This document shows positions 1 through 64,000 of a stretch of DNA of 64,000 nucleotides, piece after piece (positions within the stretch are counted from its first letter, which is position 1; every line of letters starts with the position of its first letter). The translations under genes and the position numbers were made by a program. The DNA is taken from contig NZ_QYUP01000087.1 in the NCBI RefSeq assembly GCF_003590855.1, forward strand, positions 1-64,000, in the 5' to 3' direction. Below the pieces are notes generated by a model. It did no database searches and was not told the origin of the DNA. It worked only from the letters and a program-made list of their open reading frames with translations. Source of the stretch: Massilia cavernae (GTDB lineage Bacteria; Pseudomonadota; Gammaproteobacteria; Burkholderiales; Burkholderiaceae_D).

Positions 1-229
1 CCTTGAACTTGAACGACAGGAAGGGATCCTTCGAGACCGAAGTGCCCATCTCGGCGTCGAGGACGACCTTGTCCTTGCACTTTGCCACCAGGGTCTGGAT
101 GAAGTGAGCCGGTACGGCCTTGCCGGCCGCGTCCTTGCGCTGGCCGGTTTCCATGTCGTGGCGGATCAGGACCTTGACCTCGACGGTGTCGCCTGAAGCA
201 TTGGCGCGAATGCGCATCGGATTACCCAT
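1..229 (-). CDS. soxZ: SoxZ, sulfur carrier subunit (partial, 3' end outside window)
   Basis: SoxZ pairs with SoxY to form the periplasmic carrier on which sulfur intermediates are processed during thiosulfate oxidation. About 76 N-terminal residues are visible, beginning MGNPMRIRANASGD and continuing through a beta-sandwich pattern typical of SoxZ (VKVLIRHDMETGQRKD, then PAHFIQTL). The C-terminal end lies beyond position 1. It starts 34 bases after the soxY stop, with an AAAGGAAA ribosome site. It is the last visible gene of the minus-strand soxR-soxC-soxD-pseudoazurin-soxY-soxZ run. Assignment is firm from both sequence and neighbours. Confidence 0.93.
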   Translation of the reverse strand, partial: MGNPMRIRANASGDTVEVKVLIRHDMETGQRKDAAGKAVPAHFIQTLVAKCKDKVVLDAEMGTSVSKDPFLSFKFK

Positions 230-263
230 GATGATTTCCTTTCAGTTCGTTAGGTCGGGACTA

Positions 264-725
264 TCAGCCGCCGCAGCCGCCAAGGGTTACCTTGATTTCC
301 TTGCTGGCGATGAACCACTTGCCATCGGCCTTGACCAGCGCGTGCACGTTCGAGGTGCCACCCATCTTGACGCGGGTGCTGACCGATGCCTCGGTGCCGG
401 CCGGGATGTTGAAGCGGGCCGACAGCGGATTCGGGTTCTTCTCGACCAGGACCGCGATCATTTCGGTGTTCGGAAGGCTGCTCGACACAGCGACAGGCAC
501 CACCGCGCCGTTTTCCGCGATGTCCGGGCCGGTGACCGACACGTCCTTGCTGATGGTGTAGTTGTCGCCACCCATCGCCTTGACGGCGTCGGCGAGCGTC
601 TTGGCGTCGAACATGCCGGCCTGCCATTCGGCGGCCAGCACGTCGCCAGGCTTCAGCAGGCCGGCCGTGATCGCCAGGCTGAGGATGGAACCGATGCGCA
701 GCGCATCCCGTCGATTCTGATTCAT
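264..725 (-). CDS. soxY: SoxY, sulfur-binding carrier protein
   Basis: SoxY carries the sulfur substrate covalently on a C-terminal cysteine. The protein ends in the diagnostic GGCGG swinging-arm motif (Cys151 of 153), and the N-terminus has a twin-arginine stretch NRRDALRIG followed by a hydrophobic segment, consistent with Tat export with SoxZ in complex. I chose the ATG at 725 because GGAG lies six bases upstream. A GTG at 737 and an ATG at 731 are in the same frame. It sits between pseudoazurin and soxZ in one operon, so SoxYZ would be the shuttle for the SoxCD dehydrogenase encoded upstream. Confidence 0.95.
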   Translation of the reverse strand: MNQNRRDALRIGSILSLAITAGLLKPGDVLAAEWQAGMFDAKTLADAVKAMGGDNYTISKDVSVTGPDIAENGAVVPVAVSSSLPNTEMIAVLVEKNPNPLSARFNIPAGTEASVSTRVKMGGTSNVHALVKADGKWFIASKEIKVTLGGCGG

Positions 726-748
726 AGTCATCTCCACTAAGTTTGGAT

Positions 749-1183
749 TTACTTCACCAAGTCCAGCGCTTTTGCCAGCCGGTCCTTGTTCATCACGAAG
801 CCCTTGGCCAGCTCGGCCGACTGCTTCTTCGCATCAGCCAGGTTGACTGGCTTGCCGACCTGGATCACACCGGCCATGGCCATGACCTTGTGCGGCTCAC
901 AGATATAGACGTACACGCCTTCCTTGTCGAGCTTGACGGTGATTTCCTCATCCATCTTGCCCTTCCATTGCGCCGCGCCGGCCGGAGCGATCACAGCCGC
1001 GCTGTTGTGCGACGGGTCGACCTTGATGAACTTGACGCTGTCGCCTTTGGCCACTTTCAGGAACGACGGCTCGAACACCATCGCGCCATCCTTGCCGTTG
1101 TTAAGCATCTTGACCTGGTGCTCTGCCGCGCCAGCTGCGAAGGCGGCCATTCCGAGCATTGCCGCCACTACGATTTTCTTCAT
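749..1183 (-). CDS. Pseudoazurin, type I blue copper protein
   Basis: A small periplasmic electron carrier of 144 residues with a cleavable signal peptide ending near AAGAA. The type I copper ligands are visible: His59 in PSHNSA, then Cys95, His98 and Met103 in the YICEPHKVMAM loop (C-x2-H-x4-M, the pseudoazurin spacing). The gene lies between soxD and soxY on the same strand. The position suggests that it takes electrons from SoxCD or another Sox cytochrome and passes them to a terminal oxidase; this role is inferred. AGGC-type RBS is weak but the ATG is the only sensible start. Confidence 0.92.
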   Translation of the reverse strand: MKKIVVAAMLGMAAFAAGAAEHQVKMLNNGKDGAMVFEPSFLKVAKGDSVKFIKVDPSHNSAAVIAPAGAAQWKGKMDEEITVKLDKEGVYVYICEPHKVMAMAGVIQVGKPVNLADAKKQSAELAKGFVMNKDRLAKALDLVK

Positions 1184-1257
1184 GCACTTCTCTCCAAGTT
1201 GACTTGCTTGCTGCCTTTACTGGCGGGGCTTGTGCCCCGCTCCCGTTCCTGTGGCGA

Positions 1258-2325
1258 TTACTTCGCGCCGCCCAGTATCCATTCGACCATGACGGCGATA
1301 TCGTCGTCCTTGATGTGGCCCTGCGCCGGCATCGGCACCGGCCCCCATGCGCCGCTGCTGCCGCCCTTGACCTTGGCGGCCAGGCGCGTGGCCGCGGCCG
1401 CGTCGCCCTTGTACTTGGCGGCGATGTCGGCGAGCGCCGGCCCGAGGATCTTGTTGCTCACGCCATGGCAGGCCATGCAGGCGTTGGCCTTGGCCAGCGC
1501 CAGCCCGCCCGGCTTGGCGGCCGCTACCGGCGCGGCCGTCGCCACCGGCACAACACGCGGCTTGCCTGCCAGCGGTGCTTCGGAGGCCGGGCGGGTGGTG
1601 TCGACGCCGCGGATCGCGCCGAAGCTGCGGTTCTGGGCCGACAGGTCGCCATGCACGTTGCGCGCCGCCGCCGGCAGCTCGGAACGCACCTTGACGTCCT
1701 TGCCGCAGTTGCTCATGCACGCGACGCTGCGCACGTCCGCCTTGCCCTTCGGGTCCCACATGCCGTGCTTCGTGGTCATGCCGTTCCGGTTCGGCATCTT
1801 CGCCTGCACCTGGGCGATGTTCTGGTCCGACAGCGTGAAATCCTCAGGCACGATTTCCGACATGTTCAGGATGTAGGCGGTGACCGCGTACACTTCTTCC
1901 GTCGTCAGGGTCTTCGGGGCCGTCCACGGCATCGCGCGGTTGATGTAGTCCCACAGCGTGGACACGGTCGGCACCTTCATCATCGTGGTGCGCTGCGGCT
2001 GCGAGTTGCCGCGCAAGGCCGCCACGCGGCCGGTCTTGACGTCGTCCGCCGTGGTGCCGCCGACGATCGGCGTGAACACTTCGTTCGATTCGCCGAAGGT
2101 GCCGTGGCAGGACGCGCACTTGCCTTCCCACACCTCCATGCCCTTCCTGACGCTGCCCTCACCCTTGGGCAAACCCTTGAAGTCGGGGCGCACGTCGATA
2201 TCCCATGCCGCCACTTCCTTGTCGGTGGCTGGGCGGCCCACGTTGGTGTAGGCCGGGGCTGCGACGGCAACGGACAGCGCCGCCATGCCGAGCAGCGCCA
2301 CGCTGGCCTTAATAAACCTGGACAT
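1258..2325 (-). CDS. soxD: SoxD, diheme cytochrome c subunit of sulfane dehydrogenase
   Basis: SoxD is the electron-transfer partner of SoxC, which oxidises the sulfane sulfur bound to SoxY. The 355-residue protein has a Sec signal peptide and two c-type heme sites, CASCH (Cys70-His74) and CMACH (Cys283-His287), in two cytochrome domains joined by an Ala/Pro-rich linker. The downstream MP motif near 332 could provide the axial Met of the second heme. The start at 2325 is fixed by a GGGGGAGG ribosome site; the longer open frame to 2433 overlaps soxC and is not needed. It overlaps the end of soxC by 17 bases, implying translational coupling. Confidence 0.93.
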   Translation of the reverse strand: MSRFIKASVALLGMAALSVAVAAPAYTNVGRPATDKEVAAWDIDVRPDFKGLPKGEGSVRKGMEVWEGKCASCHGTFGESNEVFTPIVGGTTADDVKTGRVAALRGNSQPQRTTMMKVPTVSTLWDYINRAMPWTAPKTLTTEEVYAVTAYILNMSEIVPEDFTLSDQNIAQVQAKMPNRNGMTTKHGMWDPKGKADVRSVACMSNCGKDVKVRSELPAAARNVHGDLSAQNRSFGAIRGVDTTRPASEAPLAGKPRVVPVATAAPVAAAKPGGLALAKANACMACHGVSNKILGPALADIAAKYKGDAAAATRLAAKVKGGSSGAWGPVPMPAQGHIKDDDIAVMVEWILGGAK

Positions 2326-3658
2326 TGGACACCTCCCCCGACGCTGCGACCTGCCACGACTGAATCGCGTTATTGTGATAAATCGATTTGGTGCCGCGCA
2401 CTTCGCGCAGCTCGTTGATCTTCGGCTGCACATAGCCGGTCTCGTCGATGGCGCGCGACTGCAGCAGGGCCGGCGAGCCGTCCCAGGTCCAGTCGATGTT
2501 GAAGCGGGTCAGGCACTTCGACAGCACCGGCGTTTCGAGGCGTGCCGTGCGCCAGTTCTTGCCGCCGTCGACCGACACGTCGACACGCTTGACCTTGCCG
2601 CGGCCGGACCATGCCAGGCCGGTGATGTTCTGGAATCCGGTGTCGAGCAGGCGCTGGCCGGCCGACGGCGTCGTGATCACCGACTTGCATTCCTGGATCG
2701 AGGTGTACTGGCGGTACATACCGTCCGGCATCGCGTCGATGTAGTGGACGGCTTCGTCCTTGGCGGCGTAGGGCTTGTCACCGACTTCGATGCGGCGCAG
2801 CCATTTAACCCAGGACACGCCCTGCACGCCCGGAACGACCAGGCGCAGCGGGTAACCGTTTTCCGGGCGCAGCATCTCGCCGTTCATGCCCCATGCGACG
2901 ATCACGTCGTCGAGCGCGCGGTCGATCGAAATGGTGCGCGTCATGCCGGAGCCGTCGGCGCCTTCGGCCAGCACGAAGCGGGCGGTTTTCTTGTCGTATC
3001 CGCAGTCGTCGAGCAGCACCGACAGCGGCACCCCGGTAAATTCGCTGCAGCTAAGCATGCCGTGCGAGTACTGGACCGAAGGCACGGCGACATTGCCCCA
3101 CTCCATGGCGGTGTTGGCGCCGCATTCGATGAAGTGGATGCGCGACACCGATGGCAGGCGCATCAGGTCGTCCATCGTGTACACCTTCTGCTGCCTGACC
3201 AGGCCGTTTACCATCAGGCGGTGCTGGCTTGGGTCGATGTCGTGCCAGCCCTGGTGGTGGCGTTCGAAATGCAGGCCGCTCGGCGTGATGATTCCGAACA
3301 GGCTTTGCAGTGGCGTGAAAGAGACCGATGCCGCGCTCACGCGGGTCAGGCCGGGCGACTCGCGCCGCTGCAAGGCGCCCTCGAAGCGCGAAGGAACGCC
3401 GTAGGGATTCGCCGCCACCGGGCGACCGAGCGTGGTCGAATGTTCGGGGAGTTTCAGGATGGCGGGATCGCCATCGGCCACCTGCGCCAGCGCCGACGTG
3501 CTTGCGATCGCCGCGCTTGCTGCCATGAAGCTCTTGCGCAGGAATCCGCGCCTTTCCTCGTTCAAGCCTTTGGTCGTGATATCCAGCGCCAGTTCGCTGT
3601 CGACAAAATTCTCGGGCGCGCGCAGGATACGCCCCTTCCTCGGTACTTCACCAAACAT
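2309..3658 (-). CDS. soxC: SoxC, molybdenum sulfane dehydrogenase subunit
   Basis: Sulfite-oxidase-family molybdopterin enzyme of 449 residues that, with SoxD, performs the six-electron oxidation of SoxY-bound sulfane sulfur in the periplasm. The N-terminus carries a twin-arginine segment (ERRGFLRKSFMAASAA, about 35-50), as expected for a folded Mo cofactor protein exported by Tat. The Mo-ligand cysteine is Cys179 in FIECGANTAMEWG. The C-terminal half is the Mo-co dimerisation domain (VDVSVDGGKNWRTA). It is the first gene after soxR, with an AT-rich promoter-like gap of 95 bases between them. Confidence 0.95.
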   Translation of the reverse strand: MFGEVPRKGRILRAPENFVDSELALDITTKGLNEERRGFLRKSFMAASAAIASTSALAQVADGDPAILKLPEHSTTLGRPVAANPYGVPSRFEGALQRRESPGLTRVSAASVSFTPLQSLFGIITPSGLHFERHHQGWHDIDPSQHRLMVNGLVRQQKVYTMDDLMRLPSVSRIHFIECGANTAMEWGNVAVPSVQYSHGMLSCSEFTGVPLSVLLDDCGYDKKTARFVLAEGADGSGMTRTISIDRALDDVIVAWGMNGEMLRPENGYPLRLVVPGVQGVSWVKWLRRIEVGDKPYAAKDEAVHYIDAMPDGMYRQYTSIQECKSVITTPSAGQRLLDTGFQNITGLAWSGRGKVKRVDVSVDGGKNWRTARLETPVLSKCLTRFNIDWTWDGSPALLQSRAIDETGYVQPKINELREVRGTKSIYHNNAIQSWQVAASGEVSNVQVY

Positions 3659-3694
3659 GCCGTCTCCTTGCCTGTTAATTCTAATTGCAACGAA

Positions 3695-3723
3695 AGTATA
3701 TAGCTAATTACGCATATTTAATA
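3695..3723 (-). promoter_or_regulatory. Candidate soxC promoter and SoxR operator
   Basis: The 95-base gap between soxR and soxC is far more AT-rich than its surroundings. Read on the minus strand it holds TATACT (3700-3695) as a -10 candidate and TATTAA at 3723-3718 as a poor -35. The imperfect palindrome ATATAGC-TAATTA-CGCATAT overlaps the -10. ArsR-type sulfide/persulfide sensors of the BigR/SoxR kind bind AT-rich palindromes over promoters, so this is a reasonable operator candidate. No direct evidence. Confidence 0.4.
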
Positions 3724-3753
3724 AGAACTTTTTTCATTTAGGTTTTTTGCAAC

Positions 3754-4122
3754 TCAGGACGTGTGGACGACGTTGAACGTGTCGGAGGCTTTGGCGGCGC
3801 CGTTGCGGCCCATGATGTTGGACGCGACGCGCGTACACACATTCTGGCAGATCTCCAGCGTGGCCGGGTCGTCGATACGGTAGTACACCTGGGTGCCGTC
3901 CTTGCGGCGCGCGAGGATTTTTGCCCGGAACAGCATGTTGAGCTGGCGCGACACATTGGCCTGGGTGGCTTCGATGGCCGACACGATCTCGCCGACTGGC
4001 CGCTCGCCATGGCACAGGCAATGCAGGATTTTCAGGCGGGTTGGCTCAGACAGCAGAAAGAAGAAGTTGGAAACTTCATCGAACAGCTCGGCCATCTGTT
4101 CCTTGCTAAAGTTATTGTCCAC
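3754..4122 (-). CDS. soxR: SoxR-like ArsR-family sulfur-responsive repressor
   Basis: A 122-residue winged-helix regulator of the ArsR/SmtB class (FFFLLSEPTRLKILHCL, recognition helix around 52-66 ATQANVSRQLNML, wing KDGTQVYYRI). It has four cysteines, C35 and C37 in helix 3 and C92 and C96 in the C-terminal helix. In SoxR and BigR/SqrR relatives, paired cysteines sense persulfide by disulfide or tetrasulfide formation; whether these four do so is inferred. The location directly before soxCD supports control of the sox genes and probably its own transcription. Confidence 0.88.
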   Translation of the reverse strand: MDNNFSKEQMAELFDEVSNFFFLLSEPTRLKILHCLCHGERPVGEIVSAIEATQANVSRQLNMLFRAKILARRKDGTQVYYRIDDPATLEICQNVCTRVASNIMGRNGAAKASDTFNVVHTS

Positions 4123-4150
4123 GGGTCAATTCACCAAAATTTAGAGCTGG

Positions 4151-4188
4151 CCGGCGCGCAGGCGCGCCGGTATGGGTTGCAGATTATA
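4151..4188 (-). promoter_or_regulatory. soxR leader: -10 box and GC hairpin
   Basis: On the minus strand TATAAT at 4188-4183 could be the -10 element for soxR, about 60 bases before its ATG. Just downstream, inside the presumed leader, CCGGCGCG (4151-4158) and CGCGCCGG (4163-4170) form a perfect 8-bp stem with a 4-base loop. It may terminate the upstream dsrE transcript or structure the soxR leader; there is no strong U-run directly after it. Confidence 0.4.
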
Positions 4189-4198
4189 TACTGCGCTG

Positions 4199-4624
4199 CT
4201 AGGGCTTCAGGTAGACGTAGCCCTCTTCCGCCTGCAGCCGCGCAATCTCGGCCACGCCGGACGGCACAATGCTGGCTTCCGGCAGCAACTTCGACTTGTC
4301 GATCTTGCGTGCATCCAGCGTATTCTTGCACACACGGAATTCGACGCCGCGGTCGGCCAGTTCCTGCACCGGCACGTCATACGGATTGCCGGTCGGGTTC
4401 TTGGCCCCTTCCAGTAGGAAATCAATACCCGCTCCATGCGTGACAACCACGATCTTTGCCTTTGGCGCCGCAGCCAGGTGGTTGCGGATGTTGTTCAGGG
4501 CCCCAGTCGCGTTGTCGCTGTGGCTGATGTGGTAGACCACCTTGAGCGGCCCGCCGGCGGCCGCAGCGGCGCCCCCGGCTAACATCGCCAGCAATACAAC
4601 CGCAAAGATACGGAACAATTTCAT
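4199..4624 (-). CDS. Periplasmic DsrE-family sulfur-related protein
   Basis: A 141-residue protein with an N-terminal signal peptide (about 1-24) and a single DsrE/DsrF-like alpha/beta domain: KVVYHISHSDNATGALNNI near the start, then KIVVVTHGAGIDFLL and VEFRVCKNTL, with a conserved Cys99. Family members bind or transfer sulfur through that cysteine, or act in hydrolase-like complexes. Exported versions are common beside sox and persulfide genes. The gene lies between the metallo-beta-lactamase gene (22 bases upstream) and soxR on the same strand, so a role in periplasmic sulfur handling is likely but not proven. Confidence 0.82.
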   Translation of the reverse strand: MKLFRIFAVVLLAMLAGGAAAAAGGPLKVVYHISHSDNATGALNNIRNHLAAAPKAKIVVVTHGAGIDFLLEGAKNPTGNPYDVPVQELADRGVEFRVCKNTLDARKIDKSKLLPEASIVPSGVAEIARLQAEEGYVYLKP

Positions 4625-4646
4625 GGCATTCTCCTTCGGTTGGACA

Positions 4647-5615
4647 TCATGGTTTGGCGAAGCTTTCGCGCTCCATCAGCAAGTAGGTGCCGTAGGCATT
4701 GAGCCGGTTTGCCTCGTTGAAGGCCGGAACCTTTTCGAACGTGCTCCAGTCGACCGCCTTGTAGGCCTCATCGAAGGCCGTCATCTCCGCCACGGCCCTG
4801 CCCATCTGCTCGCGCAGGAATACAAGGTAGCCCCGTGTCAATTCCAGGTCGGCCACCGGATCGGTGGAAGCGGCGCCATGGCCGGGAATCACCACCCGCG
4901 GCCGGCCGGCGTTGATTTTATCGAGCGCAAGCAGCCACGCCTTGCTGTCGGCTTCGCCAACGAAGGGCAGCCGGCCGGTGAAGAACAAATCGCCGGCGAA
5001 CAGGACGCGCTCGTCTTCGACCAGCAGCATCAGGTCTTCCGGCGAATGCGCGCCGCCGGCGTCGATGACGGCGAAGCGCATCCCGCCCAGCTTGAACCTG
5101 AGCGCCTTTTCAGCGCCGAAGTCGAGCCAGCGGTCGGCCGGAACCAGCCGGGTGTCCTGGTCGACCCAGGATGCCAGCGACGAACGGCGCTCGGCCAGCC
5201 GCGACTGGGTAAAGTCCGATTGCAAGGTGGCGCGGGCGTTCCGGTGCGCCCAGACCGAGACGCCGGGCGCCCTGAGTGCCTGCAAGCCGTAGAAATGGTC
5301 GGCGTGATAGTGGCTGACGATGATGGTCTTGATCGGCTGCGGCGTGACCTTCCTGATCGCGTCGCGCATCGCCGCGCCGAGCGCCGGCGTGGCCAACGCA
5401 TCGAACACAAGGACGCCGGCCGGGGTGACGACAAAGCCGGCATTCGACATGAAGCCCCGGTTCTGCTGGCTGGCCATGCCCGCCTCGCCGCGGAAATAAT
5501 ACACGTGCGGCGACACCTTGATCGCCTCCAGCCGAGGCAGTGCCGGCGCCGCCCACGCGGTCCCCGCCGCCAGCAGCACTACCAGCATGGTCACCAGCTT
5601 GTTGGCAATACCCAT
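4647..5615 (-). CDS. Secreted metallo-beta-lactamase-fold hydrolase (SoxH-like)
   Basis: Periplasmic MBL-fold enzyme of 322 residues. The zinc motif HYHADH is at 102-107 (His102, His104, Asp106, His107), with further metal positions in GGAHSPEDL, LFAGDLFF and VIPGHGA. A signal peptide covers about the first 23 residues. I placed the start at 5615 because AAGGGGA lies five bases upstream; the ATG at 5636 lacks a site. MBL proteins of this form (SoxH, or the quinoprotein-relay zinc hydrolases) accompany sox clusters, but their substrates are uncertain. It appears to be the first gene of the minus-strand run, divergent from the porin gene. Confidence 0.82.
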   Translation of the reverse strand: MGIANKLVTMLVVLLAAGTAWAAPALPRLEAIKVSPHVYYFRGEAGMASQQNRGFMSNAGFVVTPAGVLVFDALATPALGAAMRDAIRKVTPQPIKTIIVSHYHADHFYGLQALRAPGVSVWAHRNARATLQSDFTQSRLAERRSSLASWVDQDTRLVPADRWLDFGAEKALRFKLGGMRFAVIDAGGAHSPEDLMLLVEDERVLFAGDLFFTGRLPFVGEADSKAWLLALDKINAGRPRVVIPGHGAASTDPVADLELTRGYLVFLREQMGRAVAEMTAFDEAYKAVDWSTFEKVPAFNEANRLNAYGTYLLMERESFAKP

Positions 5616-5679
5616 CGCGTCCCCTTGTTGTTTCATTCTACAACGATTGATTTTTTTCTTGCAGCCAATTTTAATACAT

Positions 5680-5691
5680 GATTATATACGC
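5680..5691 (-). promoter_or_regulatory. -10-like element of the MBL/sox-side promoter
   Basis: In the 135-base divergent region between the MBL gene and the porin, the minus strand reads GCGTATATAATC, containing a perfect TATAAT (5686-5681) about 65 bases before the ATG. Almost the same string, with TATATAATC, precedes soxR, and TATATA precedes soxC, so it may combine a -10 box with a shared regulator site. Confidence 0.4.
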
Positions 5692-5750
5692 ATGGACGGC
5701 CAATAGCGACAACGCATTGTGCCGCATTCCTTACCCCAACGGAGAAACAG

Positions 5751-6761
5751 ATGGCACTAAAAATAATGGCTGCAGTACTTGCAGCAACGCTTCCCTTTGC
5801 AGCGTCGGCGCAAAGCTCGGTAACAGTGTACGGCCTGGTCGATGCGGCGTTGGCGCATGAAAACCCGGACGCCGCCGGGGTTAGCAGCCGCACCGCCATT
5901 CACGCGGGACAGGCCAGCAGCAGGCTCGGTTTCCGCGGTACCGAGGACCTGGGCGGCGGCATGAAAGCGTTGTTCAACGTTGAAGCGGGCTTCGGTATCG
6001 ATACCGGCGTCGGCGACAGCGCCCTGTTCGGCCGCCGCGCCGTCGTCGGCCTCGAGGGCAACTGGGGCATGCTGACCGTCGGCCGCGAGTACACGCCGAT
6101 CGACACCATCAGCTCGGCATCGCATATCCTTGGCCAGGGCTTCTACGGCTCCAACCTGAATGCGTTCGCGAACGGGCGCATGACCCGCCGCATCAGCAAC
6201 TCGGTCAACTACAAGTCGAAAGCGATGGCAGGCCTGAAGTTCAGCGCCGCCATCGGATTGGGCGAGACCTCCTCCGGCCCGTCGCAGGACCTGCAGACGG
6301 TCGCGGTCGAATACCAGAAGGGCGCGCTGTACGCCGGCATCGGCTACGCGACCCTCGAGCGGCTCGCCAGCGGCGACGACCGCGAGATGATCTTCGGCGC
6401 CGCCTACACCATGGGCGCGCTTGAATTCAAGGGCAACTACATGGTCGGCGACCAGACCGGACCGAACAACCGCTACAGCCAGGCCAACCTCGGCGCGGCG
6501 ATGGCCTTCGGCCCTGGCAAGCTGTACGGCAACCTGCAGCAGAGTAAACTGCAAAACGGCGCGCGCGGCAACGGCTATGCCGTGTCCTACGCCTATACTC
6601 TGTCGAAACGCACCAACGTGTATGCCTCGTATGGCACGACGGTGAACAACGACCGCGCCGCGTTCAGCCTCGCCGCAGCGGGCAGCACCATCACCCCGCC
6701 TGCGACCGCCCTGGGCGCAGACCCGGTCGCGTACGCAGTGGGTATTCGCCACACGTTCTAA
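5751..6761 (+). CDS. Gram-negative trimeric porin
   Basis: A 336-residue outer-membrane general-diffusion porin of the betaproteobacterial type. It has a signal peptide (about 1-20, ending SAQ), the family opening SSVTVYGLVDAAL, the repeated strand/turn pattern (SRLGFRGTEDLGGGMKALFN, GRRAVVGLEGNWGMLTVGRE), and ends in Phe in the strand AYAVGIRHTF, the BAM recognition signal. GGAGA precedes the ATG. It is slightly shorter than many family members. Divergent from the sox run; it might supply oxyanions such as thiosulfate, but that is only positional inference. Confidence 0.92.
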   Translation: MALKIMAAVLAATLPFAASAQSSVTVYGLVDAALAHENPDAAGVSSRTAIHAGQASSRLGFRGTEDLGGGMKALFNVEAGFGIDTGVGDSALFGRRAVVGLEGNWGMLTVGREYTPIDTISSASHILGQGFYGSNLNAFANGRMTRRISNSVNYKSKAMAGLKFSAAIGLGETSSGPSQDLQTVAVEYQKGALYAGIGYATLERLASGDDREMIFGAAYTMGALEFKGNYMVGDQTGPNNRYSQANLGAAMAFGPGKLYGNLQQSKLQNGARGNGYAVSYAYTLSKRTNVYASYGTTVNNDRAAFSLAAAGSTITPPATALGADPVAYAVGIRHTF

Positions 6762-6773
6762 ACTGCAGCATCC

Positions 6774-6800
6774 TGGTACGGCGGCGACACCGCCGTACCA
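6774..6800 (+). terminator. Long perfect hairpin after the porin
   Basis: TGGTACGGCGG (6774-6784) and its exact reverse complement (6790-6800) enclose a 5-base loop, starting 12 bases past the porin stop. No U-run follows, so it may be a protective or factor-dependent 3' hairpin rather than a classic intrinsic terminator. Confidence 0.55.
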
Positions 6801-6831
6801 GGCCATCGGCGTCTGATATAACGAGCACCCC

Positions 6832-7260
6832 ATGATTGACTGGAACAGCTTCACTCCTCTGACCGCGCTTGCGGGCGGCGCGATCATCGGCCTGGCTGCC
6901 GGCGCCTTTATCCTCCTGAATGGACGCATTGCTGGCGTCAGCGGCATCGCTGGCGGCCTGCTGTCGGCCGCGAAAGGCGACACCGGCTGGCGAATCGCTT
7001 TCCTGGCGGGCCTGGTTGGCTCGCCGCTGGCCTGGCAGCTGTTCGCGCCCCTGCCCGAGGTCCGGGTCGAGGCCGGCACCGGCACGCTGATTGCCGCCGG
7101 GCTGCTGGTCGGGCTTGGAACGCGCTATGGCGCCGGCTGCACAAGCGGGCACGGCGTATGCGGCCTGTCGCGCTTTTCGCCGCGCTCGCTGGCGGCGACG
7201 GCCGCGTTCATGGCCGCTGGCTTCGCCATCGTGTTTGTCGTGCGCCACCTGATAGGATAA
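6832..7260 (+). CDS. YeeE/YedE-family half-transporter (N-terminal half type)
   Basis: A 142-residue integral membrane protein with about four hydrophobic helices. It carries the family cysteine motif YGAGCTSGHGVCGLSR (about 100-115), seen in YeeE/TsuA thiosulfate transporters, where cysteines relay the sulfur anion through the pore. It starts just after the porin hairpin and is followed after 10 bases by the second half-protein, with which it presumably forms one functional transporter. The proximity to sox genes supports movement of thiosulfate or a related sulfur species. Confidence 0.85.
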   Translation: MIDWNSFTPLTALAGGAIIGLAAGAFILLNGRIAGVSGIAGGLLSAAKGDTGWRIAFLAGLVGSPLAWQLFAPLPEVRVEAGTGTLIAAGLLVGLGTRYGAGCTSGHGVCGLSRFSPRSLAATAAFMAAGFAIVFVVRHLIG

Positions 7261-7270
7261 GGAGAACACG

Positions 7271-7708
7271 ATGAGGATGATTGCTTCGCTGGCCGCCGGC
7301 CTGGTGTTCGGGATAGGACTGATCGTCTCGGGCATGACCGATCCTTCCAAGGTGCTTGGATTCCTCGACATTGCCGGCCTGTGGGACCCCTCGCTGGCAC
7401 TCGTCATGGGCGGCGCCATCGCCGTCGCCGTACCGGCGTTCCTGCTTGCGCGCGGACGCGGCAAGTCGCTGCTGGGAGATCCGATGCGGCTGCCAACGGC
7501 AAGCCGGGTCGACCGCAGGCTGGTCGTGGGTGGGCTGGCGTTCGGCCTTGGCTGGGGCCTGGCCGGCTTCTGCCCCGGACCTGCCCTCGCCTCGCTTGCT
7601 GCGGGCGGCGCCAAGCCTGCAATCTTCACGGCCGCAATGGCCGCCGGCATGATGATGTTCGAGCTGTTCGAGCGCGCCGCGTCGGTCCGCGCCAGCCGGA
7701 TCGCCTGA
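7271..7708 (+). CDS. YeeE/YedE-family half-transporter (C-terminal half type)
   Basis: The partner of the preceding gene: 145 residues, four predicted helices, opening LVFGIGLIVSGMTDPSKVLGFLDI, a signature of the second YeeE/YedE half. The motif GFCPGPALASL (about 104-114) holds the conserved cysteine. TAAGGAGA lies over the stop of the upstream gene, indicating tight coupling. In full-length YeeE both halves are one chain; split pairs are known in proteobacteria. Likely an inner-membrane route for thiosulfate or sulfide-derived sulfur. Confidence 0.85.
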   Translation: MRMIASLAAGLVFGIGLIVSGMTDPSKVLGFLDIAGLWDPSLALVMGGAIAVAVPAFLLARGRGKSLLGDPMRLPTASRVDRRLVVGGLAFGLGWGLAGFCPGPALASLAAGGAKPAIFTAAMAAGMMMFELFERAASVRASRIA

Positions 7709-7771
7709 ACGCAGGTCCTGGTGCTAAGCTGACACCTGTTGCGCAAGGATGGCGCATGGCGGGGTGTTCCA

Positions 7772-8155
7772 ATGGACGAGGCTTCCGTAACAGTTCTCTT
7801 ACAACGGCTGGGCGAGTCGCTGAGCGAGGGCGACTTCGCGTCTGTGGCGCAGTGCTTCGTTGTTCCGGCAATGGTAGTGTCTGACGATGACGCAATCGTC
7901 ATCACCGACTATCCCCAGATCGAAACGTTTTTCGCACAGGCCGCGCAGTGGTATCACTCGCAGGGCGTCGCGTCGACGCGGCCCGACATCGAACGCAGCG
8001 AAGCGCTGAGCGATGGCGTGTTCTCGGTGGACGTACGCTGGCCCGGATTCGATGAGGCCGGAGTCGAGAAGCTCAGCGAACGCTCGCGCTATATCGTGCG
8101 CCGGGACGCCGGCGGACGGCCGCGAATCCAGGTTGCGATGGCGCGCACCAGGTGA
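7772..8155 (+). CDS. SnoaL/NTF2-like small protein
   Basis: A 127-residue soluble protein with the cone-shaped NTF2/SnoaL pattern: N-terminal helices (LLQRLGESLSEGDFASVAQCF), a DDAIVITDYPQIETFF stretch, and C-terminal strands ending in SRYIVRRDAGGRPRIQVAM. Such proteins are small enzymes or binding domains and the function cannot be read from sequence. I used the ATG at 7772; a TTG at 7739 is in the same frame. No clear ribosome site. Confidence 0.7.
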   Translation: MDEASVTVLLQRLGESLSEGDFASVAQCFVVPAMVVSDDDAIVITDYPQIETFFAQAAQWYHSQGVASTRPDIERSEALSDGVFSVDVRWPGFDEAGVEKLSERSRYIVRRDAGGRPRIQVAMARTR

Positions 8156-8171
8156 CGACCCTCCCCGCTGC

Positions 8172-9311
8172 TTAACCCTTCGTGGGCTTCCGCTTCCGGC
8201 GCAGCGCCAACATTGCTGCGAATGCCGCGCCGCTGAGCCACAAGGTGCCCGGCTCCGGCACTTGCGCGACGGGCGGAGGCAAATTCACGTCCGGCACCGG
8301 CGGCCGGGGCTGCCCCGGTTGCTGGGGCTGCCCCGGTGGCTGGGGCTGCCCCGGCGGAACGCCAGGAATAATCGGGGGCACTTCGGGCCCAGGGCCTGGC
8401 GTCGGGTCGAGCGGCTTGGGCAGGTCCGGCGGCGATGGGGCCGGGGACGGTTCCGTCTCTTCTTCCGTCTCTTTTTCTTCGCCGGGCAAGGGCAACAGGG
8501 TCGCCGGAGGCTGCTCCGGCGGCGGTGGCAAATCAAGCGAGGGGAATGTCAACGTGGGCGACAAGCCGCCGCTCCCGCCGGGCGAAGGCAGAGGCGCACG
8601 GTTGGGGCCCGACGGCGACGCGCTGCCGCTTGCTGACCCATGATCTCCGCCCGCAAAACCCGCCGGGACGACATGGACTGTGGATCCACTGAGCCCCCCC
8701 TCGTCCAGGTCATTGGACGCAAACTGGAAGTCCGACGAAAGATCGAAGGAGGCATTGAGCTCCTCTTCGCCAGGCTCGTCGGCCGCCACCGGCAACATCG
8801 GCACATCCGATATCCGGTTCGCGCAGCGCGCGCGCATTTCATTCGTTCCGTCCGACAGCAACTTTTCGCCCTGCTCGAGCATCAGCCTTTTCGAGGTCCA
8901 ATACACTTTGTCGCCCTTGCGGTACGACACGTACACCCCACGCGGCTTGGCGACAATCAGTTCCTTGGCCTTTTCGAGGTCGAAGGAGGCGTAGTGCGCC
9001 GCGACGACCTTGTCGGTCCTGATCACCTGCGCCAGTTCCGCCGGGCCGGATACGCCGCCGGGGATGATGGAGTATGGATAGACGCGCCGCGCCGCTGCGG
9101 CCGGCGCCGGATCGGACGCATGCAAAGCCGCGGGAAGCGCGGCCGCCGGCCTTGCCGCCCGCCGTTCGGCCGCACGGACAGGCTCATTCTCCTTCGGTGC
9201 GAACAGCACGACCGAGGAAACGGCGACAGCAAGCATGACACCGATCGCCCAACGCTTCCGGGTCTTCGATTCTCGTGCGTTGCGGCGAATATAGGCGGTG
9301 CGGCGGTCCAT
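8172..9311 (-). CDS. PEP-CTERM sorted extracellular protein
   Basis: A 379-residue protein with a single N-terminal hydrophobic anchor (about 24-38) after a very basic start. A globular middle has no family I recognise. A long Pro/Gly/Gln-rich tract follows (repeats of PGQPQPP type), and a C-terminal PEP-CTERM signal reads VPEPGTL, then a hydrophobic helix, then RRKRK. In family knowledge such proteins are processed by an exosortase and delivered to the cell surface or exopolysaccharide. The ATG at 9311 lacks a good ribosome site. A GTAGGA sits in a hairpin upstream, and an in-frame ATG at 9347 is an alternative. Confidence 0.78.
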   Translation of the reverse strand: MDRRTAYIRRNARESKTRKRWAIGVMLAVAVSSVVLFAPKENEPVRAAERRAARPAAALPAALHASDPAPAAAARRVYPYSIIPGGVSGPAELAQVIRTDKVVAAHYASFDLEKAKELIVAKPRGVYVSYRKGDKVYWTSKRLMLEQGEKLLSDGTNEMRARCANRISDVPMLPVAADEPGEEELNASFDLSSDFQFASNDLDEGGLSGSTVHVVPAGFAGGDHGSASGSASPSGPNRAPLPSPGGSGGLSPTLTFPSLDLPPPPEQPPATLLPLPGEEKETEEETEPSPAPSPPDLPKPLDPTPGPGPEVPPIIPGVPPGQPQPPGQPQQPGQPRPPVPDVNLPPPVAQVPEPGTLWLSGAAFAAMLALRRKRKPTKG

Positions 9312-9321
9312 GAAGTGGAAA

Positions 9322-9337
9322 GTAGGAGGTTTCCTAC
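9322..9337 (-). promoter_or_regulatory. Small hairpin enclosing an SD-like GTAGGA
   Basis: GTAGGA and TCCTAC form a perfect 6-bp stem with a 4-base loop ten bases before the PEP-CTERM start codon. In the mRNA the only purine-rich site would be paired, so it could limit translation. The spacing to the ATG is long, so this is tentative. Confidence 0.3.
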
Positions 9338-9511
9338 ACAATAACATTGTTACTGATAGCAAATCCACATTTCATGCAAGAATCGCGCGTTTAAGTGTAT
9401 TCTCTACAACAGTTACACCGAATGACGATGCAAATACAATAACGATATCGCGACTCTATTGCTGCAGAGAAAATCCAACATATACGCCGCCAAGCTTGCC
9501 TCACAAGCGCA

Positions 9512-9540
9512 AAAAGGGCGACCCAACAGGCCGCCCTTTT
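9512..9540 (-). terminator. Intrinsic terminator of the beta-helix gene
   Basis: AAAAGGGCG (9512-9520) and CGCCCTTTT (9532-9540) form a 9-bp stem. On the minus strand a run of five Ts follows, 26 bases past the stop of the beta-helix gene. The A/T-flanked stem is nearly symmetrical, so it could also stop transcription from the other side. Confidence 0.8.
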
Positions 9541-9565
9541 CGCTCATTGCTGATGGATTTGCTGC

Positions 9566-10789
9566 TTAGTGCTGGTACGCGCCGATATCGAAACCGGTGC
9601 TGGCGTTACGTGCGCGGCGAACGATGTCGGTGGCGTGCGCGTAGGTCGAGGTGCCCTTGCCCACTGCGGCCGAAGCCGCGGTGATCTTCAGGTTCTGGGT
9701 ACCAGTACGGCTGTAGCTCACGAAACCTGGCACGGTGGCCACGGTGCCGGTGTGCTTCAGGCCGTTCTTCAGCGTCCATGGGTAGGTGTTCTGGTACACC
9801 AGGTTGTTGCGGTAGGTGTTGGACGTACCGGTCTTGCCCTGCTCCGAGATGCCGTACTTGTTGTCGTACACGATGTTGTTGTAGACGTGGACGTTGTTCG
9901 CGCCTGCGGTGGTGAAGTAGTAGTCGCCGCCGCCAACGATGATGCCGGTACCGGACGAGGTTACGGTGTTGTTGGTGATGATGACGTTGTTCGCGTCGTG
10001 CCACAGGTGGATCGCCGCTTCGGCGACACGGTAGGCCACGTTGTTCTTGATGGTGCCCGAGGTGCTCATGTAGATGCCCTGGACGAAGTGGCAGCCGGCC
10101 GGGCCGATGTCGTTGACGACATTCGAGATGATGTCCGCCTTCACGCCCTTGTAATAGCTGTCGGCGCCGATCGCCGAACCGCCGCCGCTGGTGCACGGGA
10201 TCGTCTTGGCGATGTGGTGCACCCAGTTTTCACGGATCGAGTCGTAGGAACCGCCGTTGTAGATGCCGTAGCGCCAGGCCTTGCCGCCTGCCGAGGTGGT
10301 GCCGTCGACCTGGAAGCCGACGATGTCGACGTAGCTGCCGCGGTTGTCGAAGGCGACGTCGCGGGTCGAGTTTGCCGGTGGCACGATGCGCGCGCCCCAC
10401 TTGGTGGTCGAGACGAAGTAGATGCGGCTGGCCGAGTTGCCCGACACGGTGTTCTGGAAACCGCCGGCATAGGTGCCTGGCGCAACCCACATGGTGGTGC
10501 TCGGGCGCAGGGCCTTGATGGCGCGGGCGATGGTCTTGAACGGCGCCGCCCTGGAGCCGGCTGCGGTGTCGGAACCGCTTGGCGCAACGTAGATGTTATA
10601 GGTCGTTGCCGGTGCGACGGTCGACGGGGCCGAAGCCGCGGTCGATCCACTGATATAGCCACGGACGTCGAACGCGGAGCTCGCGGTTTGGGCGAAGGCC
10701 GACGAGGAGGCGGCGACCAGGATCGCGGCGCTGCAGGCCAGCTTGGCGTTGATGGGGAATCCGGCGGCGAAAGTGGAGAATTTGGTCAT
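9566..10789 (-). CDS. Secreted right-handed parallel beta-helix protein (DUF1565-like)
   Basis: A 407-residue exported protein (signal peptide about 1-33, ending AFAQ). After a linker comes NIYVAPSGSDTAAGS and PFKTIARAIKAL, the DUF1565/pectate-lyase-like entry motif, then regular beta-helix coils with Asn ladders (NNTVTSSGTGIIVGG, NNIVYDNKYGISEQG, NNLVYQN), ending DIGAYQH. Such proteins bind or cleave polysaccharides at the surface. Catalytic residues are not evident, so binding and lyase roles are both open. Three copies of a ~70-bp repeat lie immediately upstream, so expression may be specially controlled. Lower-GC than most of its neighbours. Confidence 0.85.
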   Translation of the reverse strand: MTKFSTFAAGFPINAKLACSAAILVAASSSAFAQTASSAFDVRGYISGSTAASAPSTVAPATTYNIYVAPSGSDTAAGSRAAPFKTIARAIKALRPSTTMWVAPGTYAGGFQNTVSGNSASRIYFVSTTKWGARIVPPANSTRDVAFDNRGSYVDIVGFQVDGTTSAGGKAWRYGIYNGGSYDSIRENWVHHIAKTIPCTSGGGSAIGADSYYKGVKADIISNVVNDIGPAGCHFVQGIYMSTSGTIKNNVAYRVAEAAIHLWHDANNVIITNNTVTSSGTGIIVGGGDYYFTTAGANNVHVYNNIVYDNKYGISEQGKTGTSNTYRNNLVYQNTYPWTLKNGLKHTGTVATVPGFVSYSRTGTQNLKITAASAAVGKGTSTYAHATDIVRRARNASTGFDIGAYQH

Positions 10790-10824
10790 GCGTGGGTCCT
10801 GCCTTTAAAGAAGTGATGAGTAAG

Positions 10825-11160
10825 CTTTGACGTGTGGAAACTGACTTGGTTCAACATTTTTGCAAATAAATTTCTTCGCGGTATCAAAGAGTTAAAGGTG
10901 AGTTAGCGAAGCATTCCGAACCAATCTGGCCGGGGGCTCCAACATTTATCAGCAAAACTTTGACGCTTGGAAACTGACTTGGTTCAACATTTTTGCGAAT
11001 AAATTTCTTCGCAGTATCAAAGAGCTAAACACACTGCTCGGTGACCTGTGCCGGACCCGGCACAAAGCCCAGTCGTCAAAGTTGATGCGTAAAACTTTGA
11101 CGCGTGGAAACTGACTTGGTTCAACATTTTCCGAAATAAATTTCCCGGCAGTATCAACAC
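10825..11160. repeat. Three copies of a ~70-bp repeat, ~135-bp spacing
   Basis: Copies lie at about 10825-10896, 10958-11030 and 11095-11160. Each begins CTTTGACG and shares GTGGAAACTGACTTGG then TTCAACATTTT and AATAAATTTC; copies 1 and 2 end TCAAAGAG, so their ends are inverted (CTTTGA/TCAAAG). Copy 2 has an inner stem GCGAA/TTCGC around TAAATTTC. Spacers differ: one holds GTGCCG-GACC-CGGCAC (11048-11063), and CGTCAAAGT (11074-11082) pairs with ACTTTGACG (11094-11102) at the start of copy 3. Spacer sequences do not match, so only the units are conserved. This fills the 469-base gap between the beta-helix and DUF1566 genes. Open frames here are not genes. Confidence 0.85.
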
Positions 11161-11258
11161 ACCAAGAGCTTGTTCTGGAAAGAAAATGAACAGAAGGATG
11201 CAACTAGCGCACTGCAGACTTGTCTGAGTGCTAGAGCCATTCACAGGAGACCTTACCC

Positions 11259-11633
11259 ATGAGCGAGAACACCGCAGTCGGCAATGTGCTTGGGGAGGGC
11301 GAGCGGTATGCCGGCTTAATACTTGGCAAGGACGGGGAGCAGGACTACCACCTGGTGTTGCTTCCGGGGGAAGTGGCGGAGGCCGGATGGGCGCCTGCCA
11401 CGAGCTGGGCGCGCGAGCTCGGCGGCGAACTGCCGTCACGGCGCGAACTGTCGCTGCTGTTCGCCAATCAAAGGGAAGAATTCCAGCGCGAGTGGTATTG
11501 GTCGCGGGAGCCGCAGGCGGGCCACCCGCATTTGGTGTGGGGACAGAATTTCGCCAGCGGTATCCAGACCGTCTACGGACGGCCGTTCCGCGGCCATGCG
11601 CGCGCAGTCAGGCGGATGGCGGCAAAAGGATGA
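11259..11633 (+). CDS. DUF1566-domain protein
   Basis: A 124-residue protein with the Lcl/DUF1566 C-lectin-like pattern: LPSRRELSLLF, then WYWSREPQAGHPHLVWGQNF and ending RGHARAVRR. This domain is frequent in phage-associated and integrative-element genes as well as secreted proteins; here there is no signal peptide. AGGAGA precedes the ATG. It is flanked by repeats on one side and an IS-like shell on the other, so it probably belongs to an accessory insertion. Molecular function unknown. Confidence 0.8.
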   Translation: MSENTAVGNVLGEGERYAGLILGKDGEQDYHLVLLPGEVAEAGWAPATSWARELGGELPSRRELSLLFANQREEFQREWYWSREPQAGHPHLVWGQNFASGIQTVYGRPFRGHARAVRRMAAKG

Positions 11634-11668
11634 GCGCGCACAGTGATCGCACGCGCTGTGCTTCTCTT

Positions 11669-11985
11669 TGACATCCTCCCCTTCGTGAACAAAAGGGGAT
11701 TCCCACTGCTGGCGTCTGATGCCCCAGACGGAAGCCGGGCTGAAAGAGCCCAGCTTCTTATTCAATCCGCAGGATATCTCTCGACCTCGCCTAAGGCGAC
11801 TGCGGATTGGAAAAAGCGGTACTAGTAAATCATGCCCCAGCGCGTAATTGCTTACTGCGGCACTTATGGAATTTGACCGTGGACCAACAACAGAGTTCAA
11901 AACATTTTTTCACTTTAATGGCTGCGGGCGCTTCGCGCCCGGCTCCTTTCACTCCCTGCCCTGAAGTACAGGGTTTCTCGGAGCA
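11669..11985. mobile_element. IS200/IS605-type element shell without transposase
   Basis: No gene lies in 11634-12145. Instead, the left part reads TTTGACATCCTCCCCTTCG then an AAAAGGGGATTCCC hairpin partner (11684-11700). The right part reads GGGCGC-TTC-GCGCCC, then CCCTG-AAGTA-CAGGG followed by TTTCTCGGAG. These are the hairpin ends I associate with IS1341/IS605 (TnpB-type) elements. The ~300-base interior has no tnpA or tnpB. It does contain CAATCCGCAG (11763-11772) paired with CTGCGGATTG (11800-11809), with a nested TCGCC-TAA-GGCGA. Best read as a deleted or miniature element. Exact boundaries and orientation are uncertain. Confidence 0.6.
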
Positions 11986-12121
11986 ATTCTGATGAATTGG
12001 ACCGCAGGGCGGAAACGGCCGGGCCTTGACCCGCCCGATTCCGGAATACGGCCCGCGGCGGTGGAGCAGGGGTTTCGAATCGCATGCAATTCGCCTGCGA
12101 AACGGCCTGCGCTTGCAAGCA

Positions 12122-12144
12122 CAGGCTCCCAAAAGCGGAGCCTG
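12122..12144 (-). terminator. Hairpin after the sugar dehydrogenase gene
   Basis: CAGGCTC (12122-12128) pairs with GAGCCTG (12138-12144), directly past the stop of the minus-strand dehydrogenase gene. There is no T-run after the stem, so termination is plausible but weak. Confidence 0.45.
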
Positions 12145-12145
12145 G

Positions 12146-13315
12146 CTATTTGGCCGGCTCGATCCTCAACAAGTGTCCGTTCGACTCGTCCGTCAGCAGA
12201 TACAGATACCCATCCGGCCCCTGCCGCACGTCACGCACGCGCTTGCCGATATCCAGCCGCTCCTGCGACGTCACATTGCCATCCTTGTCGAGCGCAATCC
12301 GGCGCACATCCATCGCGGCCAGGCCGCCGCTGAACAGGCTACCACGCCAGCCCGGGAAATGGCTGCCTGTGTAATAAGCCAGGCCCGAGGGCGCCGGCGA
12401 CGGTACCCATGCCACTTTCGGGTCCACCATGCCGGCGACAGCCCGCTTTCCAATCGCATCGCCAGACCCGTAATCCGCGCCATAGCTCTGCACCGGCCAT
12501 CCATAATTGGCGCCGCCGGCAATCAGGTTCAGCTCGTCCCCACCGCGCGGCCCATGCTCGGTCGCCCATACGCGTCCGCTGGCGGGATCGCGCGTCATGC
12601 CCTGGATATTGCGATGGCCATAGCTCCAGATCTCCGCCCGCGCGCCCGGCTTGGCCGCAAGCGGATTGCCCGGCGCCGGCTTGCCCTGGTCGGTCAGGCG
12701 CAGCACCGAGCCGTGATGGGAAGCCAGGTTCTGCGCCTGCTCGCGCGCCAGCATGTTGCCAATCCGCTGGGGCGCATTGCCGCCATCGCCGATGCTCATC
12801 AACAGCGTTCCGTCCGGCTGCCACAGCAGGCGCGAGCCAAAATGCTGGCCGCCGCTCTTGTCCGGCTGCACCTGGAAAATCTTCTTGATCGAATGCACCC
12901 GCTTGCCGTCATAGATGCCCTGTACCAGCGTCGTGCGGTTCGCTTCGCTGGTGCCGGTCGACATCGTCATGTAGACGCGCGGATTGGCCTTGTCGGCCGG
13001 GTGCAGCGCGATATCGAGCAGGCCGCCCTGCCCGCTTGCGAAGACTTCAGGCAGCCCCTCGAGCGGCACCGCATCGAACTTCTTCCCGTTCAGGACATGC
13101 AGCGTACCCTTCTTGCTGGTCACCAGCAGCTTGCCGTCCGGTAGCCATGCCATGCCCCAGGGATTGGCGACGCCTTCGGCCACCGTCACCGCGCGCCACC
13201 CTTTGGCCGATGGCGGGGCGTCGCTCGGCGCCAGCTGGGCGAACGCGCTGGCGCCGGCCAATGCGGCGCATGCGCCAGCAACATACATGAAAGTCCTGCG
13301 GCCAGCCTGGATCAT
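12146..13315 (-). CDS. PQQ-dependent aldose sugar dehydrogenase-like protein
   Basis: A 389-residue exported six-bladed beta-propeller of the soluble glucose/aldose dehydrogenase family (YliI/Asd type). It oxidises sugars in the periplasm with pyrroloquinoline quinone. Diagnostic stretches are NPWGMAWLPDGKLLVT, GQGGLLDIALHP, SIGDGGN, WSYGHRNIQGM (family His-Arg-Asn region) and ATEHGPRGGDELN. Start 13315 is chosen for GGGGAGAG five bases upstream; the frame stays open to 13345. No PQQ synthesis genes are in the window. Substrate unknown. Confidence 0.88.
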   Translation of the reverse strand: MIQAGRRTFMYVAGACAALAGASAFAQLAPSDAPPSAKGWRAVTVAEGVANPWGMAWLPDGKLLVTSKKGTLHVLNGKKFDAVPLEGLPEVFASGQGGLLDIALHPADKANPRVYMTMSTGTSEANRTTLVQGIYDGKRVHSIKKIFQVQPDKSGGQHFGSRLLWQPDGTLLMSIGDGGNAPQRIGNMLAREQAQNLASHHGSVLRLTDQGKPAPGNPLAAKPGARAEIWSYGHRNIQGMTRDPASGRVWATEHGPRGGDELNLIAGGANYGWPVQSYGADYGSGDAIGKRAVAGMVDPKVAWVPSPAPSGLAYYTGSHFPGWRGSLFSGGLAAMDVRRIALDKDGNVTSQERLDIGKRVRDVRQGPDGYLYLLTDESNGHLLRIEPAK

Positions 13316-13395
13316 CGCTTCTCTCCCCGAATGTAAAAATAACAATGCGCATCCTACCGGATTGCGGACGCGGCCGCTAATGCGAATTCCCGGCT

Positions 13396-13503
13396 ATGTG
13401 CTCTGCCGTACAGTCGGGCCGGCACATCATCTTGCTGATCATGGTCGTGCTGGCGGTGTTCGGCATCATCCCTGGCGGGTTCCTGCCGCGCCTGAATTTC
13501 TAG
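13396..13503 (+). CDS. Possible small membrane protein (35 aa)
   Basis: An ATG-to-TAG frame of 35 residues with a strongly hydrophobic core, HIILLIMVVLAVFGIIPGG, then FLPRLNF. The composition is that of a single-pass small membrane protein. No ribosome site is obvious, so it could also be chance in a high-GC intergenic space. It lies between two divergent genes with nothing else in the gap. Confidence 0.35.
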   Translation: MCSAVQSGRHIILLIMVVLAVFGIIPGGFLPRLNF

Positions 13504-13537
13504 CCCTCGCGACTGGCGGGGCCGGCAGCCGATCCGC

Positions 13538-13543
13538 TATAAT
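13538..13543 (+). promoter_or_regulatory. -10 box before the persulfide-dioxygenase-like gene
   Basis: A perfect TATAAT, 31 bases before the next ATG, in otherwise GC-rich DNA. No convincing -35 is present at 17 bases, so an activator might be needed. Confidence 0.45.
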
Positions 13544-13574
13544 CGGCCCCGTTTTCACTCGTTAAGCATCAGCC

Positions 13575-14426
13575 ATGCAGCCAAGGATCCAGGCGTTTTT
13601 CGACCGGACGACCGCCACCGTCTCCTACGTCGTTTATGAAGAACCGGGCGGCGCCTGCGCCATTGTCGATCCGGTGCTCGATTTCGATCCCAAATCCGGA
13701 CGCACCTCCACCGCATCGGCCGACGCCGTCGCCGCCTTTGTCGAAGGACAGGCGCTGTCCGTCGAGTGGCTGCTCGAAACGCATGCCCACGCCGACCACC
13801 TGTCCGCCGCGCCCTACCTCAAGCAGCGGCTGGGCGGAAAAGTCGGCATCGGTGCGCCGATCCGCAGCGTCCAGCGCGCGTTCTCCGGCATCTTCCGCCA
13901 CAGCCTGGACCGCGCCGCGCAGTTCGACCACCTGTTCGAACCGGATGAAGCCTTCGCCATCGGCCGCCTGCAGGCGCGCGCCCTGCACGTGCCCGGCCAC
14001 ACGCCGGCCGACATGGCCTACCAGGTGGGCGATGCCGTGTTCGTGGGCGATACGATGTTCATGCCCGACGTGGGCACGGCGCGCTGCGACTTCCCCGGCG
14101 GCAGCGCGGCCACGCTGTACCAGTCCGCGCGCCGCATCCTCGCGCTGCCCGAAGCGACGCGGCTGTTCATGTGCCACGACTATCCGCCGGCCGGACGCGG
14201 CCCTGCGTGGAAATGCACGGTCGCCGACCAGCGCGCGCGCAACATCCACATTCGCGACGGGATGACGGAGGAAGAGTTTGTCGGCTTGCGCACGAAGCGC
14301 GATGCCACGCTGGAGATGCCGACCTTGATACTGCCCGCCATCCAGGTCAACCTGAATGCGGGCCTGCTGCCGGAAGCGGAAGAGAACGGCGTGCGTTACC
14401 TGAAGATTCCGCTCAACGCGCTGTAA
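13575..14426 (+). CDS. Persulfide dioxygenase-like metallo-beta-lactamase protein (ETHE1/Blh type)
   Basis: A 283-residue cytosolic MBL-fold protein. The zinc/iron motif is THAHADH (His70, His72, Asp74, His75), with His142 in VPGHTPADM, Asp159 in VFVGDTMF and His201 in MCHDYPPAG. This single-metal ETHE1 arrangement is found in enzymes that oxidise glutathione persulfide to sulfite, and in Blh, the partner of BigR. It would complement the Sox system by clearing cytoplasmic persulfide. No rhodanese domain is fused. Substrate is inferred from motif pattern. Confidence 0.85.
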   Translation: MQPRIQAFFDRTTATVSYVVYEEPGGACAIVDPVLDFDPKSGRTSTASADAVAAFVEGQALSVEWLLETHAHADHLSAAPYLKQRLGGKVGIGAPIRSVQRAFSGIFRHSLDRAAQFDHLFEPDEAFAIGRLQARALHVPGHTPADMAYQVGDAVFVGDTMFMPDVGTARCDFPGGSAATLYQSARRILALPEATRLFMCHDYPPAGRGPAWKCTVADQRARNIHIRDGMTEEEFVGLRTKRDATLEMPTLILPAIQVNLNAGLLPEAEENGVRYLKIPLNAL

Positions 14427-14435
14427 TCCGGGCCC

Positions 14436-15860
14436 TTAGCGCGCCAGGCTCCAGCGCCCGATCGGCTCCTCCATGTTGGCCAGGTACCATGCGGTCGACG
14501 CCATCAGCGCCACGTGGCGGCGCAGGTCTTCCTTATTCACCTTGTCCAGCGTGTCTGCCGCCGTGTGGTGGTAGTGGAAGTAGGTCGAGGTGTCGACCAG
14601 CGGCGCGAAGCTCGGCACGCCCGCCTGTTCCAGTCCCGACAAATCGCCTGTGCCCAGCACGTCCTCGCGGCGGAACGCGCCCGCGCCCATCGGCTGAAGC
14701 ACCGCCTGCAAAGGCGCGAACAGCTTCACCGCCTGCGGCCCGACGCTCATGCGCATGCCGAACGGACGGCCCGCGCCGTTGTCGCTTTCAATCGCGGCGA
14801 AGTGCTTCTCGGCCTTGTCCTTGTTCGATTCCAGGTAGGCGCGCGCACCGCGCGTGCCGTTTTCTTCATTGGCCCATGCGATCACGCGGATCGTGCGGCG
14901 CGGGCGGAAATCCAGCTTCTTCAGCGTGTCGACCACCGCCATCGCGCTGGTCACGCCGGCGCCGTCGTCATGCGCGCCGGTGCCCAGGTCCCACGAGTCG
15001 AGGTGGCCCGACACGATCACGATTTCATCGGCCTTGTCGGTGCCGGGGAAGTCGGCGATGACGTTGAAGCTGTCCGCGTCAGGATGAGTCTTCGGCGTCA
15101 GGGACAGGCGCATGGCCAGCGGGCCGCGTGCGGCCAGGCGCGACATCAGCATCGCGTCTTCCACCGATACCGCAGCCGCCGGGATGCGCGCCTTGTCGTC
15201 GAGGCGCGTGGCGCCGGTATGGGCGATGCGGTAGTTCGCGCCGCCGACCGAACGCACCAGCGCAGCCACCGCCCCCAGTTCCGCGGCGATGCGCGGGCCG
15301 TTGCTGCGATAGTTCGATCCCTGTCCGTAGGCCGGTCCGGCCAGGCCGCGGTCGGCCATGAGCTGGTCGAACGGCACGTCGAACAGCACGATGCGGCCCT
15401 TCACTTCCGCCGCGCGCGCCTTCAGTTCATCGAAGCTGCGCACCACGATCACCTGCGCGTTCAGGCCGGCCGCCGGCGTCGCCCCGGAGCCGCCGAGGGC
15501 GGTCAGCACCACGCGCTGGGTCACGCCGTCCGGGCGCCCCTTGTAGTCGACCAGCTCGCCCGTCTCCTGCCCGCGCACCCAGTGTGGCACCTTAACCGGT
15601 TCCAGCGTCACGGTCGCACCCAGCTTGCGCATGGCGTCCGCCACCTGGCGCACCGCCGCCGCTTCGCCGGCGGAGCCGGACAGGCGCGGGCCGATCAGGT
15701 CCGTCATGTCGGCCAGCCGCTCGTAGGCCCAGTCGCTGGCAAGCGCCGCGTCGCGGACCTTCACCAGCGCGGCCGGGTCGTTGCCCGGCGTGGCGGCAAA
15801 CGCGCCGTGGGCGAAAATGGAACTGGCGAGGATGGTCAACAGCAGCGGCGTGCGGGTCAT
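14436..15860 (-). CDS. M28-family zinc peptidase, exported
   Basis: A 474-residue secreted aminopeptidase/carboxypeptidase-like enzyme. The signal peptide covers about 1-22. A protease-associated (PA) domain lies before the catalytic part (VVRSFDELKARAAEVKGRIVLF). The di-zinc M28 signature is HLDSWDLGTGAHDDGAG, followed by NEENGTRGA (catalytic Glu), SDNGAG and a late YFHYHHTAADT His ligand. AAAGGA precedes the ATG at 15860. It converges with the persulfide-dioxygenase-like gene and shares its strand with the metallophosphoesterase gene upstream. Natural substrate is unknown; peptides in the periplasm are likely. Confidence 0.88.
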   Translation of the reverse strand: MTRTPLLLTILASSIFAHGAFAATPGNDPAALVKVRDAALASDWAYERLADMTDLIGPRLSGSAGEAAAVRQVADAMRKLGATVTLEPVKVPHWVRGQETGELVDYKGRPDGVTQRVVLTALGGSGATPAAGLNAQVIVVRSFDELKARAAEVKGRIVLFDVPFDQLMADRGLAGPAYGQGSNYRSNGPRIAAELGAVAALVRSVGGANYRIAHTGATRLDDKARIPAAAVSVEDAMLMSRLAARGPLAMRLSLTPKTHPDADSFNVIADFPGTDKADEIVIVSGHLDSWDLGTGAHDDGAGVTSAMAVVDTLKKLDFRPRRTIRVIAWANEENGTRGARAYLESNKDKAEKHFAAIESDNGAGRPFGMRMSVGPQAVKLFAPLQAVLQPMGAGAFRREDVLGTGDLSGLEQAGVPSFAPLVDTSTYFHYHHTAADTLDKVNKEDLRRHVALMASTAWYLANMEEPIGRWSLAR

Positions 15861-15953
15861 GCGGCGTATCCTTTGGATCGTTTTTTGAAAGATCCAGACA
15901 ATAGCGCATCTCTGTGAAAAATGCTTCTCTTTCAGCACTGTCAATGCGCCGCG

Positions 15954-17087
<1,134 letters not shown>

Positions 17088-17288
17088 GGACGGCCTGGCA
17101 GGAATCGTGAGACTGCTTACATGGGGCGCATCCGCCGTCCTGCAAGCCCCGCGCCTGATGTTACACAGGCGCAGCATTTGTAATATTCTGTATTAACAAT
17201 AGCGCGCCAATGTGCAGCCGCTATAGTGGAGTCATGCCCGGCTATGTTTGAGATCTTTCCGATCCGGTTGTGGGCACGAGGAACCGCC

Positions 17289-17789
17289 ATGTTGACTATC
17301 TTGAACAAAAAATTCCTGGGCGCCGCCCTCGTCGCCGTCGCCACACTGTCCTCGACCGCTACGATGGCCAACGATCGCGGCGTCAATACCGCCCTCGGCG
17401 CAGTTGTCGGTGCAGCGATCGGCCACTCGGCCGGCGGCCGTGACGGCGCCCTCGTCGGCGGCGTGCTTGGCGCGGCAGTCGGCAATTCGATCCGCTCCGA
17501 AAGCCGCCGTAGTGGCTACTACGACAACGGCCGCTACTACAACGACACCAGTTACTATGGCCGCGGCTACGCGCCGGCGCCGGTGTACGTACAGGAGCGC
17601 GTCTATACGCAACCGCGTGCCGTTTATTATGAAGCGCCGGTCCGCTACTACGCACCGCCGCAGGTGGTCTATGTCGAGAAACGCCACCGCCGCCGCCATC
17701 ACCACTACCACTACCGTGGATGTGACCATGACGACGACCGTGACGACGACCGTGACGACGACCGTGGCTACGGCTACTACGGCCGCTAA
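17289..17789 (+). CDS. Glycine-zipper envelope protein
   Basis: A 166-residue exported protein: signal peptide about 1-27, then a glycine-zipper 2TM segment (GAVVGAAIGHSAGGRDGALVGGVLGAAVGNSI). The Tyr/Arg-rich tail ends in a His/Asp-rich stretch with RDDD repeats. GAGG precedes the ATG. Glycine-zipper proteins sit in the outer membrane or periplasm and often respond to envelope stress. The tail is encoded by three exact 12-bp repeats (17730-17765), a likely slippage site. The specific function is unknown. Confidence 0.75.
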   Translation: MLTILNKKFLGAALVAVATLSSTATMANDRGVNTALGAVVGAAIGHSAGGRDGALVGGVLGAAVGNSIRSESRRSGYYDNGRYYNDTSYYGRGYAPAPVYVQERVYTQPRAVYYEAPVRYYAPPQVVYVEKRHRRRHHHYHYRGCDHDDDRDDDRDDDRGYGYYGR

Positions 17790-17822
17790 GGCGTAGTTTC
17801 CCCCTCCCCCCGCTAGGAAGCG

Positions 17823-17842
17823 CTGACGGCACGTGCCGTCAG
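17823..17842. promoter_or_regulatory. Perfect 20-bp palindrome before the kinase operon
   Basis: CTGACGGCAC followed by its exact reverse complement, 18 bases before the ATG of the first kinase gene. It can be an operator for a dimeric regulator, a hairpin in the kinase leader (8-bp stem, ACGT loop) or a terminator of the glycine-zipper gene. No U-run follows. Confidence 0.5.
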
Positions 17843-17860
17843 TGCCATTCGGGGGGGATC

Positions 17861-18835
17861 ATGCTTCAGGCAGGACAGCTCGTACCGCTGGCCGCAGGCG
17901 CCTACCGCCTGCGCCGGCAGCTCGCCGGTTCCAGCTACGGCCTCGTGTGGCAGGCCGCCGGCCCGCACGGCGACGTCGCCCTCAAGCTGGTCAACCGCCC
18001 CCACATGGCGCGCGCGCATCCGTCGCAGCGCAGCCGCTGGATCGCCAGCGCCAATACCGAAATCGCCTTCCTCCGTTCGCTGCGTCCATGGGACGAGCGC
18101 CACATCGTGCGCCTGCTCGACTGCGGCGAGCATGACGGCCTGCCGGTCATGGCGCTCGAACTGCTCGACACTGACCTCGCCCACCACCTGGCGCGCGAAC
18201 GCGAAGCCGGCCGCCGCATCGGCCTGCCCGCCATCCTGCGCTGGCTCGACCAGGTCAACCACGCCCTGGCCAAGGTACACCAATATGGCTGGACCTACCT
18301 CGACCTCAAGCCCGGCAACGTCCTGCTCGACGCCGGGCGCGGGCGCGCCAAGCTGGCCGACTTCGGTACCAGCCGCGCACGCGGCGCAGGCGCGGATGCC
18401 GGCTACGCGGGCACCGCAAGCTGGCAGGCGCCGGAGCAGTTCTTCCCGGCCGCCCACGGCGGCTACGATACCGACTGGCGCAGCGACTACTTCGCGCTCG
18501 GCGCGCTGTTCTACTACCTCGTCACAGATGGACTGATGCTGCGCTTCTGCAGCGATTGCGGCAAGGCCTGGCGCGAGCACCAGCTTGCCGGCGCGCGCAG
18601 GATGCAGCGTGAACTGGGCAGCGCGCAGCCGCAGGTGCTCTCGCCCACAGAGGCGGCGCTGTTCGTGCGCTGCATCCGGCGGCACGCGCATCCAGGCCGG
18701 CGCAGCGGCGCCACCGCCGCGCTTGCCCTGCTGCGCAACTTGATCGCGGCCGAACCTGGTGGCCGCCCATCCCATGCGCTGCAGGTCGCGCGCATGATCG
18801 CGGACATACGCGCCGCAGCGGGTGTCCTCGCATGA
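17861..18835 (+). CDS. Ser/Thr protein kinase, non-RD, cytosolic
   Basis: A 324-residue Hanks-type kinase with no transmembrane segment. Visible motifs: glycine loop AGSSYGLVW (22-30), Lys42 in VALK, catalytic YLDLKPGN (Asp148, Lys150, Asn153), ADFGTS (Asp167) and WQAPEQ (189-193). The usual HRD is YLD, so the arginine that couples activity to loop phosphorylation is missing. It is the first gene of a plus-strand block and overlaps the SEDS gene by four bases (ATGA). The pairing suggests that it phosphorylates the polymerase or FHA partners; this is inference. The RBS is a G-run, GGGGGGG. Confidence 0.9.
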   Translation: MLQAGQLVPLAAGAYRLRRQLAGSSYGLVWQAAGPHGDVALKLVNRPHMARAHPSQRSRWIASANTEIAFLRSLRPWDERHIVRLLDCGEHDGLPVMALELLDTDLAHHLAREREAGRRIGLPAILRWLDQVNHALAKVHQYGWTYLDLKPGNVLLDAGRGRAKLADFGTSRARGAGADAGYAGTASWQAPEQFFPAAHGGYDTDWRSDYFALGALFYYLVTDGLMLRFCSDCGKAWREHQLAGARRMQRELGSAQPQVLSPTEAALFVRCIRRHAHPGRRSGATAALALLRNLIAAEPGGRPSHALQVARMIADIRAAAGVLA

Positions 18836-21192
18836 ACCCGCGCGCCTTCGCCATTCCCCTGCTCGCCCTCCTCTGCCTGCTGCAGCTGGTGGCGCTGGCG
18901 CGCGCGCCAGCCGCGTGGTTCCCGTCCTCGGTCGCGGTCGCGCTGGCGCCAGGCGAAACCATCACCCTCGGCCGGCGCGAGCTCGCCGCCCCGTTGGCCG
19001 ACGCCAGCCAGCTGTGCCTGCGCCGCGACGCCGCCGGACAATGGTGGATCAGGAATGCCAGCGCCTCGCAGCAGCTGATACTGCGCCGCGGCGGCCGCGA
19101 CACGCGCACCGGCAGCATCGCGCTGCAGGCGGGCCAGGAGTTCCGCATCGGCGGCGCCAGCTTCACGGTCACGGCCGCCGGCGGTGGACGCGCCGCGTTC
19201 GAAGGCGCCGGGCACGCCTGGCGGTACGACGGCGCAACCTTGCTGCGCGACGGCCGTCCCCAGGACGCCTGTCCCGGCGCTTCGGTGCCGGCGCGTGCCG
19301 CGGCGGCATGGAACCGGCTCGCGCCGGAAGCGTTGAAGGGCGCGCGTCCGCTCACCATTGGCGGCAACCTGTTCTGTGACAACCGGCTCGCGGCCAGCCC
19401 TGCCGCACCCGGCAGCGCAACCGTGCGCCGCATCGATGGCGTGCTGCGCCTGGAAACCGGGACGGGCGACGACGAGCCTTCGCCGGTCATCGTGTCCAGC
19501 GGCAGCCGATCCCTTGAACTGGCGCCGCGCGAGGAAACGCTGTCCGGCGTCGCCGGCATGGTGGCCGGCCGCACCCGCTTCGCGCTGGCCATCGATGGCG
19601 CGCGCCTGCTGATCGCGCCGCAGCGGCAGGTGGCCTTGTATGCAGAGCCGCGCGCGCTGCTGCCGCAGCCGGTCGAATGGCGCTGGGAACGGCGCAGCAT
19701 GTGGGGCCTGGGCGGCGCGGCTGCCGCCCAGGCCGGCGCCGCATTGTTCTGCCTGCTCGCACTGGCGGCGGGTTGGGCATGGTTGCGCGGCGCCTGGCCG
19801 CTCGCTCGCCGTGCCTCCATGCCAATCCGCCTTGCCTGCGCCGCCAACCTCGCGCTGGCCGCCGCCGGCTTGTGCGTGCTGCTGGCACTGCGCGGCGCGA
19901 CGCCGGTCGGCGCCGGCGTCTCCCTGCTGCTCGGCTGGGCCGCGCTGTGGGCATGCATGCTGGCGCCCGGCCGCCTTGCGCTGGCCACGGCGGCGGGCCT
20001 GCTGCTGGTCGCGGTCGGCCTGTTGGCCCAGCTCGAGCTCGGGCTGGCCTCGATGGAATCGTCGATGCTGCGCCACTTCCAGAAAACCAGCGCGCTGCTG
20101 GCTCTCGGCCTTGGAGCCGGCACGGTGGTCCGCCTGTGGCTGCGGGGCCGCCCTGCACTGCTGCCGCAATCGCGGCTCGAGCCGCTGCTTGCGCTGCTTG
20201 CCGCCGGCGCGCTGGTTGCGCTGCTGCTCCAGGTGGCCTTCGGCGGCGAGACCGGCGTGTTCGACCTGCAGCCTGTGGAATTCGCCAAGCTGGCGCTCAC
20301 CGCGCTCACCGCGCACTGCCTGGCGGTGGGACTGGGCTGGCACGCCACCTTGCCGGAACACGAACCGCGCCTGCTGCGCTGGCTGCGGCTGGGCGCACCC
20401 GTGCTGCTGTTTTTCGCGTTGATGGGCGTCGCGCTGGTGCAGGTCGACGATTTCTCGCCGCTGATCCTGCTGTCGCTGTGGAGCGCCGCGATGCTGCTCG
20501 CGTGGGCGCTCGCGGCCGGCCGGCATGCCGTCAGCGCAGGCTTGCTCGGTGCGGGCCTGGCCGCCGCCGGCGCCATCGTCCTGCTGCGCGGCGCAGGCCC
20601 GGGTCAGCTGGCGGAATGGGGTTTCTACGCAGACCGCTTCATGGTCTGGCTGGAGCCGGCCCGCCACCCGCACACCGGCCAGCAACTGCTGGCGGGGGCG
20701 CGCGCCATCGCCGACGGCGCATGGTTCGGGCAGGACGGGATGCTGGGCATCGCCTCGCTCGGCCTGCCCGGCTCGAACGCGCTCGCCATCCCGGCGGTGC
20801 AGGACGATTTCGCGCCATCGTTCTTCCTCAACCGCCATGGGCTGGCTGCCGGACTGGCGCTGTGGCTGTTGCAGGCGCTGTTCCTGGCCGGCCTGCTGCA
20901 GGCGGCGGTGCGTTCGCATGCCGCCGGCAGCGCCACGCGCGACTTCCGCCAGGCCTGGTCCGGGCGCTTCCGCTGCTTCGCGCTGTGCGGCGGCGCCGCC
21001 TTCGTGCTGGGGCACCTGCTGCTGTCCTGGGGCACCAACCTGGCGATCTTTCCGGTGATGGGGCAGCCCATGAGCTTCCTGTCCGCGGGCGGCAGCCACC
21101 TGCTGTTTTTCATCTGCCCCCTGCTAATACTGGGTGCGGTGAGCGCACAATCTTTAGAGGAGAATCATGATGCCGGTCTATGTCCAACATGA
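18832..21192 (+). CDS. SEDS-family glycan polymerase (RodA/FtsW-like) with N-terminal extracytoplasmic domain
   Basis: A 786-residue membrane protein. Residues ~1-25 form a membrane segment. About 30-270 is a soluble region containing an FHA-like beta pattern (ITLGRREL, then ALQAGQEFRIGGASFTV), and ~285-775 is a multi-helix SEDS core. Core signatures are DLQPVEFAKLAL (family QPSEFxK), YADRFMVWLEPARHP, and QDDF with Asp659 aligning with the RodA catalytic Asp. MGQPMSFLSAGGSHLL matches the family PFxSYGG region. SEDS proteins polymerise lipid II glycan with a transpeptidase partner. Twice the usual RodA length because of the N-terminal region. It overlaps the kinase gene and the next gene. Confidence 0.85.
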   Translation: MNPRAFAIPLLALLCLLQLVALARAPAAWFPSSVAVALAPGETITLGRRELAAPLADASQLCLRRDAAGQWWIRNASASQQLILRRGGRDTRTGSIALQAGQEFRIGGASFTVTAAGGGRAAFEGAGHAWRYDGATLLRDGRPQDACPGASVPARAAAAWNRLAPEALKGARPLTIGGNLFCDNRLAASPAAPGSATVRRIDGVLRLETGTGDDEPSPVIVSSGSRSLELAPREETLSGVAGMVAGRTRFALAIDGARLLIAPQRQVALYAEPRALLPQPVEWRWERRSMWGLGGAAAAQAGAALFCLLALAAGWAWLRGAWPLARRASMPIRLACAANLALAAAGLCVLLALRGATPVGAGVSLLLGWAALWACMLAPGRLALATAAGLLLVAVGLLAQLELGLASMESSMLRHFQKTSALLALGLGAGTVVRLWLRGRPALLPQSRLEPLLALLAAGALVALLLQVAFGGETGVFDLQPVEFAKLALTALTAHCLAVGLGWHATLPEHEPRLLRWLRLGAPVLLFFALMGVALVQVDDFSPLILLSLWSAAMLLAWALAAGRHAVSAGLLGAGLAAAGAIVLLRGAGPGQLAEWGFYADRFMVWLEPARHPHTGQQLLAGARAIADGAWFGQDGMLGIASLGLPGSNALAIPAVQDDFAPSFFLNRHGLAAGLALWLLQALFLAGLLQAAVRSHAAGSATRDFRQAWSGRFRCFALCGGAAFVLGHLLLSWGTNLAIFPVMGQPMSFLSAGGSHLLFFICPLLILGAVSAQSLEENHDAGLCPT

Positions 21193-22594
21193 GGTGCTCG
21201 GCAAGGTGGGCGACGTGTTCAATGCCGAAGCGATATGGCAGGCGCCGGGACTGGCGCTGTTCTCGCGCAAGCCGCTGCTGCGCGACCTGCTGGAACGTTC
21301 GCCGCGCGAACACCGCGGCCGCGCGGCCACGCGCTGCTTCTCGCACGTGACGCTGATGCTGCCCCAGGACGACGTCGACGACGACCGCCACCTGACCCGC
21401 GGCGCGCGCGTGCGCGACCTGGCCCAGTCGCTGGCGGCGCTGCACCAGAAGGATTTCGGCGACCTGCTCAAAGGCGACGACGTGCGCTACGACGTGGTCG
21501 GCGCCGATGCCCTGCAGCCGGGCCAGGTCGAAGTGCGCTTCGGCCATGCCGTCTACCTGCCCGCGCCGGACGAAAAAATTCTGTACGCGGTGACGGCATC
21601 GACCGACAGCGCGGTCTGGAAGCCAGTGTGCGCCATCTACCCCGATCAGCGGCTGGCGCTGATCGGGCATGACAAGGCCACCGCCAGCCACGCGGTGCCG
21701 GGTTGGCCGTTCGGCCCCGCCGGAGCGCTCCTCCTGATCAATGACGGACCCGACGCCCCCATCGAGCTCCAGGTCAGGCCCAAGGACACGCTCGAATGCA
21801 CTTTTGATCCGATCGGCGGCTGCTACGTCCTGAAGGACGGCGCCGCGCGTCTGTTCGTCAAGGTGGCGCGCGTGGGCGCGCCGGCTGCGGCCAAGCCGGC
21901 GGCAGTGTGGAAGACCCGCAGCCTAGATGCCAACGCGGGCACCATGCGTCCGCCGCCGGAAAACGAAGCGACCTTCGCGCCGGCCGCGCAGCAATGCGTC
22001 AGCCTGGCCGCGCTGGCCCTGCCGCGCCTGAGCCGCTACCGCGAAACCGGCATGGAGTCGATGGAAGTGGGCTTCGACAGTGCGCTCGGCGTCACCGCCA
22101 ATGGGGACGACGCCGTGATCCGCTTCTCGGTCGACGCTGACGACCAGCTCCATGCGGTAACCGGCGCCGGCCGCCAGCGCATCAGCGCACCGGCCAGCTT
22201 CGCCCCGGTCGAAGGCGCGCCGATCGCCCTGGCGCCGGTGGCGCCCGAAATGGCCGACCGCTATTGCGCAACCGTGTCGCTGGCGCAGCCGCCCAGCGTG
22301 CCGGTGGCCGCCGGAGTGCGCTTCGAATTCGGCCGGGCGACGCCGATGCTGGCCAGCCTGCGCGTGCTTGGGGGCGCCGACCGCATCGGCCTGTCGCGCA
22401 GCGCCTTCAGTTTCGAAGCCGCCGCCGGCGGCTACCGGATCGGCCGGATCAGCCCCACCCAGGCGCTCTACCACCTCGACGACAAGATGCGCTTCGTGGC
22501 CGCCATCGGCGAGGCCACCGCCGACCAGCCCTACCTGCTGCCGGCCGGGCACCACCTGGTAGCAGGCCATTACGTACTGCGTTTCGATGCCTGA
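21167..22594 (+). CDS. FhaA-like protein with degenerate FHA-type C-terminus
   Basis: A 475-residue soluble protein without an assigned family. The N-terminal ~130 residues show a layout like the FhaA N-terminal domain (DUF3662): RKPLLRDLLERSPREHRGRA, a strand with D-rich loop, VRDLAQSLAALHQKDFG, then VRYDVVGADALQPGQVEVRFG. The C-terminal ~90 residues end in an FHA-like strand set (GADRIGLSRSAF, then LLPAGHHLVAGHYVLRF). The middle is not recognised. It overlaps the SEDS gene by 26 bases, with AGAGGAGA upstream. A role as a phospho-dependent adaptor for the kinase/SEDS pair is inferred from position and these weak resemblances. Confidence 0.65.
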   Translation: MMPVYVQHEVLGKVGDVFNAEAIWQAPGLALFSRKPLLRDLLERSPREHRGRAATRCFSHVTLMLPQDDVDDDRHLTRGARVRDLAQSLAALHQKDFGDLLKGDDVRYDVVGADALQPGQVEVRFGHAVYLPAPDEKILYAVTASTDSAVWKPVCAIYPDQRLALIGHDKATASHAVPGWPFGPAGALLLINDGPDAPIELQVRPKDTLECTFDPIGGCYVLKDGAARLFVKVARVGAPAAAKPAAVWKTRSLDANAGTMRPPPENEATFAPAAQQCVSLAALALPRLSRYRETGMESMEVGFDSALGVTANGDDAVIRFSVDADDQLHAVTGAGRQRISAPASFAPVEGAPIALAPVAPEMADRYCATVSLAQPPSVPVAAGVRFEFGRATPMLASLRVLGGADRIGLSRSAFSFEAAAGGYRIGRISPTQALYHLDDKMRFVAAIGEATADQPYLLPAGHHLVAGHYVLRFDA

Positions 22595-22605
22595 TTGGCA
22601 CTATC

Positions 22606-23058
22606 ATGTCCGCTATCCCGCTCCTGACACTCGCCGCCTACGCGACGGGGCTGCTGCTGACGCTTGTGCTGGCGGCCTTCCTGACGCCGGCAAGCTGGTG
22701 GCGCCGCCTGAACGCGCGCGCGCTCGCCGTTACCGTGGCCGGCACTTGGGCCGCCGGCAGCCTGCTGGCGGCACTTCTGCCCGCGCACGCCGGCGCGACA
22801 GCTTCCAGCGCGCGCACGGCCACGGCCGCCGCGCCGCAACGCAGCTACCTGGTGTTCCGCGCCCTGAACCTGCGCAGCGGCGCCGGCACCAGCGCACGCC
22901 GCATCGTGGTGGTGCCGGCCGGCGCGGAGGTTGCCGCGACCGGCGCTCGCGAGGGCGACTGGTGGCAGGTACGCGCCACCATCGAGGGACGGAAGGTGAC
23001 CGGTTGGGCCAGCAGCCTGTGGCTGCGTCGCGCCGATGAGGAACCGGCCAGGCGCTGA
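22606..23058 (+). CDS. Membrane protein with bacterial SH3 domain
   Basis: A 150-residue protein with two N-terminal hydrophobic segments (about 4-24 and 37-58) and a C-terminal SH3b domain, likely periplasmic: LVFRALNLRSGAGTSARRIVVV, EGDWWQVRATIEGRKVTGWASSLWL. SH3b domains bind peptidoglycan or cell-wall peptides. It lies 11 bases after the FhaA-like gene and fits a cell-wall role for the block. The larger open frame from 22264 overlaps the previous gene; the ATG at 22606 is the natural start. Confidence 0.8.
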   Translation: MSAIPLLTLAAYATGLLLTLVLAAFLTPASWWRRLNARALAVTVAGTWAAGSLLAALLPAHAGATASSARTATAAAPQRSYLVFRALNLRSGAGTSARRIVVVPAGAEVAATGAREGDWWQVRATIEGRKVTGWASSLWLRRADEEPARR

Positions 23059-23176
23059 GATCAATTCTTCATGCCTGTCATTTCGACATGTCCCCAATGC
23101 CGCGAAAAAACCATAGGGCGGGCAACCCGGGCCTGAGTTTGTTGACGCTGCGCCGCGCTCTCCGTAGACTAGGCTG

Positions 23177-24430
23177 ATGCCGAAACCGAGTTTCTCTTCC
23201 CCGCTGCCTGCGCAACCGCTGCGCATCCGGGTACCCTTGTCGAAACCGCTACGGCATCCGCGCTACCGGCGCCTGTGGACCGCCAACCTCGTCTCCAACC
23301 TCGGCACCTGGACCCAGACCTTCGCCTCGGCCTGGCTGATCGCCTCGATGTCGAAGGCGGCCGCCGTCACCACCCTGGTCCAGACCGCGAGCTACGTCCC
23401 GATCTTCCTGTTCGCGCTGTTCGCCGGCGTGATCGCCGATGCTGTCGACCGGCCCAAATTCCTCTTCTTCTGCAACCTCTACATGGCCTTGTGCGCATGC
23501 GGGATGGCGGTCCTGGTCATCACCGGCAACGCCTCGGCCGGGCCGGTACTTGCGCTGACCTTCGCGCTCGCCACCGGGTCGGCATTCATGTGGCCGGCCT
23601 GGCAGGCCTCGGTATCGGGGCTGGTGGAACCGGACGAACTGGAAGCGGCGGCCACCCTCAACAACCTGAGCTACAGCGTGGCCTCGATCGTCGGCCCCGC
23701 GCTGGGCGGCCTGCTGTTCAACTGGATCGGCGCCGGCGCGCTGTTCCTGATCAATGCGCTGTCCTTCATCGGCCTGCTGACGGTGTACTGGGCCTGGTGG
23801 CAGGAGCGCCTGCCGCGCACCGAAGCGCCGCACTCCTTCATCCTCAGCATGAAGACCGGCCTGGCCACCGCCTTCGGCTGCGCGCGCTACAAGCGCATCC
23901 TGCTCAATGTCTGCACGGTCTTCTTCGCCAGCATCGCCTTCGCCGCGCTGCTGCCGCTGTTCGTGCGCGACGTGCTGCACCGCGATTCGAGCACCTTCGG
24001 CACCCTGATGGGCAGCCTTGGCGCGGGCGCGGTGCTGGCCGCGTTCTGCCTTCCCAGCCTGCGCGCAGGCGTCGACAAGACCAGGCTGCTCACCGGCGCG
24101 CTGCTGGTGTACGGCGCCATGCTGATGCTGATGCCCTTCATTAGCTCGCTGACAATGCTGGTGCCGCTGATCGTCGGCGGCGGGATGGCCTGGTCCGCCA
24201 TCGTGTCGACCATGAACGCGGCGGCCCAGTCGTCCTTCCCGCCAAGCATACGGGCGCGCACCCTGTCCATCTACCTGTTCGTGATGGCCGGCGGCTATGC
24301 GCTCGGCAGCGTGGTATGGGGCCGCGTGGCCGACCACGTCGGCGTCAGGTACGCACTGGCCGCCGCCGGCGCATGCCTGCTTGTCAATGCCGCCGCCCTC
24401 GCGGCCGGCAAGCGCGCGAACCCGATCTGA
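23177..24430 (+). CDS. MFS transporter (MFS_3, EntS-like)
   Basis: A 417-residue major facilitator with about 12 helices. MFS_3 markers are visible: LRHPRYRRLWTANLVSNLGTWTQT at the N-terminus, PAWQASVSGLVEPDELEAAATLNNL in the loop, VGPALGGLL and the C-terminal RARTLSIYLFVMAGGYALGS. Relatives export siderophores or drugs. It lies between the SH3 and PP2C genes on the same strand, five bases before the phosphatase gene. It may therefore be co-transcribed although its function need not be linked. Poor ribosome site. Confidence 0.85.
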   Translation: MPKPSFSSPLPAQPLRIRVPLSKPLRHPRYRRLWTANLVSNLGTWTQTFASAWLIASMSKAAAVTTLVQTASYVPIFLFALFAGVIADAVDRPKFLFFCNLYMALCACGMAVLVITGNASAGPVLALTFALATGSAFMWPAWQASVSGLVEPDELEAAATLNNLSYSVASIVGPALGGLLFNWIGAGALFLINALSFIGLLTVYWAWWQERLPRTEAPHSFILSMKTGLATAFGCARYKRILLNVCTVFFASIAFAALLPLFVRDVLHRDSSTFGTLMGSLGAGAVLAAFCLPSLRAGVDKTRLLTGALLVYGAMLMLMPFISSLTMLVPLIVGGGMAWSAIVSTMNAAAQSSFPPSIRARTLSIYLFVMAGGYALGSVVWGRVADHVGVRYALAAAGACLLVNAAALAAGKRANPI

Positions 24431-24435
24431 ACGCC

Positions 24436-25398
24436 ATGAGCGGCGGCCTTGACTTCGGCCCACGCCTGGACGTCGCGGCGCACAGCAGCGTCGGCGCAGG
24501 CCCGTCGCCGCGCCTTGAAAACCAGGACAACTTCCTCCTCATCGACACCAAGGGCAAATGCGCCTGGATGCATGGCCAGCAGCCGGTATCCGGCCAGGTC
24601 GACGGCTGGCCCGAAGGCCACGCCCGCGTTGCGGTGCTGGACGGGATGGGCGGCCACGGCCACGGGCGCGAGGCCGCCGAAGCAGCCGCCGACGGCCTGC
24701 GCGCGATGCCGGCGTGCGCGACGGTCGACGAACTGTCGGCCCGCCTCGAAGCCCTGCACGCGGCGCTGCAGCGCCAGTTCGCCGGCGCCGGCGACCAGGC
24801 GCACCGGCCCGGCACCACCCTCACCCTGCTCGAACTCCCGCCCGGCCAGCCCGCGCTGCTGTTCCACGCCGGCGATTCGCGCCTGTACCGCATCGGCCGC
24901 GGCAAGGCCGAGCCCCTGACCATCGACCATGTTCCGGCCACCGCCTTCGCCATGGCCGGACTGCTGCGCGAACGCGAATGGTGGCAGCAGGTGCACGGCG
25001 AACACCGCCCGCAGATCTCGCAGGCCTTCATCCTCGGTAATGCCTTCGCCAATCCGGCGGGGCTGGAAGATCCGCTGTTTGCGCTGACGCCGGCCCTGCT
25101 GCCGCCCTTCCTGCGCCACATGGCCGACCGGCGCGCGGTCGAACTCGAACCTGGCTGCGACTACGTACTGGCCACCGACGGTTTCTGGTCCTGCCCCGAT
25201 GGCGCGGCCTGGGTCGCGCGCTGGCCCGCCCTGCTGGCGATGGAAGCGGGCGCCGACAGCGCCTGTGCCGCGCTGTTCGACGCCATCGAGCGGCAGCCGC
25301 CGCGCGGCCTGCACAGCGACAACCTGACCGCCATCGTGCTGCGGGTGCGCCCGGCCGCCTCCACGGACGAGACCGCCTTACCTGGCCAGCCGGCCTGA
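24436..25398 (+). CDS. PP2C-type Ser/Thr phosphatase (PstP/PppA-like)
   Basis: A 320-residue cytosolic PPM-family phosphatase that would reverse the action of the local kinases. Motifs are RLENQDNF (Asp31), VLDGMGGHGHG (Asp69), GTTLTLLEL, HAGDSRLYR, LATDGFW and HSDNLTAIVL (Asp295), the metal-coordinating set expected for two Mg/Mn ions. No transmembrane anchor, unlike mycobacterial PstP. Start 24436 follows the MFS stop by five bases. A pair of kinases and one PP2C in the same locus argues for reversible phosphorylation of shared substrates. Confidence 0.92.
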   Translation: MSGGLDFGPRLDVAAHSSVGAGPSPRLENQDNFLLIDTKGKCAWMHGQQPVSGQVDGWPEGHARVAVLDGMGGHGHGREAAEAAADGLRAMPACATVDELSARLEALHAALQRQFAGAGDQAHRPGTTLTLLELPPGQPALLFHAGDSRLYRIGRGKAEPLTIDHVPATAFAMAGLLREREWWQQVHGEHRPQISQAFILGNAFANPAGLEDPLFALTPALLPPFLRHMADRRAVELEPGCDYVLATDGFWSCPDGAAWVARWPALLAMEAGADSACAALFDAIERQPPRGLHSDNLTAIVLRVRPAASTDETALPGQPA

Positions 25399-25462
25399 AA
25401 CCTGCGCCACCCCGGCGCCAGAACGGGTAAGCTGCCCGGATCACCGAATGTCCTGGCGAGCG

Positions 25463-26782
25463 ATGAAAAAATGCGGTAATCCGGAGCACCCGTACTGCAC
25501 CCAATGGGTGCTGCCTGGAGAGCTGGCCTGCTCCAGCGGACACGCGCAGCCCGCGCCCGCGCCGGCCCCAGTCGAACTGCCGCAGCACGCCGCGCCCCGC
25601 TCCCACCTGCACATCAGCGGCTTCGATCCGCGCGCCGCCGGCGGCCGCCAGGCCATCAAGGTCGAACTGCGCGGGATGCCGTCCGGCGCGCAGGCCGCTG
25701 TCACGATGGAACTGAAGTCGGCGCTGTTCGAAGGCGGCGCCTCGCGCCATGCCTACGAGCGCAACCTGCACGGCGGATGGCGGCCCCAGTTCGTCGAGTT
25801 CAACGCGCGCGGCAAGGAGCACGGCCAGTACCGCATCGAAGCGGAGCTGCACTGCAGCGAAGCGGGCCGCGTCGCGCGGCGCTGGGTATGCACCCTGATC
25901 GTCCTGGTGCCCCGTCCCGACGCCAGCCTGGGCGAGATCCACAACGCCTTCCTCGCCACCCACAAGAATGTCCGCATCAGCGCCGACGACGCCTCCATCG
26001 CGCGCATCAGCGCGCAGGCGGGCGGCGGCAGCTTCGACATCGGGGTCGACGCGCGCAACGGCTCGATCGCGCGGCTCGACCTCGACGCGCGCAGCGGCCA
26101 GGTGACGGTCGGCTATTCGAGCATCGCGTGGGATGAGGACCTGATCGAAATCGAGGTGCCGGCCGAGCCTGCGCACCATCCGCATCCCGGCATCGCCGGC
26201 TGCCTGTCCAACGCGCCGGGCGGCACGCTGCCGCGCCACATGCGCATTTTCGCGCTGCGCGAATGCGTGCTGGGGAGGTTCGAATCCCTCGATCCGGAAG
26301 CGGACGTGCTGCTCCGGCACTATGGCCAGGAAGGTCCTGAGGAAGGCGGCCTGACACGGCGCCTGTCCGCGCGCCATGCCGTCATCCGCCACACCGGCGC
26401 CGGCTTCGAGATCGAGGACGTGTCGCGCTACGGCCTGCTGCTGGACGGCGCCCCGCCCGGCAAGCACCAGCCGGTGCAGCTCCGGCTGGGGATGACCATC
26501 GAACTGTCGGCCAGCATCCGCGGCATCGTCATGCTGAAGGTCGGCGCGCTGCCGCCCGGCGGCGTGATCCTGCTGCGCACCGACGGTGGCGCGCATGATG
26601 AATGCTTCTACATCGTAGAGCCGGAGCACCATCCGGGCTTGCTGCTGACTGGCCATCCGGCGCTGCCGGCGGCCGCGTCCCTGCCGGTCGTGTTCCACCA
26701 TAACGGCGGCCTGTGGCGCGTGGATGCCGCTTCCGGACAGCAGTCGGCTATCGACGCCGGGCATTGCCTAAACGTGCGGTAG
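25463..26782 (+). CDS. FHA-domain protein with N-terminal zinc-finger-like segment
   Basis: A 439-residue protein. The N-terminus has a Cys/His cluster (C4, H9, C12, C23, H27) resembling a small zinc ribbon. A Pro/Ala linker leads into a beta-rich middle. An FHA domain at about 265-350 carries the canonical residues: LGRF (270-273), RRLSARH (299-305) and SRYGLLLDG. FHA domains bind phosphothreonine, so this protein is a probable reader of the local kinases. The last ~80 residues repeat a beta pattern that could be another small domain. Start at 25463; an in-frame ATG at 25448 adds five residues. It follows the PP2C gene. Confidence 0.88.
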   Translation: MKKCGNPEHPYCTQWVLPGELACSSGHAQPAPAPAPVELPQHAAPRSHLHISGFDPRAAGGRQAIKVELRGMPSGAQAAVTMELKSALFEGGASRHAYERNLHGGWRPQFVEFNARGKEHGQYRIEAELHCSEAGRVARRWVCTLIVLVPRPDASLGEIHNAFLATHKNVRISADDASIARISAQAGGGSFDIGVDARNGSIARLDLDARSGQVTVGYSSIAWDEDLIEIEVPAEPAHHPHPGIAGCLSNAPGGTLPRHMRIFALRECVLGRFESLDPEADVLLRHYGQEGPEEGGLTRRLSARHAVIRHTGAGFEIEDVSRYGLLLDGAPPGKHQPVQLRLGMTIELSASIRGIVMLKVGALPPGGVILLRTDGGAHDECFYIVEPEHHPGLLLTGHPALPAAASLPVVFHHNGGLWRVDAASGQQSAIDAGHCLNVR

Positions 26783-26798
26783 CGGTTACGCTGGCGCC

Positions 26799-27305
26799 AT
26801 GCAATCGCCCGCCGCCACCATCTCCGACTATCTCGCTACCCTGCCCGGCGGGCGCCGCCAGATCGTCGAAGCGGTGCGCAATGTCATCGTCGCCAATCTC
26901 GATGGCGGCTATGCCGAGGGCATGCAATACGGAATGATCGGCTACGCGGTGCCGCACTCGATATTTCCTGCCGGGTACCATTGCGACCCGAAGCAGCCGC
27001 TGCCATTCGCAGGCCTGGCGTCGCAGAAAAACTACGTGTCGCTCTACCTGATGGGCCTGTATTCAGGCTGCACCGAGGAAAACGAAACGGACGAAGTGCG
27101 CTGGTTCCGCGACGCCTGGGCCGCGTCGGGCAAGAAGAAATTGGATATGGGCAAGGCCTGCGTGCGCTTCAAGAAACTGGACGACGTACCGCTCGACGTG
27201 ATCGGCGAGGCAATCCGCCGCATACCGGCGCAACTGTACATCGAGCGCTACCAGGCGGGACTGGCAGCGGCAGGCAAAGGCGGCCGTACGTCGCGCAAGG
27301 CTTAG
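26799..27305 (+). CDS. DUF1801 family protein
   Basis: A 168-residue soluble protein of the DUF1801/YdhG-like alpha-beta fold: ISDYLATLPGGRRQIVEAVRNVI, EGMQYGMIGYAVP, PFAGLASQKNYVSLYLMG and GKACVRFKKLDDVPLDVI. The biochemical role of the family is not established. It lies 16 bases past the FHA gene on the same strand and may be read through from it. It converges with, and overlaps by four bases, a small minus-strand gene. Confidence 0.85.
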   Translation: MQSPAATISDYLATLPGGRRQIVEAVRNVIVANLDGGYAEGMQYGMIGYAVPHSIFPAGYHCDPKQPLPFAGLASQKNYVSLYLMGLYSGCTEENETDEVRWFRDAWAASGKKKLDMGKACVRFKKLDDVPLDVIGEAIRRIPAQLYIERYQAGLAAAGKGGRTSRKA

Positions 27306-27409
27306 GTCGGCGGCACCAGCACGAAGAAGATCAGCGCGAGGCCGATCAGCATGATGGCTTCAAGGGTGAATACGGTTGCCGGAATGCGCAGGTCTTGTGG
27401 AATTTTCAT
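27302..27409 (-). CDS. Small single-pass membrane protein (35 aa)
   Basis: The frame reads MKIPQDLRIPATVF then a hydrophobic run LEAIMLIGLALIFFVLV and ends PPT. TTGGAGAG lies five bases before the ATG, one of the clearer ribosome sites in this region, supporting a real gene. The protein would have one transmembrane helix and a short positively charged cytoplasmic end. No family recognised. It sits between the convergent kinase blocks. Confidence 0.6.
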   Translation of the reverse strand: MKIPQDLRIPATVFTLEAIMLIGLALIFFVLVPPT

Positions 27410-27473
27410 GACACTCTCCAAACAGCGGTTTGCCCTACCAGTCTAGTTCACAGCCCGGCCTTGCGCCAGCCCG

Positions 27474-29618
<2,145 letters not shown>

Positions 29619-29625
29619 GGAAAGC

Positions 29626-31608
29626 TCAAGGCTGGAGCGCGGCGCCGCAGCGGGCGCAGAAGCGGTCGTGGTGGCCGGAGGCGTGGCCGTTGTGGCAGGT
29701 GCGCACCGCCGCCGCACCGCTGTGGATCGCCAGCAGGCTGGCCTGATGCTGGCGGTCTTTCTCCACTTCGGCGTCGCGCCTCGCGCGGTCCTGCTGCACC
29801 CTTTCGTCGGCCATCCGCGCCGCGTCCAGCGGCGACGTGCCGGCCAGCGATTCGAGCTGCCCCGCGCTCATCGACGCATGCACCTGGGTTTTCATGTAGT
29901 CGCCAAGGATGGCCACGTTCTCGCCAGGGGCCAGCGCCAGCTTGGCGGTATCGCTGGCGGCATCGAAGCTGCCGATACGGCGCAGCTCGTGCTGCCAGCG
30001 TGCTTCGTGCTCCTGCCTTTGCAGGGCATGGCGGTGCTCTTCGGCGTCGAGTTGCAGTCCCAGTTCCTGCCGCATGTACTTGCCATCGGCATCGATGGTG
30101 CGCATGAGCTTTTCATGCTGGGCCTGGGCGTCTGCCTTCTCGCCGCTGCGCGCCAGTTCACGGCGTTTCAGCAGCGCCTGTTCATCCTCCCACTCCTGCA
30201 CCCGCTCGGCCTCGCGCCGGCGGGCTGCATTCGCCAGTTCCAGCGACTGCAGGCTGGCGCGGTGCTGTTCGCGGTCGAGCGCGCGGTCGAATTCATGGGC
30301 CTCGGCCTGGTCCTGGTGCAGGCGCGCCAGCTCGCTGCGCTTGCGCGACTCGTCCTCGATCGCCAGTGCCTGCTCGATCCGGTTCTGGATCTGCTGGCGC
30401 ACCAGCTGGTGCGAGAAGCGCTGCTGCGCCAGTACCGCCGTGTTACGCGCATCGCGGCGCGCCGCCTCGATTTCGGTGTGCATGCGGATGCGCGCGACCT
30501 GGCGCAGGTGTTCCCATCCGGCCACTTCGTCGGCGCGCGCGCCGACCTTTTTCGCCAGTTCGTGTTCCAGCTCGGCCAGCACGTCGGCCGCGCCGCGCTC
30601 CAGCGCCTGCCTGCGGTTCTTCGAATCGGCGATGCGGCCGTACAGGTCGATCTCGCGCGCGCGGATCGCGTGCATGCGCTCCGCGTTCAGCACAGACAGT
30701 TCGGCCTTCCCGATGCCCTGGTCCTCGCACATCTCGGCGCGGCGGTAGGCGATGCGCGCATCCTGCTCCTCGCGCCGGATGCGCTGCCATTCCTCGTCGG
30801 TGTACAGCTGGTCGAGGTGCTTCTCGTGTTCGAGCTGCACGTGGCGCTCGTCCGCCACCATCCACAGGCTGCCCACCCGCTCGCGGTTGGCGTCGTACTT
30901 GTCGTGATGGACGTCCAGCGTGTCCACCTGAGCCACCGCCAGCCCGAATTCGGCCAGCCGCATCCTCAGCGCGCTTTGCAGGCGCTCGTCCAGCTGCAAC
31001 CGCAGATCGCGGTTGCCGGCCATGTCGCGCAGCGACTGGGCCGCCATGAATTCGGCCGCCAGCTGCCGCACCGACGGCGCCAGCAGGTCGCGCAGCTGCG
31101 CGGTGGTCACAGTGCCGGGCGCGGTCATGAAGTGGCGCGCGAACGCCGGCACCTGCTCGATGCGCACGCTGGCGCGGAAGCTGGCCGACACCGCCAGGTG
31201 TTCGGCCGTGCGCAGCCCCTCGAACGAAAAGTCGACCGGCAAGGCGGCGCTGCGGGTGATCAGGATTTCGGCATGCTGGTCGCGCAGCAGGTTGTTCAGG
31301 CGCGTGAAGAAGCCCTCGATCTCGTACTCGCCCTGCGGCACTTCGGTGGCCTTGTCGCCCTGCAGGATGTAGGCGCGGGTGGTGGCGGGAACGCGCAAGG
31401 TCTTGACGAACAGGCCGGACAGCTCGCGCACGCCGAAGAATACCGCCAGTTCGTCGGGCGCGGGTATCCAGCGGTTCTCGCGCAGCACCGGCTCGCTGCG
31501 CGGCGCGCCAAGAATCAGCCCGCAGCGCGCGCAATAGCCGGAGTCGCCGGTATTTTTGTGCTCGCAGCGCGGACATTTGACGCCGCCGAAGCCGAACATC
31601 TGGAACAT
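29626..31608 (-). CDS. SPFH-like protein with two zinc ribbons and long coiled coil
   Basis: A 660-residue soluble protein. An N-terminal zinc ribbon (C12, C15, C26, C29 in CPRCEHK and CARCG) precedes an SPFH/band-7-like region (about 50-260; ITRSAALPVDFSFEGLRT, LRMRLAEFGLAVAQVDTLDV). A long charged helical region follows (about 260-600), then a C-terminal ribbon (CHNGH, CARCG). The architecture resembles SPFH-plus-zinc-ribbon proteins of the Bacillus YdjI kind linked to membrane-stress systems; that is resemblance only. CAGGAG lies five bases upstream of the chosen ATG. It could form oligomeric assemblies at membranes and serve as a kinase substrate. Confidence 0.72.
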   Translation of the reverse strand: MFQMFGFGGVKCPRCEHKNTGDSGYCARCGLILGAPRSEPVLRENRWIPAPDELAVFFGVRELSGLFVKTLRVPATTRAYILQGDKATEVPQGEYEIEGFFTRLNNLLRDQHAEILITRSAALPVDFSFEGLRTAEHLAVSASFRASVRIEQVPAFARHFMTAPGTVTTAQLRDLLAPSVRQLAAEFMAAQSLRDMAGNRDLRLQLDERLQSALRMRLAEFGLAVAQVDTLDVHHDKYDANRERVGSLWMVADERHVQLEHEKHLDQLYTDEEWQRIRREEQDARIAYRRAEMCEDQGIGKAELSVLNAERMHAIRAREIDLYGRIADSKNRRQALERGAADVLAELEHELAKKVGARADEVAGWEHLRQVARIRMHTEIEAARRDARNTAVLAQQRFSHQLVRQQIQNRIEQALAIEDESRKRSELARLHQDQAEAHEFDRALDREQHRASLQSLELANAARRREAERVQEWEDEQALLKRRELARSGEKADAQAQHEKLMRTIDADGKYMRQELGLQLDAEEHRHALQRQEHEARWQHELRRIGSFDAASDTAKLALAPGENVAILGDYMKTQVHASMSAGQLESLAGTSPLDAARMADERVQQDRARRDAEVEKDRQHQASLLAIHSGAAAVRTCHNGHASGHHDRFCARCGAALQP

Positions 31609-31715
31609 TTGAACTCCTGGTGAGTAAAGCTGTCCTTGTTTCGATGACATCATGTTGTACGCAAAATGATTCTAGCAAAGGCTGGTTTACGGCCGCGTTC
31701 TCTATCGTGCGCCCC

Positions 31716-32708
31716 TCAGGGTAGGCCGATATGCTCGATGCAGGCCATGCTGGCGCCCTTCGCCTTTACCGCTGCTGCGAAGCCGGCGTCCAGCCCCGCT
31801 TCCCATGCGCGCGGCAGCAGGATACGGTCGCCGGGCGCCGCCTGCGCCAGGATCAGCGCGCATTTCGGCGCCAGCCCTTCCACTGTATCGACCCTTCCGG
31901 ATTGCCAGGCCGACGAACAGCCGGTCGCGATCACCCTGCCGCGGGCCAGGAATTCGCGCCCGCGCGCCATGCGGTCGGCCACCACCAGCGCCAGTTCGTA
32001 GGACTTGCCGTGGAAGCGGGGCTGGCCGAAGCGGACGGCGGTGCGCCAGCGCCCCTCGGCACGCGCGTCGAAGCGCCGCGCCGCTGCCAGCGCCTGCCGC
32101 ACCGCCAGCTGGCCGGTCACGTCCAGCCCAGGTACCGCGATGGTGTCCTCCTCCTCGCCGGCCGGCGCCGCCAGCGGATAGACGCTGACCTCGACCCAGC
32201 ACAGGCTGTCGTTGATGCCGCCGCTATGCAGCGGGAACCAGGCGCGCGCGCCCGACACCGCGCCGCTGGCGCAGGACTGGCCGTGCAGCGCGCCCAAATG
32301 GGTGACGCCGCCGGGACCTCCCAGCAGCAGTCCCTCGCGTCCCGCCCCGTGCGCGTGGCCGCCGACGCGGCCCAGGTGCCATTCGTCCGACCAGCCATTG
32401 GCGGCCAGTCCCGGCTGCGGCGGCAGCACGCCGCGCGCCATGCGGTCGGCCAGCACGGCGGCCAGTTCCCAGTCGCGTTCGTGCGGGGCCGGCGCGCGGT
32501 CGGCCGTGAGCAGCACCTGGTCGCGGCTGTCGAAGCGCGGCTCGGTGAGCCGTGCAAGCCGGACCACCTGCTGCATGCGCTCCGCCAGCTGCGGTCCGCC
32601 GGCGCCGGCGCACTTGACGTCGGCGCGGCCGGCCCGCTCGCGCCGGGTGGCGCAAATGGTCATCACGCTGCCGTCGGCAAGGATGCTGCGGCATTCTGCG
32701 GCGCTCAT
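31716..32708 (-). CDS. Tandem Lon-like (S16-type) domain protein
   Basis: A 330-residue protein with an internal duplication. WELAAVLADRMARG (80-93) and YELALVVADRMARG (237-250) are each followed by a similar strand-turn segment ending GRV. The second copy aligns in my reading with the Lon protease S16 fold: GKSYELAL for GPSAGLAL, VIATG for AMTG, EGLAPKCALILAQ for GGLKEKLLAA, then RILLP. This places Ser236 and Lys282 at the Lon Ser-Lys dyad. The first copy has Asp where the Ser would be. No ATPase domain is present. ATGA overlap with the upstream gene shows coupling. Otherwise unrecognised. Confidence 0.6.
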   Translation of the reverse strand: MSAAECRSILADGSVMTICATRRERAGRADVKCAGAGGPQLAERMQQVVRLARLTEPRFDSRDQVLLTADRAPAPHERDWELAAVLADRMARGVLPPQPGLAANGWSDEWHLGRVGGHAHGAGREGLLLGGPGGVTHLGALHGQSCASGAVSGARAWFPLHSGGINDSLCWVEVSVYPLAAPAGEEEDTIAVPGLDVTGQLAVRQALAAARRFDARAEGRWRTAVRFGQPRFHGKSYELALVVADRMARGREFLARGRVIATGCSSAWQSGRVDTVEGLAPKCALILAQAAPGDRILLPRAWEAGLDAGFAAAVKAKGASMACIEHIGLP

Positions 32709-33718
32709 GCGGCATACCCTCCCGCGGCGCGGCGCGCGGCGCAATCGTGTTCGAGGTTGGCCGCGATGCGTTCGGCATCGTCGAAGATGGCCGCTTGCGG
32801 TTCGCCGCCCTTGAGCCTTGCGAGCATCGCCCAGGCCTCGTCCAGCGAGACGGCGGCGCGCATGCTGTGGCCGATGCGGCGAGCCTGCTGGCTGGCGCAG
32901 AGCGGCCTGCCGGGCGCCTCCAGTTCGAGCGAAGGCATGGTGGCGACCGACAGGCCGGCATCGCCGAGCCGCTGGAGCAGCGCCTGGCGCCGCTGGAACT
33001 GCCCTGGCGGCCAGTCGAACATGCGCAGTGCCGCCGCGATGCGGGGCAGCTCCAGGAACAGGCGCCGCAGCGCGCGTGCGTCGTCGGCGGCCTGCGGCGC
33101 GGGTGGCGCCGCAGCCGCAGGCGGCGCTTCGGCTTGCGTCGTCGCGGCTGCGCGCGCCAGCAGCATGGCGGCATAGTCGCGCCCACCGGACAGGTCGGAC
33201 GGCGCGCAGTGTTCAACCGTGATGCCGAAGCGGGTGTACATCAGTTCGTCGAAACCGGCACGGAAGGCATCCCATTCGGCCAGCGTGGCGCATGGCGGCA
33301 GGTCCAGCTGGCCCTGCGCCAGCTCGCGCCGCAGTGCGGCTTCGACCGACGCCGCCAGCGCGGCAGCGTCGAGCCGCTCGCCGCATTCGCTCGCCAGGAA
33401 CAGGTCGAAGCGCTGCTGGCCGACGCGCGGGTCGGGGCTGTCGACTACCCAGGCCAGGCTGATGCCGGCCTCGGGCGCCGCTTCGAACGGTACCAGATCG
33501 GCGGTGTAGGGGCCGGGATGGAAGCACCATGCGGCGGCGCCGGCCGGAGGATTCACGCGTTCGCCCTCGGACACACGGTGGGTGACGCCCTGCCGGTCGC
33601 AGGCGACGCCGACGCAGCCGGGCGGCACGATACAAGGCGCCGCGATGCGCAGCGCAACGGTGTCCGCGCCGAGGGCGGCAAGTGCCCCGACGCATTCGGA
33701 TCGCCTGAAGATGCCCAT
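32705..33718 (-). CDS. SPFH-like accessory protein
   Basis: A 337-residue protein that I cannot place firmly. Residues about 15-175 show a band-7/SPFH-like pattern: PPGCVGVACDRQGVTHRVSEG, WVVDSPDPRVGQQRFDLFLAS, LAASVEAALRRELAQGQLDLP and FDELMYTRFGITVEHCAPSDL, similar in layout to the larger zinc-ribbon SPFH protein downstream. An Ala/Pro linker leads to a helical C-terminus. It is bounded by a 9-base gap upstream and an ATGA overlap downstream, so it belongs to the same operon. Confidence 0.6.
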   Translation of the reverse strand: MGIFRRSECVGALAALGADTVALRIAAPCIVPPGCVGVACDRQGVTHRVSEGERVNPPAGAAAWCFHPGPYTADLVPFEAAPEAGISLAWVVDSPDPRVGQQRFDLFLASECGERLDAAALAASVEAALRRELAQGQLDLPPCATLAEWDAFRAGFDELMYTRFGITVEHCAPSDLSGGRDYAAMLLARAAATTQAEAPPAAAAPPAPQAADDARALRRLFLELPRIAAALRMFDWPPGQFQRRQALLQRLGDAGLSVATMPSLELEAPGRPLCASQQARRIGHSMRAAVSLDEAWAMLARLKGGEPQAAIFDDAERIAANLEHDCAARRAAGGYAA

Positions 33719-33727
33719 TGCAGCGTC

Positions 33728-34279
33728 CTATGCGCGCGCGGGCTGGATGGTGAAACCGCCGCCAAGCGCCTGGAAATGGGCGGCGGGTGCGTCCGGGAAC
33801 GGCCAGGCGGCCTCGCACTCGCCGTCCGTATCGAGGTGGCCCTGCATCACCGCGCCGCCCTCGCCGTCGCGCACCCGCAGGAGCGGCCGTTCGCGCAGCA
33901 GGCGCGCGGCATACGGTGCATTGGCCGCCAGCGCAAGGATCACCCGCCATGCGCCGCCGTCCTCGACGAAGTGCAGCGTCCAGCAGCCGTCGTCGGTCGC
34001 CAGCGCCTGCAGTTCGTGGCCGCTGCTGGCGGCGCGCAGCATGCCCCTGCTGCCTTTCCACGCACCGGCGGCGCGGTGCTCCAGCGCCAGGTGGCGGAAG
34101 CGGCGCAGCGTCAGCGGCGACAGTTCGAGCGCGTGCCGTTCGGTGGCGGTCAGCGGCCGGCTGCTATCCAGCGCGGAGGCGATGATATCGTCCGCCAGCA
34201 GCAGGCTGTCGCCCTCCACCCTGCGCGAAATCAGCACATGTGCCTGGAGCCTTGCGGCGTTGTTCACTGGGTTGCTCAT
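33728..34279 (-). CDS. Hypothetical protein
   Basis: A 183-residue soluble protein, no recognised domain, signal peptide or membrane helix. The N-terminal half is helical and Leu/Arg-rich (LTATERHALELSPLTLRRFRHLALEH). The C-terminal half is beta-rich with Trp and Gly turns. It lies 10 bases after the preceding operon gene and 9 bases before the next, so co-expression with the SPFH, Lon-like and kinase genes is likely. GAGAAC precedes the ATG. Confidence 0.6.
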   Translation of the reverse strand: MSNPVNNAARLQAHVLISRRVEGDSLLLADDIIASALDSSRPLTATERHALELSPLTLRRFRHLALEHRAAGAWKGSRGMLRAASSGHELQALATDDGCWTLHFVEDGGAWRVILALAANAPYAARLLRERPLLRVRDGEGGAVMQGHLDTDGECEAAWPFPDAPAAHFQALGGGFTIQPARA

Positions 34280-34289
34280 ATCGTTCTCC

Positions 34290-35513
34290 TTAGGGCCGGT
34301 TTTCCAGAAGCCTGGCGATTGCCTGGTCGCGCCGCTTGCGCAAGGTCGGCAGCGAGACCTGGTCGAGCATGGCCAGTTGCTGCATCGTCGGCAGCTGCCC
34401 GGTGGTTGGATCGAGCCAGGCGTCCGGATAGGTGTCGTCGGCCCCGCCCATCATCTTCAGGTACACGGCCAGGTAGACCGGCAGCGAACTGGCCGCAAGC
34501 GTGCGCGCCGTCCAGCTGGCGCCGTCCTTCGCCGAGCGTGCCAGCTCCATATAGCCGGGGGGCAGGCAAACCGCGCTGGCCAGCGCGGTCTCGCCGGGGG
34601 CCGGCTCGCTCACCAGGGCCGGTACCGCATCGTCCTCGCGCGCCTGCGCGGCGTCCGACTCGTCCAGCACCCGCCACAGGTCTTCGATCCACTCGGTCGC
34701 TTCGGCGGCATCCAGCAACCGGTCGCAGTCGCCGTTGGACGACAGTTCCTCGTACTCGCCGATCTCGGCTAGCATGGCCTGGATCTTGTCCGGGCTGTTC
34801 TTCAGGCTGGCGAAGCGCTTCGACTTCGTGTGCAGCGGCCCGGTGCCGCCGCCGAAGCGCTCCAGCGATGCGCTCCACCGGACCACCCACTCGGCACGGC
34901 AAGCCCCGCTACCGCGCATCTGCCTCGCCTCGATCGGCACGCCGCCCGGCTCGCGGCCAAGGATGGCCGCCACCTGTTCCGGATGCTCGTGCCACGCGGC
35001 GAATATGCGGGCGATCTCGCCGGCCGCGGTGTCGAGCATGCGGTAGGCGTATATGCGGTTCGGACTGCACGGACGCCCGCAGGCGGCCTGGTAGTTGTCC
35101 GAGTCCACCTTGTCGCGCAGGACCGCGAACATGTCGTTGGCCTTCTTGCGCAAGGCCGCCTCGCCGCCGGGCGCATCCCAGAACGCGCCGCAGCGCGCGT
35201 GTTCGGCAGCGACCGCGTGGCGGAAGGCGCTCCAGTCGGCGGGCCGCGCCTGCAGTTCGCACACCAGCGCGAGCGCCAGTTCCAGCGCCGTATCGCCGTA
35301 GCTGTTGGCCTGGGCCGACGCGCGCGCGCTGCGGCGGGTGGTGTGAAGGCTCTCGGCCATCGCGTCCAGGTAAGCGGCCAGGCTGTCCGCTTCGGCCGCG
35401 TCGTCCAGCAACTGCGGGCAGGCGCCGGCGAGCGCCTGCAGCGAGCAGTGCCCCAGCAGCTTGCGGACGTGCTCCCAGCCGTGCTCCTGGTAACGGGTTC
35501 CCGGCAATCGCAT
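34290..35513 (-). CDS. Hypothetical protein with C-terminal HTH-like helices
   Basis: A 407-residue, largely helical soluble protein. Not recognised. The final ~35 residues (LPTMQQLAMLDQVSLPTLRKRRDQAIARL, split here as a helix-turn-helix-like pair) recall the region-4 fold of sigma factors, but without enough detail to call one. A CGRPC motif near 145 and other cysteines are scattered. It is the first gene of the minus-strand operon. GAGG sits five bases before the ATG, and an AT-rich stretch (35560-35576) upstream could hold the operon promoter. Confidence 0.6.
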   Translation of the reverse strand: MRLPGTRYQEHGWEHVRKLLGHCSLQALAGACPQLLDDAAEADSLAAYLDAMAESLHTTRRSARASAQANSYGDTALELALALVCELQARPADWSAFRHAVAAEHARCGAFWDAPGGEAALRKKANDMFAVLRDKVDSDNYQAACGRPCSPNRIYAYRMLDTAAGEIARIFAAWHEHPEQVAAILGREPGGVPIEARQMRGSGACRAEWVVRWSASLERFGGGTGPLHTKSKRFASLKNSPDKIQAMLAEIGEYEELSSNGDCDRLLDAAEATEWIEDLWRVLDESDAAQAREDDAVPALVSEPAPGETALASAVCLPPGYMELARSAKDGASWTARTLAASSLPVYLAVYLKMMGGADDTYPDAWLDPTTGQLPTMQQLAMLDQVSLPTLRKRRDQAIARLLENRP

Positions 35514-35601
35514 GCCATCCTCGTCTCAGCCGATGCCGCCCGGGGCGGCTTGAAAAAATGATGCCATATAATTAAGAACCGCACTGCACAGTTGAATCCG
35601 C

Positions 35602-37770
35602 TCAAGGGCCAGTCGTCGCCAGCGCCGCCAAAAGCGCCGCCGCCATCGGTGCCGCATGCTCGCCGCCGGTTGCCTCCGAGTGGCTGGCGAAGGCCGCCAC
35701 CGCCAGCCGCCGTTTTTCGCCGGGGATGCTACCCGGTTCCAGCCAGCCGGTGAACCACACCGTCGACAGCTCGCGCCCGCCGGCGCTGATGGTGGGGGCG
35801 GTGCCGGTTTTGCCGGACATGCCGCGCCGGATATCCCGCAGACCTTGACCGCGGAAAGCGCCGGCCGCCGTCCCCGCGTCGACCACACCCTTCATGCCGG
35901 CACGCACGCGGTCGAGGCGCACGCCCAGCGGCTCCACCACCGCTTCGTGCGCATCGTGGCCATCAAGGGCAAGCAGCAGGCGCGGAGCCGCGACGCCGCC
36001 CTGTCCGACCGCGGCCGACACCAGTGCCATCTGCAATGGGGTCGCCTGCATGCGCAGCCCGATCGCCATCTGGCGCAGCTCATGGCGTGTATGCACCGGG
36101 TCGATGCGCGCCGGGCTGGCTTGCAGCGCGTCCCATTGCTGCCACGCGTAGTCGGCTGGCAGCAGGCCGCCGTCAAGGCGCCACGCGCGCCCGAAGCCAA
36201 GGCGGCGCGCCATGCCCGCGATCGGCCGCACCGTGTCGAGCGCCCCCTCCTCCAGCGGCTGTAAATCGGGAGCCCCGCCGTCCGGCCGTCCAAACAGGCT
36301 GCGGTCGGCCAGTTCGCCCGACCACGCGAACCAGGTATTCAGGCTGTACGACAGCGCCTGCGCCAGGCCGAGCCGCCCGTCCTGGGCGCGCCGGTCGAGG
36401 TGCTGGTCACGGTAATTTGTGATGTGGGCCAGCCGCGTGTTGGCCGGATAGGCGGCGGCATTGGTCTGGAACGCGAAGCCGCGCTGCGCAGCCATCTCGT
36501 TGATGGCGTCCAGCGGCAGGCCGGCCAGCAAGCCATCCAGCCGTGCGTCGCGCTGCGCCGCCAGTTCCAGCCCGAGCGCGCTGATCACCTTGAAGGTGGA
36601 ACCCGGGCTGCGGTGGGCGCCGCCGTCGTGCTGGAAGGCCGGCAAGCGCAGCGGGCTGCGCGCGGGATTGGTGCGGTCGAAGTTGCGCACCTCGTCCCAG
36701 TTAGCCGCCGTGACAGTGCCGGAGCCGGCGCCTGCGGCAGCGAGGATGTCGCCGCTGGCCGCATCGACCAGCACGATCCCGGCCTGGCGGCCAGGAGGCG
36801 CCGGCTGCCCGCCATGGCACTTGGAGCCGTCCCAGATGCCGCGCCGCATGCCGATGCATTCGAGGATACGCTGGCTGGCCGCCTGCAGTACGAGGTCGAG
36901 GCTGAGGCGCGCTTCATGCGGCGCGCCTGCCGGCGACGGCAGCCTCGCCAGCATGCCAGCCAGGCTGTTGGCGTGGTCCCTCCGCAGCCCCAGCAGCGGC
37001 GCCAGGCCGGCGTCGATAGCGGCGGCCGTGGGCGTCCCGCCGCTCCACAGCAGCACGCCATTGCGGTCGGCCAGCCGGATGGCAGCAGGTAGCCGGGGCT
37101 GCGCTGGCGCGCCACCGCTTCGCAGCGTATGCCATGCAAGCCGGCCCGCTTCAACCCGGATGTGGCGGTACTGCTGGTCGGCGGGATTGGCCAGCGCCGC
37201 CATGTCGAGCGGCGATGCATGGACGGTGAGGCTGCGCGTGCCGGGCATCAGGTCGAGGTCGAGCAGCTGGGCGGCGCCGCGCGAGGGACAGGCACGACCA
37301 GTGCAGGCGTCGGCCGGAGGACCGTTCAGGCGTGCGCCATCGACCGCCAGCACACGCCCGGCGAGCATCAGCTGCACGCGCTCGCCGGCCTGCGCGGGAC
37401 GCGGCAGGACTAGCGTGATGCACGCGGCGCCTGCGTCGGACCAGGCGGCAATGCGAACCCATGGCGCCCAGCCCTCGGGCAGTTCCGCGAACAGGCGGCT
37501 GGCGGCCAGCGGCATCGATGCGCTGAGCGCAGCGGGCGCCCCGCCCACGCTGGCCTGCCACTCGCCCTGCGCCGCCAGCGGACGTATGCGCCAGGCAAGC
37601 AAACGGCGCTCGCTGTTGAATACGCGCACCTGTTCGCGCACGAAGGAGCCGTCGGCCATGCGGTACAGGGGCGTGCCAGTAAGCCGCGCGTTTCGTCGAC
37701 CAGCTTTATTGTGCCATTCCAGGCAGACGCGCGCGGCCGGGAAGAAGCGGCGGACCTGCCCCATGCGCAC
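35602..37770 (-). CDS. Penicillin-binding transpeptidase domain protein, no visible membrane anchor
   Basis: A 722-residue protein with a complete transpeptidase fold. Catalytic STFK is at 391-394, SLN at 476-478 and KTG at 654-656; a family opening SLDLVLQAASQRIL lies near 290. It would cross-link peptidoglycan, probably with the SEDS protein encoded in the same locus. Class B PBPs normally have an N-terminal transmembrane helix, yet none exists here. The helix is instead encoded in the preceding 323-residue frame, which is in the same phase and separated by one TAA. The start is a GTG at 37770 or ATG at 37764, with no ribosome site. Either a two-gene unit or one split gene. Confidence 0.82.
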   Translation of the reverse strand: MRMGQVRRFFPAARVCLEWHNKAGRRNARLTGTPLYRMADGSFVREQVRVFNSERRLLAWRIRPLAAQGEWQASVGGAPAALSASMPLAASRLFAELPEGWAPWVRIAAWSDAGAACITLVLPRPAQAGERVQLMLAGRVLAVDGARLNGPPADACTGRACPSRGAAQLLDLDLMPGTRSLTVHASPLDMAALANPADQQYRHIRVEAGRLAWHTLRSGGAPAQPRLPAAIRLADRNGVLLWSGGTPTAAAIDAGLAPLLGLRRDHANSLAGMLARLPSPAGAPHEARLSLDLVLQAASQRILECIGMRRGIWDGSKCHGGQPAPPGRQAGIVLVDAASGDILAAAGAGSGTVTAANWDEVRNFDRTNPARSPLRLPAFQHDGGAHRSPGSTFKVISALGLELAAQRDARLDGLLAGLPLDAINEMAAQRGFAFQTNAAAYPANTRLAHITNYRDQHLDRRAQDGRLGLAQALSYSLNTWFAWSGELADRSLFGRPDGGAPDLQPLEEGALDTVRPIAGMARRLGFGRAWRLDGGLLPADYAWQQWDALQASPARIDPVHTRHELRQMAIGLRMQATPLQMALVSAAVGQGGVAAPRLLLALDGHDAHEAVVEPLGVRLDRVRAGMKGVVDAGTAAGAFRGQGLRDIRRGMSGKTGTAPTISAGGRELSTVWFTGWLEPGSIPGEKRRLAVAAFASHSEATGGEHAAPMAAALLAALATTGP

Positions 37771-37791
37771 AGGCGCGCGGCGCGAGTCGTC

Positions 37792-38763
37792 TTACCAGCC
37801 CGACCGAGCGCCAAGGCGCACCCAGGGCGCGCCGCCTCGAGGGCTGGAACAGGGATAGGTCTCTCGAGCGTCGCTGCGGGCGCCGCAGGGACTGGTAGTC
37901 GCGCCGGGGGCATCAGCGCGCGCTGGCGCTTGCGCGCCGACGGCGCCAAAGGCATGCACCTGCGCCGCGCGTGCGGCAGCTTGCCCGGGCCGCAGCACCT
38001 GCAGCAGCAGTTCGCCGGATCCACAGGAGCCGCTGGCGCGCCGTTGGATGCGCAACGCGCCTTCGTTCCATACCAGCCAGCCCTCGCGCTTCAGCATGCC
38101 CCGGCCCTGGTCTCGCACGGCACCGCCGCTGGCGTCGCTGATCCAGCGCGCGGCCGTGCCGCCTTCCCACGCCAGCTGCAGGGCGTCGGCGCCGGGGTCG
38201 CCGGTAACGGTCACGCGCGGGACGTCGCCAGACGCAGGCGCCGCCAGCAGTACATTGCGAATCGCGACAGTTCCCGGCCGCGCTTCGTTGCGCGCGGCCC
38301 AGCGCGCAACGTCCTTGAATTGGTAGCCCACCCTGAGCGGCAGCATCCGGGCGCCCGGCCGCAGGGCTTGCCGGCACAGGTCCACTGCCGCCGCCGGCGC
38401 CGCTTTCATGCCTGCCGCGACCAGCACAGTTCCATGCGCCTGCTTGAGCAGCGACACACCCGGAGCATCGGACACAGTGAAGGCCGCGCCGGGCACGGCG
38501 GGCTGGAAGACGGACGCTGCAGAGCCAATCCCCGAGCCCGCGTCCTCCGCCAGCTTGCACGCGTGGCCGGCGATCAGCACCGCCCCGCCCAGCGCGGCAA
38601 GTATCCCTGCCACGCCGACCCATGCAGCCGGGCCGGGAACAGGCAAGCGCAGCCGCGGCGGCGCGACAGGCTTGCGTCGCGCAGCATCGAAATTGCGCCC
38701 GCGCCGCCACGCCTTGCGGCGCTCCGCCCACGCCTGCCATGCAATGTCGATCCGGCCTTTCAT
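37792..38763 (-). CDS. Membrane-anchored protein upstream of the transpeptidase, possible N-terminal part of it
   Basis: A 323-residue frame with a basic cytosolic N-terminus (1-45), one transmembrane helix (about 47-67, AAWVGVAGILAALGGAVLIAG) and a periplasmic beta-rich region to about 270. The last ~45 residues look poorly coded (mixed third-position GC, odd composition), so small indels may lie there. It ends in a TAA 21 bases before the in-phase start of the transpeptidase frame. Organisation matches the missing anchor of that PBP. No family recognised. A GGGAG lies upstream of the ATG. Confidence 0.6.
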   Translation of the reverse strand: MKGRIDIAWQAWAERRKAWRRGRNFDAARRKPVAPPRLRLPVPGPAAWVGVAGILAALGGAVLIAGHACKLAEDAGSGIGSAASVFQPAVPGAAFTVSDAPGVSLLKQAHGTVLVAAGMKAAPAAAVDLCRQALRPGARMLPLRVGYQFKDVARWAARNEARPGTVAIRNVLLAAPASGDVPRVTVTGDPGADALQLAWEGGTAARWISDASGGAVRDQGRGMLKREGWLVWNEGALRIQRRASGSCGSGELLLQVLRPGQAAARAAQVHAFGAVGAQAPARADAPGATTSPCGARSDARETYPCSSPRGGAPWVRLGARSGW

Positions 38764-38986
38764 TTCGTGCCCGCTCCCGGTTGGCGGCCCCTTGCGCTGC
38801 CTGTGCGTGGGCCTGACCAGGCATAGCTGGGGGAGATGGAAACCCTATCCCGACAGTAAGCCGTTTCATCGCGCATTTTTAACAGGTCGCGCCGCAAAAT
38901 CTGCGGCTTGTCGCAATCCGGTAGTGGACGCGGCGCCCCGTGGCTACAGTGACTCCATCGAAACCAGCTCTGAAAGGAACGCCATC

Positions 38987-39250
38987 ATGAACATCCTCAA
39001 ACACATGGAAGCAGTCTTCCTCGTCTCACTGGCAGTCGCCGGCCCAGTCACCGTCGCCTTCGACGCCATTCCGGAAGCGCATGCTGCGGCAGCCCGCTCA
39101 ACGGTGGTGGCCAGCGCAGCGCCAGACCAGGCAATTCCGGTGGTCGTGGTCAGCGCAAAGCGCATGACCGACGCCGAAAAGCTGCAGTCGCTGGAAGAAG
39201 AAGAAGCGCGCCTGAGGGCCGTTCGTATGGCTGACCGGAGCACTTTTTGA
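38987..39250 (+). CDS. Small exported protein
   Basis: An 87-residue protein with an N-terminal signal segment (MEAVFLVSLAVAGPVTVAF, about 7-25, cleaved after AHA). A short mature part includes VVVVSAKRMTDAEKLQSLEEEEARLR, probably helical at its end. AAAGGA precedes the ATG. No family recognised; similar short AKRMT-type periplasmic proteins occur in related genera by my recollection. It lies divergent from the transpeptidase unit across a 223-base gap that contains only a small GCCGCA/TGCGGC hairpin (38891-38907). Confidence 0.65.
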   Translation: MNILKHMEAVFLVSLAVAGPVTVAFDAIPEAHAAAARSTVVASAAPDQAIPVVVVSAKRMTDAEKLQSLEEEEARLRAVRMADRSTF

Positions 39251-39386
39251 CCCGCAAGGCCCGGGCGCTGCCGGAGTGACTCCACCTGCGTCCGGCGGCC
39301 GGAAGCTTTGTTAGTTCCCGCCGCAAATTGTTACCACCTCAGTGAAGATTTAGGTGAAGTGTTTCAGTTGTAAGCTCTTGCATCAT

Positions 39387-39416
39387 TTGAACTGAACGTG
39401 CATCCGTGCTTGATAT
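39387..39416 (+). promoter_or_regulatory. Candidate promoter of the WXXGXW-repeat gene
   Basis: TTGAAC (39387-39392) and TGATAT (39411-39416) with an 18-base spacer, 34 bases before the ATG, within a 200-base intergenic stretch of lower GC. Reasonable sigma-70-type match; not verified. Confidence 0.45.
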
Positions 39417-39450
39417 AGTGAACTTACGCAATCTCAACACGGAGAAGAAA

Positions 39451-40149
39451 ATGAAACGGACACTTACCCTCGCAACGATGATCGCCCTCGGCGCCGCAGC
39501 CTATATGCCGTTGTCGTCGGTAGCACAGTCCAGCTTCAGCGTAGTGATCGGCGACGCGCCGCCGGCGCCCCGCTACGAAAGCGTACCTGCTCCCCGCTCC
39601 GGCTATATCTGGGCGCCGGGCTACTGGAACTGGACCGGCGACCGCCACGACTGGGTTCCCGGCCACTGGGAACGCGACCGCCGCGGCTACCGCTACCGCG
39701 CGCCGGAATGGGAACGTGCCGACCGCGGCTATCGCCTCAACCAGGGTGACTGGGTCGTGATCTCGGACGGCGACGTCGACTACATCCGTGTCGCGCCACC
39801 GCCGCCACGCCATGAACGCGTCCCACGCGTACGTCATGGCCATGTCTGGGAACCTGGCCACTGGGAATGGCGCCGCGGCCGCTATGAATGGAGGCCGGGC
39901 AAGTGGATCGCCGTACGTCGCGGTTACGAATACCGTCCGCACACATGGATTGAACGCGACGGCCACTGGGTGCTCGAGCAGCCGCGCTGGCACCGTCCTG
40001 GCCGCGACCGCGACCGTGACGGCATCGATGACCGCCGTGACCGCGATCTCGACAATGACGGCATACCGAACCGCCGCGATGCCGACATCGACGGCGACGG
40101 CGTCCGCAACGACCGCGACGCCCGTCCTGCCAACGACCGCCGCTATTAA
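39451..40149 (+). CDS. WXXGXW-repeat envelope protein with C-terminal Asp-rich repeats
   Basis: A 232-residue exported protein (signal peptide about 1-24). The mature part repeats short aromatic motifs: YIWAPGYWNW, HDWVPGHW, HVWEPGHWEW and YEWRPGKW, the YXWXPGHW/WXXGXW pattern of many proteobacterial envelope proteins. The C-terminus carries DxDxDG-type repeats (DRDRDGIDDRRD, DLDNDGIPN, DIDGDGVRN) resembling thrombospondin-3 calcium-binding repeats. GGAGAAG precedes the ATG. Likely a surface or periplasmic structural protein whose tail binds calcium; function otherwise unknown. Confidence 0.8.
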   Translation: MKRTLTLATMIALGAAAYMPLSSVAQSSFSVVIGDAPPAPRYESVPAPRSGYIWAPGYWNWTGDRHDWVPGHWERDRRGYRYRAPEWERADRGYRLNQGDWVVISDGDVDYIRVAPPPPRHERVPRVRHGHVWEPGHWEWRRGRYEWRPGKWIAVRRGYEYRPHTWIERDGHWVLEQPRWHRPGRDRDRDGIDDRRDRDLDNDGIPNRRDADIDGDGVRNDRDARPANDRRY

Positions 40150-40172
40150 TTAGCGGGAAGGTGCAGGAAACA

Positions 40173-40204
40173 ACGCCACCTGGGGCAACCCCGGTGGCGT
40201 TTTA
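40173..40204. terminator. Bidirectional intrinsic terminator
   Basis: ACGCCACC (40173-40180) pairs with GGTGGCGT (40193-40200), followed by TTTAT on the plus strand and a T-rich flank on the minus strand. It lies between the convergent WXXGXW-repeat gene and cydB, and can serve both. Confidence 0.8.
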
Positions 40205-40206
40205 TA

Positions 40207-41220
40207 TTAGTGGTAGCCCTGATCCGCCTTGACCGTGCCGCGGAACAGCCAGAACACCAGCACCGTGTAGGCGATGATGATCGGCAGCAGGATAGCCGCG
40301 CCGATCAGGTAGAACATCTGCGTCGACGGATGCGAGGCCGCTTCCCACACCGTCATCGACGCCGGCACCAGGTAAGGGACATTGGACACGACCAGGCCGC
40401 CGAAGGCCAGCAGGAAGATTCCGATCGCCGAGGCGAACGGCAGCAAGGTGCGGCCGTTGCGGATGCCGTACCAGCATAACCACGAGAACAGCGCGGTCGC
40501 CACCGGCACTTGGGCCAGGAAGAAGATGTTAGGCGTACTGAACCAGCGCTCGGCGATGCGCCCGATCTGCAGCGGCGTCCAGATGCTCACCAGCACGATA
40601 AAGCCAAGCATACCGATCAGCAAGGGCGCCGCCATGCGCCGCGCGTGCCGTTCGACGTCGCCCTCGGTCTTGAGCAGCAGCCAGGTTGCACCGAGCAAGG
40701 CATAGCCGGCCACCATCCCCAGCCCGCACATGACGGAGAACGGGGTCAGCCAGTCGAATGGCGTGCCGGCGAACCGGCCGTCCACCACCTTGATTTCCTG
40801 CAGCACCCCGCCCAGGATGAGGCCTTGGGCGAACGCCGCCAAGGTCGAACCGCCGGCGAAGGCCGCATCCCATTTGCGGTGGTGCGGCTTGGCCACCCAG
40901 CGGAATTCGAAGGCGACGCCGCGGAAGATCAGCGCCAGCAGCAGCACCAGCACCGGCAGGTACATGGCTGGAAGGATGATCGCGAAGGCCTTCGGAAAGC
41001 CGGTCCATAGGGTGATGCCGCCCAGCACCAGCCAGGTTTCGTTCCCATCCCAAAATGGCGCCACGGAATTCATCACCTGGTCGCGCTCGATCTCCTCGCG
41101 GAAAAATGGGAACAGGATGCCGATGCCGAGGTCGAAACCGTCGAGCACGATGTACATGGCCACGCCAACTCCCAGCACCAGCGCCAGTATGACCGGCAGC
41201 GTATAGGAAAGTTCGTTCAT
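40207..41220 (-). CDS. cydB: Cytochrome bd-type quinol oxidase subunit II
   Basis: A 337-residue inner-membrane protein with about eight helices, partner of subunit I in the heme-containing quinol oxidase. Family stretches are MYIVLDGFDLGIGILFPF, SVAPFWDGNETWLVLGG (the near-invariant WDGNETW), FEFRWVAK and TPFSVMCGLGMVAGYALLGATWLLLKTEG. It starts within an ATGA overlap with cydA, so the two are co-translated. No cydX-like small frame is seen after it, consistent with the cyanide-insensitive CioAB branch. The chosen ATG replaces a much longer frame running into cydA. Confidence 0.95.
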   Translation of the reverse strand: MNELSYTLPVILALVLGVGVAMYIVLDGFDLGIGILFPFFREEIERDQVMNSVAPFWDGNETWLVLGGITLWTGFPKAFAIILPAMYLPVLVLLLALIFRGVAFEFRWVAKPHHRKWDAAFAGGSTLAAFAQGLILGGVLQEIKVVDGRFAGTPFDWLTPFSVMCGLGMVAGYALLGATWLLLKTEGDVERHARRMAAPLLIGMLGFIVLVSIWTPLQIGRIAERWFSTPNIFFLAQVPVATALFSWLCWYGIRNGRTLLPFASAIGIFLLAFGGLVVSNVPYLVPASMTVWEAASHPSTQMFYLIGAAILLPIIIAYTVLVFWLFRGTVKADQGYH

Positions 41221-42614
41221 ACCGGCTCCTCGGTGTTGTCGGGGCGTCCGCCCGCCAGCGGCCGGCTCGGCAGCGTTTCGGGTCCGGGCAGCGACGGCTG
41301 CGGCCCCTTCTCGATCATCTTGTTGATGTACCAGACGCCGATCGAAAACACCACGCCGTACACCAGCACGAACATCACCAGCGAGGTCATCACCTGCCCA
41401 GCAGTGATCGGCGACACCGCATCGCGCGTTCGCAAGATACCGTGGGCGATCCACGGCTGGCGGCCGATCTCGGTGACCATCCAGCCCGCCAGCAGCGCAA
41501 TGAAGCCGACCGGCCACGCGTGCGACAGCGGCCTGAGGAACCAGCGCGTCTCGTCAAGCCGCTTGCGCCACCACTGGAACACGCCGAACACGCCGATGGC
41601 GATCATCAGCACGCCCAGCCCCACCATGATGCGGAAGCTGAAGAACACCGGCCACACCGGCGGCCGGTCCTCCTTCGGAAAATCGAGCAGCCCCTTGAAG
41701 CGCCCTTCCCAGCTGTGCGTGACGATCAGGCTGGCCAGGCCGGGGATCGCGACCTCTGCGTAGTTGCGTTCGGCCTTTGCGTCGGGCCAGGCGAGCAGGA
41801 TGAGCGGCGCCGGCTTCGAACCGTCCCAATGCGCTTCGATGGCGGCGATCTTGGCCGGCTGGTGTTGCAGCGTGTTCAGGCCGTGCAGGTCGCCCACCAC
41901 CGCCTGCAGCGGCCCAATCACCGCCAGCATGCCCAGCCCCATGTGCAGCATCGTGCGCGCCTCGGTGCGGAAACGGCCGCCCAGCATGTAGCGCGCGCCG
42001 GTCGCCGCCACCACCAGCGAGGTGGTCAGGTAGGTGGCGATCATCATGTGCGTGAAACGATAGGGGAAGCTGGGGTTGAAGATGATCTCGAACCAGCTGA
42101 TGGGATAGGTGATGCCGTTTTCGATGCCGAAGCCGGCCGGGGTATGCATCCAGCTGTTGGCGGCGAGGATCCAGAAACCCGAGATGGCGGTGCCGAGCGC
42201 GACGAACACCGACGCCATCGTGTGCAGCCAAGGCGGAAATCGGTTCCAGCCAAACAGCATGATGCCGAGGAAGCTGGCTTCGAGGAAGAACGCGGTCAGG
42301 ACTTCATAGCTGAACAGCGGCCCAAGCACGTTGCCGAACACCTGGGCGAAGCGGCTCCAGTTGGTACCCAGCTGGTATTCGAGCACGATGCCCGACACCA
42401 CGCCCATCGCGAACGACACCGCGAAGATCTTGGTCCAGAAGCGCGCCAGCGTGTGGTAGTGCGGCTTGTCGGTGCGCATCCATAAAATCTCGAGCGTGGC
42501 GATGAAGGCCGACAGGCCGATGGTGAAAGCCGGGAAGATGATATGGAAGGCGATCGTGAATCCAAACTGGATCCGGGACAGGAGGACTGCATCGAATCCG
42601 GCGATTGTTTCCAT
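41217..42614 (-). CDS. cydA: Cytochrome bd-type quinol oxidase subunit I, cyanide-insensitive type
   Basis: A 465-residue subunit with heme ligands expected at His24 (IAFHIIFP) and in FTHMMIATY. The motif GRQPWIAHGILRT is typical of CioA/CydA. The quinol-binding Q loop between the relevant helices is short, which marks the cyanide-insensitive branch. This oxidase has high oxygen affinity and resists sulfide and cyanide, which fits an organism making sulfide or persulfide during Sox metabolism (inference). AGGAG six bases before the ATG. Confidence 0.95.
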   Translation of the reverse strand: METIAGFDAVLLSRIQFGFTIAFHIIFPAFTIGLSAFIATLEILWMRTDKPHYHTLARFWTKIFAVSFAMGVVSGIVLEYQLGTNWSRFAQVFGNVLGPLFSYEVLTAFFLEASFLGIMLFGWNRFPPWLHTMASVFVALGTAISGFWILAANSWMHTPAGFGIENGITYPISWFEIIFNPSFPYRFTHMMIATYLTTSLVVAATGARYMLGGRFRTEARTMLHMGLGMLAVIGPLQAVVGDLHGLNTLQHQPAKIAAIEAHWDGSKPAPLILLAWPDAKAERNYAEVAIPGLASLIVTHSWEGRFKGLLDFPKEDRPPVWPVFFSFRIMVGLGVLMIAIGVFGVFQWWRKRLDETRWFLRPLSHAWPVGFIALLAGWMVTEIGRQPWIAHGILRTRDAVSPITAGQVMTSLVMFVLVYGVVFSIGVWYINKMIEKGPQPSLPGPETLPSRPLAGGRPDNTEEPV

Positions 42615-42743
42615 TGATCACTCCTGCTTGTTCCCGTGAACGTGCATGGATCAGATCGCGGGATGCGGGTAAAAGTTCGTCCTCCGAGTGTTGCAAAAAC
42701 GACCAGCAATGTCAATTGTGTTGAAAACGGTTATCCTCGGTGC

Positions 42744-43406
42744 ATGTACTACTTTTCCGAGCTGCAAGCAGCTGCCTACAAGACTGAACGCAGCGCCGCG
42801 CGCAGGCTGTCCGCCAGCGCAGGTATCCCTGAAGAACAAGCCTTGCGCCGCACCCTCGAGCTGAGCGCCGGGACTGCGGGACTGGCGTCGCTGCTGGCCA
42901 CGCGCGCCGCCCTGCGCGATGCCGACGCCGTCAGGCAGCAGGCGCGGGCACACCGCGCCGCTACGGCATCCGCGCGCACTGAACGCAAAGGTGAACCCGC
43001 CGCCTGGCGCGCCTGGTTCGATGGATCGGCCCACCCCAACCCCGGCCGCTGCGGCATCGGCGGCCTGTTGCTGGGTCCCGGCGACGCCCGCATCGAGATC
43101 TCGCGCGCCGCAGGCCACGGCAACAGCAGCGAGGCGGAATACCTCGCCCTGATCGCGGTGCTGGAGGCGGCGGTGGAAACCGGCGCGCATGGCCTGGCGG
43201 TGTACGGCGACAGCCAGGTCGTCGTCGACGACATGCACGCGCATCCGAGCGAAGCGGCCGGCGCGCTGGCCGAATACCGCGCAACGGCGCAGGCCCTGCT
43301 CGCGCGGCTGGACGGCGTAACGCTGCGCTGGATCCCGCGCCACAGAAACGGCCTGGCAGACGCCCTGTCGCAACGGGCGTGCGTTCCAACGGCCGCGGAA
43401 ACCTGA
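42744..43406 (+). CDS. RNase H-like (type 1) protein
   Basis: A 220-residue protein. The first ~95 residues are helical and Ala-rich (ELQAAAYKTERSAARRL). From about 97 there is a ribonuclease HI-like domain: WFDGSAHPNPGRCGIGG, GNSSEAEYLALIAVL, YGDSQVVVDDM and RHRNGLADALS, carrying Asp, Glu, Asp and Asp at the active-site positions. It differs from housekeeping RNase HI in lacking the basic handle and in its extra N-terminus. It probably cleaves RNA in RNA-DNA hybrids. Start at 42744 with a weak ribosome site, divergent from cydA. Confidence 0.85.
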   Translation: MYYFSELQAAAYKTERSAARRLSASAGIPEEQALRRTLELSAGTAGLASLLATRAALRDADAVRQQARAHRAATASARTERKGEPAAWRAWFDGSAHPNPGRCGIGGLLLGPGDARIEISRAAGHGNSSEAEYLALIAVLEAAVETGAHGLAVYGDSQVVVDDMHAHPSEAAGALAEYRATAQALLARLDGVTLRWIPRHRNGLADALSQRACVPTAAET

Positions 43407-43475
43407 CCTGTCCGAAGGCGGCAAGCTGCGTTAAACTACCGCTTCGGCTTCTCTCGCCCCACGGGGCTGACCTTC

Positions 43476-44714
43476 ATGACCTCCAGCAGCTCCGCGACTG
43501 TGCCGGCACGCCCCGGCAACCTCAATTTCGTCCTTGTCTGCATCTTCATCGATATGCTCGGCATCGGTCTGATCGTGCCGGTGATGCCGCTGCTGGTGGG
43601 CGAGTTCGTCGCCGCGCGCGACCAGCAGGCCATGTGGTTCGGCGTGCTGACGATGGTGTTTGGCCTGATGCAGTTCATCTTCATGCCGACGCTGGGCGCG
43701 CTGAGCGACCGCGTGGGCCGCCGTCCGGTGCTGATGTACTCGATGGCCGGCATGTGCCTGAACTTCCTGATCACCGCATGGGCGCCCAACCTGGCCTGGC
43801 TGTTCATCGGCCGCGTGGTCGGCGGCATGTCCTCGGCCAGCATGTCGGTGGCGTCGGCCTACGCGTCGGACATTTCGGACCACGACAACCGCGCCAAGAG
43901 CTTCGGCAAGATCGGCGCGGCATTCGGGCTGGGCTTCATCTGCGGCCCGATGCTGGGCGGCCTGCTGGGCGGCGTCAACCTGCACCTGCCGTTCTACGTG
44001 GCCGCGGCGCTTTCGGCCGCCAACCTGGTGTACGGCTACTTCGCCGTGCCCGAATCGCTGCCGGCGTCGCGCCGTTCACCGTTTTCCCTGGCACGCGTGA
44101 ATCCGTTTTCCGCCATCCTCAAGCTGCTGCGCCGCACGGACATCCGTGGCGTGGTGTTCGTGTACACGCTGATGGTGTTCGCGCAAATGACGCTGCAATC
44201 GACCTGGGTGCTGTTTACCACCTTCCGCTTCGACTGGACGCCGCGCGAGAACGGCATCGCCCTGTTCTGTGTGGGCCTGGCGGCGGCCGTTGTGCAGGCG
44301 GGCCTGCTGGGCATCCTGATCCGGCGCTTCGGCGAGGTGCGGCTGGCGCTCCTCGGCCTGACGTCGGGCTGCATCACGTTTGTGCTGTACGGCCTGGCGA
44401 CGCAGGGATGGATGATGTACGTGTTCATCATGACCAACCTGCTGGCCTTCGCCGCAGGCCCGGCGCTGCAGGGGATCATCTCGAAGGCTTCGCCGGCCAA
44501 CGAACAGGGTGAGCTGATGGGGTCACTGCAGTCGATATCGAGTGCCGGCATCATCGTGATGCCGATCGCCGGCACCACCATCCTCGGCATGACCAGCCAC
44601 CTGCCGCCGCAGGACTGGCGCGTGGGCAGCACCTTCTTCGCCTGCGCCCTGCTGCAGGCATGCGCGATCTTCCTGGCGGTGCGCTACTTCAAGACGCACC
44701 GCTTAAAGGGCTAG
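43476..44714 (+). CDS. MFS transporter, TetA-like drug/H+ antiporter
   Basis: A 412-residue major facilitator with 12 helices. TetA-type markers are FIDMLGIGLIVPVMPLL in helix 1, GALSDRVGRRPVLM (motif A), GRVVGGMSSASMSVASAYASDI and AAFGLGFICGPMLGGLLG (motif C-like). Likely exports a drug or metabolite by proton exchange. It converges with the TonB receptor gene, with the two stops nearly adjacent. No clear ribosome site; no regulator next to it. Confidence 0.87.
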   Translation: MTSSSSATVPARPGNLNFVLVCIFIDMLGIGLIVPVMPLLVGEFVAARDQQAMWFGVLTMVFGLMQFIFMPTLGALSDRVGRRPVLMYSMAGMCLNFLITAWAPNLAWLFIGRVVGGMSSASMSVASAYASDISDHDNRAKSFGKIGAAFGLGFICGPMLGGLLGGVNLHLPFYVAAALSAANLVYGYFAVPESLPASRRSPFSLARVNPFSAILKLLRRTDIRGVVFVYTLMVFAQMTLQSTWVLFTTFRFDWTPRENGIALFCVGLAAAVVQAGLLGILIRRFGEVRLALLGLTSGCITFVLYGLATQGWMMYVFIMTNLLAFAAGPALQGIISKASPANEQGELMGSLQSISSAGIIVMPIAGTTILGMTSHLPPQDWRVGSTFFACALLQACAIFLAVRYFKTHRLKG

Positions 44715-44715
44715 C

Positions 44716-46902
44716 TCAGAACTTGATTTCCAGCGTGGCGCGCAAGGTGGCGCCGCCGAGGAAGACCGACACGCTGCGCGTGGAACCAAACTTGTCCGCG
44801 TAGGTGACGTCGCTGATAAAGTCTTGCGCCAGGATGTTCGACGCCGCCACGCGCAGCTGCGTCTTCGGGCTGAACTTCCACAGCACGTAGGCTTCCAGGT
44901 CACGCCTCACACTCTGGTTGCGTGTCTGCTCGTTCGACACGCGCACAACGCCGCCGTTGGCGAAGTTGAAGCTGGCGCCGGTGGTCAGCGCGCCCTGCTT
45001 GTAGTCGAAGCCGAAGTTGGCCGACAGCGGCGTCTGGTTATCCAGCCGGTTATCCGGGCCGGGCACCGCATCGACCGAGGACCAGTTTCGCGCAATGTTC
45101 GCCCGCACGTCGATCGCCGGCGCATCCTTCAGGATTGCCTTGAGCGGGAATTTCGCTTCCAGTTCGATTGTGCGGCTATGCGCCTTGCCATTATTGACCG
45201 GCATGACGACCCAGCGGCCGTCCTCGCGCAGCACCAGGCCGCTGCGCGTGTAGTCGTCGATCTCGCGTGCCGACACGTTCACCGACAGCAGCGCGCCTTC
45301 CGCCCAGTAGTGCTCGTACGAGGCGTCGACGCCCAGCGCCAGCTCGGGCTTGAGCCTCGAATTGCCGAGGTAATCGGGTTCCGAGGAGCTGTTGTTCAGC
45401 GAGCGGAAGCCGCGCGGGATCAACGACCCGGTGTTCGGCGCCTTGTAGGTGCGCGTCACGGCAAGGCGCAACTGGTCGCCCTTGCTGTCAGGGAGCTTGT
45501 ACAGGGTCTGGAACAGCGGGCTCCAGACGCTGGTGCGCGACCTGGACGCGTCGAAGGTATTCCCGGAGCTGGTGGTCTGGATGCCTTCCCAGCGCATGCC
45601 CATGTAGACCGACCAGCGCGGCGTGACGTTCCATTCGTCCTGGCCCCAGAGCGCAACACGGCCAACCTCGGACAGATAGCGGTCGTCGGTCGCGAACGGC
45701 AGCGGGATCGCCATGCCGAATCGTTCGAAGCGGTCTTCCTGGCGCTCGGTGTAGCCGGCATCCCAGCCCATCGCCAGCGCGTGCCCCTCGCCCATCGGCG
45801 ACGAATATTTGCCGGTGGTGCTGTAACCGGTTTCGTCGGTCGCAGTATCGCTCACGTCGTCCAGCGCCAGCGCGCCGGCCGCGTTGTACCCCAGGCGGTG
45901 TGCATCGTTTTGCTGGTGGTTGAAGCTTGTTCCGGCCTTGACGTCGAGCTTGGCGCCGTCGCCGAGCTTCTTCACCAGATTAAGGTCGGTGCGGAACGAA
46001 TCGCTCCGGTTGGTCAGCACCACGTCCATGCCGGGATAAGGCGGCGGCGCCCCGGCTGGCGTTTGCACCCCGCGCTTCGCATTCAGTTCGAAGCGGCTGG
46101 AATTAAGGAAGGACTGCGAGGTCAGCGTGTCGCCGTTCTCGAAGTTCCAGACCAGGCGCGGACCAAAGTTCACCGCCTTGAAGCCGCCCTCGTCCTCCGA
46201 CAGCGTGTTACGCAGGCGGATCAACTGGCCGGCCGCATCGAAACCCTCCTCCTGCGAGGGCGTGTCGCGGTCGAACTCGTTCTTCACGAAATTCAGGCTT
46301 GCCGAGTACGAGAACTTGCCGACACGGTCGGACATCGTCAGGCTGGCGTTCGGCTGAATATTGCCGTTACCCGCCATCAGCCCGGCCTTGAACTCGCGCT
46401 GCGCGGTCGCCTTCACCGATTTCTTGAGGATGATGTTGACCGTGCCCGCGATTGACTGCGTGCTGTACTCCGCGCTAGCCGCGCGAATGACCTCGATGGT
46501 CTCGATCGAGTCGGGCGACAGCGAATCGATGGAGAACCCGACCGGCGGGCGTTCGCCGTTAAGCAGGATTTGCGTGTAGCCGCTGCCCAGCCCGCGCATG
46601 CGGATCGCGGAGCCGCTGACCGTCACGCCCGGCAGGCGCTTCATCACGTCCAGCACATTGGTGTCGCCGTACTTGACGATCTCGTCCTGCCTGACCACGA
46701 TCTTGCTGGCGGTGTCGTCGCGGCGCGGATTGTAGGTGTCGGCGCTGCCGCGCACTTCGACTTTCTGGATCTTCTCTTCGTCGTCCATTTTGACCGTTGC
46801 TTCAGGCTTGGCGGGCGCCATCGCCTGCTGGCCGTAGGCGGAAAAGGAAAGCGACAGTGCTGCTGCCAGCAGGGTGAGGCGAAGCGGTTCGGCGTGGTGC
46901 AT
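44716..46902 (-). CDS. TonB-dependent outer-membrane receptor
   Basis: A 728-residue receptor with signal peptide (1-26), plug domain (YGDTNVLDVMKRLPGV, MRGLGSGYTQILLNGERPP, AEYSTQSIAGTVNIILKK) and a 22-strand-type barrel ending in ATLEIKF with the terminal Phe. No recognisable ligand signature; the ferric-siderophore or oligopeptide/glycan type are possible. It is a close paralogue of the next receptor gene on the same strand. The first ATG with signal peptide is at 46902, ten codons inside the open frame. Confidence 0.9.
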   Translation of the reverse strand: MHHAEPLRLTLLAAALSLSFSAYGQQAMAPAKPEATVKMDDEEKIQKVEVRGSADTYNPRRDDTASKIVVRQDEIVKYGDTNVLDVMKRLPGVTVSGSAIRMRGLGSGYTQILLNGERPPVGFSIDSLSPDSIETIEVIRAASAEYSTQSIAGTVNIILKKSVKATAQREFKAGLMAGNGNIQPNASLTMSDRVGKFSYSASLNFVKNEFDRDTPSQEEGFDAAGQLIRLRNTLSEDEGGFKAVNFGPRLVWNFENGDTLTSQSFLNSSRFELNAKRGVQTPAGAPPPYPGMDVVLTNRSDSFRTDLNLVKKLGDGAKLDVKAGTSFNHQQNDAHRLGYNAAGALALDDVSDTATDETGYSTTGKYSSPMGEGHALAMGWDAGYTERQEDRFERFGMAIPLPFATDDRYLSEVGRVALWGQDEWNVTPRWSVYMGMRWEGIQTTSSGNTFDASRSRTSVWSPLFQTLYKLPDSKGDQLRLAVTRTYKAPNTGSLIPRGFRSLNNSSSEPDYLGNSRLKPELALGVDASYEHYWAEGALLSVNVSAREIDDYTRSGLVLREDGRWVVMPVNNGKAHSRTIELEAKFPLKAILKDAPAIDVRANIARNWSSVDAVPGPDNRLDNQTPLSANFGFDYKQGALTTGASFNFANGGVVRVSNEQTRNQSVRRDLEAYVLWKFSPKTQLRVAASNILAQDFISDVTYADKFGSTRSVSVFLGGATLRATLEIKF

Positions 46903-47002
46903 GAATATCCGGGCTAGAGAACGAGGGCGCAATTGTCGCCGAAGCGATGGCGATTTTGTGATTTTTGGGGGAATGACTTCGGCTTATGCCTCATGCATGA
47001 CA

Positions 47003-49194
47003 TCAGAATCCCATATTGACGGAAACGCGTGCGGTCGCGTATCCGGGCGAGTTGACTACCTGTGGGTAGTCCCTGCCTTGTTGGTGTAGGTAACGTCCTG
47101 GATCGTGTCCTGCGCCAGGATGTTCTGCAACGCGAGGCGCAGGCTGAATTTGTTCCGGCTCCACCCAACGTAGGCTTCCAGGTCGCGCTTGACGTTCTGA
47201 TAGCGGGTCTGGTCGGTTGAAACCCGTACCAGTCCACCATTGGCAAACGTGTAGCTGCTGCCCATGCTGTAAGGGCCGGTGCGGTAGTCCAGGCCGAAGT
47301 TGGCCGTGACGGGCGTCTGGCTGTCGAGACGGTTGTGCGGGCCGGGAACGGAATCCACCCATGACCAGTTGCGCGCCACGTTAGCCCGCAGTTCGATTGC
47401 CGGCGCGTCCGGATTCAGCGCCTTCACCGGGAATTTCGCTTCCAGCTCGATCGAACGCACATGCGCCTTGCCGTTATTGACCGGCATGATCGCCCAGCGG
47501 CCGTCGGGCATCAGCACCAGCCCGTTGCGGGTGTAGTCGTCGATCTCGCGCGCCGTCACGCTGGCCGACAGCAGCGCGTTCGGCGCCCAGTAATGCTCGT
47601 ACGAGAGGTCGAGGCCATAGGCCAGTTCCGGCCTCAGGTCCGGGTTGCCGAGGTTGTCCGGCACGGTGGCGCTGTTGTTCAGTGAACGGTAGCCGCGCGG
47701 GATCAGCGACTGGGTGGCGGGCGCCTTGTAGGTGCGGGTCAGGGCTCCGCGCAACTGGTCGCCGCGGATGCCGGGAAGCTTGTACAGGGTGTGGAACAGC
47801 GGGCTGAGGACACGGGTACGGGAACGCGAGGTGTCGAAGGTATTGCCCGAGCTGATGGTCTGGATGCCTTCCCAGCGCGCGCCGGCGTACACCGACCAGC
47901 GCGGCGTGACGTTCCATTCGTCCTGCGCATACACTGCAACGCGGCTTGCCTCGGAGCGGTAGATCTCGTCGGAGATGACAGGCGCCGCGCCGTTCCTGCC
48001 GATGCTTTCGAAGCGGTCCTCGTCGCGCCCGGTGAAGCCAAGGTCCCATCCCGCGCCCAGCGAGTGCCCCTCGAAGATCGGCGTGGAGTACTTGCCGATC
48101 GAGCTGAAACCCGTTTCGCCGGACTCGTTTGCGGTCAGGTCATCCTGCACCGGCGCGCCGTTGGCTGCCAGCGCAAGCCTGCGCGAATCGCCGCGGAAGC
48201 TGTTATAGGTGACGCCGGCCTTCAGGTCGAGCTTTGCTCCCGCGCCGAGCTTATGCAGCCAGTTGAAATCGGTACGCATGGAACGCCGCTCGCTCGGCGA
48301 GGAACTGTCCACCGTGCGGTATGTATACGGCGTGCCGAGGGTGCTTTCGGTTTCCCAGTGCATGCGGTTTTTGGAACGGTTGGCATGCAGCGACGATAGC
48401 AGCGTCAGGTTCTCGCCGTTTTCCAAAGTCCACGTCAGGCGGGGCGTCGCGCTGATGGAGGAGCTTTCGTTGCGGCTTTCCACTTTGGTGCCGCGCAAGC
48501 GGATCAACTGGCCGGCCGCGTCGTAACCCTCGTCCATATTGTGCGATTCACGTTCGAACACGTTGCGCGAAGCGTTCGCATTGACTGCATACGCAAACCT
48601 GCCGAGCGGCTCCGACATCGACACGCCCACATATGGCGATACGCCCCCTTTGCTGGCCCCGGCTCCAACGGACACGCTCCGTTGTGCCCCGCCCTTCGGC
48701 TTGAACCTGACGTTCGTCTTCATGATGATGTTGATGGTGCCCGCGATCGACTGCGTACTGTACTCCGCGCTGGCGGCGCGCATGATCTCGATCCTCTCGA
48801 TCTCGTCCGGATGGATCTGGTCGGTCGAGAAGCCGATCGGAGGACGCTCTCCGTTGAGCAGGAACTGGGTGTAACCGCTCCCCAGTCCGCGCATCTGGAT
48901 TCCGCGCGGGCCAACCGACACGCCGGGTAGGCGCTTGAGGATCTCCATGACGTTGGTATCGCCATATTTGGTGATCTCGTCGCCCTTGACAACGATCTTG
49001 GTGGCGGTGTCGTCACGGCGCGGGTTGTAGGTTTCCGTACTGCCGCGTATCTCGACTTTCTGGATATCTTGCTCGTCCACCTTCTGCGCGGGTGGCCTGG
49101 CCGGCGTTGCGGTGGGCGGCGTCTGTGCCGCAACCGGGGCGGCAAGCGCCGCGAGTACCAGCGGCAGGCGGAAGGTAAGGAGAACAGGAGGCAT
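47003..49194 (-). CDS. TonB-dependent receptor, C-terminal frameshift
   Basis: A paralogue of the preceding receptor: plug (YGDTNVMEILKRLPGVSV, MRGLGSGYTQFLLNGERPP) and barrel align throughout. As sequenced the frame stops at 47056 right after VTYTNKAGTTHR, missing the last barrel strand. One base later the alternative frame gives YPQVVNSPGYATARVSVNMGF, ending 47003 with Phe, exactly what the barrel needs. A single missing G at 47071-47073 (GCAGGG for GCAGGGG on the coding strand) explains it. Without repair the protein would lack its BAM signal. The start is ambiguous: ATG 49194 gives a good signal peptide, and ATG 49224 is also in frame. Confidence 0.8.
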
Positions 49195-49358
49195 GCATAT
49201 ACCGGAAGTCAAAGTAGACATCATTGTCTACAAAATTCACAGCAAATTGTTGTCTCCTTGAAAAATATTTCTTCCCGTAAATACGCTTGCCAAGCAAATT
49301 CGCCAATATTGCTCCGGGAAGGCATAATTCGGCATCGTCTTGATTACAGGTTGCCATC

Positions 49359-50204
49359 GTGTCTCGCATTAAAGTACTGCCGCAATACCTCCTGCCGAAA
49401 CGGGCGCTGACCACTTTCGCCGGCCGCGTCGCGGGCGCGAAAGGCGGCAGCATGACGCATGGCCTGATCCGCTGGTTCGTCGACAAGTACGGCGTCAACA
49501 TGGACGAAGCGGTCAACCCGGACATCGAGAGCTACAGCAGCTTCAACGAATTCTTCACCCGCCCGCTCAAGGAAGGCGCGCGTCCGCTGGCGCAGGCCGA
49601 TTTCATTTGTCCGGTGGACGGCGCGATCAGCCAGTTCGGCGACATCGACGATCATCAGATCTTCCAGGCCAAGGGGCACAGCTTCACGACCGCGCAACTG
49701 GTCGGCGGCGATAAGGAACTGGCCGCGCACTTCCAGCATGGGCACTTCGCCAACCTGTACCTGAGCCCGAAGGATTACCATCGCCTGCACATGCCGTGCG
49801 ACGGCCGCCTGACGCGCATGATCTATGTGCCGGGTGCGCTGTTCTCGGTGAACCCGACCACAGCGCGCGGTATTCCCGGCCTGTTCGCCCGCAATGAGCG
49901 CGTCGTGTGCGTGTTCGAGTCCGAGGAATATGGCCCGTTTGTGCTGACGCTGGTGGGCGCCACCATCGTCGGCAGCATGGAAACCGTGTGGCACGGCGTG
50001 GTCAATCCGCCGCGCGCGCCCAATATCTGCGAGTGGAATTACGACGACAAGCAGATCGTCCTGAAAAAGGGTGAAGAGATGGGCCGCTTCCTGCTTGGAT
50101 CGACCATCGTCATGCTGTTCAAGGAGGGCGCCATCAAGTTCAATCCGCAGTGGTCGCCCGAGAAGGACATTCGGCTGGGGGAGATGATGGGGAACAGGCC
50201 TTAA
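49359..50204 (+). CDS. psd: Phosphatidylserine decarboxylase proenzyme
   Basis: A 281-residue inner-membrane enzyme that makes phosphatidylethanolamine. Features: the family N-terminus FNEFFTRPLK, catalytic PVDGAISQFG, HFANLYLSPKDYHRLHMP (catalytic His region) and LGST near 246-249. The chain cleaves itself at Gly-Ser to form the pyruvoyl group on Ser248. It starts with GTG at 49359 after a weak AGG. Length is typical of the proteobacterial form. The 130-base stretch before it is AT-rich and divergent from the receptor gene. Confidence 0.94.
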   Translation: MSRIKVLPQYLLPKRALTTFAGRVAGAKGGSMTHGLIRWFVDKYGVNMDEAVNPDIESYSSFNEFFTRPLKEGARPLAQADFICPVDGAISQFGDIDDHQIFQAKGHSFTTAQLVGGDKELAAHFQHGHFANLYLSPKDYHRLHMPCDGRLTRMIYVPGALFSVNPTTARGIPGLFARNERVVCVFESEEYGPFVLTLVGATIVGSMETVWHGVVNPPRAPNICEWNYDDKQIVLKKGEEMGRFLLGSTIVMLFKEGAIKFNPQWSPEKDIRLGEMMGNRP

Positions 50205-50212
50205 GGGTTCAT

Positions 50213-51133
50213 CTACTCCACCTGCCGCTTGCGCGCCTCCTCGCAGCACATCGTTTCCATCATGTCGAGAAAGGCCCTGGTCTTGGCCGGCATCAGCCTG
50301 CGGCCAGGGAACACCGCCCAGCCGGTTGCCACCGGCAGGCTCCAGTCAGGCAGCACCCTCACCAGTTCACCGCGTTCCTCGTAAGCCCCGGCGAACAAGT
50401 CCGAACTGGCAGCGATGCCCGCCCCCGCGAACGCCATGCGCGCCAGCAGGTCGGGCGAGTTGGCCCTCATCCGCGCCGGCAGCTCCTTCTCCCACGTGGT
50501 CTTTCCCCGCGTGAGCACCCACGGCTTGGCGCCGCCGCTGCGGCTCAGGAGGCATAGCAGGTCGTGGCCTTCCAGCTGGTCCGGATGCAGCGGCATGCCG
50601 CGCCGCGCGATGTAATCCGGCGCGGCGTACAAGCCGGTGCGCTCCAGCACCACCCGCCGCGCGTTCAAGGTCGAATCCTCCGGCAGGTCTCCCATCCGGA
50701 TCGCGATGTCGAAGTTCTCGGATACCAGGTCAACCCTGCGCGGCGACAGGTCCAGCTCCACCGACACCGCCGGATAGCGCTTCATGAACTCGGCCATCAC
50801 GCCGGTCAGGCCGATGTTGGCGAAGTCGCCAGGCGCGGAGATGCGCAGCCGCCCGCTGGGCGCCGCCTGGCGATGCTGGGCCAGCGCGGCGGCCGCCTCC
50901 ACTTCCTCCACCACCTTCTGCGCGTGCTCCAGCAGGCTGGCGCCGAATTCGGTCAGCACCAGCTTGCGCGTCGTGCGCTGGAGCAGGCGTTCGCCCAGTT
51001 TCGCTTCCAGCAGCGAGATCCGGCGCGACACCGTCGACTTGGGCAACTGCACCCTTTCGGCGGCCTGGCTGAAGCTGCCCGCCTCGACGATCCGGGCAAA
51101 CAACAGCAGGTCATTCGGTTCGACGTCCATCAT
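50213..51133 (-). CDS. LysR-family transcriptional regulator
   Basis: A 306-residue regulator with an N-terminal winged HTH (LLLFARIVEAGSFSQAAERVQLPKSTVSRRISLLEAKLGERLLQR) and a periplasmic-binding-protein-like effector domain. It is divergent from the azoreductase gene across 111 bases, the usual LysR arrangement, so it probably controls azoreductase and pirin. An ATG-ATG start, no strong ribosome site. Effector unknown; oxidants or quinones are common for this neighbourhood. Confidence 0.9.
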   Translation of the reverse strand: MMDVEPNDLLLFARIVEAGSFSQAAERVQLPKSTVSRRISLLEAKLGERLLQRTTRKLVLTEFGASLLEHAQKVVEEVEAAAALAQHRQAAPSGRLRISAPGDFANIGLTGVMAEFMKRYPAVSVELDLSPRRVDLVSENFDIAIRMGDLPEDSTLNARRVVLERTGLYAAPDYIARRGMPLHPDQLEGHDLLCLLSRSGGAKPWVLTRGKTTWEKELPARMRANSPDLLARMAFAGAGIAASSDLFAGAYEERGELVRVLPDWSLPVATGWAVFPGRRLMPAKTRAFLDMMETMCCEEARKRQVE

Positions 51134-51244
51134 GATTGTTCCACTGGCTGAATAATGTTATCCATTTTAACGACTTCCGGATTGGTTTTGGAACGTCTAA
51201 AGTGTACCTCATCGAACACCAAACCACACACGAAGGAACGACAC

Positions 51245-51841
51245 ATGAACATCCTGCAAATTAACTCTAGCGCCCGCTCCACCGGTTCCGAGTCCACCCG
51301 CATCGCCGACGGCATCGTCGCCAGGCTGGCAGCTTCGGCCAACGCCAGCGTTGTTCGCCGCGACCTGGCCGTCACCCCGCACCCGGCCATCGACGAAGCG
51401 ACCCTCGGCGCGCTGTTCACGCCTGCCGACCAGCGCACCCCGGAACAAGCTGCCCGCGTGGCGCTGGACGACGCGCTGATCGCTGAAATCCAGGCGGCCG
51501 ACACCGTGGTCATCGGCGCCCCGATGTACAACTTCGGCATGACGGTGCAGCTGAAAAGCTGGTTCGACGCGATCGCCCGCGCCGGCGTCACCTTCCGCTA
51601 CACCGCCAGCGGCCCGGAAGGCCTGCTGAAGGACAAGAAGGTTTTCGTGGCGGTGGCGCGCGGCGGCATGCACAAGGATGCGCCGACCGACACCCAGGTG
51701 CCGCATATCAAAATGCTGCTCAGCTTCCTCGGCATGACCGACGTGACCTTCGTCTACTCGGAAGGCATGGGCATGGGTCCTGAGGCAGTGGCGAAGGCGC
51801 AGGCCGACGCCGACGCGCAAGTGAACGAAGTATTCGCCTGA
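51245..51841 (+). CDS. azoR: FMN-dependent NADH-azoreductase
   Basis: A 198-residue flavodoxin-fold enzyme (AzoR family). Visible segments: [20 protein letters not shown] (FMN phosphate loop), [48 protein letters not shown]. It reduces quinones and azo compounds with NADH, protecting against quinone stress. GAAGGAAC lies just before the ATG. Divergent LysR and downstream pirin (36 bases) form a common detoxification unit in related bacteria. Confidence 0.92.
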
Positions 51842-51877
51842 TCCATCCGGACCGGCGAGGCAAAACTGGAGATGGAC

Positions 51878-52762
51878 ATGACACAGCAAGTGGCAACCAA
51901 GATAACAAGTGAACGCGTAAGCCGTGGCCGTGGCGTGGAGCGCCTGATCAACGGCCAGTTCGTGACCGATGGCGCCGGCGTGAAGATCAACCGTATCCTC
52001 ACGCAGCCGCTCCAGCGCCGCCTCGACCCGTTCCTGATGCTGGACGCCTTCGGCAGCGACAAGCCTGGCGACTACATTGCAGGCTTCCCGGAGCATCCGC
52101 ACCGCGGCTTCGAAACCATCACCTACATGCTGACCGGTAGCATGCGCCACAAGGACAGCGGCGGCAACGAAGGCCTGATCACCGACGGCGGCGTGCAATG
52201 GATGACGGCAGGCCGTGGCGTGGCGCACTCGGAAATGCCGGAGCAGACCGACGGCCTGATGGAAGGCTTCCAGCTGTGGCTCAACCTGCCGGCGCGCGAC
52301 AAGATGATGGCGCCGTGGTACCGCGACATCCCTGCCGGCGAGATCCCGCGCTTCGAGACCGAAGCCGGCGCGCAGGTCCAGGTGATCGCGGGTTCGACCC
52401 ACGGCGTGGCGGGCGCGGTGCAGCGCGAAGGCACCGAGCCGCTGTACCTCGACGTGACGCTGCCGGCGCATGCCAGCTTCGAACAGCTGCTGCCGCCGGG
52501 GCACAATGCCTTCATCTATGTGTACCGCGGCCAGGTGGTGGCGGACGAAGGCTGCGTGCCGGAAGCGCGCATGGCGATCCTGGCCAACGATCCGGAAGCG
52601 GACGGCGTGCGCATCGTGGCGGCGCGCGACAGCCGCTTCATCCTGGTCGCGGGGCGTCCGCTCAACGAGCCGATCGCGCAGTATGGCCCGTTCGTGATGA
52701 ACTCGCAGGCGGAGATCGTCCAGGCGGTGGAAGACTACCGGAACGGCCTTTTCGCGGCCTGA
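51878..52762 (+). CDS. Pirin-family protein (possible quercetinase)
   Basis: A 294-residue bicupin of the pirin family. The metal site motif is HPHRGFET (His73, His75) with AHSEMPEQ supplying His and Glu, as in YhhW-like pirins that oxidise quercetin. Start at 51878 is favoured by GGAG six bases upstream; ATG 51872 is in frame but overlaps the site. It follows the azoreductase and is probably co-transcribed under the LysR regulator. Confidence 0.9.
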   Translation: MTQQVATKITSERVSRGRGVERLINGQFVTDGAGVKINRILTQPLQRRLDPFLMLDAFGSDKPGDYIAGFPEHPHRGFETITYMLTGSMRHKDSGGNEGLITDGGVQWMTAGRGVAHSEMPEQTDGLMEGFQLWLNLPARDKMMAPWYRDIPAGEIPRFETEAGAQVQVIAGSTHGVAGAVQREGTEPLYLDVTLPAHASFEQLLPPGHNAFIYVYRGQVVADEGCVPEARMAILANDPEADGVRIVAARDSRFILVAGRPLNEPIAQYGPFVMNSQAEIVQAVEDYRNGLFAA

Positions 52763-52798
52763 CAACACCGGCGCAGTGGCATGCGTTAAACTCACGGC

Positions 52799-53272
52799 AT
52801 GCCACTGCTTCCGAAAATCCTCGACGCCCTCGCCTACGTCAGCCGCGCCTGCGGCTTCGAGACCGTCAACTCATTCCCCGCCGGCCACGCCTATGCGCGC
52901 ACGCACTGGAACCCGGCCTATTTCGACATCGCCTCCGACCTCAAGCCCGACGCCATCGAGCGGTCGCTGTGCGAGTCCATCGCCAACACCCCCACCGTTT
53001 TCGCGCACATCGCCAACCCCACGCCGCGCATGCAGCGCGCGCTGCTTGGCGTGATCGAGGCGCGGGTCCGCCGTTCCTGCGGCAATCCGGTGGACTTGAT
53101 GGCGCTGCTGATCAACGCCTACGCCAGCCCGCACACGCAGGAAGCGATTCCCGGCCTGCGCGCCCGCATCGCGCAAAGCGCGCATGAGGACCTGGCCGCG
53201 CGCTCGCGCGACCTGCTGCACTTCCTGGGCGGGATGCACTCCGCCTTCGACGTTATTGAGGCGCAGGCGTAA
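52799..53272 (+). CDS. Hypothetical protein
   Basis: A 157-residue protein of unknown family, no signal peptide or transmembrane helix. Mixed helical composition with PAGHAYARTHWNPAYFDIASD and a C-terminal helix set (SRDLLHFLGGMHSAFDVIEAQ). Coding bias is good across the whole frame. Its end overlaps the convergent acyltransferase gene by 20 bases. The 37-base gap from pirin permits co-transcription. Confidence 0.6.
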   Translation: MPLLPKILDALAYVSRACGFETVNSFPAGHAYARTHWNPAYFDIASDLKPDAIERSLCESIANTPTVFAHIANPTPRMQRALLGVIEARVRRSCGNPVDLMALLINAYASPHTQEAIPGLRARIAQSAHEDLAARSRDLLHFLGGMHSAFDVIEAQA

Positions 53273-54403
53273 GAGTGGTGGGTCGTGCCGAATTGCTCGG
53301 AACATAGCGGTCGCGCAACGCCATGAACGGTGACTCCACCAGCTTGTACAACACCCATCCCGACAGCAGCGACAGCGCCATCAGGGCGGCGATGGTCACC
53401 GGCGATTCCGGGCCGTAGCCCAGCTCCTGCATCGGCGCCTTGGCCAGGATGCAGGCCTGCTTGTGGGTCAGGTAGATGGCGTACGCCCACAGCGCGAGGC
53501 TGGCTGCGCCCGGCACGCGGGTGGTGCGCAGGATGGAACGTTCGCTGAGCGCGGCCACGATCAGCAGCGAGAAACCCAGCGCCAGCAGCGGGAAGCCGAT
53601 AACGGTCTGCAGCAGGTCCTGGCGGTCCTCCATCGGCAGCAGCAGCGTGAAGGTAAACACCAGCACGGCCACACCCACGCCCAGCGCCACGTTGCCGTGG
53701 GCCGTCAGGCGGCGCCACGCATCGCCGTGGTAGTTCTTCAGGAGCGCCAGCGCCACGCCGGCCACCAGCTCGTCGAAGCGGCAGAATGTCGAATAGTAGA
53801 TGTACTTGAAGTAGTTCAGGCCCGGTCGTGCGCTGCCGTCGACCAGTTCGTGCCACAAGGTGGCCCGGATTACCATTCCCGCCACGAAGGCCAGCGCCAC
53901 GGCGACCCATGCCCAGCGCAGCGAGCCGCGCAGCGACGCGATCAGCAGCGCAAGCGCAGGCAGCACGACGTAGAACTGCTCCTCGATGCACAGCGACCAG
54001 GCGTGCGAAAACGCGGTGCCGGGCGTCAGGTTGATGTTCTGGACGAAGGTGAGGAATTGCCACAGCGGCGGCAGTTCGAGCCCGCTGCGGAACCACGGCC
54101 ACAGCGCATACAGCGCCAGCACCACGTAGAAGTTGGGCAGCGTCCGCAGCAGGCGGCGCGCATAGAAACGGGTGAGCGAGAAGCCGCCTTCGCTGCGCAT
54201 CGCCGCGAATATCTGGTTGCCGATCAGGTAGCCGGACAGCGCGAAAAACAGATCGACGCCGACCCAGCCGATGTCGCCGACCCAGCCAAAAGTATCGGTA
54301 CCGCTGACGAACAGCACGTAATGGTGCAGCATGACCAGCACGATGGCGAGCGCGCGGAGGGTGTCGAGGCCGTAGATGCGGCGGGGGAGCTTGGAGCAGT
54401 CAT
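53253..54403 (-). CDS. Acyltransferase 3 family protein, apparent frameshift near the start
   Basis: An OafA/YrhL-type membrane O-acyltransferase with about ten helices. The signature is GLDTLRALAIVLVMLHHY with a catalytic His in the first helix, then GWVGVDLFFALSGYLIG, FYARRLLRTLPNFY and HAWSLCIEEQFYVV. The frame has no suitable start near the family N-terminus. ATG 54403, with AAGG eight bases upstream, is out of phase by one and would give MTAPSSPRRIYGLDTLRA if one base is restored in the GGGGG run at 54383-54387. Without repair the nearest usable codon is GTG 54494, far upstream. It modifies a surface polysaccharide; target unknown. Confidence 0.75.
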
Positions 54404-54534
54404 TCGTGAACCTTGAAAATCGAGGGCAGATGATGCCACGGCGATTCTGCCGATGCCAGCGTTTCCCGATAAAATAGCGGATTCGGCGGACCACGGCGGT
54501 ACCGCAGCACGACCTGACAAAGGAAAGCCCGGCA

Positions 54535-55512
54535 ATGACTTCAACGCGCGACATGCAGTTCAAATCGATTAACTACACCGGCCTGGGCAAGGGCCCGTCG
54601 GTGATCATCCAGGGCGCGGTACACGGCAACGAGACCTGCGGCACCAAGGCCATCCTGCGCGTGATGGAGCAGCTCGACAGCGGCGAACTGAAGATCGCGG
54701 CCGGCAGCGTCACCTTCGTACCGGTCGTGAACCCGCTCGCGTATGCGCTCAACCGCCGCGCCGGCGACCGCAACCTGAACCGCAACCTGTTCCCGAACGA
54801 GAATCCGCAGGACTTCGAAGACCAGGTGGCCAACTGGCTTTGCCCGCTGCTGGCGCGCCACGACGTGCTGCTCGACCTGCACTCGTTCAACGCGGAGAGC
54901 CAGCCGTTCGTGATGGTCGGCCCGCGCAACAACAAGGGCCCGCTGGAACCGTTCGTGCACGCCGAGAAGGAACGCGCGCTGGCCCGCCGCCTGGGCGTGC
55001 GCCGCTTCGTCGACGGCTGGCTCAAGACCTACGGCGACGGCGTGCAGCGCCGCATGGGCAAGGGCGATGCGGCCCAGCTCCAGACCGTGATCCGCTACGG
55101 CGTCGGCACCACCGAATACATGCGCAGCACCGGCGGCTACGCGCTGACGCTCGAATGCGGCCAGCACAACGACCCGCAAGCGCCGGAAGTCGCCTACCGC
55201 GCCATCATGAACACCCTCGCCTTCCTGAAGCTGATCGACGCGCCGGAACCGGCGCCGGTGCCGCTGGAGGAAATGGAAACGCTGTCGATGGTGGCGGTGC
55301 ACGACAAGCTCGATCCGGGCGACAAGTTCACCCGCGTGTGGTCGAGCTTCGACGACGTGGCCGCGGGCGACCAGATTGGGGTGCGCGCGGATGGCACGCC
55401 GGTGACGGCGGACTTCGACGGCAAGATCCTGTTCCCCGACGTGAACGCCGGTGCCAACCAGGAGTGGTACTACATGACGCGCAAGAATCCGGACTTCGAG
55501 CGTTACGAGTAA
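54535..55512 (+). CDS. Succinylglutamate desuccinylase/aspartoacylase-family (M14) zinc enzyme
   Basis: A 325-residue M14-type amidohydrolase. The zinc and catalytic motifs are GAVHGNETCGT (His-x2-Glu), NRNLFPNE, LLDLHSFNAES (His) and YALTLECGQH (Glu). It hydrolyses an N-acyl amino acid, such as succinylglutamate or N-acetylaspartate. The C-terminal ~90 residues form a small beta domain. AAAGGAAAG lies before the ATG. It stands apart from arginine-catabolism genes here, so the substrate is uncertain. Confidence 0.85.
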   Translation: MTSTRDMQFKSINYTGLGKGPSVIIQGAVHGNETCGTKAILRVMEQLDSGELKIAAGSVTFVPVVNPLAYALNRRAGDRNLNRNLFPNENPQDFEDQVANWLCPLLARHDVLLDLHSFNAESQPFVMVGPRNNKGPLEPFVHAEKERALARRLGVRRFVDGWLKTYGDGVQRRMGKGDAAQLQTVIRYGVGTTEYMRSTGGYALTLECGQHNDPQAPEVAYRAIMNTLAFLKLIDAPEPAPVPLEEMETLSMVAVHDKLDPGDKFTRVWSSFDDVAAGDQIGVRADGTPVTADFDGKILFPDVNAGANQEWYYMTRKNPDFERYE

Positions 55513-55515
55513 ATA

Positions 55516-56451
55516 CTAGCGCCTGATCCCGAACACGAAGGGATCGCTGTCATCGAGTATCAGCTGGGCCTGGGCGTTGACCCAGGCCTTGCCGCGTATG
55601 CTAGGCATCACGCGCCCTTCATCGAGCCGGTACGACGCTTCGAACACGCTGCCGATGATGCTCTCCTGGCGCCACACCTCTCCCTCCGCCAGCTTGCCGT
55701 CTGCCGCGAGGCAGGCCAGCTTGGCGCTCGTGCCGGTCCCGCAAGGCGAACGGTCGTAGGCCTTGCCGGGGCATAGGACGAAGCTCTGGCTGTCGGCGCC
55801 CGTCGACGAAGGCGCGAACAGCTCGATATGATCGATTAGCGCACCGCCCTCACCCGTGATGCCGTTGGCCGCAAGCGCCTCGCCCACCGCCACCGAGAAC
55901 GCGGTGAGCACCTCGACGTTCGCGAGATCCAGTGCGAGGCCATGATCGGCGACGAGGAAGAACCAGTTGCCGCCGTAGGCCACATCCCCGGTAACGGGCC
56001 CGTATCCATCCACATCGACCGTTACCGCATGCCGCGAGCGCCATGAAGCCACGTTGTTGACAGTGACGCTGCCGTCCGCGTGCAACTCCGCCGCGACCAC
56101 GCCGGCCGGCGTGTCGATGCGGTGCACGCCGGACGCGATGCGACCCATGAAGGACAGCGAAGCGATCACGCCGATCATGCCGTGCCCGCACATGCCCAGG
56201 TAGCCGACGTTATTGAAGAAGATGACGCCGGCCGCGCAATCGGCTTCGTGAGGCTCGACCAAAATGGCGCCGACCAGCACGTCGGAACCGCGCGGTTCGC
56301 ACACGACGGCCGAGCGCAGGTGGTCGAAATCGGCGCGGAAGCGGTCGACGCGCTGCGCCAGTGGGCCGCTGCCGAGGTCAGGGCCGCCTGCGATGACAAG
56401 GCGCGTGGGCTCGCCACCGGTATGGGAGTCGATGATGGAAATGGTATTCAT
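55516..56451 (-). CDS. 4-hydroxyproline 2-epimerase-type proline racemase family enzyme
   Basis: A 311-residue enzyme of the proline racemase family with both catalytic cysteines: MCGHG (Cys88) and [10 protein letters not shown] (Cys237). Two cysteines mean epimerase/racemase, not dehydratase, and the proteobacterial members of this length usually epimerise trans-4-hydroxy-L-proline to the cis-D form for catabolism. The start is ATG 56451 ([17 protein letters not shown]); ATG 56466 is in frame. It converges with the M14 gene four bases away. No other hydroxyproline genes are adjacent. Confidence 0.88.
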
Positions 56452-56530
56452 GGATGAAGCATACATCCCTGGCCATCGCCTGTCTTGGCGCGATCCCCGC
56501 GCCGGTGGCGCGAAAGCGGCACAGCGGAGC

Positions 56531-56851
56531 TTAGCCGGGTGTCAGCAACTTGAGGCCGAGGATGCCCGCCACGATCAGCGCGATGCAACCGAGGCGCATG
56601 GCGCCCGCAGGTTCGCCCAGCATCATCATGCCCGCGATCGCGGTGCCGACGGTGCCGATGCCGGTCCATACAGCGTAGGCCGTGCCGAGCGGCAGGGTGC
56701 GCATCGCGAGGCCGAGCAGGACGACGCTGCCCGACATGGCCCCGAGCGTGAACAGCGACGGTCCCAGGCGGGTGAATCCATTAGTGTATTTGAGGCCGAC
56801 GGCCCAACCGATTTCGAGGAGGCCGGCGACGAAGAGAATAATCCAGTTCAT
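56531..56851 (-). CDS. sugE: Guanidinium exporter, small multidrug resistance family
   Basis: A 106-residue, four-helix SMR protein (Gdx/SugE type): [24 protein letters not shown] with the essential Glu in helix 1, [17 protein letters not shown] and a final [12 protein letters not shown]. Exports guanidinium in exchange for protons. The preceding leader has a guanidine-II riboswitch, which makes the substrate assignment strong. The start at 56851 ignores a longer frame that runs through the riboswitch. Confidence 0.93.
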
Positions 56852-56865
56852 GACACGCTTTCTTG

Positions 56866-56914
56866 GGCAAGGCCGTCCTTGCCATGCTCCGGTCCTGCAC
56901 GGGGCCGTCCCCGC
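56866..56914 (-). ncRNA. Guanidine-II riboswitch (mini-ykkC)
   Basis: On the minus strand two hairpins carry identical ACGG loops: CGGGG-ACGG-CCCCG (56913-56900) and GGCAAGG-ACGG-CCTTGCC (56883-56866). Paired stem-loops with ACGR loops are the definition of the mini-ykkC class, which senses guanidinium. The second stem ends 14 bases before the sugE start, so ligand binding probably frees the AAGAAAG ribosome-binding region. A TATACT -10 candidate lies at 56939-56934. Confidence 0.9.
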
Positions 56915-57032
56915 GGGAGCAAAAGGTGGCCGCAGTATAGCACCGCGTGAAAAAGTTGGGGCGACCTGCAAGATCTGGCGGGGTGCGCCATAATCGGCGC
57001 TCGACACAAAGCGATACGCTTCAGGAGCAACG

Positions 57033-58078
57033 ATGAGCAAACTATTCGACCCGATCACCATTGGCGACCTCGAACTGCCGAACCGGATCATCATGGCGCC
57101 GCTGACGCGCGCCCGCGCCGTTGGCGAAGGCCGCGTGCCAAACGCGCTGATGGCGCAGTACTATGAGCAGCGCGCAAGCGCGGGCCTGATCCTGTCCGAA
57201 GCGACCGCCGTCATGCCGCAGGGCGTGGGCTACGCGGACACGCCCGGAATCTGGTCGGACGAACAGGTGGAAGGCTGGAAGCTGGTGACCGACGCCGTGC
57301 ACAAGGCTGGCGGCCGCATCTTCATGCAGCTATGGCAGGGGCCGCATCTCCGATCCGAGTTACTGACGGCGAAGCGCGGGTGGCGCCAAGTGGATGCGGC
57401 CAAGGGCCACGTCAGCCTGCTGCGTCCAATGCGCGACTACCCGTTGCGCGCGCGCTGGAGACCAGCGAGATTCCCGGCGTCGTGGCCGCCTACCGCAAGG
57501 GCGCGGAGAACGCGAAGCGTGCCGGCTTCGACGGCGTCGAGATCCACGGCGCCAATGGCTACCTGCTCGACCAGTTCCTCCAGGACGGCAGCAACAAGCG
57601 CATGGACGCGTACGGCGGCCCGGTCGAGAACCGCGCGCGGCTGATGCTCGAAGTGACGGACGCCTGCATTGAAGTATGGGGCAAGGACCGCGTCGGCATG
57701 CACCTGGCGCCGCGGTGCGACTCGCACGACATGGGCGACTCCGACCCGAAGGGCACGTTCGGCTACGTGGCGCGCGAGCTGCGCAAGCGCGGCATCGCCT
57801 TCATCTGCGCCCGCGAAGGGCTGGGCGACGACCGCCTCGGACCATACCTCAAGCAGGAATTCGGTGGCGTCTACATCGCCAACGAAAAGCTGACGCGTGA
57901 CGACGCGGATGCGCTGATCGAGTCCGGCGAAGCGGACGCAGTCGCCTTCGGCAAATGGTTCATCGCCAACCCCGACCTCCCGCGCCGCCTGAAGACCGGT
58001 GCTGCACTCAATCCCGTGCGCCCCGACCGCTTCTACCACCCAACGGCCGAAGGCTACACCGACTACCCCGCGCTATAA
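57033..58078 (+). pseudogene. Old Yellow Enzyme (NADH:flavin oxidoreductase), multiply frameshifted
   Basis: An OYE-family ene-reductase gene. The N-terminal part ([28 protein letters not shown]) is in one frame and the C-terminal 200 residues (SEIPGVVAAYRKGAENAKRAGFDGVEIHGANGYLLDQFLQD in pieces, YGGPVENRARL, DALIESGEADAVAFGKWFIANPDLPRRL) in another. Between about 57340 and 57465 the expected sequence jumps frame repeatedly: MQLW, then GRISDPS, then VAPS, then AAKGHVSLLRPMRDYP, then RALETSEIPG, at least four indels. Elsewhere the gene is clean, with a good AGGAG. Local sequence error or recent decay are both possible; as given, no full protein is made. Confidence 0.8.
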
Positions 58079-58087
58079 GGCCAATTC

Positions 58088-58200
58088 GGGGACAGACCAC
58101 CAACTCGAAGGAGATCGTGGTCAGCGTGACCCGGTCTGTCCCCGATCTGGCGCCAACTCGAAGGAGATCGTGGTCAGCGTGACCCGGGCTGTCCCGATCT
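58088..58200. repeat. Tandem 53-bp repeat with inverted GGGGACAGACC ends
   Basis: CAACTCGAAGGAGATCGTGG and the following bases occur at 58101 and again at 58154 (period 53). The outer bases GGGGACAGACC (58088-58098) are reversed as GGTCTGTCCCC (58133-58143). Related GGGGTCTGTTCCCC lies at 58218-58231. Such GGGGACAGACC palindromes are scattered between genes in related genomes by my recollection. It fills the gap between the OYE and arsC genes. Confidence 0.75.
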
Positions 58201-58246
58201 ATGTTGCAAACGGTCGTGGGGTCTGTTCCCCGATTTGGGGTAGCGA

Positions 58247-58675
58247 TTAGTTCCCGGTGATTCGCTTGCCGTTGGCGTCGATGACCTGCTCGCCGTCTTC
58301 CTTCGCGAATGCGCCCTTCTGCGGGAGCGGCAGGATGTCGAGCACCAGCTCGGACGGGCGGCACAGGCGCACGCCCGCTGGCGTTACCACGAACGGACGG
58401 TTCATCAGGATCGGGTTGGCCACCATCGCATCCAGCAGCGCATCATCATCCAGCGCGGGGTTCTCGAGGCCCAGCTTGCCGTACACGCTTTCCTTGCTGC
58501 GCATCGCTTCGCGTACCGTCAGGCCGGCGTCGGCAATCATCTTGCGCAGCGCGTCTTTCGACGGCGGCGCCGACAGGTAGTCGACCACCTTCGGCTCGAC
58601 TCCCGTATTGCGGATCAGCGCGAGCGTGTTGCGCGAGGTGCCGCAGCGCGGGTTGTGGTAAATCGTGATGTCCAT
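58247..58675 (-). CDS. arsC: Arsenate reductase, glutaredoxin-dependent
   Basis: A 142-residue ArsC with the catalytic YHNPRCGTSRNTL (Cys11 region) and the family VVDYL, DALRKMIADAG and LGLENPALDDDALLDAM patterns. Reduces arsenate to arsenite using glutaredoxin. It starts two bases after the ArsR stop, so the two are one operon. No arsB or acr3 is present in the window, so the arsenite exporter must lie elsewhere. Confidence 0.93.
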   Translation of the reverse strand: MDITIYHNPRCGTSRNTLALIRNTGVEPKVVDYLSAPPSKDALRKMIADAGLTVREAMRSKESVYGKLGLENPALDDDALLDAMVANPILMNRPFVVTPAGVRLCRPSELVLDILPLPQKGAFAKEDGEQVIDANGKRITGN

Positions 58676-58677
58676 GT

Positions 58678-59013
58678 TTATTGCTCTCCTTGTGTTTGAT
58701 TGGTGCCGGGCCCGCAGGGCGCGCCGCCGCAGCAGTTCTCCGTCAGGAACCCAACCAGCGCGGCCATCGTCGCGAAATTGGCGGCGTAAATGACGAAGCG
58801 CCCTTCCTGCTTCGGCGTCACCAGCCCGGCGTTCGACAGTTCCTTCAGGTGGAACGACAGCGACGAGGGGGCAATGCCGAGGCCTTCCGCGATCTTCGAA
58901 GCCGCCATGCCTTCCGGCCCGGCCTGCACCAGCATCCGGTACACCGCCAGCCGCGATTCCTGCGCTACCGCCGATAAGGCCACCAGTGCCTGCCGAGTTT
59001 CCATATGTGCCAT
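58678..59013 (-). CDS. arsR: ArsR-family metalloregulator
   Basis: A 111-residue winged-helix repressor: LSAVAQESRLAVYRML, KIAEGLGIAPSSLSFHLKELSNAGLV. The C-terminal Cys pair and further Cys (ENCCGGAPCG) are the likely arsenite site. The family HTH helix lacks the classical ELCVCDL cysteines, so sensing would use the C-terminal cluster (inference). AAGG lies six bases before the ATG at 59013. It precedes arsC and probably represses itself and arsC through an upstream site at 59033-59052. Confidence 0.9.
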   Translation of the reverse strand: MAHMETRQALVALSAVAQESRLAVYRMLVQAGPEGMAASKIAEGLGIAPSSLSFHLKELSNAGLVTPKQEGRFVIYAANFATMAALVGFLTENCCGGAPCGPGTNQTQGEQ

Positions 59014-59032
59014 CCTGGCCTTTGATTCGATA

Positions 59033-59052
59033 GTTCAATAATATTCGAACTG
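59033..59052 (-). promoter_or_regulatory. Candidate ArsR operator
   Basis: AGTTC and GAACT flank an AT-rich core as an imperfect 20-bp palindrome, 20 bases upstream of the arsR start. This is the usual location and shape of an ArsR self-binding site, overlapping the presumed promoter. Confidence 0.45.
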
Positions 59053-59195
59053 TTAATTATGCACAATGGTTTTGCTTGTCGGGGCGCAGACTGGACTATA
59101 GAATCGCTCCTTTTTCCGGGACGCAAGAAATGTTGCTGCGCTCCACGGATAACATAGAAGGAGTCCTGGCCGTCCGGGAAGAAGGTCACTAATCC

Positions 59196-59831
59196 ATGAG
59201 CAACCACGAGCTGCAGCCAGCCGCCCTGCCTACCTGGGGTCAGCGCACCTCCTTGCGAATCCTGAAACTGTTTGGCTGGCGCGTGCTGTTCAAGCCCTTG
59301 CCAGGTCCGCACGGTGTTGTGGTGGTTTACCCACACACGTCGAACTGGGATGTCGTCGTCGGCATGCTCGGCAAGTGGGCGCTTGGCCTGCCTTTCCGCT
59401 GGCTCGGCAAGGAGTCGCTGTTCAGCGGCCTGACCGGCAAGACGCTGGGCGTGTTCCTGCGCCGCTGGCATGGCGTCCCCGTCGAACGCCGCACCTCCAC
59501 CGGCGCCACCACCCGCCTCGCGCGCCTGATGCACGAGTCGGACTGGTTCTGGATCGCGCTCGCGCCGGAAGGCACCCGCAGCTACCGCCCGAACTGGCGC
59601 AGCGGCTTTTATCACCTGACCCTCGCGGCCAAGGTGCCGCTGCTGATGGTGTATCTGGACTATCCAAACAAGACCATCGGTGTGATCGATTCAATCGACC
59701 TTACAGGCGACACGGAACGCGACATGGCCGCCATCGCCGCAGTCTACAAGGGCCACCATGGCCTGCATCCGGAGCTCGAGGCGCCCATCGTCCTGGCCCC
59801 TCCGCGCACCAGCGGCCAGCCCCTGGTTTAA
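59196..59831 (+). CDS. 1-acyl-glycerol-3-phosphate acyltransferase-like protein (PlsC family)
   Basis: A 211-residue acyltransferase with the catalytic H-x4-D motif HTSNWD (His47, Asp52) and PEGTRSY (about 125-131). GKESLF and VPVERR fit the intervening PlsC pattern. It lacks a clear transmembrane helix. The family acylates lysophospholipids or lipid-linked sugars; substrate cannot be told. GAAGG lies upstream of the ATG at a wide spacing. It follows the arsR promoter divergently across 182 bases. Confidence 0.85.
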   Translation: MSNHELQPAALPTWGQRTSLRILKLFGWRVLFKPLPGPHGVVVVYPHTSNWDVVVGMLGKWALGLPFRWLGKESLFSGLTGKTLGVFLRRWHGVPVERRTSTGATTRLARLMHESDWFWIALAPEGTRSYRPNWRSGFYHLTLAAKVPLLMVYLDYPNKTIGVIDSIDLTGDTERDMAAIAAVYKGHHGLHPELEAPIVLAPPRTSGQPLV

Positions 59832-59840
59832 GCGCCGCCA

Positions 59841-60389
59841 TCACGCGGCGTTACGGCTGAACAGGGTCTTGTAGTAGATGGCGTTGGCGGTCCAGCGGCC
59901 GTCGGGCGTGCAGGCGTATTCCGGGATGCCGCCGATGTAGGTGAAGCCCAGTCCCCTGTAAAGCACTTCGGCCGGCGCGCCGGCTTCGGTATCGAGGAAC
60001 AGCACGCCCCGCTCGCGCGACCGCGCCTCCGCTTCCAGCGCCGTCATCAGCGCGGTTGCCACGCCCCGCCTTCTCGCAGTGCTGTGCACGATCAGCTTTT
60101 GCACTTCGCCGCGATTGATGCCGTTGCGCTTCTGGCACAGGTCCAGCTGCACCGATCCAGCCACCGTACTGCCGCCCTCCTCCTCCGCTACAAATACAAG
60201 CCGCGAGCCGTCCTTCATCGCCAGCTCCACGCCGTCCCAGTATTCACGGGCTTCCGCGGCGTCCAGCCCGGCCAGGAAGCCCACCGAAGCGCCGTTGGCT
60301 ACCGTATCGCGCAAGAGTTCCACGAGCTGCTCGCGCACGCCGCCGAAGGTGTCAGGTGTCAGGAGTCGGATATTCATGTGGCTCTTCAT
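59841..60389 (-). CDS. GNAT-family N-acetyltransferase
   Basis: A 182-residue acetyltransferase: LVFVAEEEGGSTVAGSVQLDL, EVQKLIVHSTARRRGVATALMTALEAEA (acetyl-CoA pyrophosphate loop RRRGVATAL) and LYRGLGFTYIGGIPEYA. The acceptor is unknown. ATG 60389 or 60377 may be the start; the second has GAAGAG just upstream. It converges with the PlsC-like gene. Confidence 0.85.
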   Translation of the reverse strand: MKSHMNIRLLTPDTFGGVREQLVELLRDTVANGASVGFLAGLDAAEAREYWDGVELAMKDGSRLVFVAEEEGGSTVAGSVQLDLCQKRNGINRGEVQKLIVHSTARRRGVATALMTALEAEARSRERGVLFLDTEAGAPAEVLYRGLGFTYIGGIPEYACTPDGRWTANAIYYKTLFSRNAA

Positions 60390-60464
60390 ATAGTTGATGA
60401 GATACCGCGTGGATTAGCACAACACGTGCCATCCCGTTGAAGCCGGGCGCCGCCCCGCCGCGCG

Positions 60465-60518
60465 CCCCAAACCGGCGCGCCTGCCCCAACCCGGCGCACC
60501 AAATCCCCAATCCGGCGC
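60465..60518. repeat. Three short direct repeats CCCCAA-N-CCGGCGC
   Basis: Copies at 60465-60478, 60484-60497 and 60505-60518, spaced 19 and 21 bases, in the 107-base gap between the GNAT and DinB genes. Meaning unknown; could be a slippage tract or regulator sites. Confidence 0.6.
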
Positions 60519-60525
60519 AAGGCCG

Positions 60526-61101
60526 TCACAGCCAGATCGCTTGCTCATCCCAGCCCAGTTCCCGCATCTCCGCAGCGCGCGCCTCGCGGTCCATCTCGCA
60601 GAAAAATTCATCCAGCTGGGGCGGCGCCACCGAGGTCCCGGCCAGCATCGCATGCACCTGCCCACGATGGTGTATCTGGTGCTGGAACAGGTGCGCCAGC
60701 AGGCGCTCGCGCGTTTCGACCTGCACCAGGCTGCCGTGCAGGATCGCCACCTTGCGGTCCAGCGTGTCATCCGCCAGCCCCTGGCAGTAGTCGATCAGTC
60801 GCCGATCCGATTCCGCCTGCGCGGCCTTCAGGCTCGCACATGCGCCGAACGGCTGCTCAGGATTGAAGAACGACAGGTAGTCCGGATGCGGGTCAAGGCC
60901 CGCAACCTCGCGTTCCAGCGCATCGATATAGAACCAGTCCACCGTCAGGATGTGGTTCAGCGTCGCCTTGATGGACGGGAAAAAGCTGGTGCGGGCCGCC
61001 TCGAATTCCGCCTGTGTCAGGCGCGCGCAGGCTTTCAACAGCCGGTGGTTGGACCAGCCGTTGTTATAGGCTTCGGCCAGCAGATGGTGCGACAGCGTCA
61101 T
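60526..61101 (-). CDS. DinB-family protein
   Basis: A 191-residue four-helix-bundle DinB/YfiT-type protein. The metal-binding His positions are His50 (TLNHILTVDWFYIDAL) and the HQIHHRGQV stretch (His141, His145). Members are thiol-transferase-like or of unknown activity and are often stress-induced. It overlaps the end of the SulP gene by 38 bases on the same strand, so it is read after it. Confidence 0.88.
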   Translation of the reverse strand: MTLSHHLLAEAYNNGWSNHRLLKACARLTQAEFEAARTSFFPSIKATLNHILTVDWFYIDALEREVAGLDPHPDYLSFFNPEQPFGACASLKAAQAESDRRLIDYCQGLADDTLDRKVAILHGSLVQVETRERLLAHLFQHQIHHRGQVHAMLAGTSVAPPQLDEFFCEMDREARAAEMRELGWDEQAIWL

Positions 61102-62755
61102 GGACAGGCTCCCGGATCTCGCCTTCGCATGGTATGCCGTCCCACGCCATCGCGGCGCTCAGGAAGATCTTTCCGTTCAGCGCGGCAGGCAGGTCGCTGG
61201 TCTTCAGCCGGTCCATTACCGGCCCCTTCACTTCGGCCAGGTGCAGGCCGATGCCGTGCTGGCGCAGGCTCTGGTTCAACTCGGCCAGCGCGAACAGCGC
61301 CGAGGTGTCGATCGAGCTTACCGCCGTCATTACCAGCACCAGGTGGCGCGCCTCCGGATGGCTGCGCAGCCCTTCCTCGACCCTCTGCTTGACCGCTTCC
61401 ACGTTGCCGAAGAAAAGGTTGGCGTCGATGCGCAGCATCAGGATGTCTGGCCGGGTCTCGGCCGGATAGCGGTCGATGTTGCGGAAGTGCTCGGTCCCGG
61501 CGATCCGCCCCAGCACCGCGATGTGCGGCCGGCTGGCGCGCCAGATCAGGGTACCCATCGACAGCACCACGCCGATGATCACGCCCGCCTCCACGCCCAT
61601 CGCCAGCACGCCGGCAGCCGTGGCCAGCAGGGCCAGCGCGTCGCCGCGGTCGTAGCGCCAGGCCGTTTTCAGCGTCGACAGCTCCAGCATGCCGAGCACC
61701 GCGACGATGATGGTGGCGGCCAGCGCAGGCAGCGGCAGCAGCGCCAGCCAGCCGGTCGGCGCCACCAGCGCCAGCGCCAGCAGCACCGCCGTGATGACGC
61801 TCGCCAGCGGCGTATTCGCGCCGGCCGCGAAGTTGACGGCCGAACGCGAAATGCTGCCGGTGACGGCGAAGCCGCCGCTCAGGGCGCTGCCGATGTTGGC
61901 CGCACCAAGCCCAAGGAGTTCGAAATTGCTGTTCAGTTTTTCCTGGCGCTTGAGCGCCAGCGCTTGCGCGGCCGACATGCTGATCAGGAAGGTCATGAAG
62001 CCGATCAGCAACGCCGGCTGTACCAGTGCGCGCCAGTGGGCGCTCGATGTGGCGAGGTTCAGGCCAGGCAGGCCGGCCGGCACCGCGCCGGTGGTCGCCA
62101 CGCCTTGCGCCTGCAGGTCGATCGCAACCGACAGCACCGTAGCGCCCAGCACCACGAACATGGGCGCGAGCCGCACGCCGATGTCGGCGGCGGTGGCGCG
62201 CAGGCCGATCCGGCGCAGCAGCGGCGCGAGGGTGTTACGCGCAAACAGCAGCAGCGCCAGCGCGCCCACGCCCAGCACGGCGCTTGGCATATGGACGTGC
62301 TCAAGGTCGCCGCCCAGAAGCGCCTTTACCTGGCCCAGTGCGATCAGGATCGCCGAGCCGATGGTGAAGCCGCTCATGACGGGACGCGAAAAGAAGTTGG
62401 CCAGGAAGCCGATCCGCAGCAGTCCGCACACCAGCAGCACCGCGCCCGACATCAGCGCCAGCTGCCCGGCCAGCACCAGGTACAGCCCGGAACCGGGGGC
62501 GGCCAGCGGCGCCAGCGCGGCGGCCGTCATCAGCGAAATGATCGCCATCGGCCCCACCGACTGGGTCATGCTCGACCCGAACAGCGCATACAGCAGCGGC
62601 GGAAGGATGCTGGCGTAAATACCCACCACCGGCGGCAGGCCGGCCACCAGCGCATAGGCCATCCCCTGCGGGATCATCATCATCGCCACCACCAGGCCGG
62701 CACTGATGTCGCCGGCCAGCATCGCACGGCGGTAGCGCCTCAACCACTCAAGCAT
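61064..62755 (-). CDS. SulP-family sulfate/anion permease with STAS domain
   Basis: A 563-residue inner-membrane transporter. Around 400 residues of multi-helix SLC26/SulP core (DISAGLVVAMMMIPQGMAYALVAGLPP, VGPMAIISLMTA, GLGAANIGSALSGGFAVTGSISRSAVN) are followed by a C-terminal STAS domain (LRIDANLFFGNVEAVKQR, VSSIDTSALFALAEL). It imports sulfate or related anions, or bicarbonate. Start 62755 has GGAAA eight bases upstream; the frame extends to 62806. It overlaps the DinB gene. Its link to the sox genes at the other end of the window is only thematic. Confidence 0.9.
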   Translation of the reverse strand: MLEWLRRYRRAMLAGDISAGLVVAMMMIPQGMAYALVAGLPPVVGIYASILPPLLYALFGSSMTQSVGPMAIISLMTAAALAPLAAPGSGLYLVLAGQLALMSGAVLLVCGLLRIGFLANFFSRPVMSGFTIGSAILIALGQVKALLGGDLEHVHMPSAVLGVGALALLLFARNTLAPLLRRIGLRATAADIGVRLAPMFVVLGATVLSVAIDLQAQGVATTGAVPAGLPGLNLATSSAHWRALVQPALLIGFMTFLISMSAAQALALKRQEKLNSNFELLGLGAANIGSALSGGFAVTGSISRSAVNFAAGANTPLASVITAVLLALALVAPTGWLALLPLPALAATIIVAVLGMLELSTLKTAWRYDRGDALALLATAAGVLAMGVEAGVIIGVVLSMGTLIWRASRPHIAVLGRIAGTEHFRNIDRYPAETRPDILMLRIDANLFFGNVEAVKQRVEEGLRSHPEARHLVLVMTAVSSIDTSALFALAELNQSLRQHGIGLHLAEVKGPVMDRLKTSDLPAALNGKIFLSAAMAWDGIPCEGEIREPVHDAVAPSAGRSL

Positions 62756-62927
62756 GACAATATTTCCGCGGAAAAACCGCAAGACTACCACGCGGCGCCG
62801 CACCATTCCAGTGCGGCAGCTTCCTTACCGTACCGGCGATGGCTCGGATTAGGCCGAATGTGTGTAAGCGCACCGTCAAGCCCGCAAGCAGCGCGAATAC
62901 TTTCCAGATACAGTCAGGGAGGCAACG

Positions 62928-63923
62928 ATGGATCAACTACCGGATGAAACGGGGCTGAATTCCGCCGTGGAGGGCGTGGCCGACAAGCAACGCGCCATCC
63001 AGAGCCGCCAGGACCAGAAGGATGCCGGCAGCAAGGAGGAAGAAAGCAAGGAACCGGTCCAGACCGGCGGCTTGGCACGGCCGGCGCCGCCGATGCCGCA
63101 GCAGCACCTGTTGAAACCCGGCCTCGAAGCGGCGATGGAGCTCAAGCCGCAGTTCATGGCCAAGGGCTATAAGGGCAGCGGCAAACTGGAAGGCCAGGTC
63201 GCGATCGTGACTGGCGGCGACTCAGGCATCGGCCGTGCGGTGGCGGTGCTGTTCGCGCGCGAAGGCGCCGACGTCGCCATCCTCTACCTCAACGAACACG
63301 TCGATGCCGAGGAAACCAGCCGCTGCATCGAGGCCGAAGGCCGCAGATGCCTCACCGTGTCGGGCGACGTCAAGGACATGGGTTTCTGCAAGAGCGCGGT
63401 CGACAAGGTAGTCAGGCACTTCGGCAAGCTGGACATCCTGGTCAACAACGCCGCCTTCCAGGAACACGCGCAATCGCTGCTGGACCTGACCGAAGAACGC
63501 TTCGACGAGACCATGCGCACCAATATCTACGGCTACTTCCACATGGTGAAGGCCGCCCTGCCCCACCTGAAACGCGGTGCCGCGATTATCAACAACGGTT
63601 CGGTGACCGGCCTGAAAGGCTCGAAGCACCTGCTGGACTACTCGTCGACGAAGGGCGCGATCCACGCGTTCACGATGTCGCTTGCAGCGAACCTGCTCGA
63701 CCAGGGCATTCGCGTCAACGCGGTGGCGCCCGGCCCGGTCTGGACACCGCTCAACCCGGCCGACCAGTCACCCGACAAGATCGCCGAATTCGGCAGGAGC
63801 ACCGACATGCGCCGCCCGGCGCAGCCCGACGAGATTTCGCCGGCCTTCGTGTTCTTGGCATCATCGGTTTGTTCTAGCTACATCAGCGGAATCGTGTTGC
63901 CGATCACCGGCAGCGTAGGCTGA
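62928..63923 (+). CDS. Short-chain dehydrogenase/reductase
   Basis: A 331-residue SDR of the YhdF/YghA type with an unusual ~85-residue hydrophilic N-terminus, then the Rossmann motif TGGDSGIGRA (95-104), NNAA (about 173-176), Ser225 and the catalytic YSSTK (Tyr238, Lys242). AGGGAGG lies six bases before the ATG. Related proteins are stress-induced oxidoreductases with uncertain substrates. It precedes a Ku gene, and this pair occurs in several soil proteobacteria. Confidence 0.9.
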   Translation: MDQLPDETGLNSAVEGVADKQRAIQSRQDQKDAGSKEEESKEPVQTGGLARPAPPMPQQHLLKPGLEAAMELKPQFMAKGYKGSGKLEGQVAIVTGGDSGIGRAVAVLFAREGADVAILYLNEHVDAEETSRCIEAEGRRCLTVSGDVKDMGFCKSAVDKVVRHFGKLDILVNNAAFQEHAQSLLDLTEERFDETMRTNIYGYFHMVKAALPHLKRGAAIINNGSVTGLKGSKHLLDYSSTKGAIHAFTMSLAANLLDQGIRVNAVAPGPVWTPLNPADQSPDKIAEFGRSTDMRRPAQPDEISPAFVFLASSVCSSYISGIVLPITGSVG

Positions 63924-63957
63924 CAACCAAGTCCGGCTTGCCGGCGAAAGGACGCAC

Positions 63958-64000
63958 ATGGCACGCAGTCTTTGGAAAGGGGCCATCAGCTTCGGGCTGG
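63958..64000 (+). CDS. Ku-type DNA end-binding protein (5' end only)
   Basis: The last 43 bases begin ATGGCACGC and translate MARSLWKGAISFGL, the conserved opening of bacterial Ku. Ku binds DNA double-strand ends and recruits LigD for non-homologous end joining. AAAGGA lies six bases before the ATG. The rest is beyond the window. Confidence 0.8.
   Translation, partial: MARSLWKGAISFGL

What the first reader, a model, noticed from the sequence alone, without database searches (positions are those of the whole stretch)
17861..38763. A kinase-phosphatase-FHA-SEDS-PBP locus in a proteobacterium, mirroring the actinobacterial pknAB-rodA-pbpA-pstP-fhaAB set
Within 21 kb there are two Hanks kinases, one PP2C phosphatase, an FHA protein, FHA-like regions on two more proteins, a SEDS polymerase with its catalytic Asp, and a transpeptidase with STFK/SLN/KTG. 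An SH3b protein and SPFH/zinc-ribbon and Lon-like proteins accompany them. In mycobacteria the set pknA, pknB, pbpA, rodA, pstP, fhaB, fhaA is one known locus. I know of no described proteobacterial counterpart. No type VI secretion genes are present, so a PpkA/PppA/Fha secretion module does not explain it. The likely output is phospho-controlled synthesis of a special wall layer.
Basis: partly seen in the sequence, partly recalled or inferred. Interest (0 to 1): 0.9.

Follow-up and report, generated by a model that had tools for sequence, protein, structure and literature searches.

The report
Kinase-controlled third peptidoglycan synthase locus
A group of bacteria related to Massilia carry, besides their two usual cell-wall builders, a conserved third set of cell-wall enzymes packaged with its own protein kinases, phosphatase and phosphate-reading proteins, a layout described in actinobacteria that we did not find described in these Gram-negative bacteria.

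Summary
The block is real and its genes travel together. Plus strand (17861-26782): Hanks kinase, SEDS polymerase, FHA protein, SH3b protein, PP2C, second FHA protein. Minus strand (27474-38763): SHOCT-kinase-FGE protein, SPFH/zinc-ribbon protein, four conserved unknowns, transpeptidase. Two other SEDS genes, each near a transpeptidase gene, lie elsewhere in the host, so this is a third pair. Of 245 family genomes 51 have this SEDS and 53 this PBP, including all 51. In 63 of 67 full-length named loci the six plus-strand genes keep one order. The tested catalytic residues are invariant. Predicted structures place FHA folds in the SEDS ectodomain (moderate support, probably periplasmic, phosphate-binding Arg not conserved) and in the third gene (strong support, Arg and Ser invariant). 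'Lon-like' is unconfirmed. The transpeptidase is one fused protein in 15 relatives but cut by a stop in this assembly. Function is inferred.

The parts
17861..18835 (+). A: soluble Hanks-type Ser/Thr kinase, 324 aa
   Evidence: Pkinase E 1.3e-23; Lys42, Glu67, Asp148, Lys150, Asn153, Asp167, Gly169, Glu192 invariant in 80 of 80; no hydrophobic segment over 1.6
18832..21192 (+). B: SEDS glycosyltransferase, 786 aa, with N-terminal helix and about 260-residue FHA-fold ectodomain (residues about 28-290); start overlaps end of A
   Evidence: PF01098 65.1 bits; PDB FtsW E 4.6e-9 with D659 on the Asp of its HTDF stretch; D659 in 78 of 78; model of residues 1-320 pLDDT 91.9, FHA rows lead at Z 7.6
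21167..22594 (+). C: protein without membrane segment, unknown N-terminal domain plus C-terminal FHA domain (residues 270-475); overlaps end of B
   Evidence: VIA-align Z 12.1, FHA domains lead the list; FHA Gly389, Arg390, Ser410 invariant in 70 of 70; present in 79 of 79 named loci
22606..23058 (+). D: two hydrophobic segments plus SH3b domain
   Evidence: SH3_3 37.6 bits; two segments; 76 of 79 loci
23177..24430 (+). E: MFS transporter, facultative passenger
   Evidence: MFS_3 317.9 bits; 27 of 79 loci
24436..25398 (+). F: soluble PP2C phosphatase, about 320 aa (start chosen by eye)
   Evidence: SpoIIE 29.3 bits (cut-off 25), PP2C_2 23.7 (cut-off 24); seven motif residues invariant in 74 of 74
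25448..26782 (+). G: Cys-containing N-terminus plus FHA-type domain (from about residue 266)
   Evidence: Gly276, Arg277 in 74 of 74; Ser307, His310 in 73 of 73; Asn position is Tyr/Phe; Cys9, 17, 28 in 74 of 74; no Pfam FHA hit
26799..27305 (+). H: DUF1801, facultative
   Evidence: 57.8 bits; 5 of 79 loci
27474..29717 (-). I: SHOCT-like stretch, Hanks kinase and FGE-sulfatase domain (start uncertain)
   Evidence: Pkinase 129.9, FGE-sulfatase 203.7, SHOCT 23.6 bits (below its cut-off of 27); catalytic Lys, both Asp and APE Glu invariant in 17 of 17
29626..31653 (-). J: zinc ribbon, SPFH/Band_7, long charged region, C-terminal Cys cluster
   Evidence: Band_7 24.2 bits, cut-off 23.6; zinc-ribbon matches below cut-off; Cys27, 30, 41, 44, 653, 666, 669 invariant in 13 of 13
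31716..32708 (-).
   Evidence: alignment of 11; no Lon hit
32705..33718 (-). L: conserved unknown
   Evidence: 14-member alignment; no Pfam
33728..34279 (-). M: conserved unknown
   Evidence: between L and N in relatives
34290..35513 (-). N: conserved unknown with invariant C-terminal stretch around LPT..QLA and PTLRKRR
   Evidence: 11-member alignment; no PDB match, no Pfam match better than E 0.24
35602..37770 (-). O: transpeptidase part of the class B PBP-like protein
   Evidence: PF00905 58.8 bits; S391, K394, S476, N478, K654, T655, G656 invariant in 17 of 17
37792..38763 (-). P: N-terminal part of the same protein (hydrophobic anchor plus ectodomain); in-frame TAA at 37792-37794 separates it from O in this assembly
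   Evidence: single ORF of 1050-1237 codons (stop to stop) in 15 relatives; window aligns through in one frame; TAA and segment at residue 46

Best explanation
The locus encodes a dedicated third peptidoglycan synthase: a SEDS glycosyltransferase (B) and its class B PBP partner (P+O), each with an N-terminal membrane helix and an extra, probably periplasmic, domain. Its activity is set by a cytosolic phospho-switch. Kinases A and I phosphorylate Thr residues, PP2C F removes the phosphates, and the cytosolic FHA proteins C and G read them and dock on or gate the synthase. C, present beside the SEDS gene in every locus seen, is the most likely direct SEDS regulator. The FHA-fold ectodomain of the SEDS has no conserved phosphate-binding Arg and more likely works as a phosphorylation-independent clamp between SEDS and PBP. 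The SPFH/zinc-ribbon protein J would scaffold the complex at the membrane and the SH3b protein D would sense or bind wall. Shown: gene content, conservation, catalytic residues, predicted FHA folds, two other SEDS genes elsewhere in the genome. Inferred: enzymatic activity, direct contacts, which proteins are phosphorylated, the topology, and the occasion (probably wall repair or special growth rather than routine growth, because most family genomes sampled lack it).
For: SEDS in 51 and PBP in 53 of 245 family genomes, all 51 among the 53; 16 of 17 sampled genomes of the window's own genus have the PBP. Kinase, SEDS, C and SH3b in 67 of 67 full-length loci, all six plus-strand genes in one order in 63 of 67. 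The two halves lie 0.8 Mb apart in G406 and on different contigs in G239, yet both are kept. Distant G139 keeps PBP, kinase, SEDS and C side by side, followed by a LysM/SLT lytic transglycosylase, with PP2C nearby. Tested active-site residues invariant. SEDS aligns with FtsW through the Asp taken as catalytic. C has an FHA fold with Arg/Ser kept. pN below pS in 15 of 15 genes tested: 14 of the block (not H or P) and one flanking gene. Other SEDS and transpeptidase genes on contigs C22 and C85.
Against: No biochemical data. SEDS is very divergent (48.2 bits against a 337.5 cut-off for FtsW). The HRD Arg of kinase A is Leu in 80 of 80. G544 has SEDS and C but no matching PBP at E 1e-10, and no block kinase or phosphatase was recognised in the 40 kb around them, so SEDS-C can exist without the rest. 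Three of 67 full loci lack a recognised PP2C and three lack G. Periplasmic placement of the SEDS ectodomain rests on hydropathy and loop charges, and one of the six helices counted is weak. Foldseek alone gave no FHA match below E 0.001 for the ectodomain and profile comparison with G gave E 0.012 and 0.06. The PBP gene is interrupted in this assembly, and SEDS frames with stops occur in six relatives.
Confidence: 0.6

Rival explanations
1. An envelope-stress or anti-phage conflict system: kinases, FGE and SPFH domains sense attack, and the SEDS-PBP module rebuilds or blocks the wall as the output.
For: Kinases A and I match PADLOC kinase models (best mad6 103.4 bits and PD-T4-6 185 bits); G139's version carries two caspase-FGE proteins and Sel1 and AAA proteins; FGE and peptidoglycan-associating domains occur among the conflict systems of PMC7159879 (passages).
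Against: Of 10 proteins scanned the matches are the two kinases plus one weak match of F over 20 residues (23.6 bits); seven have none, and protein kinase domains match such models generally (inference). The flanking genes are the same in most of the relatives mapped, 16 of 17 sampled genomes of the genus have the PBP, and there is no plasmid match, unlike mobile defence islands.
Confidence: 0.17
2. A homologue by descent of the actinobacterial pknAB-pbpA-rodA-pstP-fhaBA locus acquired by horizontal transfer.
For: Same functional classes (kinases, PP2C, FHA, SEDS, PBP) in one place; C has an unknown N-terminal domain followed by an FHA domain, the layout of FhaA (layout recalled).
Against: No PASTA, no membrane segments in kinases or window PP2C; FhaA_N not found in C by Pfam scan of 40 members, by family search in 12 genomes (best weak hits lie elsewhere) or by PDB profile search; an FHA fold on the SEDS ectodomain is an added feature. 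No actinobacterial sequences could be put in a tree here.
Confidence: 0.08
3. The SEDS-PBP pair makes or transfers another periplasmic glycan from an undecaprenyl-linked precursor rather than peptidoglycan.
For: SEDS is far from FtsW and RodA, and in the fused PBP of a relative only the transpeptidase domain is recognised by Pfam (protein 8).
Against: The transpeptidase triad is invariant, which makes sense mainly with stem peptides; SH3b and, in G139, a LysM/SLT neighbour point to peptidoglycan.
Confidence: 0.1
4. A type VI secretion PpkA/PppA/Fha regulatory fragment.
For: Kinase, PP2C and FHA together; weak VI_FHA match of gene G (17.7 bits).
Against: Cut-off is 120.25 bits; VipA lies on contig C63, not here; no T6SS families among the block proteins; wall enzymes instead.
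Confidence: 0.01

Closest known systems
Actinobacterial pstP-rodA-pbpA-pknA-pknB-fhaB-fhaA locus
   Same: Kinases, PP2C, FHA proteins, SEDS and class B PBP genes linked in one place (seven-gene cluster described in PMC6554272, passages read)
   Different: Here kinases and the window PP2C are soluble, no PASTA, SEDS has an FHA-fold ectodomain, PBP has a large extra N-terminal part, FhaA_N not found, extra SPFH/zinc-ribbon, FGE-kinase and unknown genes; two other SEDS genes are elsewhere in the genome
RodA-PBP2 and FtsW-FtsI synthases
   Same: SEDS core with the conserved Asp plus class B transpeptidase
   Different: Far below equivalog cut-offs; extra domains; the genome's other SEDS-transpeptidase pairs on C22 and C85 have the spacing of mrd and dcw loci (identity inferred from arrangement)
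Additional SEDS or SEDS-bPBP enzymes in Firmicutes (C. difficile, Enterococcus, Listeria; search listing and abstract openings only)
   Same: More than the standard SEDS enzymes or specialised pairs in one cell
   Different: No kinase-phosphatase-FHA cassette was mentioned in what I saw
Type VI PpkA-PppA-Fha module (recalled)
   Same: Kinase, PP2C, FHA trio
   Different: No secretion genes; SEDS and PBP instead

Membership tests
SEDS glycosyltransferase (PF01098) | Family profile over curated cut-off | tested here: met
   65.1 bits against 26.4
SEDS glycosyltransferase (PF01098) | Conserved Asp in the large loop (catalytic by recall) | tested here: met
   D659 aligns with the Asp of PDB FtsW; Asp in 78 of 78
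FtsW or RodA proper | TIGR02614 / TIGR02210 equivalog cut-off | tested here: not met
   48.2 against 337.5; 47.3 against 336.7
Class B PBP transpeptidase | SxxK, SxN, KTG triad | tested here: met
   17 of 17
PBP2 proper | TIGR03423 equivalog cut-off | tested here: not met
   64.1 bits against 455, transpeptidase part only
Actinobacterial pknAB-pbpA-rodA-pstP-fhaBA locus | Linked kinase, PP2C, FHA, SEDS and PBP genes | tested here: met
   Window and relatives
Actinobacterial pknAB-pbpA-rodA-pstP-fhaBA locus | PASTA kinase with a membrane segment | tested here: not met
   No PASTA in A or I; no hydrophobic segment over 1.6 in A (20 relatives) or in the 19 ORFs that best match I (one of them, in G406, is kinase A)
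Actinobacterial pknAB-pbpA-rodA-pstP-fhaBA locus | Membrane-anchored phosphatase | tested here: not met
   No segment in window F; 1 of 20 relatives slightly above 1.6
Actinobacterial pknAB-pbpA-rodA-pstP-fhaBA locus | FhaA_N (PF12401) on an FHA protein | tested here: inconclusive
   No hit for C in 40 members, 12 genomes or PDB; the N-terminal half of the C model is low confidence
Actinobacterial pknAB-pbpA-rodA-pstP-fhaBA locus | SEDS and PBP nested in actinobacterial clades | not tested
   No actinobacterial sequences were obtained
FHA domain | FHA fold in C (270-475) | tested here: met
   Z 12.1, 2.1 A over 95 residues; rows 1-7 and 9-14 name FHA domains, row 8 is APLF; Foldseek best E 3.1e-3, prob 1.00 to APLF FHA
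FHA domain | FHA fold in the SEDS ectodomain | tested here: met
   Of the first 18 rows 13 name FHA in the title and five (APLF, CEP170, SAV0287, B. subtilis T7SS core, PscD) bear FHA-type domains by recall, Z 5.6-7.6; Foldseek alone had nothing below E 0.001, so moderate
FHA domain | Phosphothreonine-binding Arg and Ser | tested here: met
   C: R390 and S410 in 70 of 70; G: R277 in 74 of 74, S307 in 73 of 73. Not kept in the SEDS ectodomain: Arg at position 48 in 32 of 77
Type VI PpkA/PppA/Fha module | T6SS structural genes adjacent | tested here: not met
   VipA on contig C63; no T6SS family among block proteins scanned
Lon (S16) protease for gene K | Lon profile match | tested here: inconclusive
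   0 of 11 members match, none in PDB; invariant Ser236 and Lys282, 46 residues apart, resemble the Lon dyad only by recall

The most novel reading that the evidence does not exclude
Proteobacteria of the Massilia group have independently assembled a phospho-controlled peptidoglycan synthase. A third SEDS-PBP pair is switched by soluble Hanks kinases, a PP2C and two FHA readers, and the FHA fold was re-used outside the cytoplasm as a phosphate-blind structural domain on the SEDS enzyme itself, making a two-sided FHA control of wall synthesis.
Probability: 0.45. Interest if true: 0.82.

Novelty: new variant of a known kind. Interest (0 to 1): 0.68.

Why it matters
Ser/Thr-kinase control of the SEDS-PBP machinery is a theme of Actinobacteria and Firmicutes. 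Nine full-text searches showed no proteobacterial case in what was listed; the four that paired FHA or kinase terms with proteobacterial or Massilia-group terms returned no papers, in a library that lacks most subscription papers. A genetically separate, apparently dispensable synthase with its own kinase, phosphatase and readers would let phospho-control of SEDS enzymes be studied without killing the cell, and an FHA fold on the extracytoplasmic side of a SEDS enzyme would be a new type of regulatory attachment.

Tried and rejected
Type VI fragment: rejected. Mobile island: rejected as main reading; the flanking metallophosphoesterase, glycine-zipper-like and WxxGxW genes recur at the same places in most relatives mapped, no plasmid match. 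Variable 'cargo' between genes of the block: I scanned 8 of 12 called genes of the G305 insertion and 2 of 6 of the G438 insertion; they are metallo-beta-lactamase-fold, GH16/CBM56, DUF2804, porin, pirin, OsmC, response regulator/GGDEF/EAL and RTX-repeat proteins, two without a family, with no common theme; insertions in other relatives were not scanned. FhaA_N on gene C: a look-alike by eye, not supported. Lon for K: not supported. Sequence-profile links between the SEDS ectodomain, the PBP N-terminal part, C and G: nothing significant (best E 0.012, SEDS ectodomain to G). J to L: none. N against PDB: none. Foldseek alone gave no E below 0.001 for either model. No tree against actinobacterial RodA/PbpA was built; no scan aimed at Actinobacteria was made.
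Full report
What is there. I re-annotated 17861-38763. Plus strand: A kinase, B SEDS, C FHA protein, D SH3b, E MFS, F PP2C, G FHA-type protein, H DUF1801. Minus strand: P+O transpeptidase, N, M, L, K, J SPFH/zinc ribbon, I SHOCT-kinase-FGE. A/B, B/C and K/L overlap by 4, 26 and 4 bases, as in operons. Several large plus-strand ORFs between 28 and 35 kb are taken as shadows of the minus-strand genes, which show third-position GC of 0.84-0.89 for I to O and 0.79 for P. The host is a Massilia-group bacterium: the top named locus is from Massilia agrisoli, 65% identity in SEDS.

Correction. In 15 relatives, including the distant G139, P and O are one ORF of 1050-1237 codons stop to stop, with a hydrophobic segment near the N-terminal end and none over 1.8 beyond residue 300. 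The window aligns through both parts in a single frame, so one in-frame TAA at 37792-37794 separates them. It may be an assembly error or a recent nonsense change.

More than chance. A SEDS search hits 3 of 200 genomes of the order including the window's own and 51 of 245 of the family, 5 of 44 genera. A search with the PBP hits 53 of 245, the 51 plus two drafts, G416 (81% complete) and G285 (610 contigs). I mapped the 16 block ORFs and three flanking genes onto 20 relatives (18 with 40 kb, G056 with 20 kb, G139 with 48.6 kb). All 18 with 40 kb carry A, B, C, D, F and G; 16 of these 18 also carry genes of the minus-strand half in the same orientation; in the other two (G406, G239) the PBP was found 0.8 Mb away or on another contig. 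In G305 and G375 the far end lay at or beyond the edge of the stretch. The genome-contig scan kept the best 80 of 210 confirmed stretches, 79 distinct loci: mostly Massilia, Duganella and Rugamonas, with Janthinobacterium, Pseudoduganella, Telluria, a Herbaspirillum-labelled record and some records named only to family or phylum. Of these 79: A 78, B 79, C 79, D 76, F 73, G 73. In the 67 loci longer than 21 kb: A-D 67, F 64, G 64, all six in one order and strand 63. The 15 genes tested (14 of the block, not H or P, plus the flanking metallophosphoesterase) show pN 0.09-0.30 against pS 0.39-0.56 versus three relatives.

Wider range. G139, another family of the order, keeps PBP, kinase, SEDS and C adjacent, then an SLT/LysM transglycosylase, a caspase-FGE protein, PP2C and an AAA protein, with a second caspase-FGE protein, an SPFH-protein relative (J) and an SH3b relative 13-20 kb away; G, K, L, M and N were not found in that stretch. 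It is 1 of 43 genomes of its family. G544, another order, has SEDS and C only, among genes that look metabolic by eye, and no relative of this PBP at E 1e-10. In 274 genomes of the class only the window and G544 matched the SEDS profile at E 1e-30; in 398 of the phylum only the window and one family member matched C at E 1e-6. So the full block is, as far as sampled, a property of part of one family, with far outposts.

Catalysis. Kinase A has the Lys, Glu, Asp, Lys, Asn, DFG and APE positions in 80 of 80; the HRD Arg is Leu in all 80. I keeps Lys, both Asp and Glu in 17 of 17. F keeps seven tested motif residues in 74 of 74. SEDS D659 in 78 of 78. PBP triad in 17 of 17 (all). D659 falls on the Asp of the HTDF stretch of the FtsW structure in the PDB profile alignment; that it is catalytic there is recalled.

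FHA domains. The model of SEDS residues 1-320 has mean pLDDT 91.9. Among 991 re-aligned PDB chains the first 18 rows (Z 5.6 to 7.6) are 13 chains named FHA and five that bear FHA-type domains by recall; they span residues 28-286 with only 73-97 aligned residues, and other rows align 94-234, which I read as a second beta domain inserted in the FHA. Plain Foldseek found no match with E below 0.001, and the tool warns that Z 7-8 can be background; the uniform identity of the leading rows makes FHA the best reading, not a proof. For C the C-terminal half gives Z 12.1, and I recognise no non-FHA fold among the 50 rows (some rows are complexes whose chain I judge by recall); its N-terminal half is poorly predicted. 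C and G keep the phosphate-binding Arg and Ser in all members with letters there; the SEDS ectodomain has Arg in only 32 of 77.

Topology. Hydropathy and loop charges over 76 sequences give one helix, the ectodomain, then about six helices before the stretch that FtsW reaches after three (FtsW helix count by recall); alternating charge is consistent with a periplasmic ectodomain, but the fifth of these helices is weak. A, C, I and window F have no segment over 1.6; D has two; G has one over 1.6 in 15 of 19 relatives, and in the window the peak (1.47) lies at residue 357, next to its FHA region.

Host context. PF01098 finds two other SEDS genes, on contigs C22 and C85, each near a transpeptidase gene; their arrangement suggests RodA/PBP2 and FtsW/FtsI, which I did not test further. 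There are eight PF00905 matches in all, the window's included. T6SS VipA is on C63. No match among 72,556 plasmid records.

Literature. The conflict-system paper PMC7159879 mentions FGE and FHA domains among effectors but has no occurrence of FtsW or penicillin (find counts). Searches for SEDS with FHA domain, PP2C and proteobacteria, FtsW with FHA domain and Oxalobacteraceae, Massilia with peptidoglycan, serine threonine kinase and FtsW and SEDS, FHA, kinase and betaproteobacteria returned no papers in the held library.

Verdict. A real, conserved locus, apparently kept in place by descent in this family, for a third, probably phospho-regulated SEDS-PBP synthase: like the actinobacterial set in logic, not shown to be the same by descent.

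Noticed in passing
37792-37794: In-frame TAA splits the PBP gene of this assembly; single stops are also reported inside SEDS matches of G202, G300, G349, G365 and G429, and several in G425 (48% complete).
   Followed up: partly
L074:9080-13111 and L073:3964-6114 (G139): Two caspase (C14)-FGE proteins within the G139 block, plus a Sel1-repeat protein and an AAA ATPase.
   Followed up: partly
L074:4024-4860 (G139): ORF in which a sigma-70 region 2 stretch runs into an FGE domain, beside a transposase gene.
   Followed up: no
L160:2220-3995 and the SEDS gene before it (G544): SEDS plus gene C alone in another order, without the matching PBP: perhaps the minimal unit.
   Followed up: partly
15954-17177, 17226-17789, 39406-40149: Metallophosphoesterase, glycine-zipper-like and WxxGxW proteins flank the block at the same places in most relatives mapped.
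   Followed up: partly
23177-24430 and 26799-27305: MFS and DUF1801 genes inside the plus-strand run are facultative (27 and 5 of 79 loci).
   Followed up: yes
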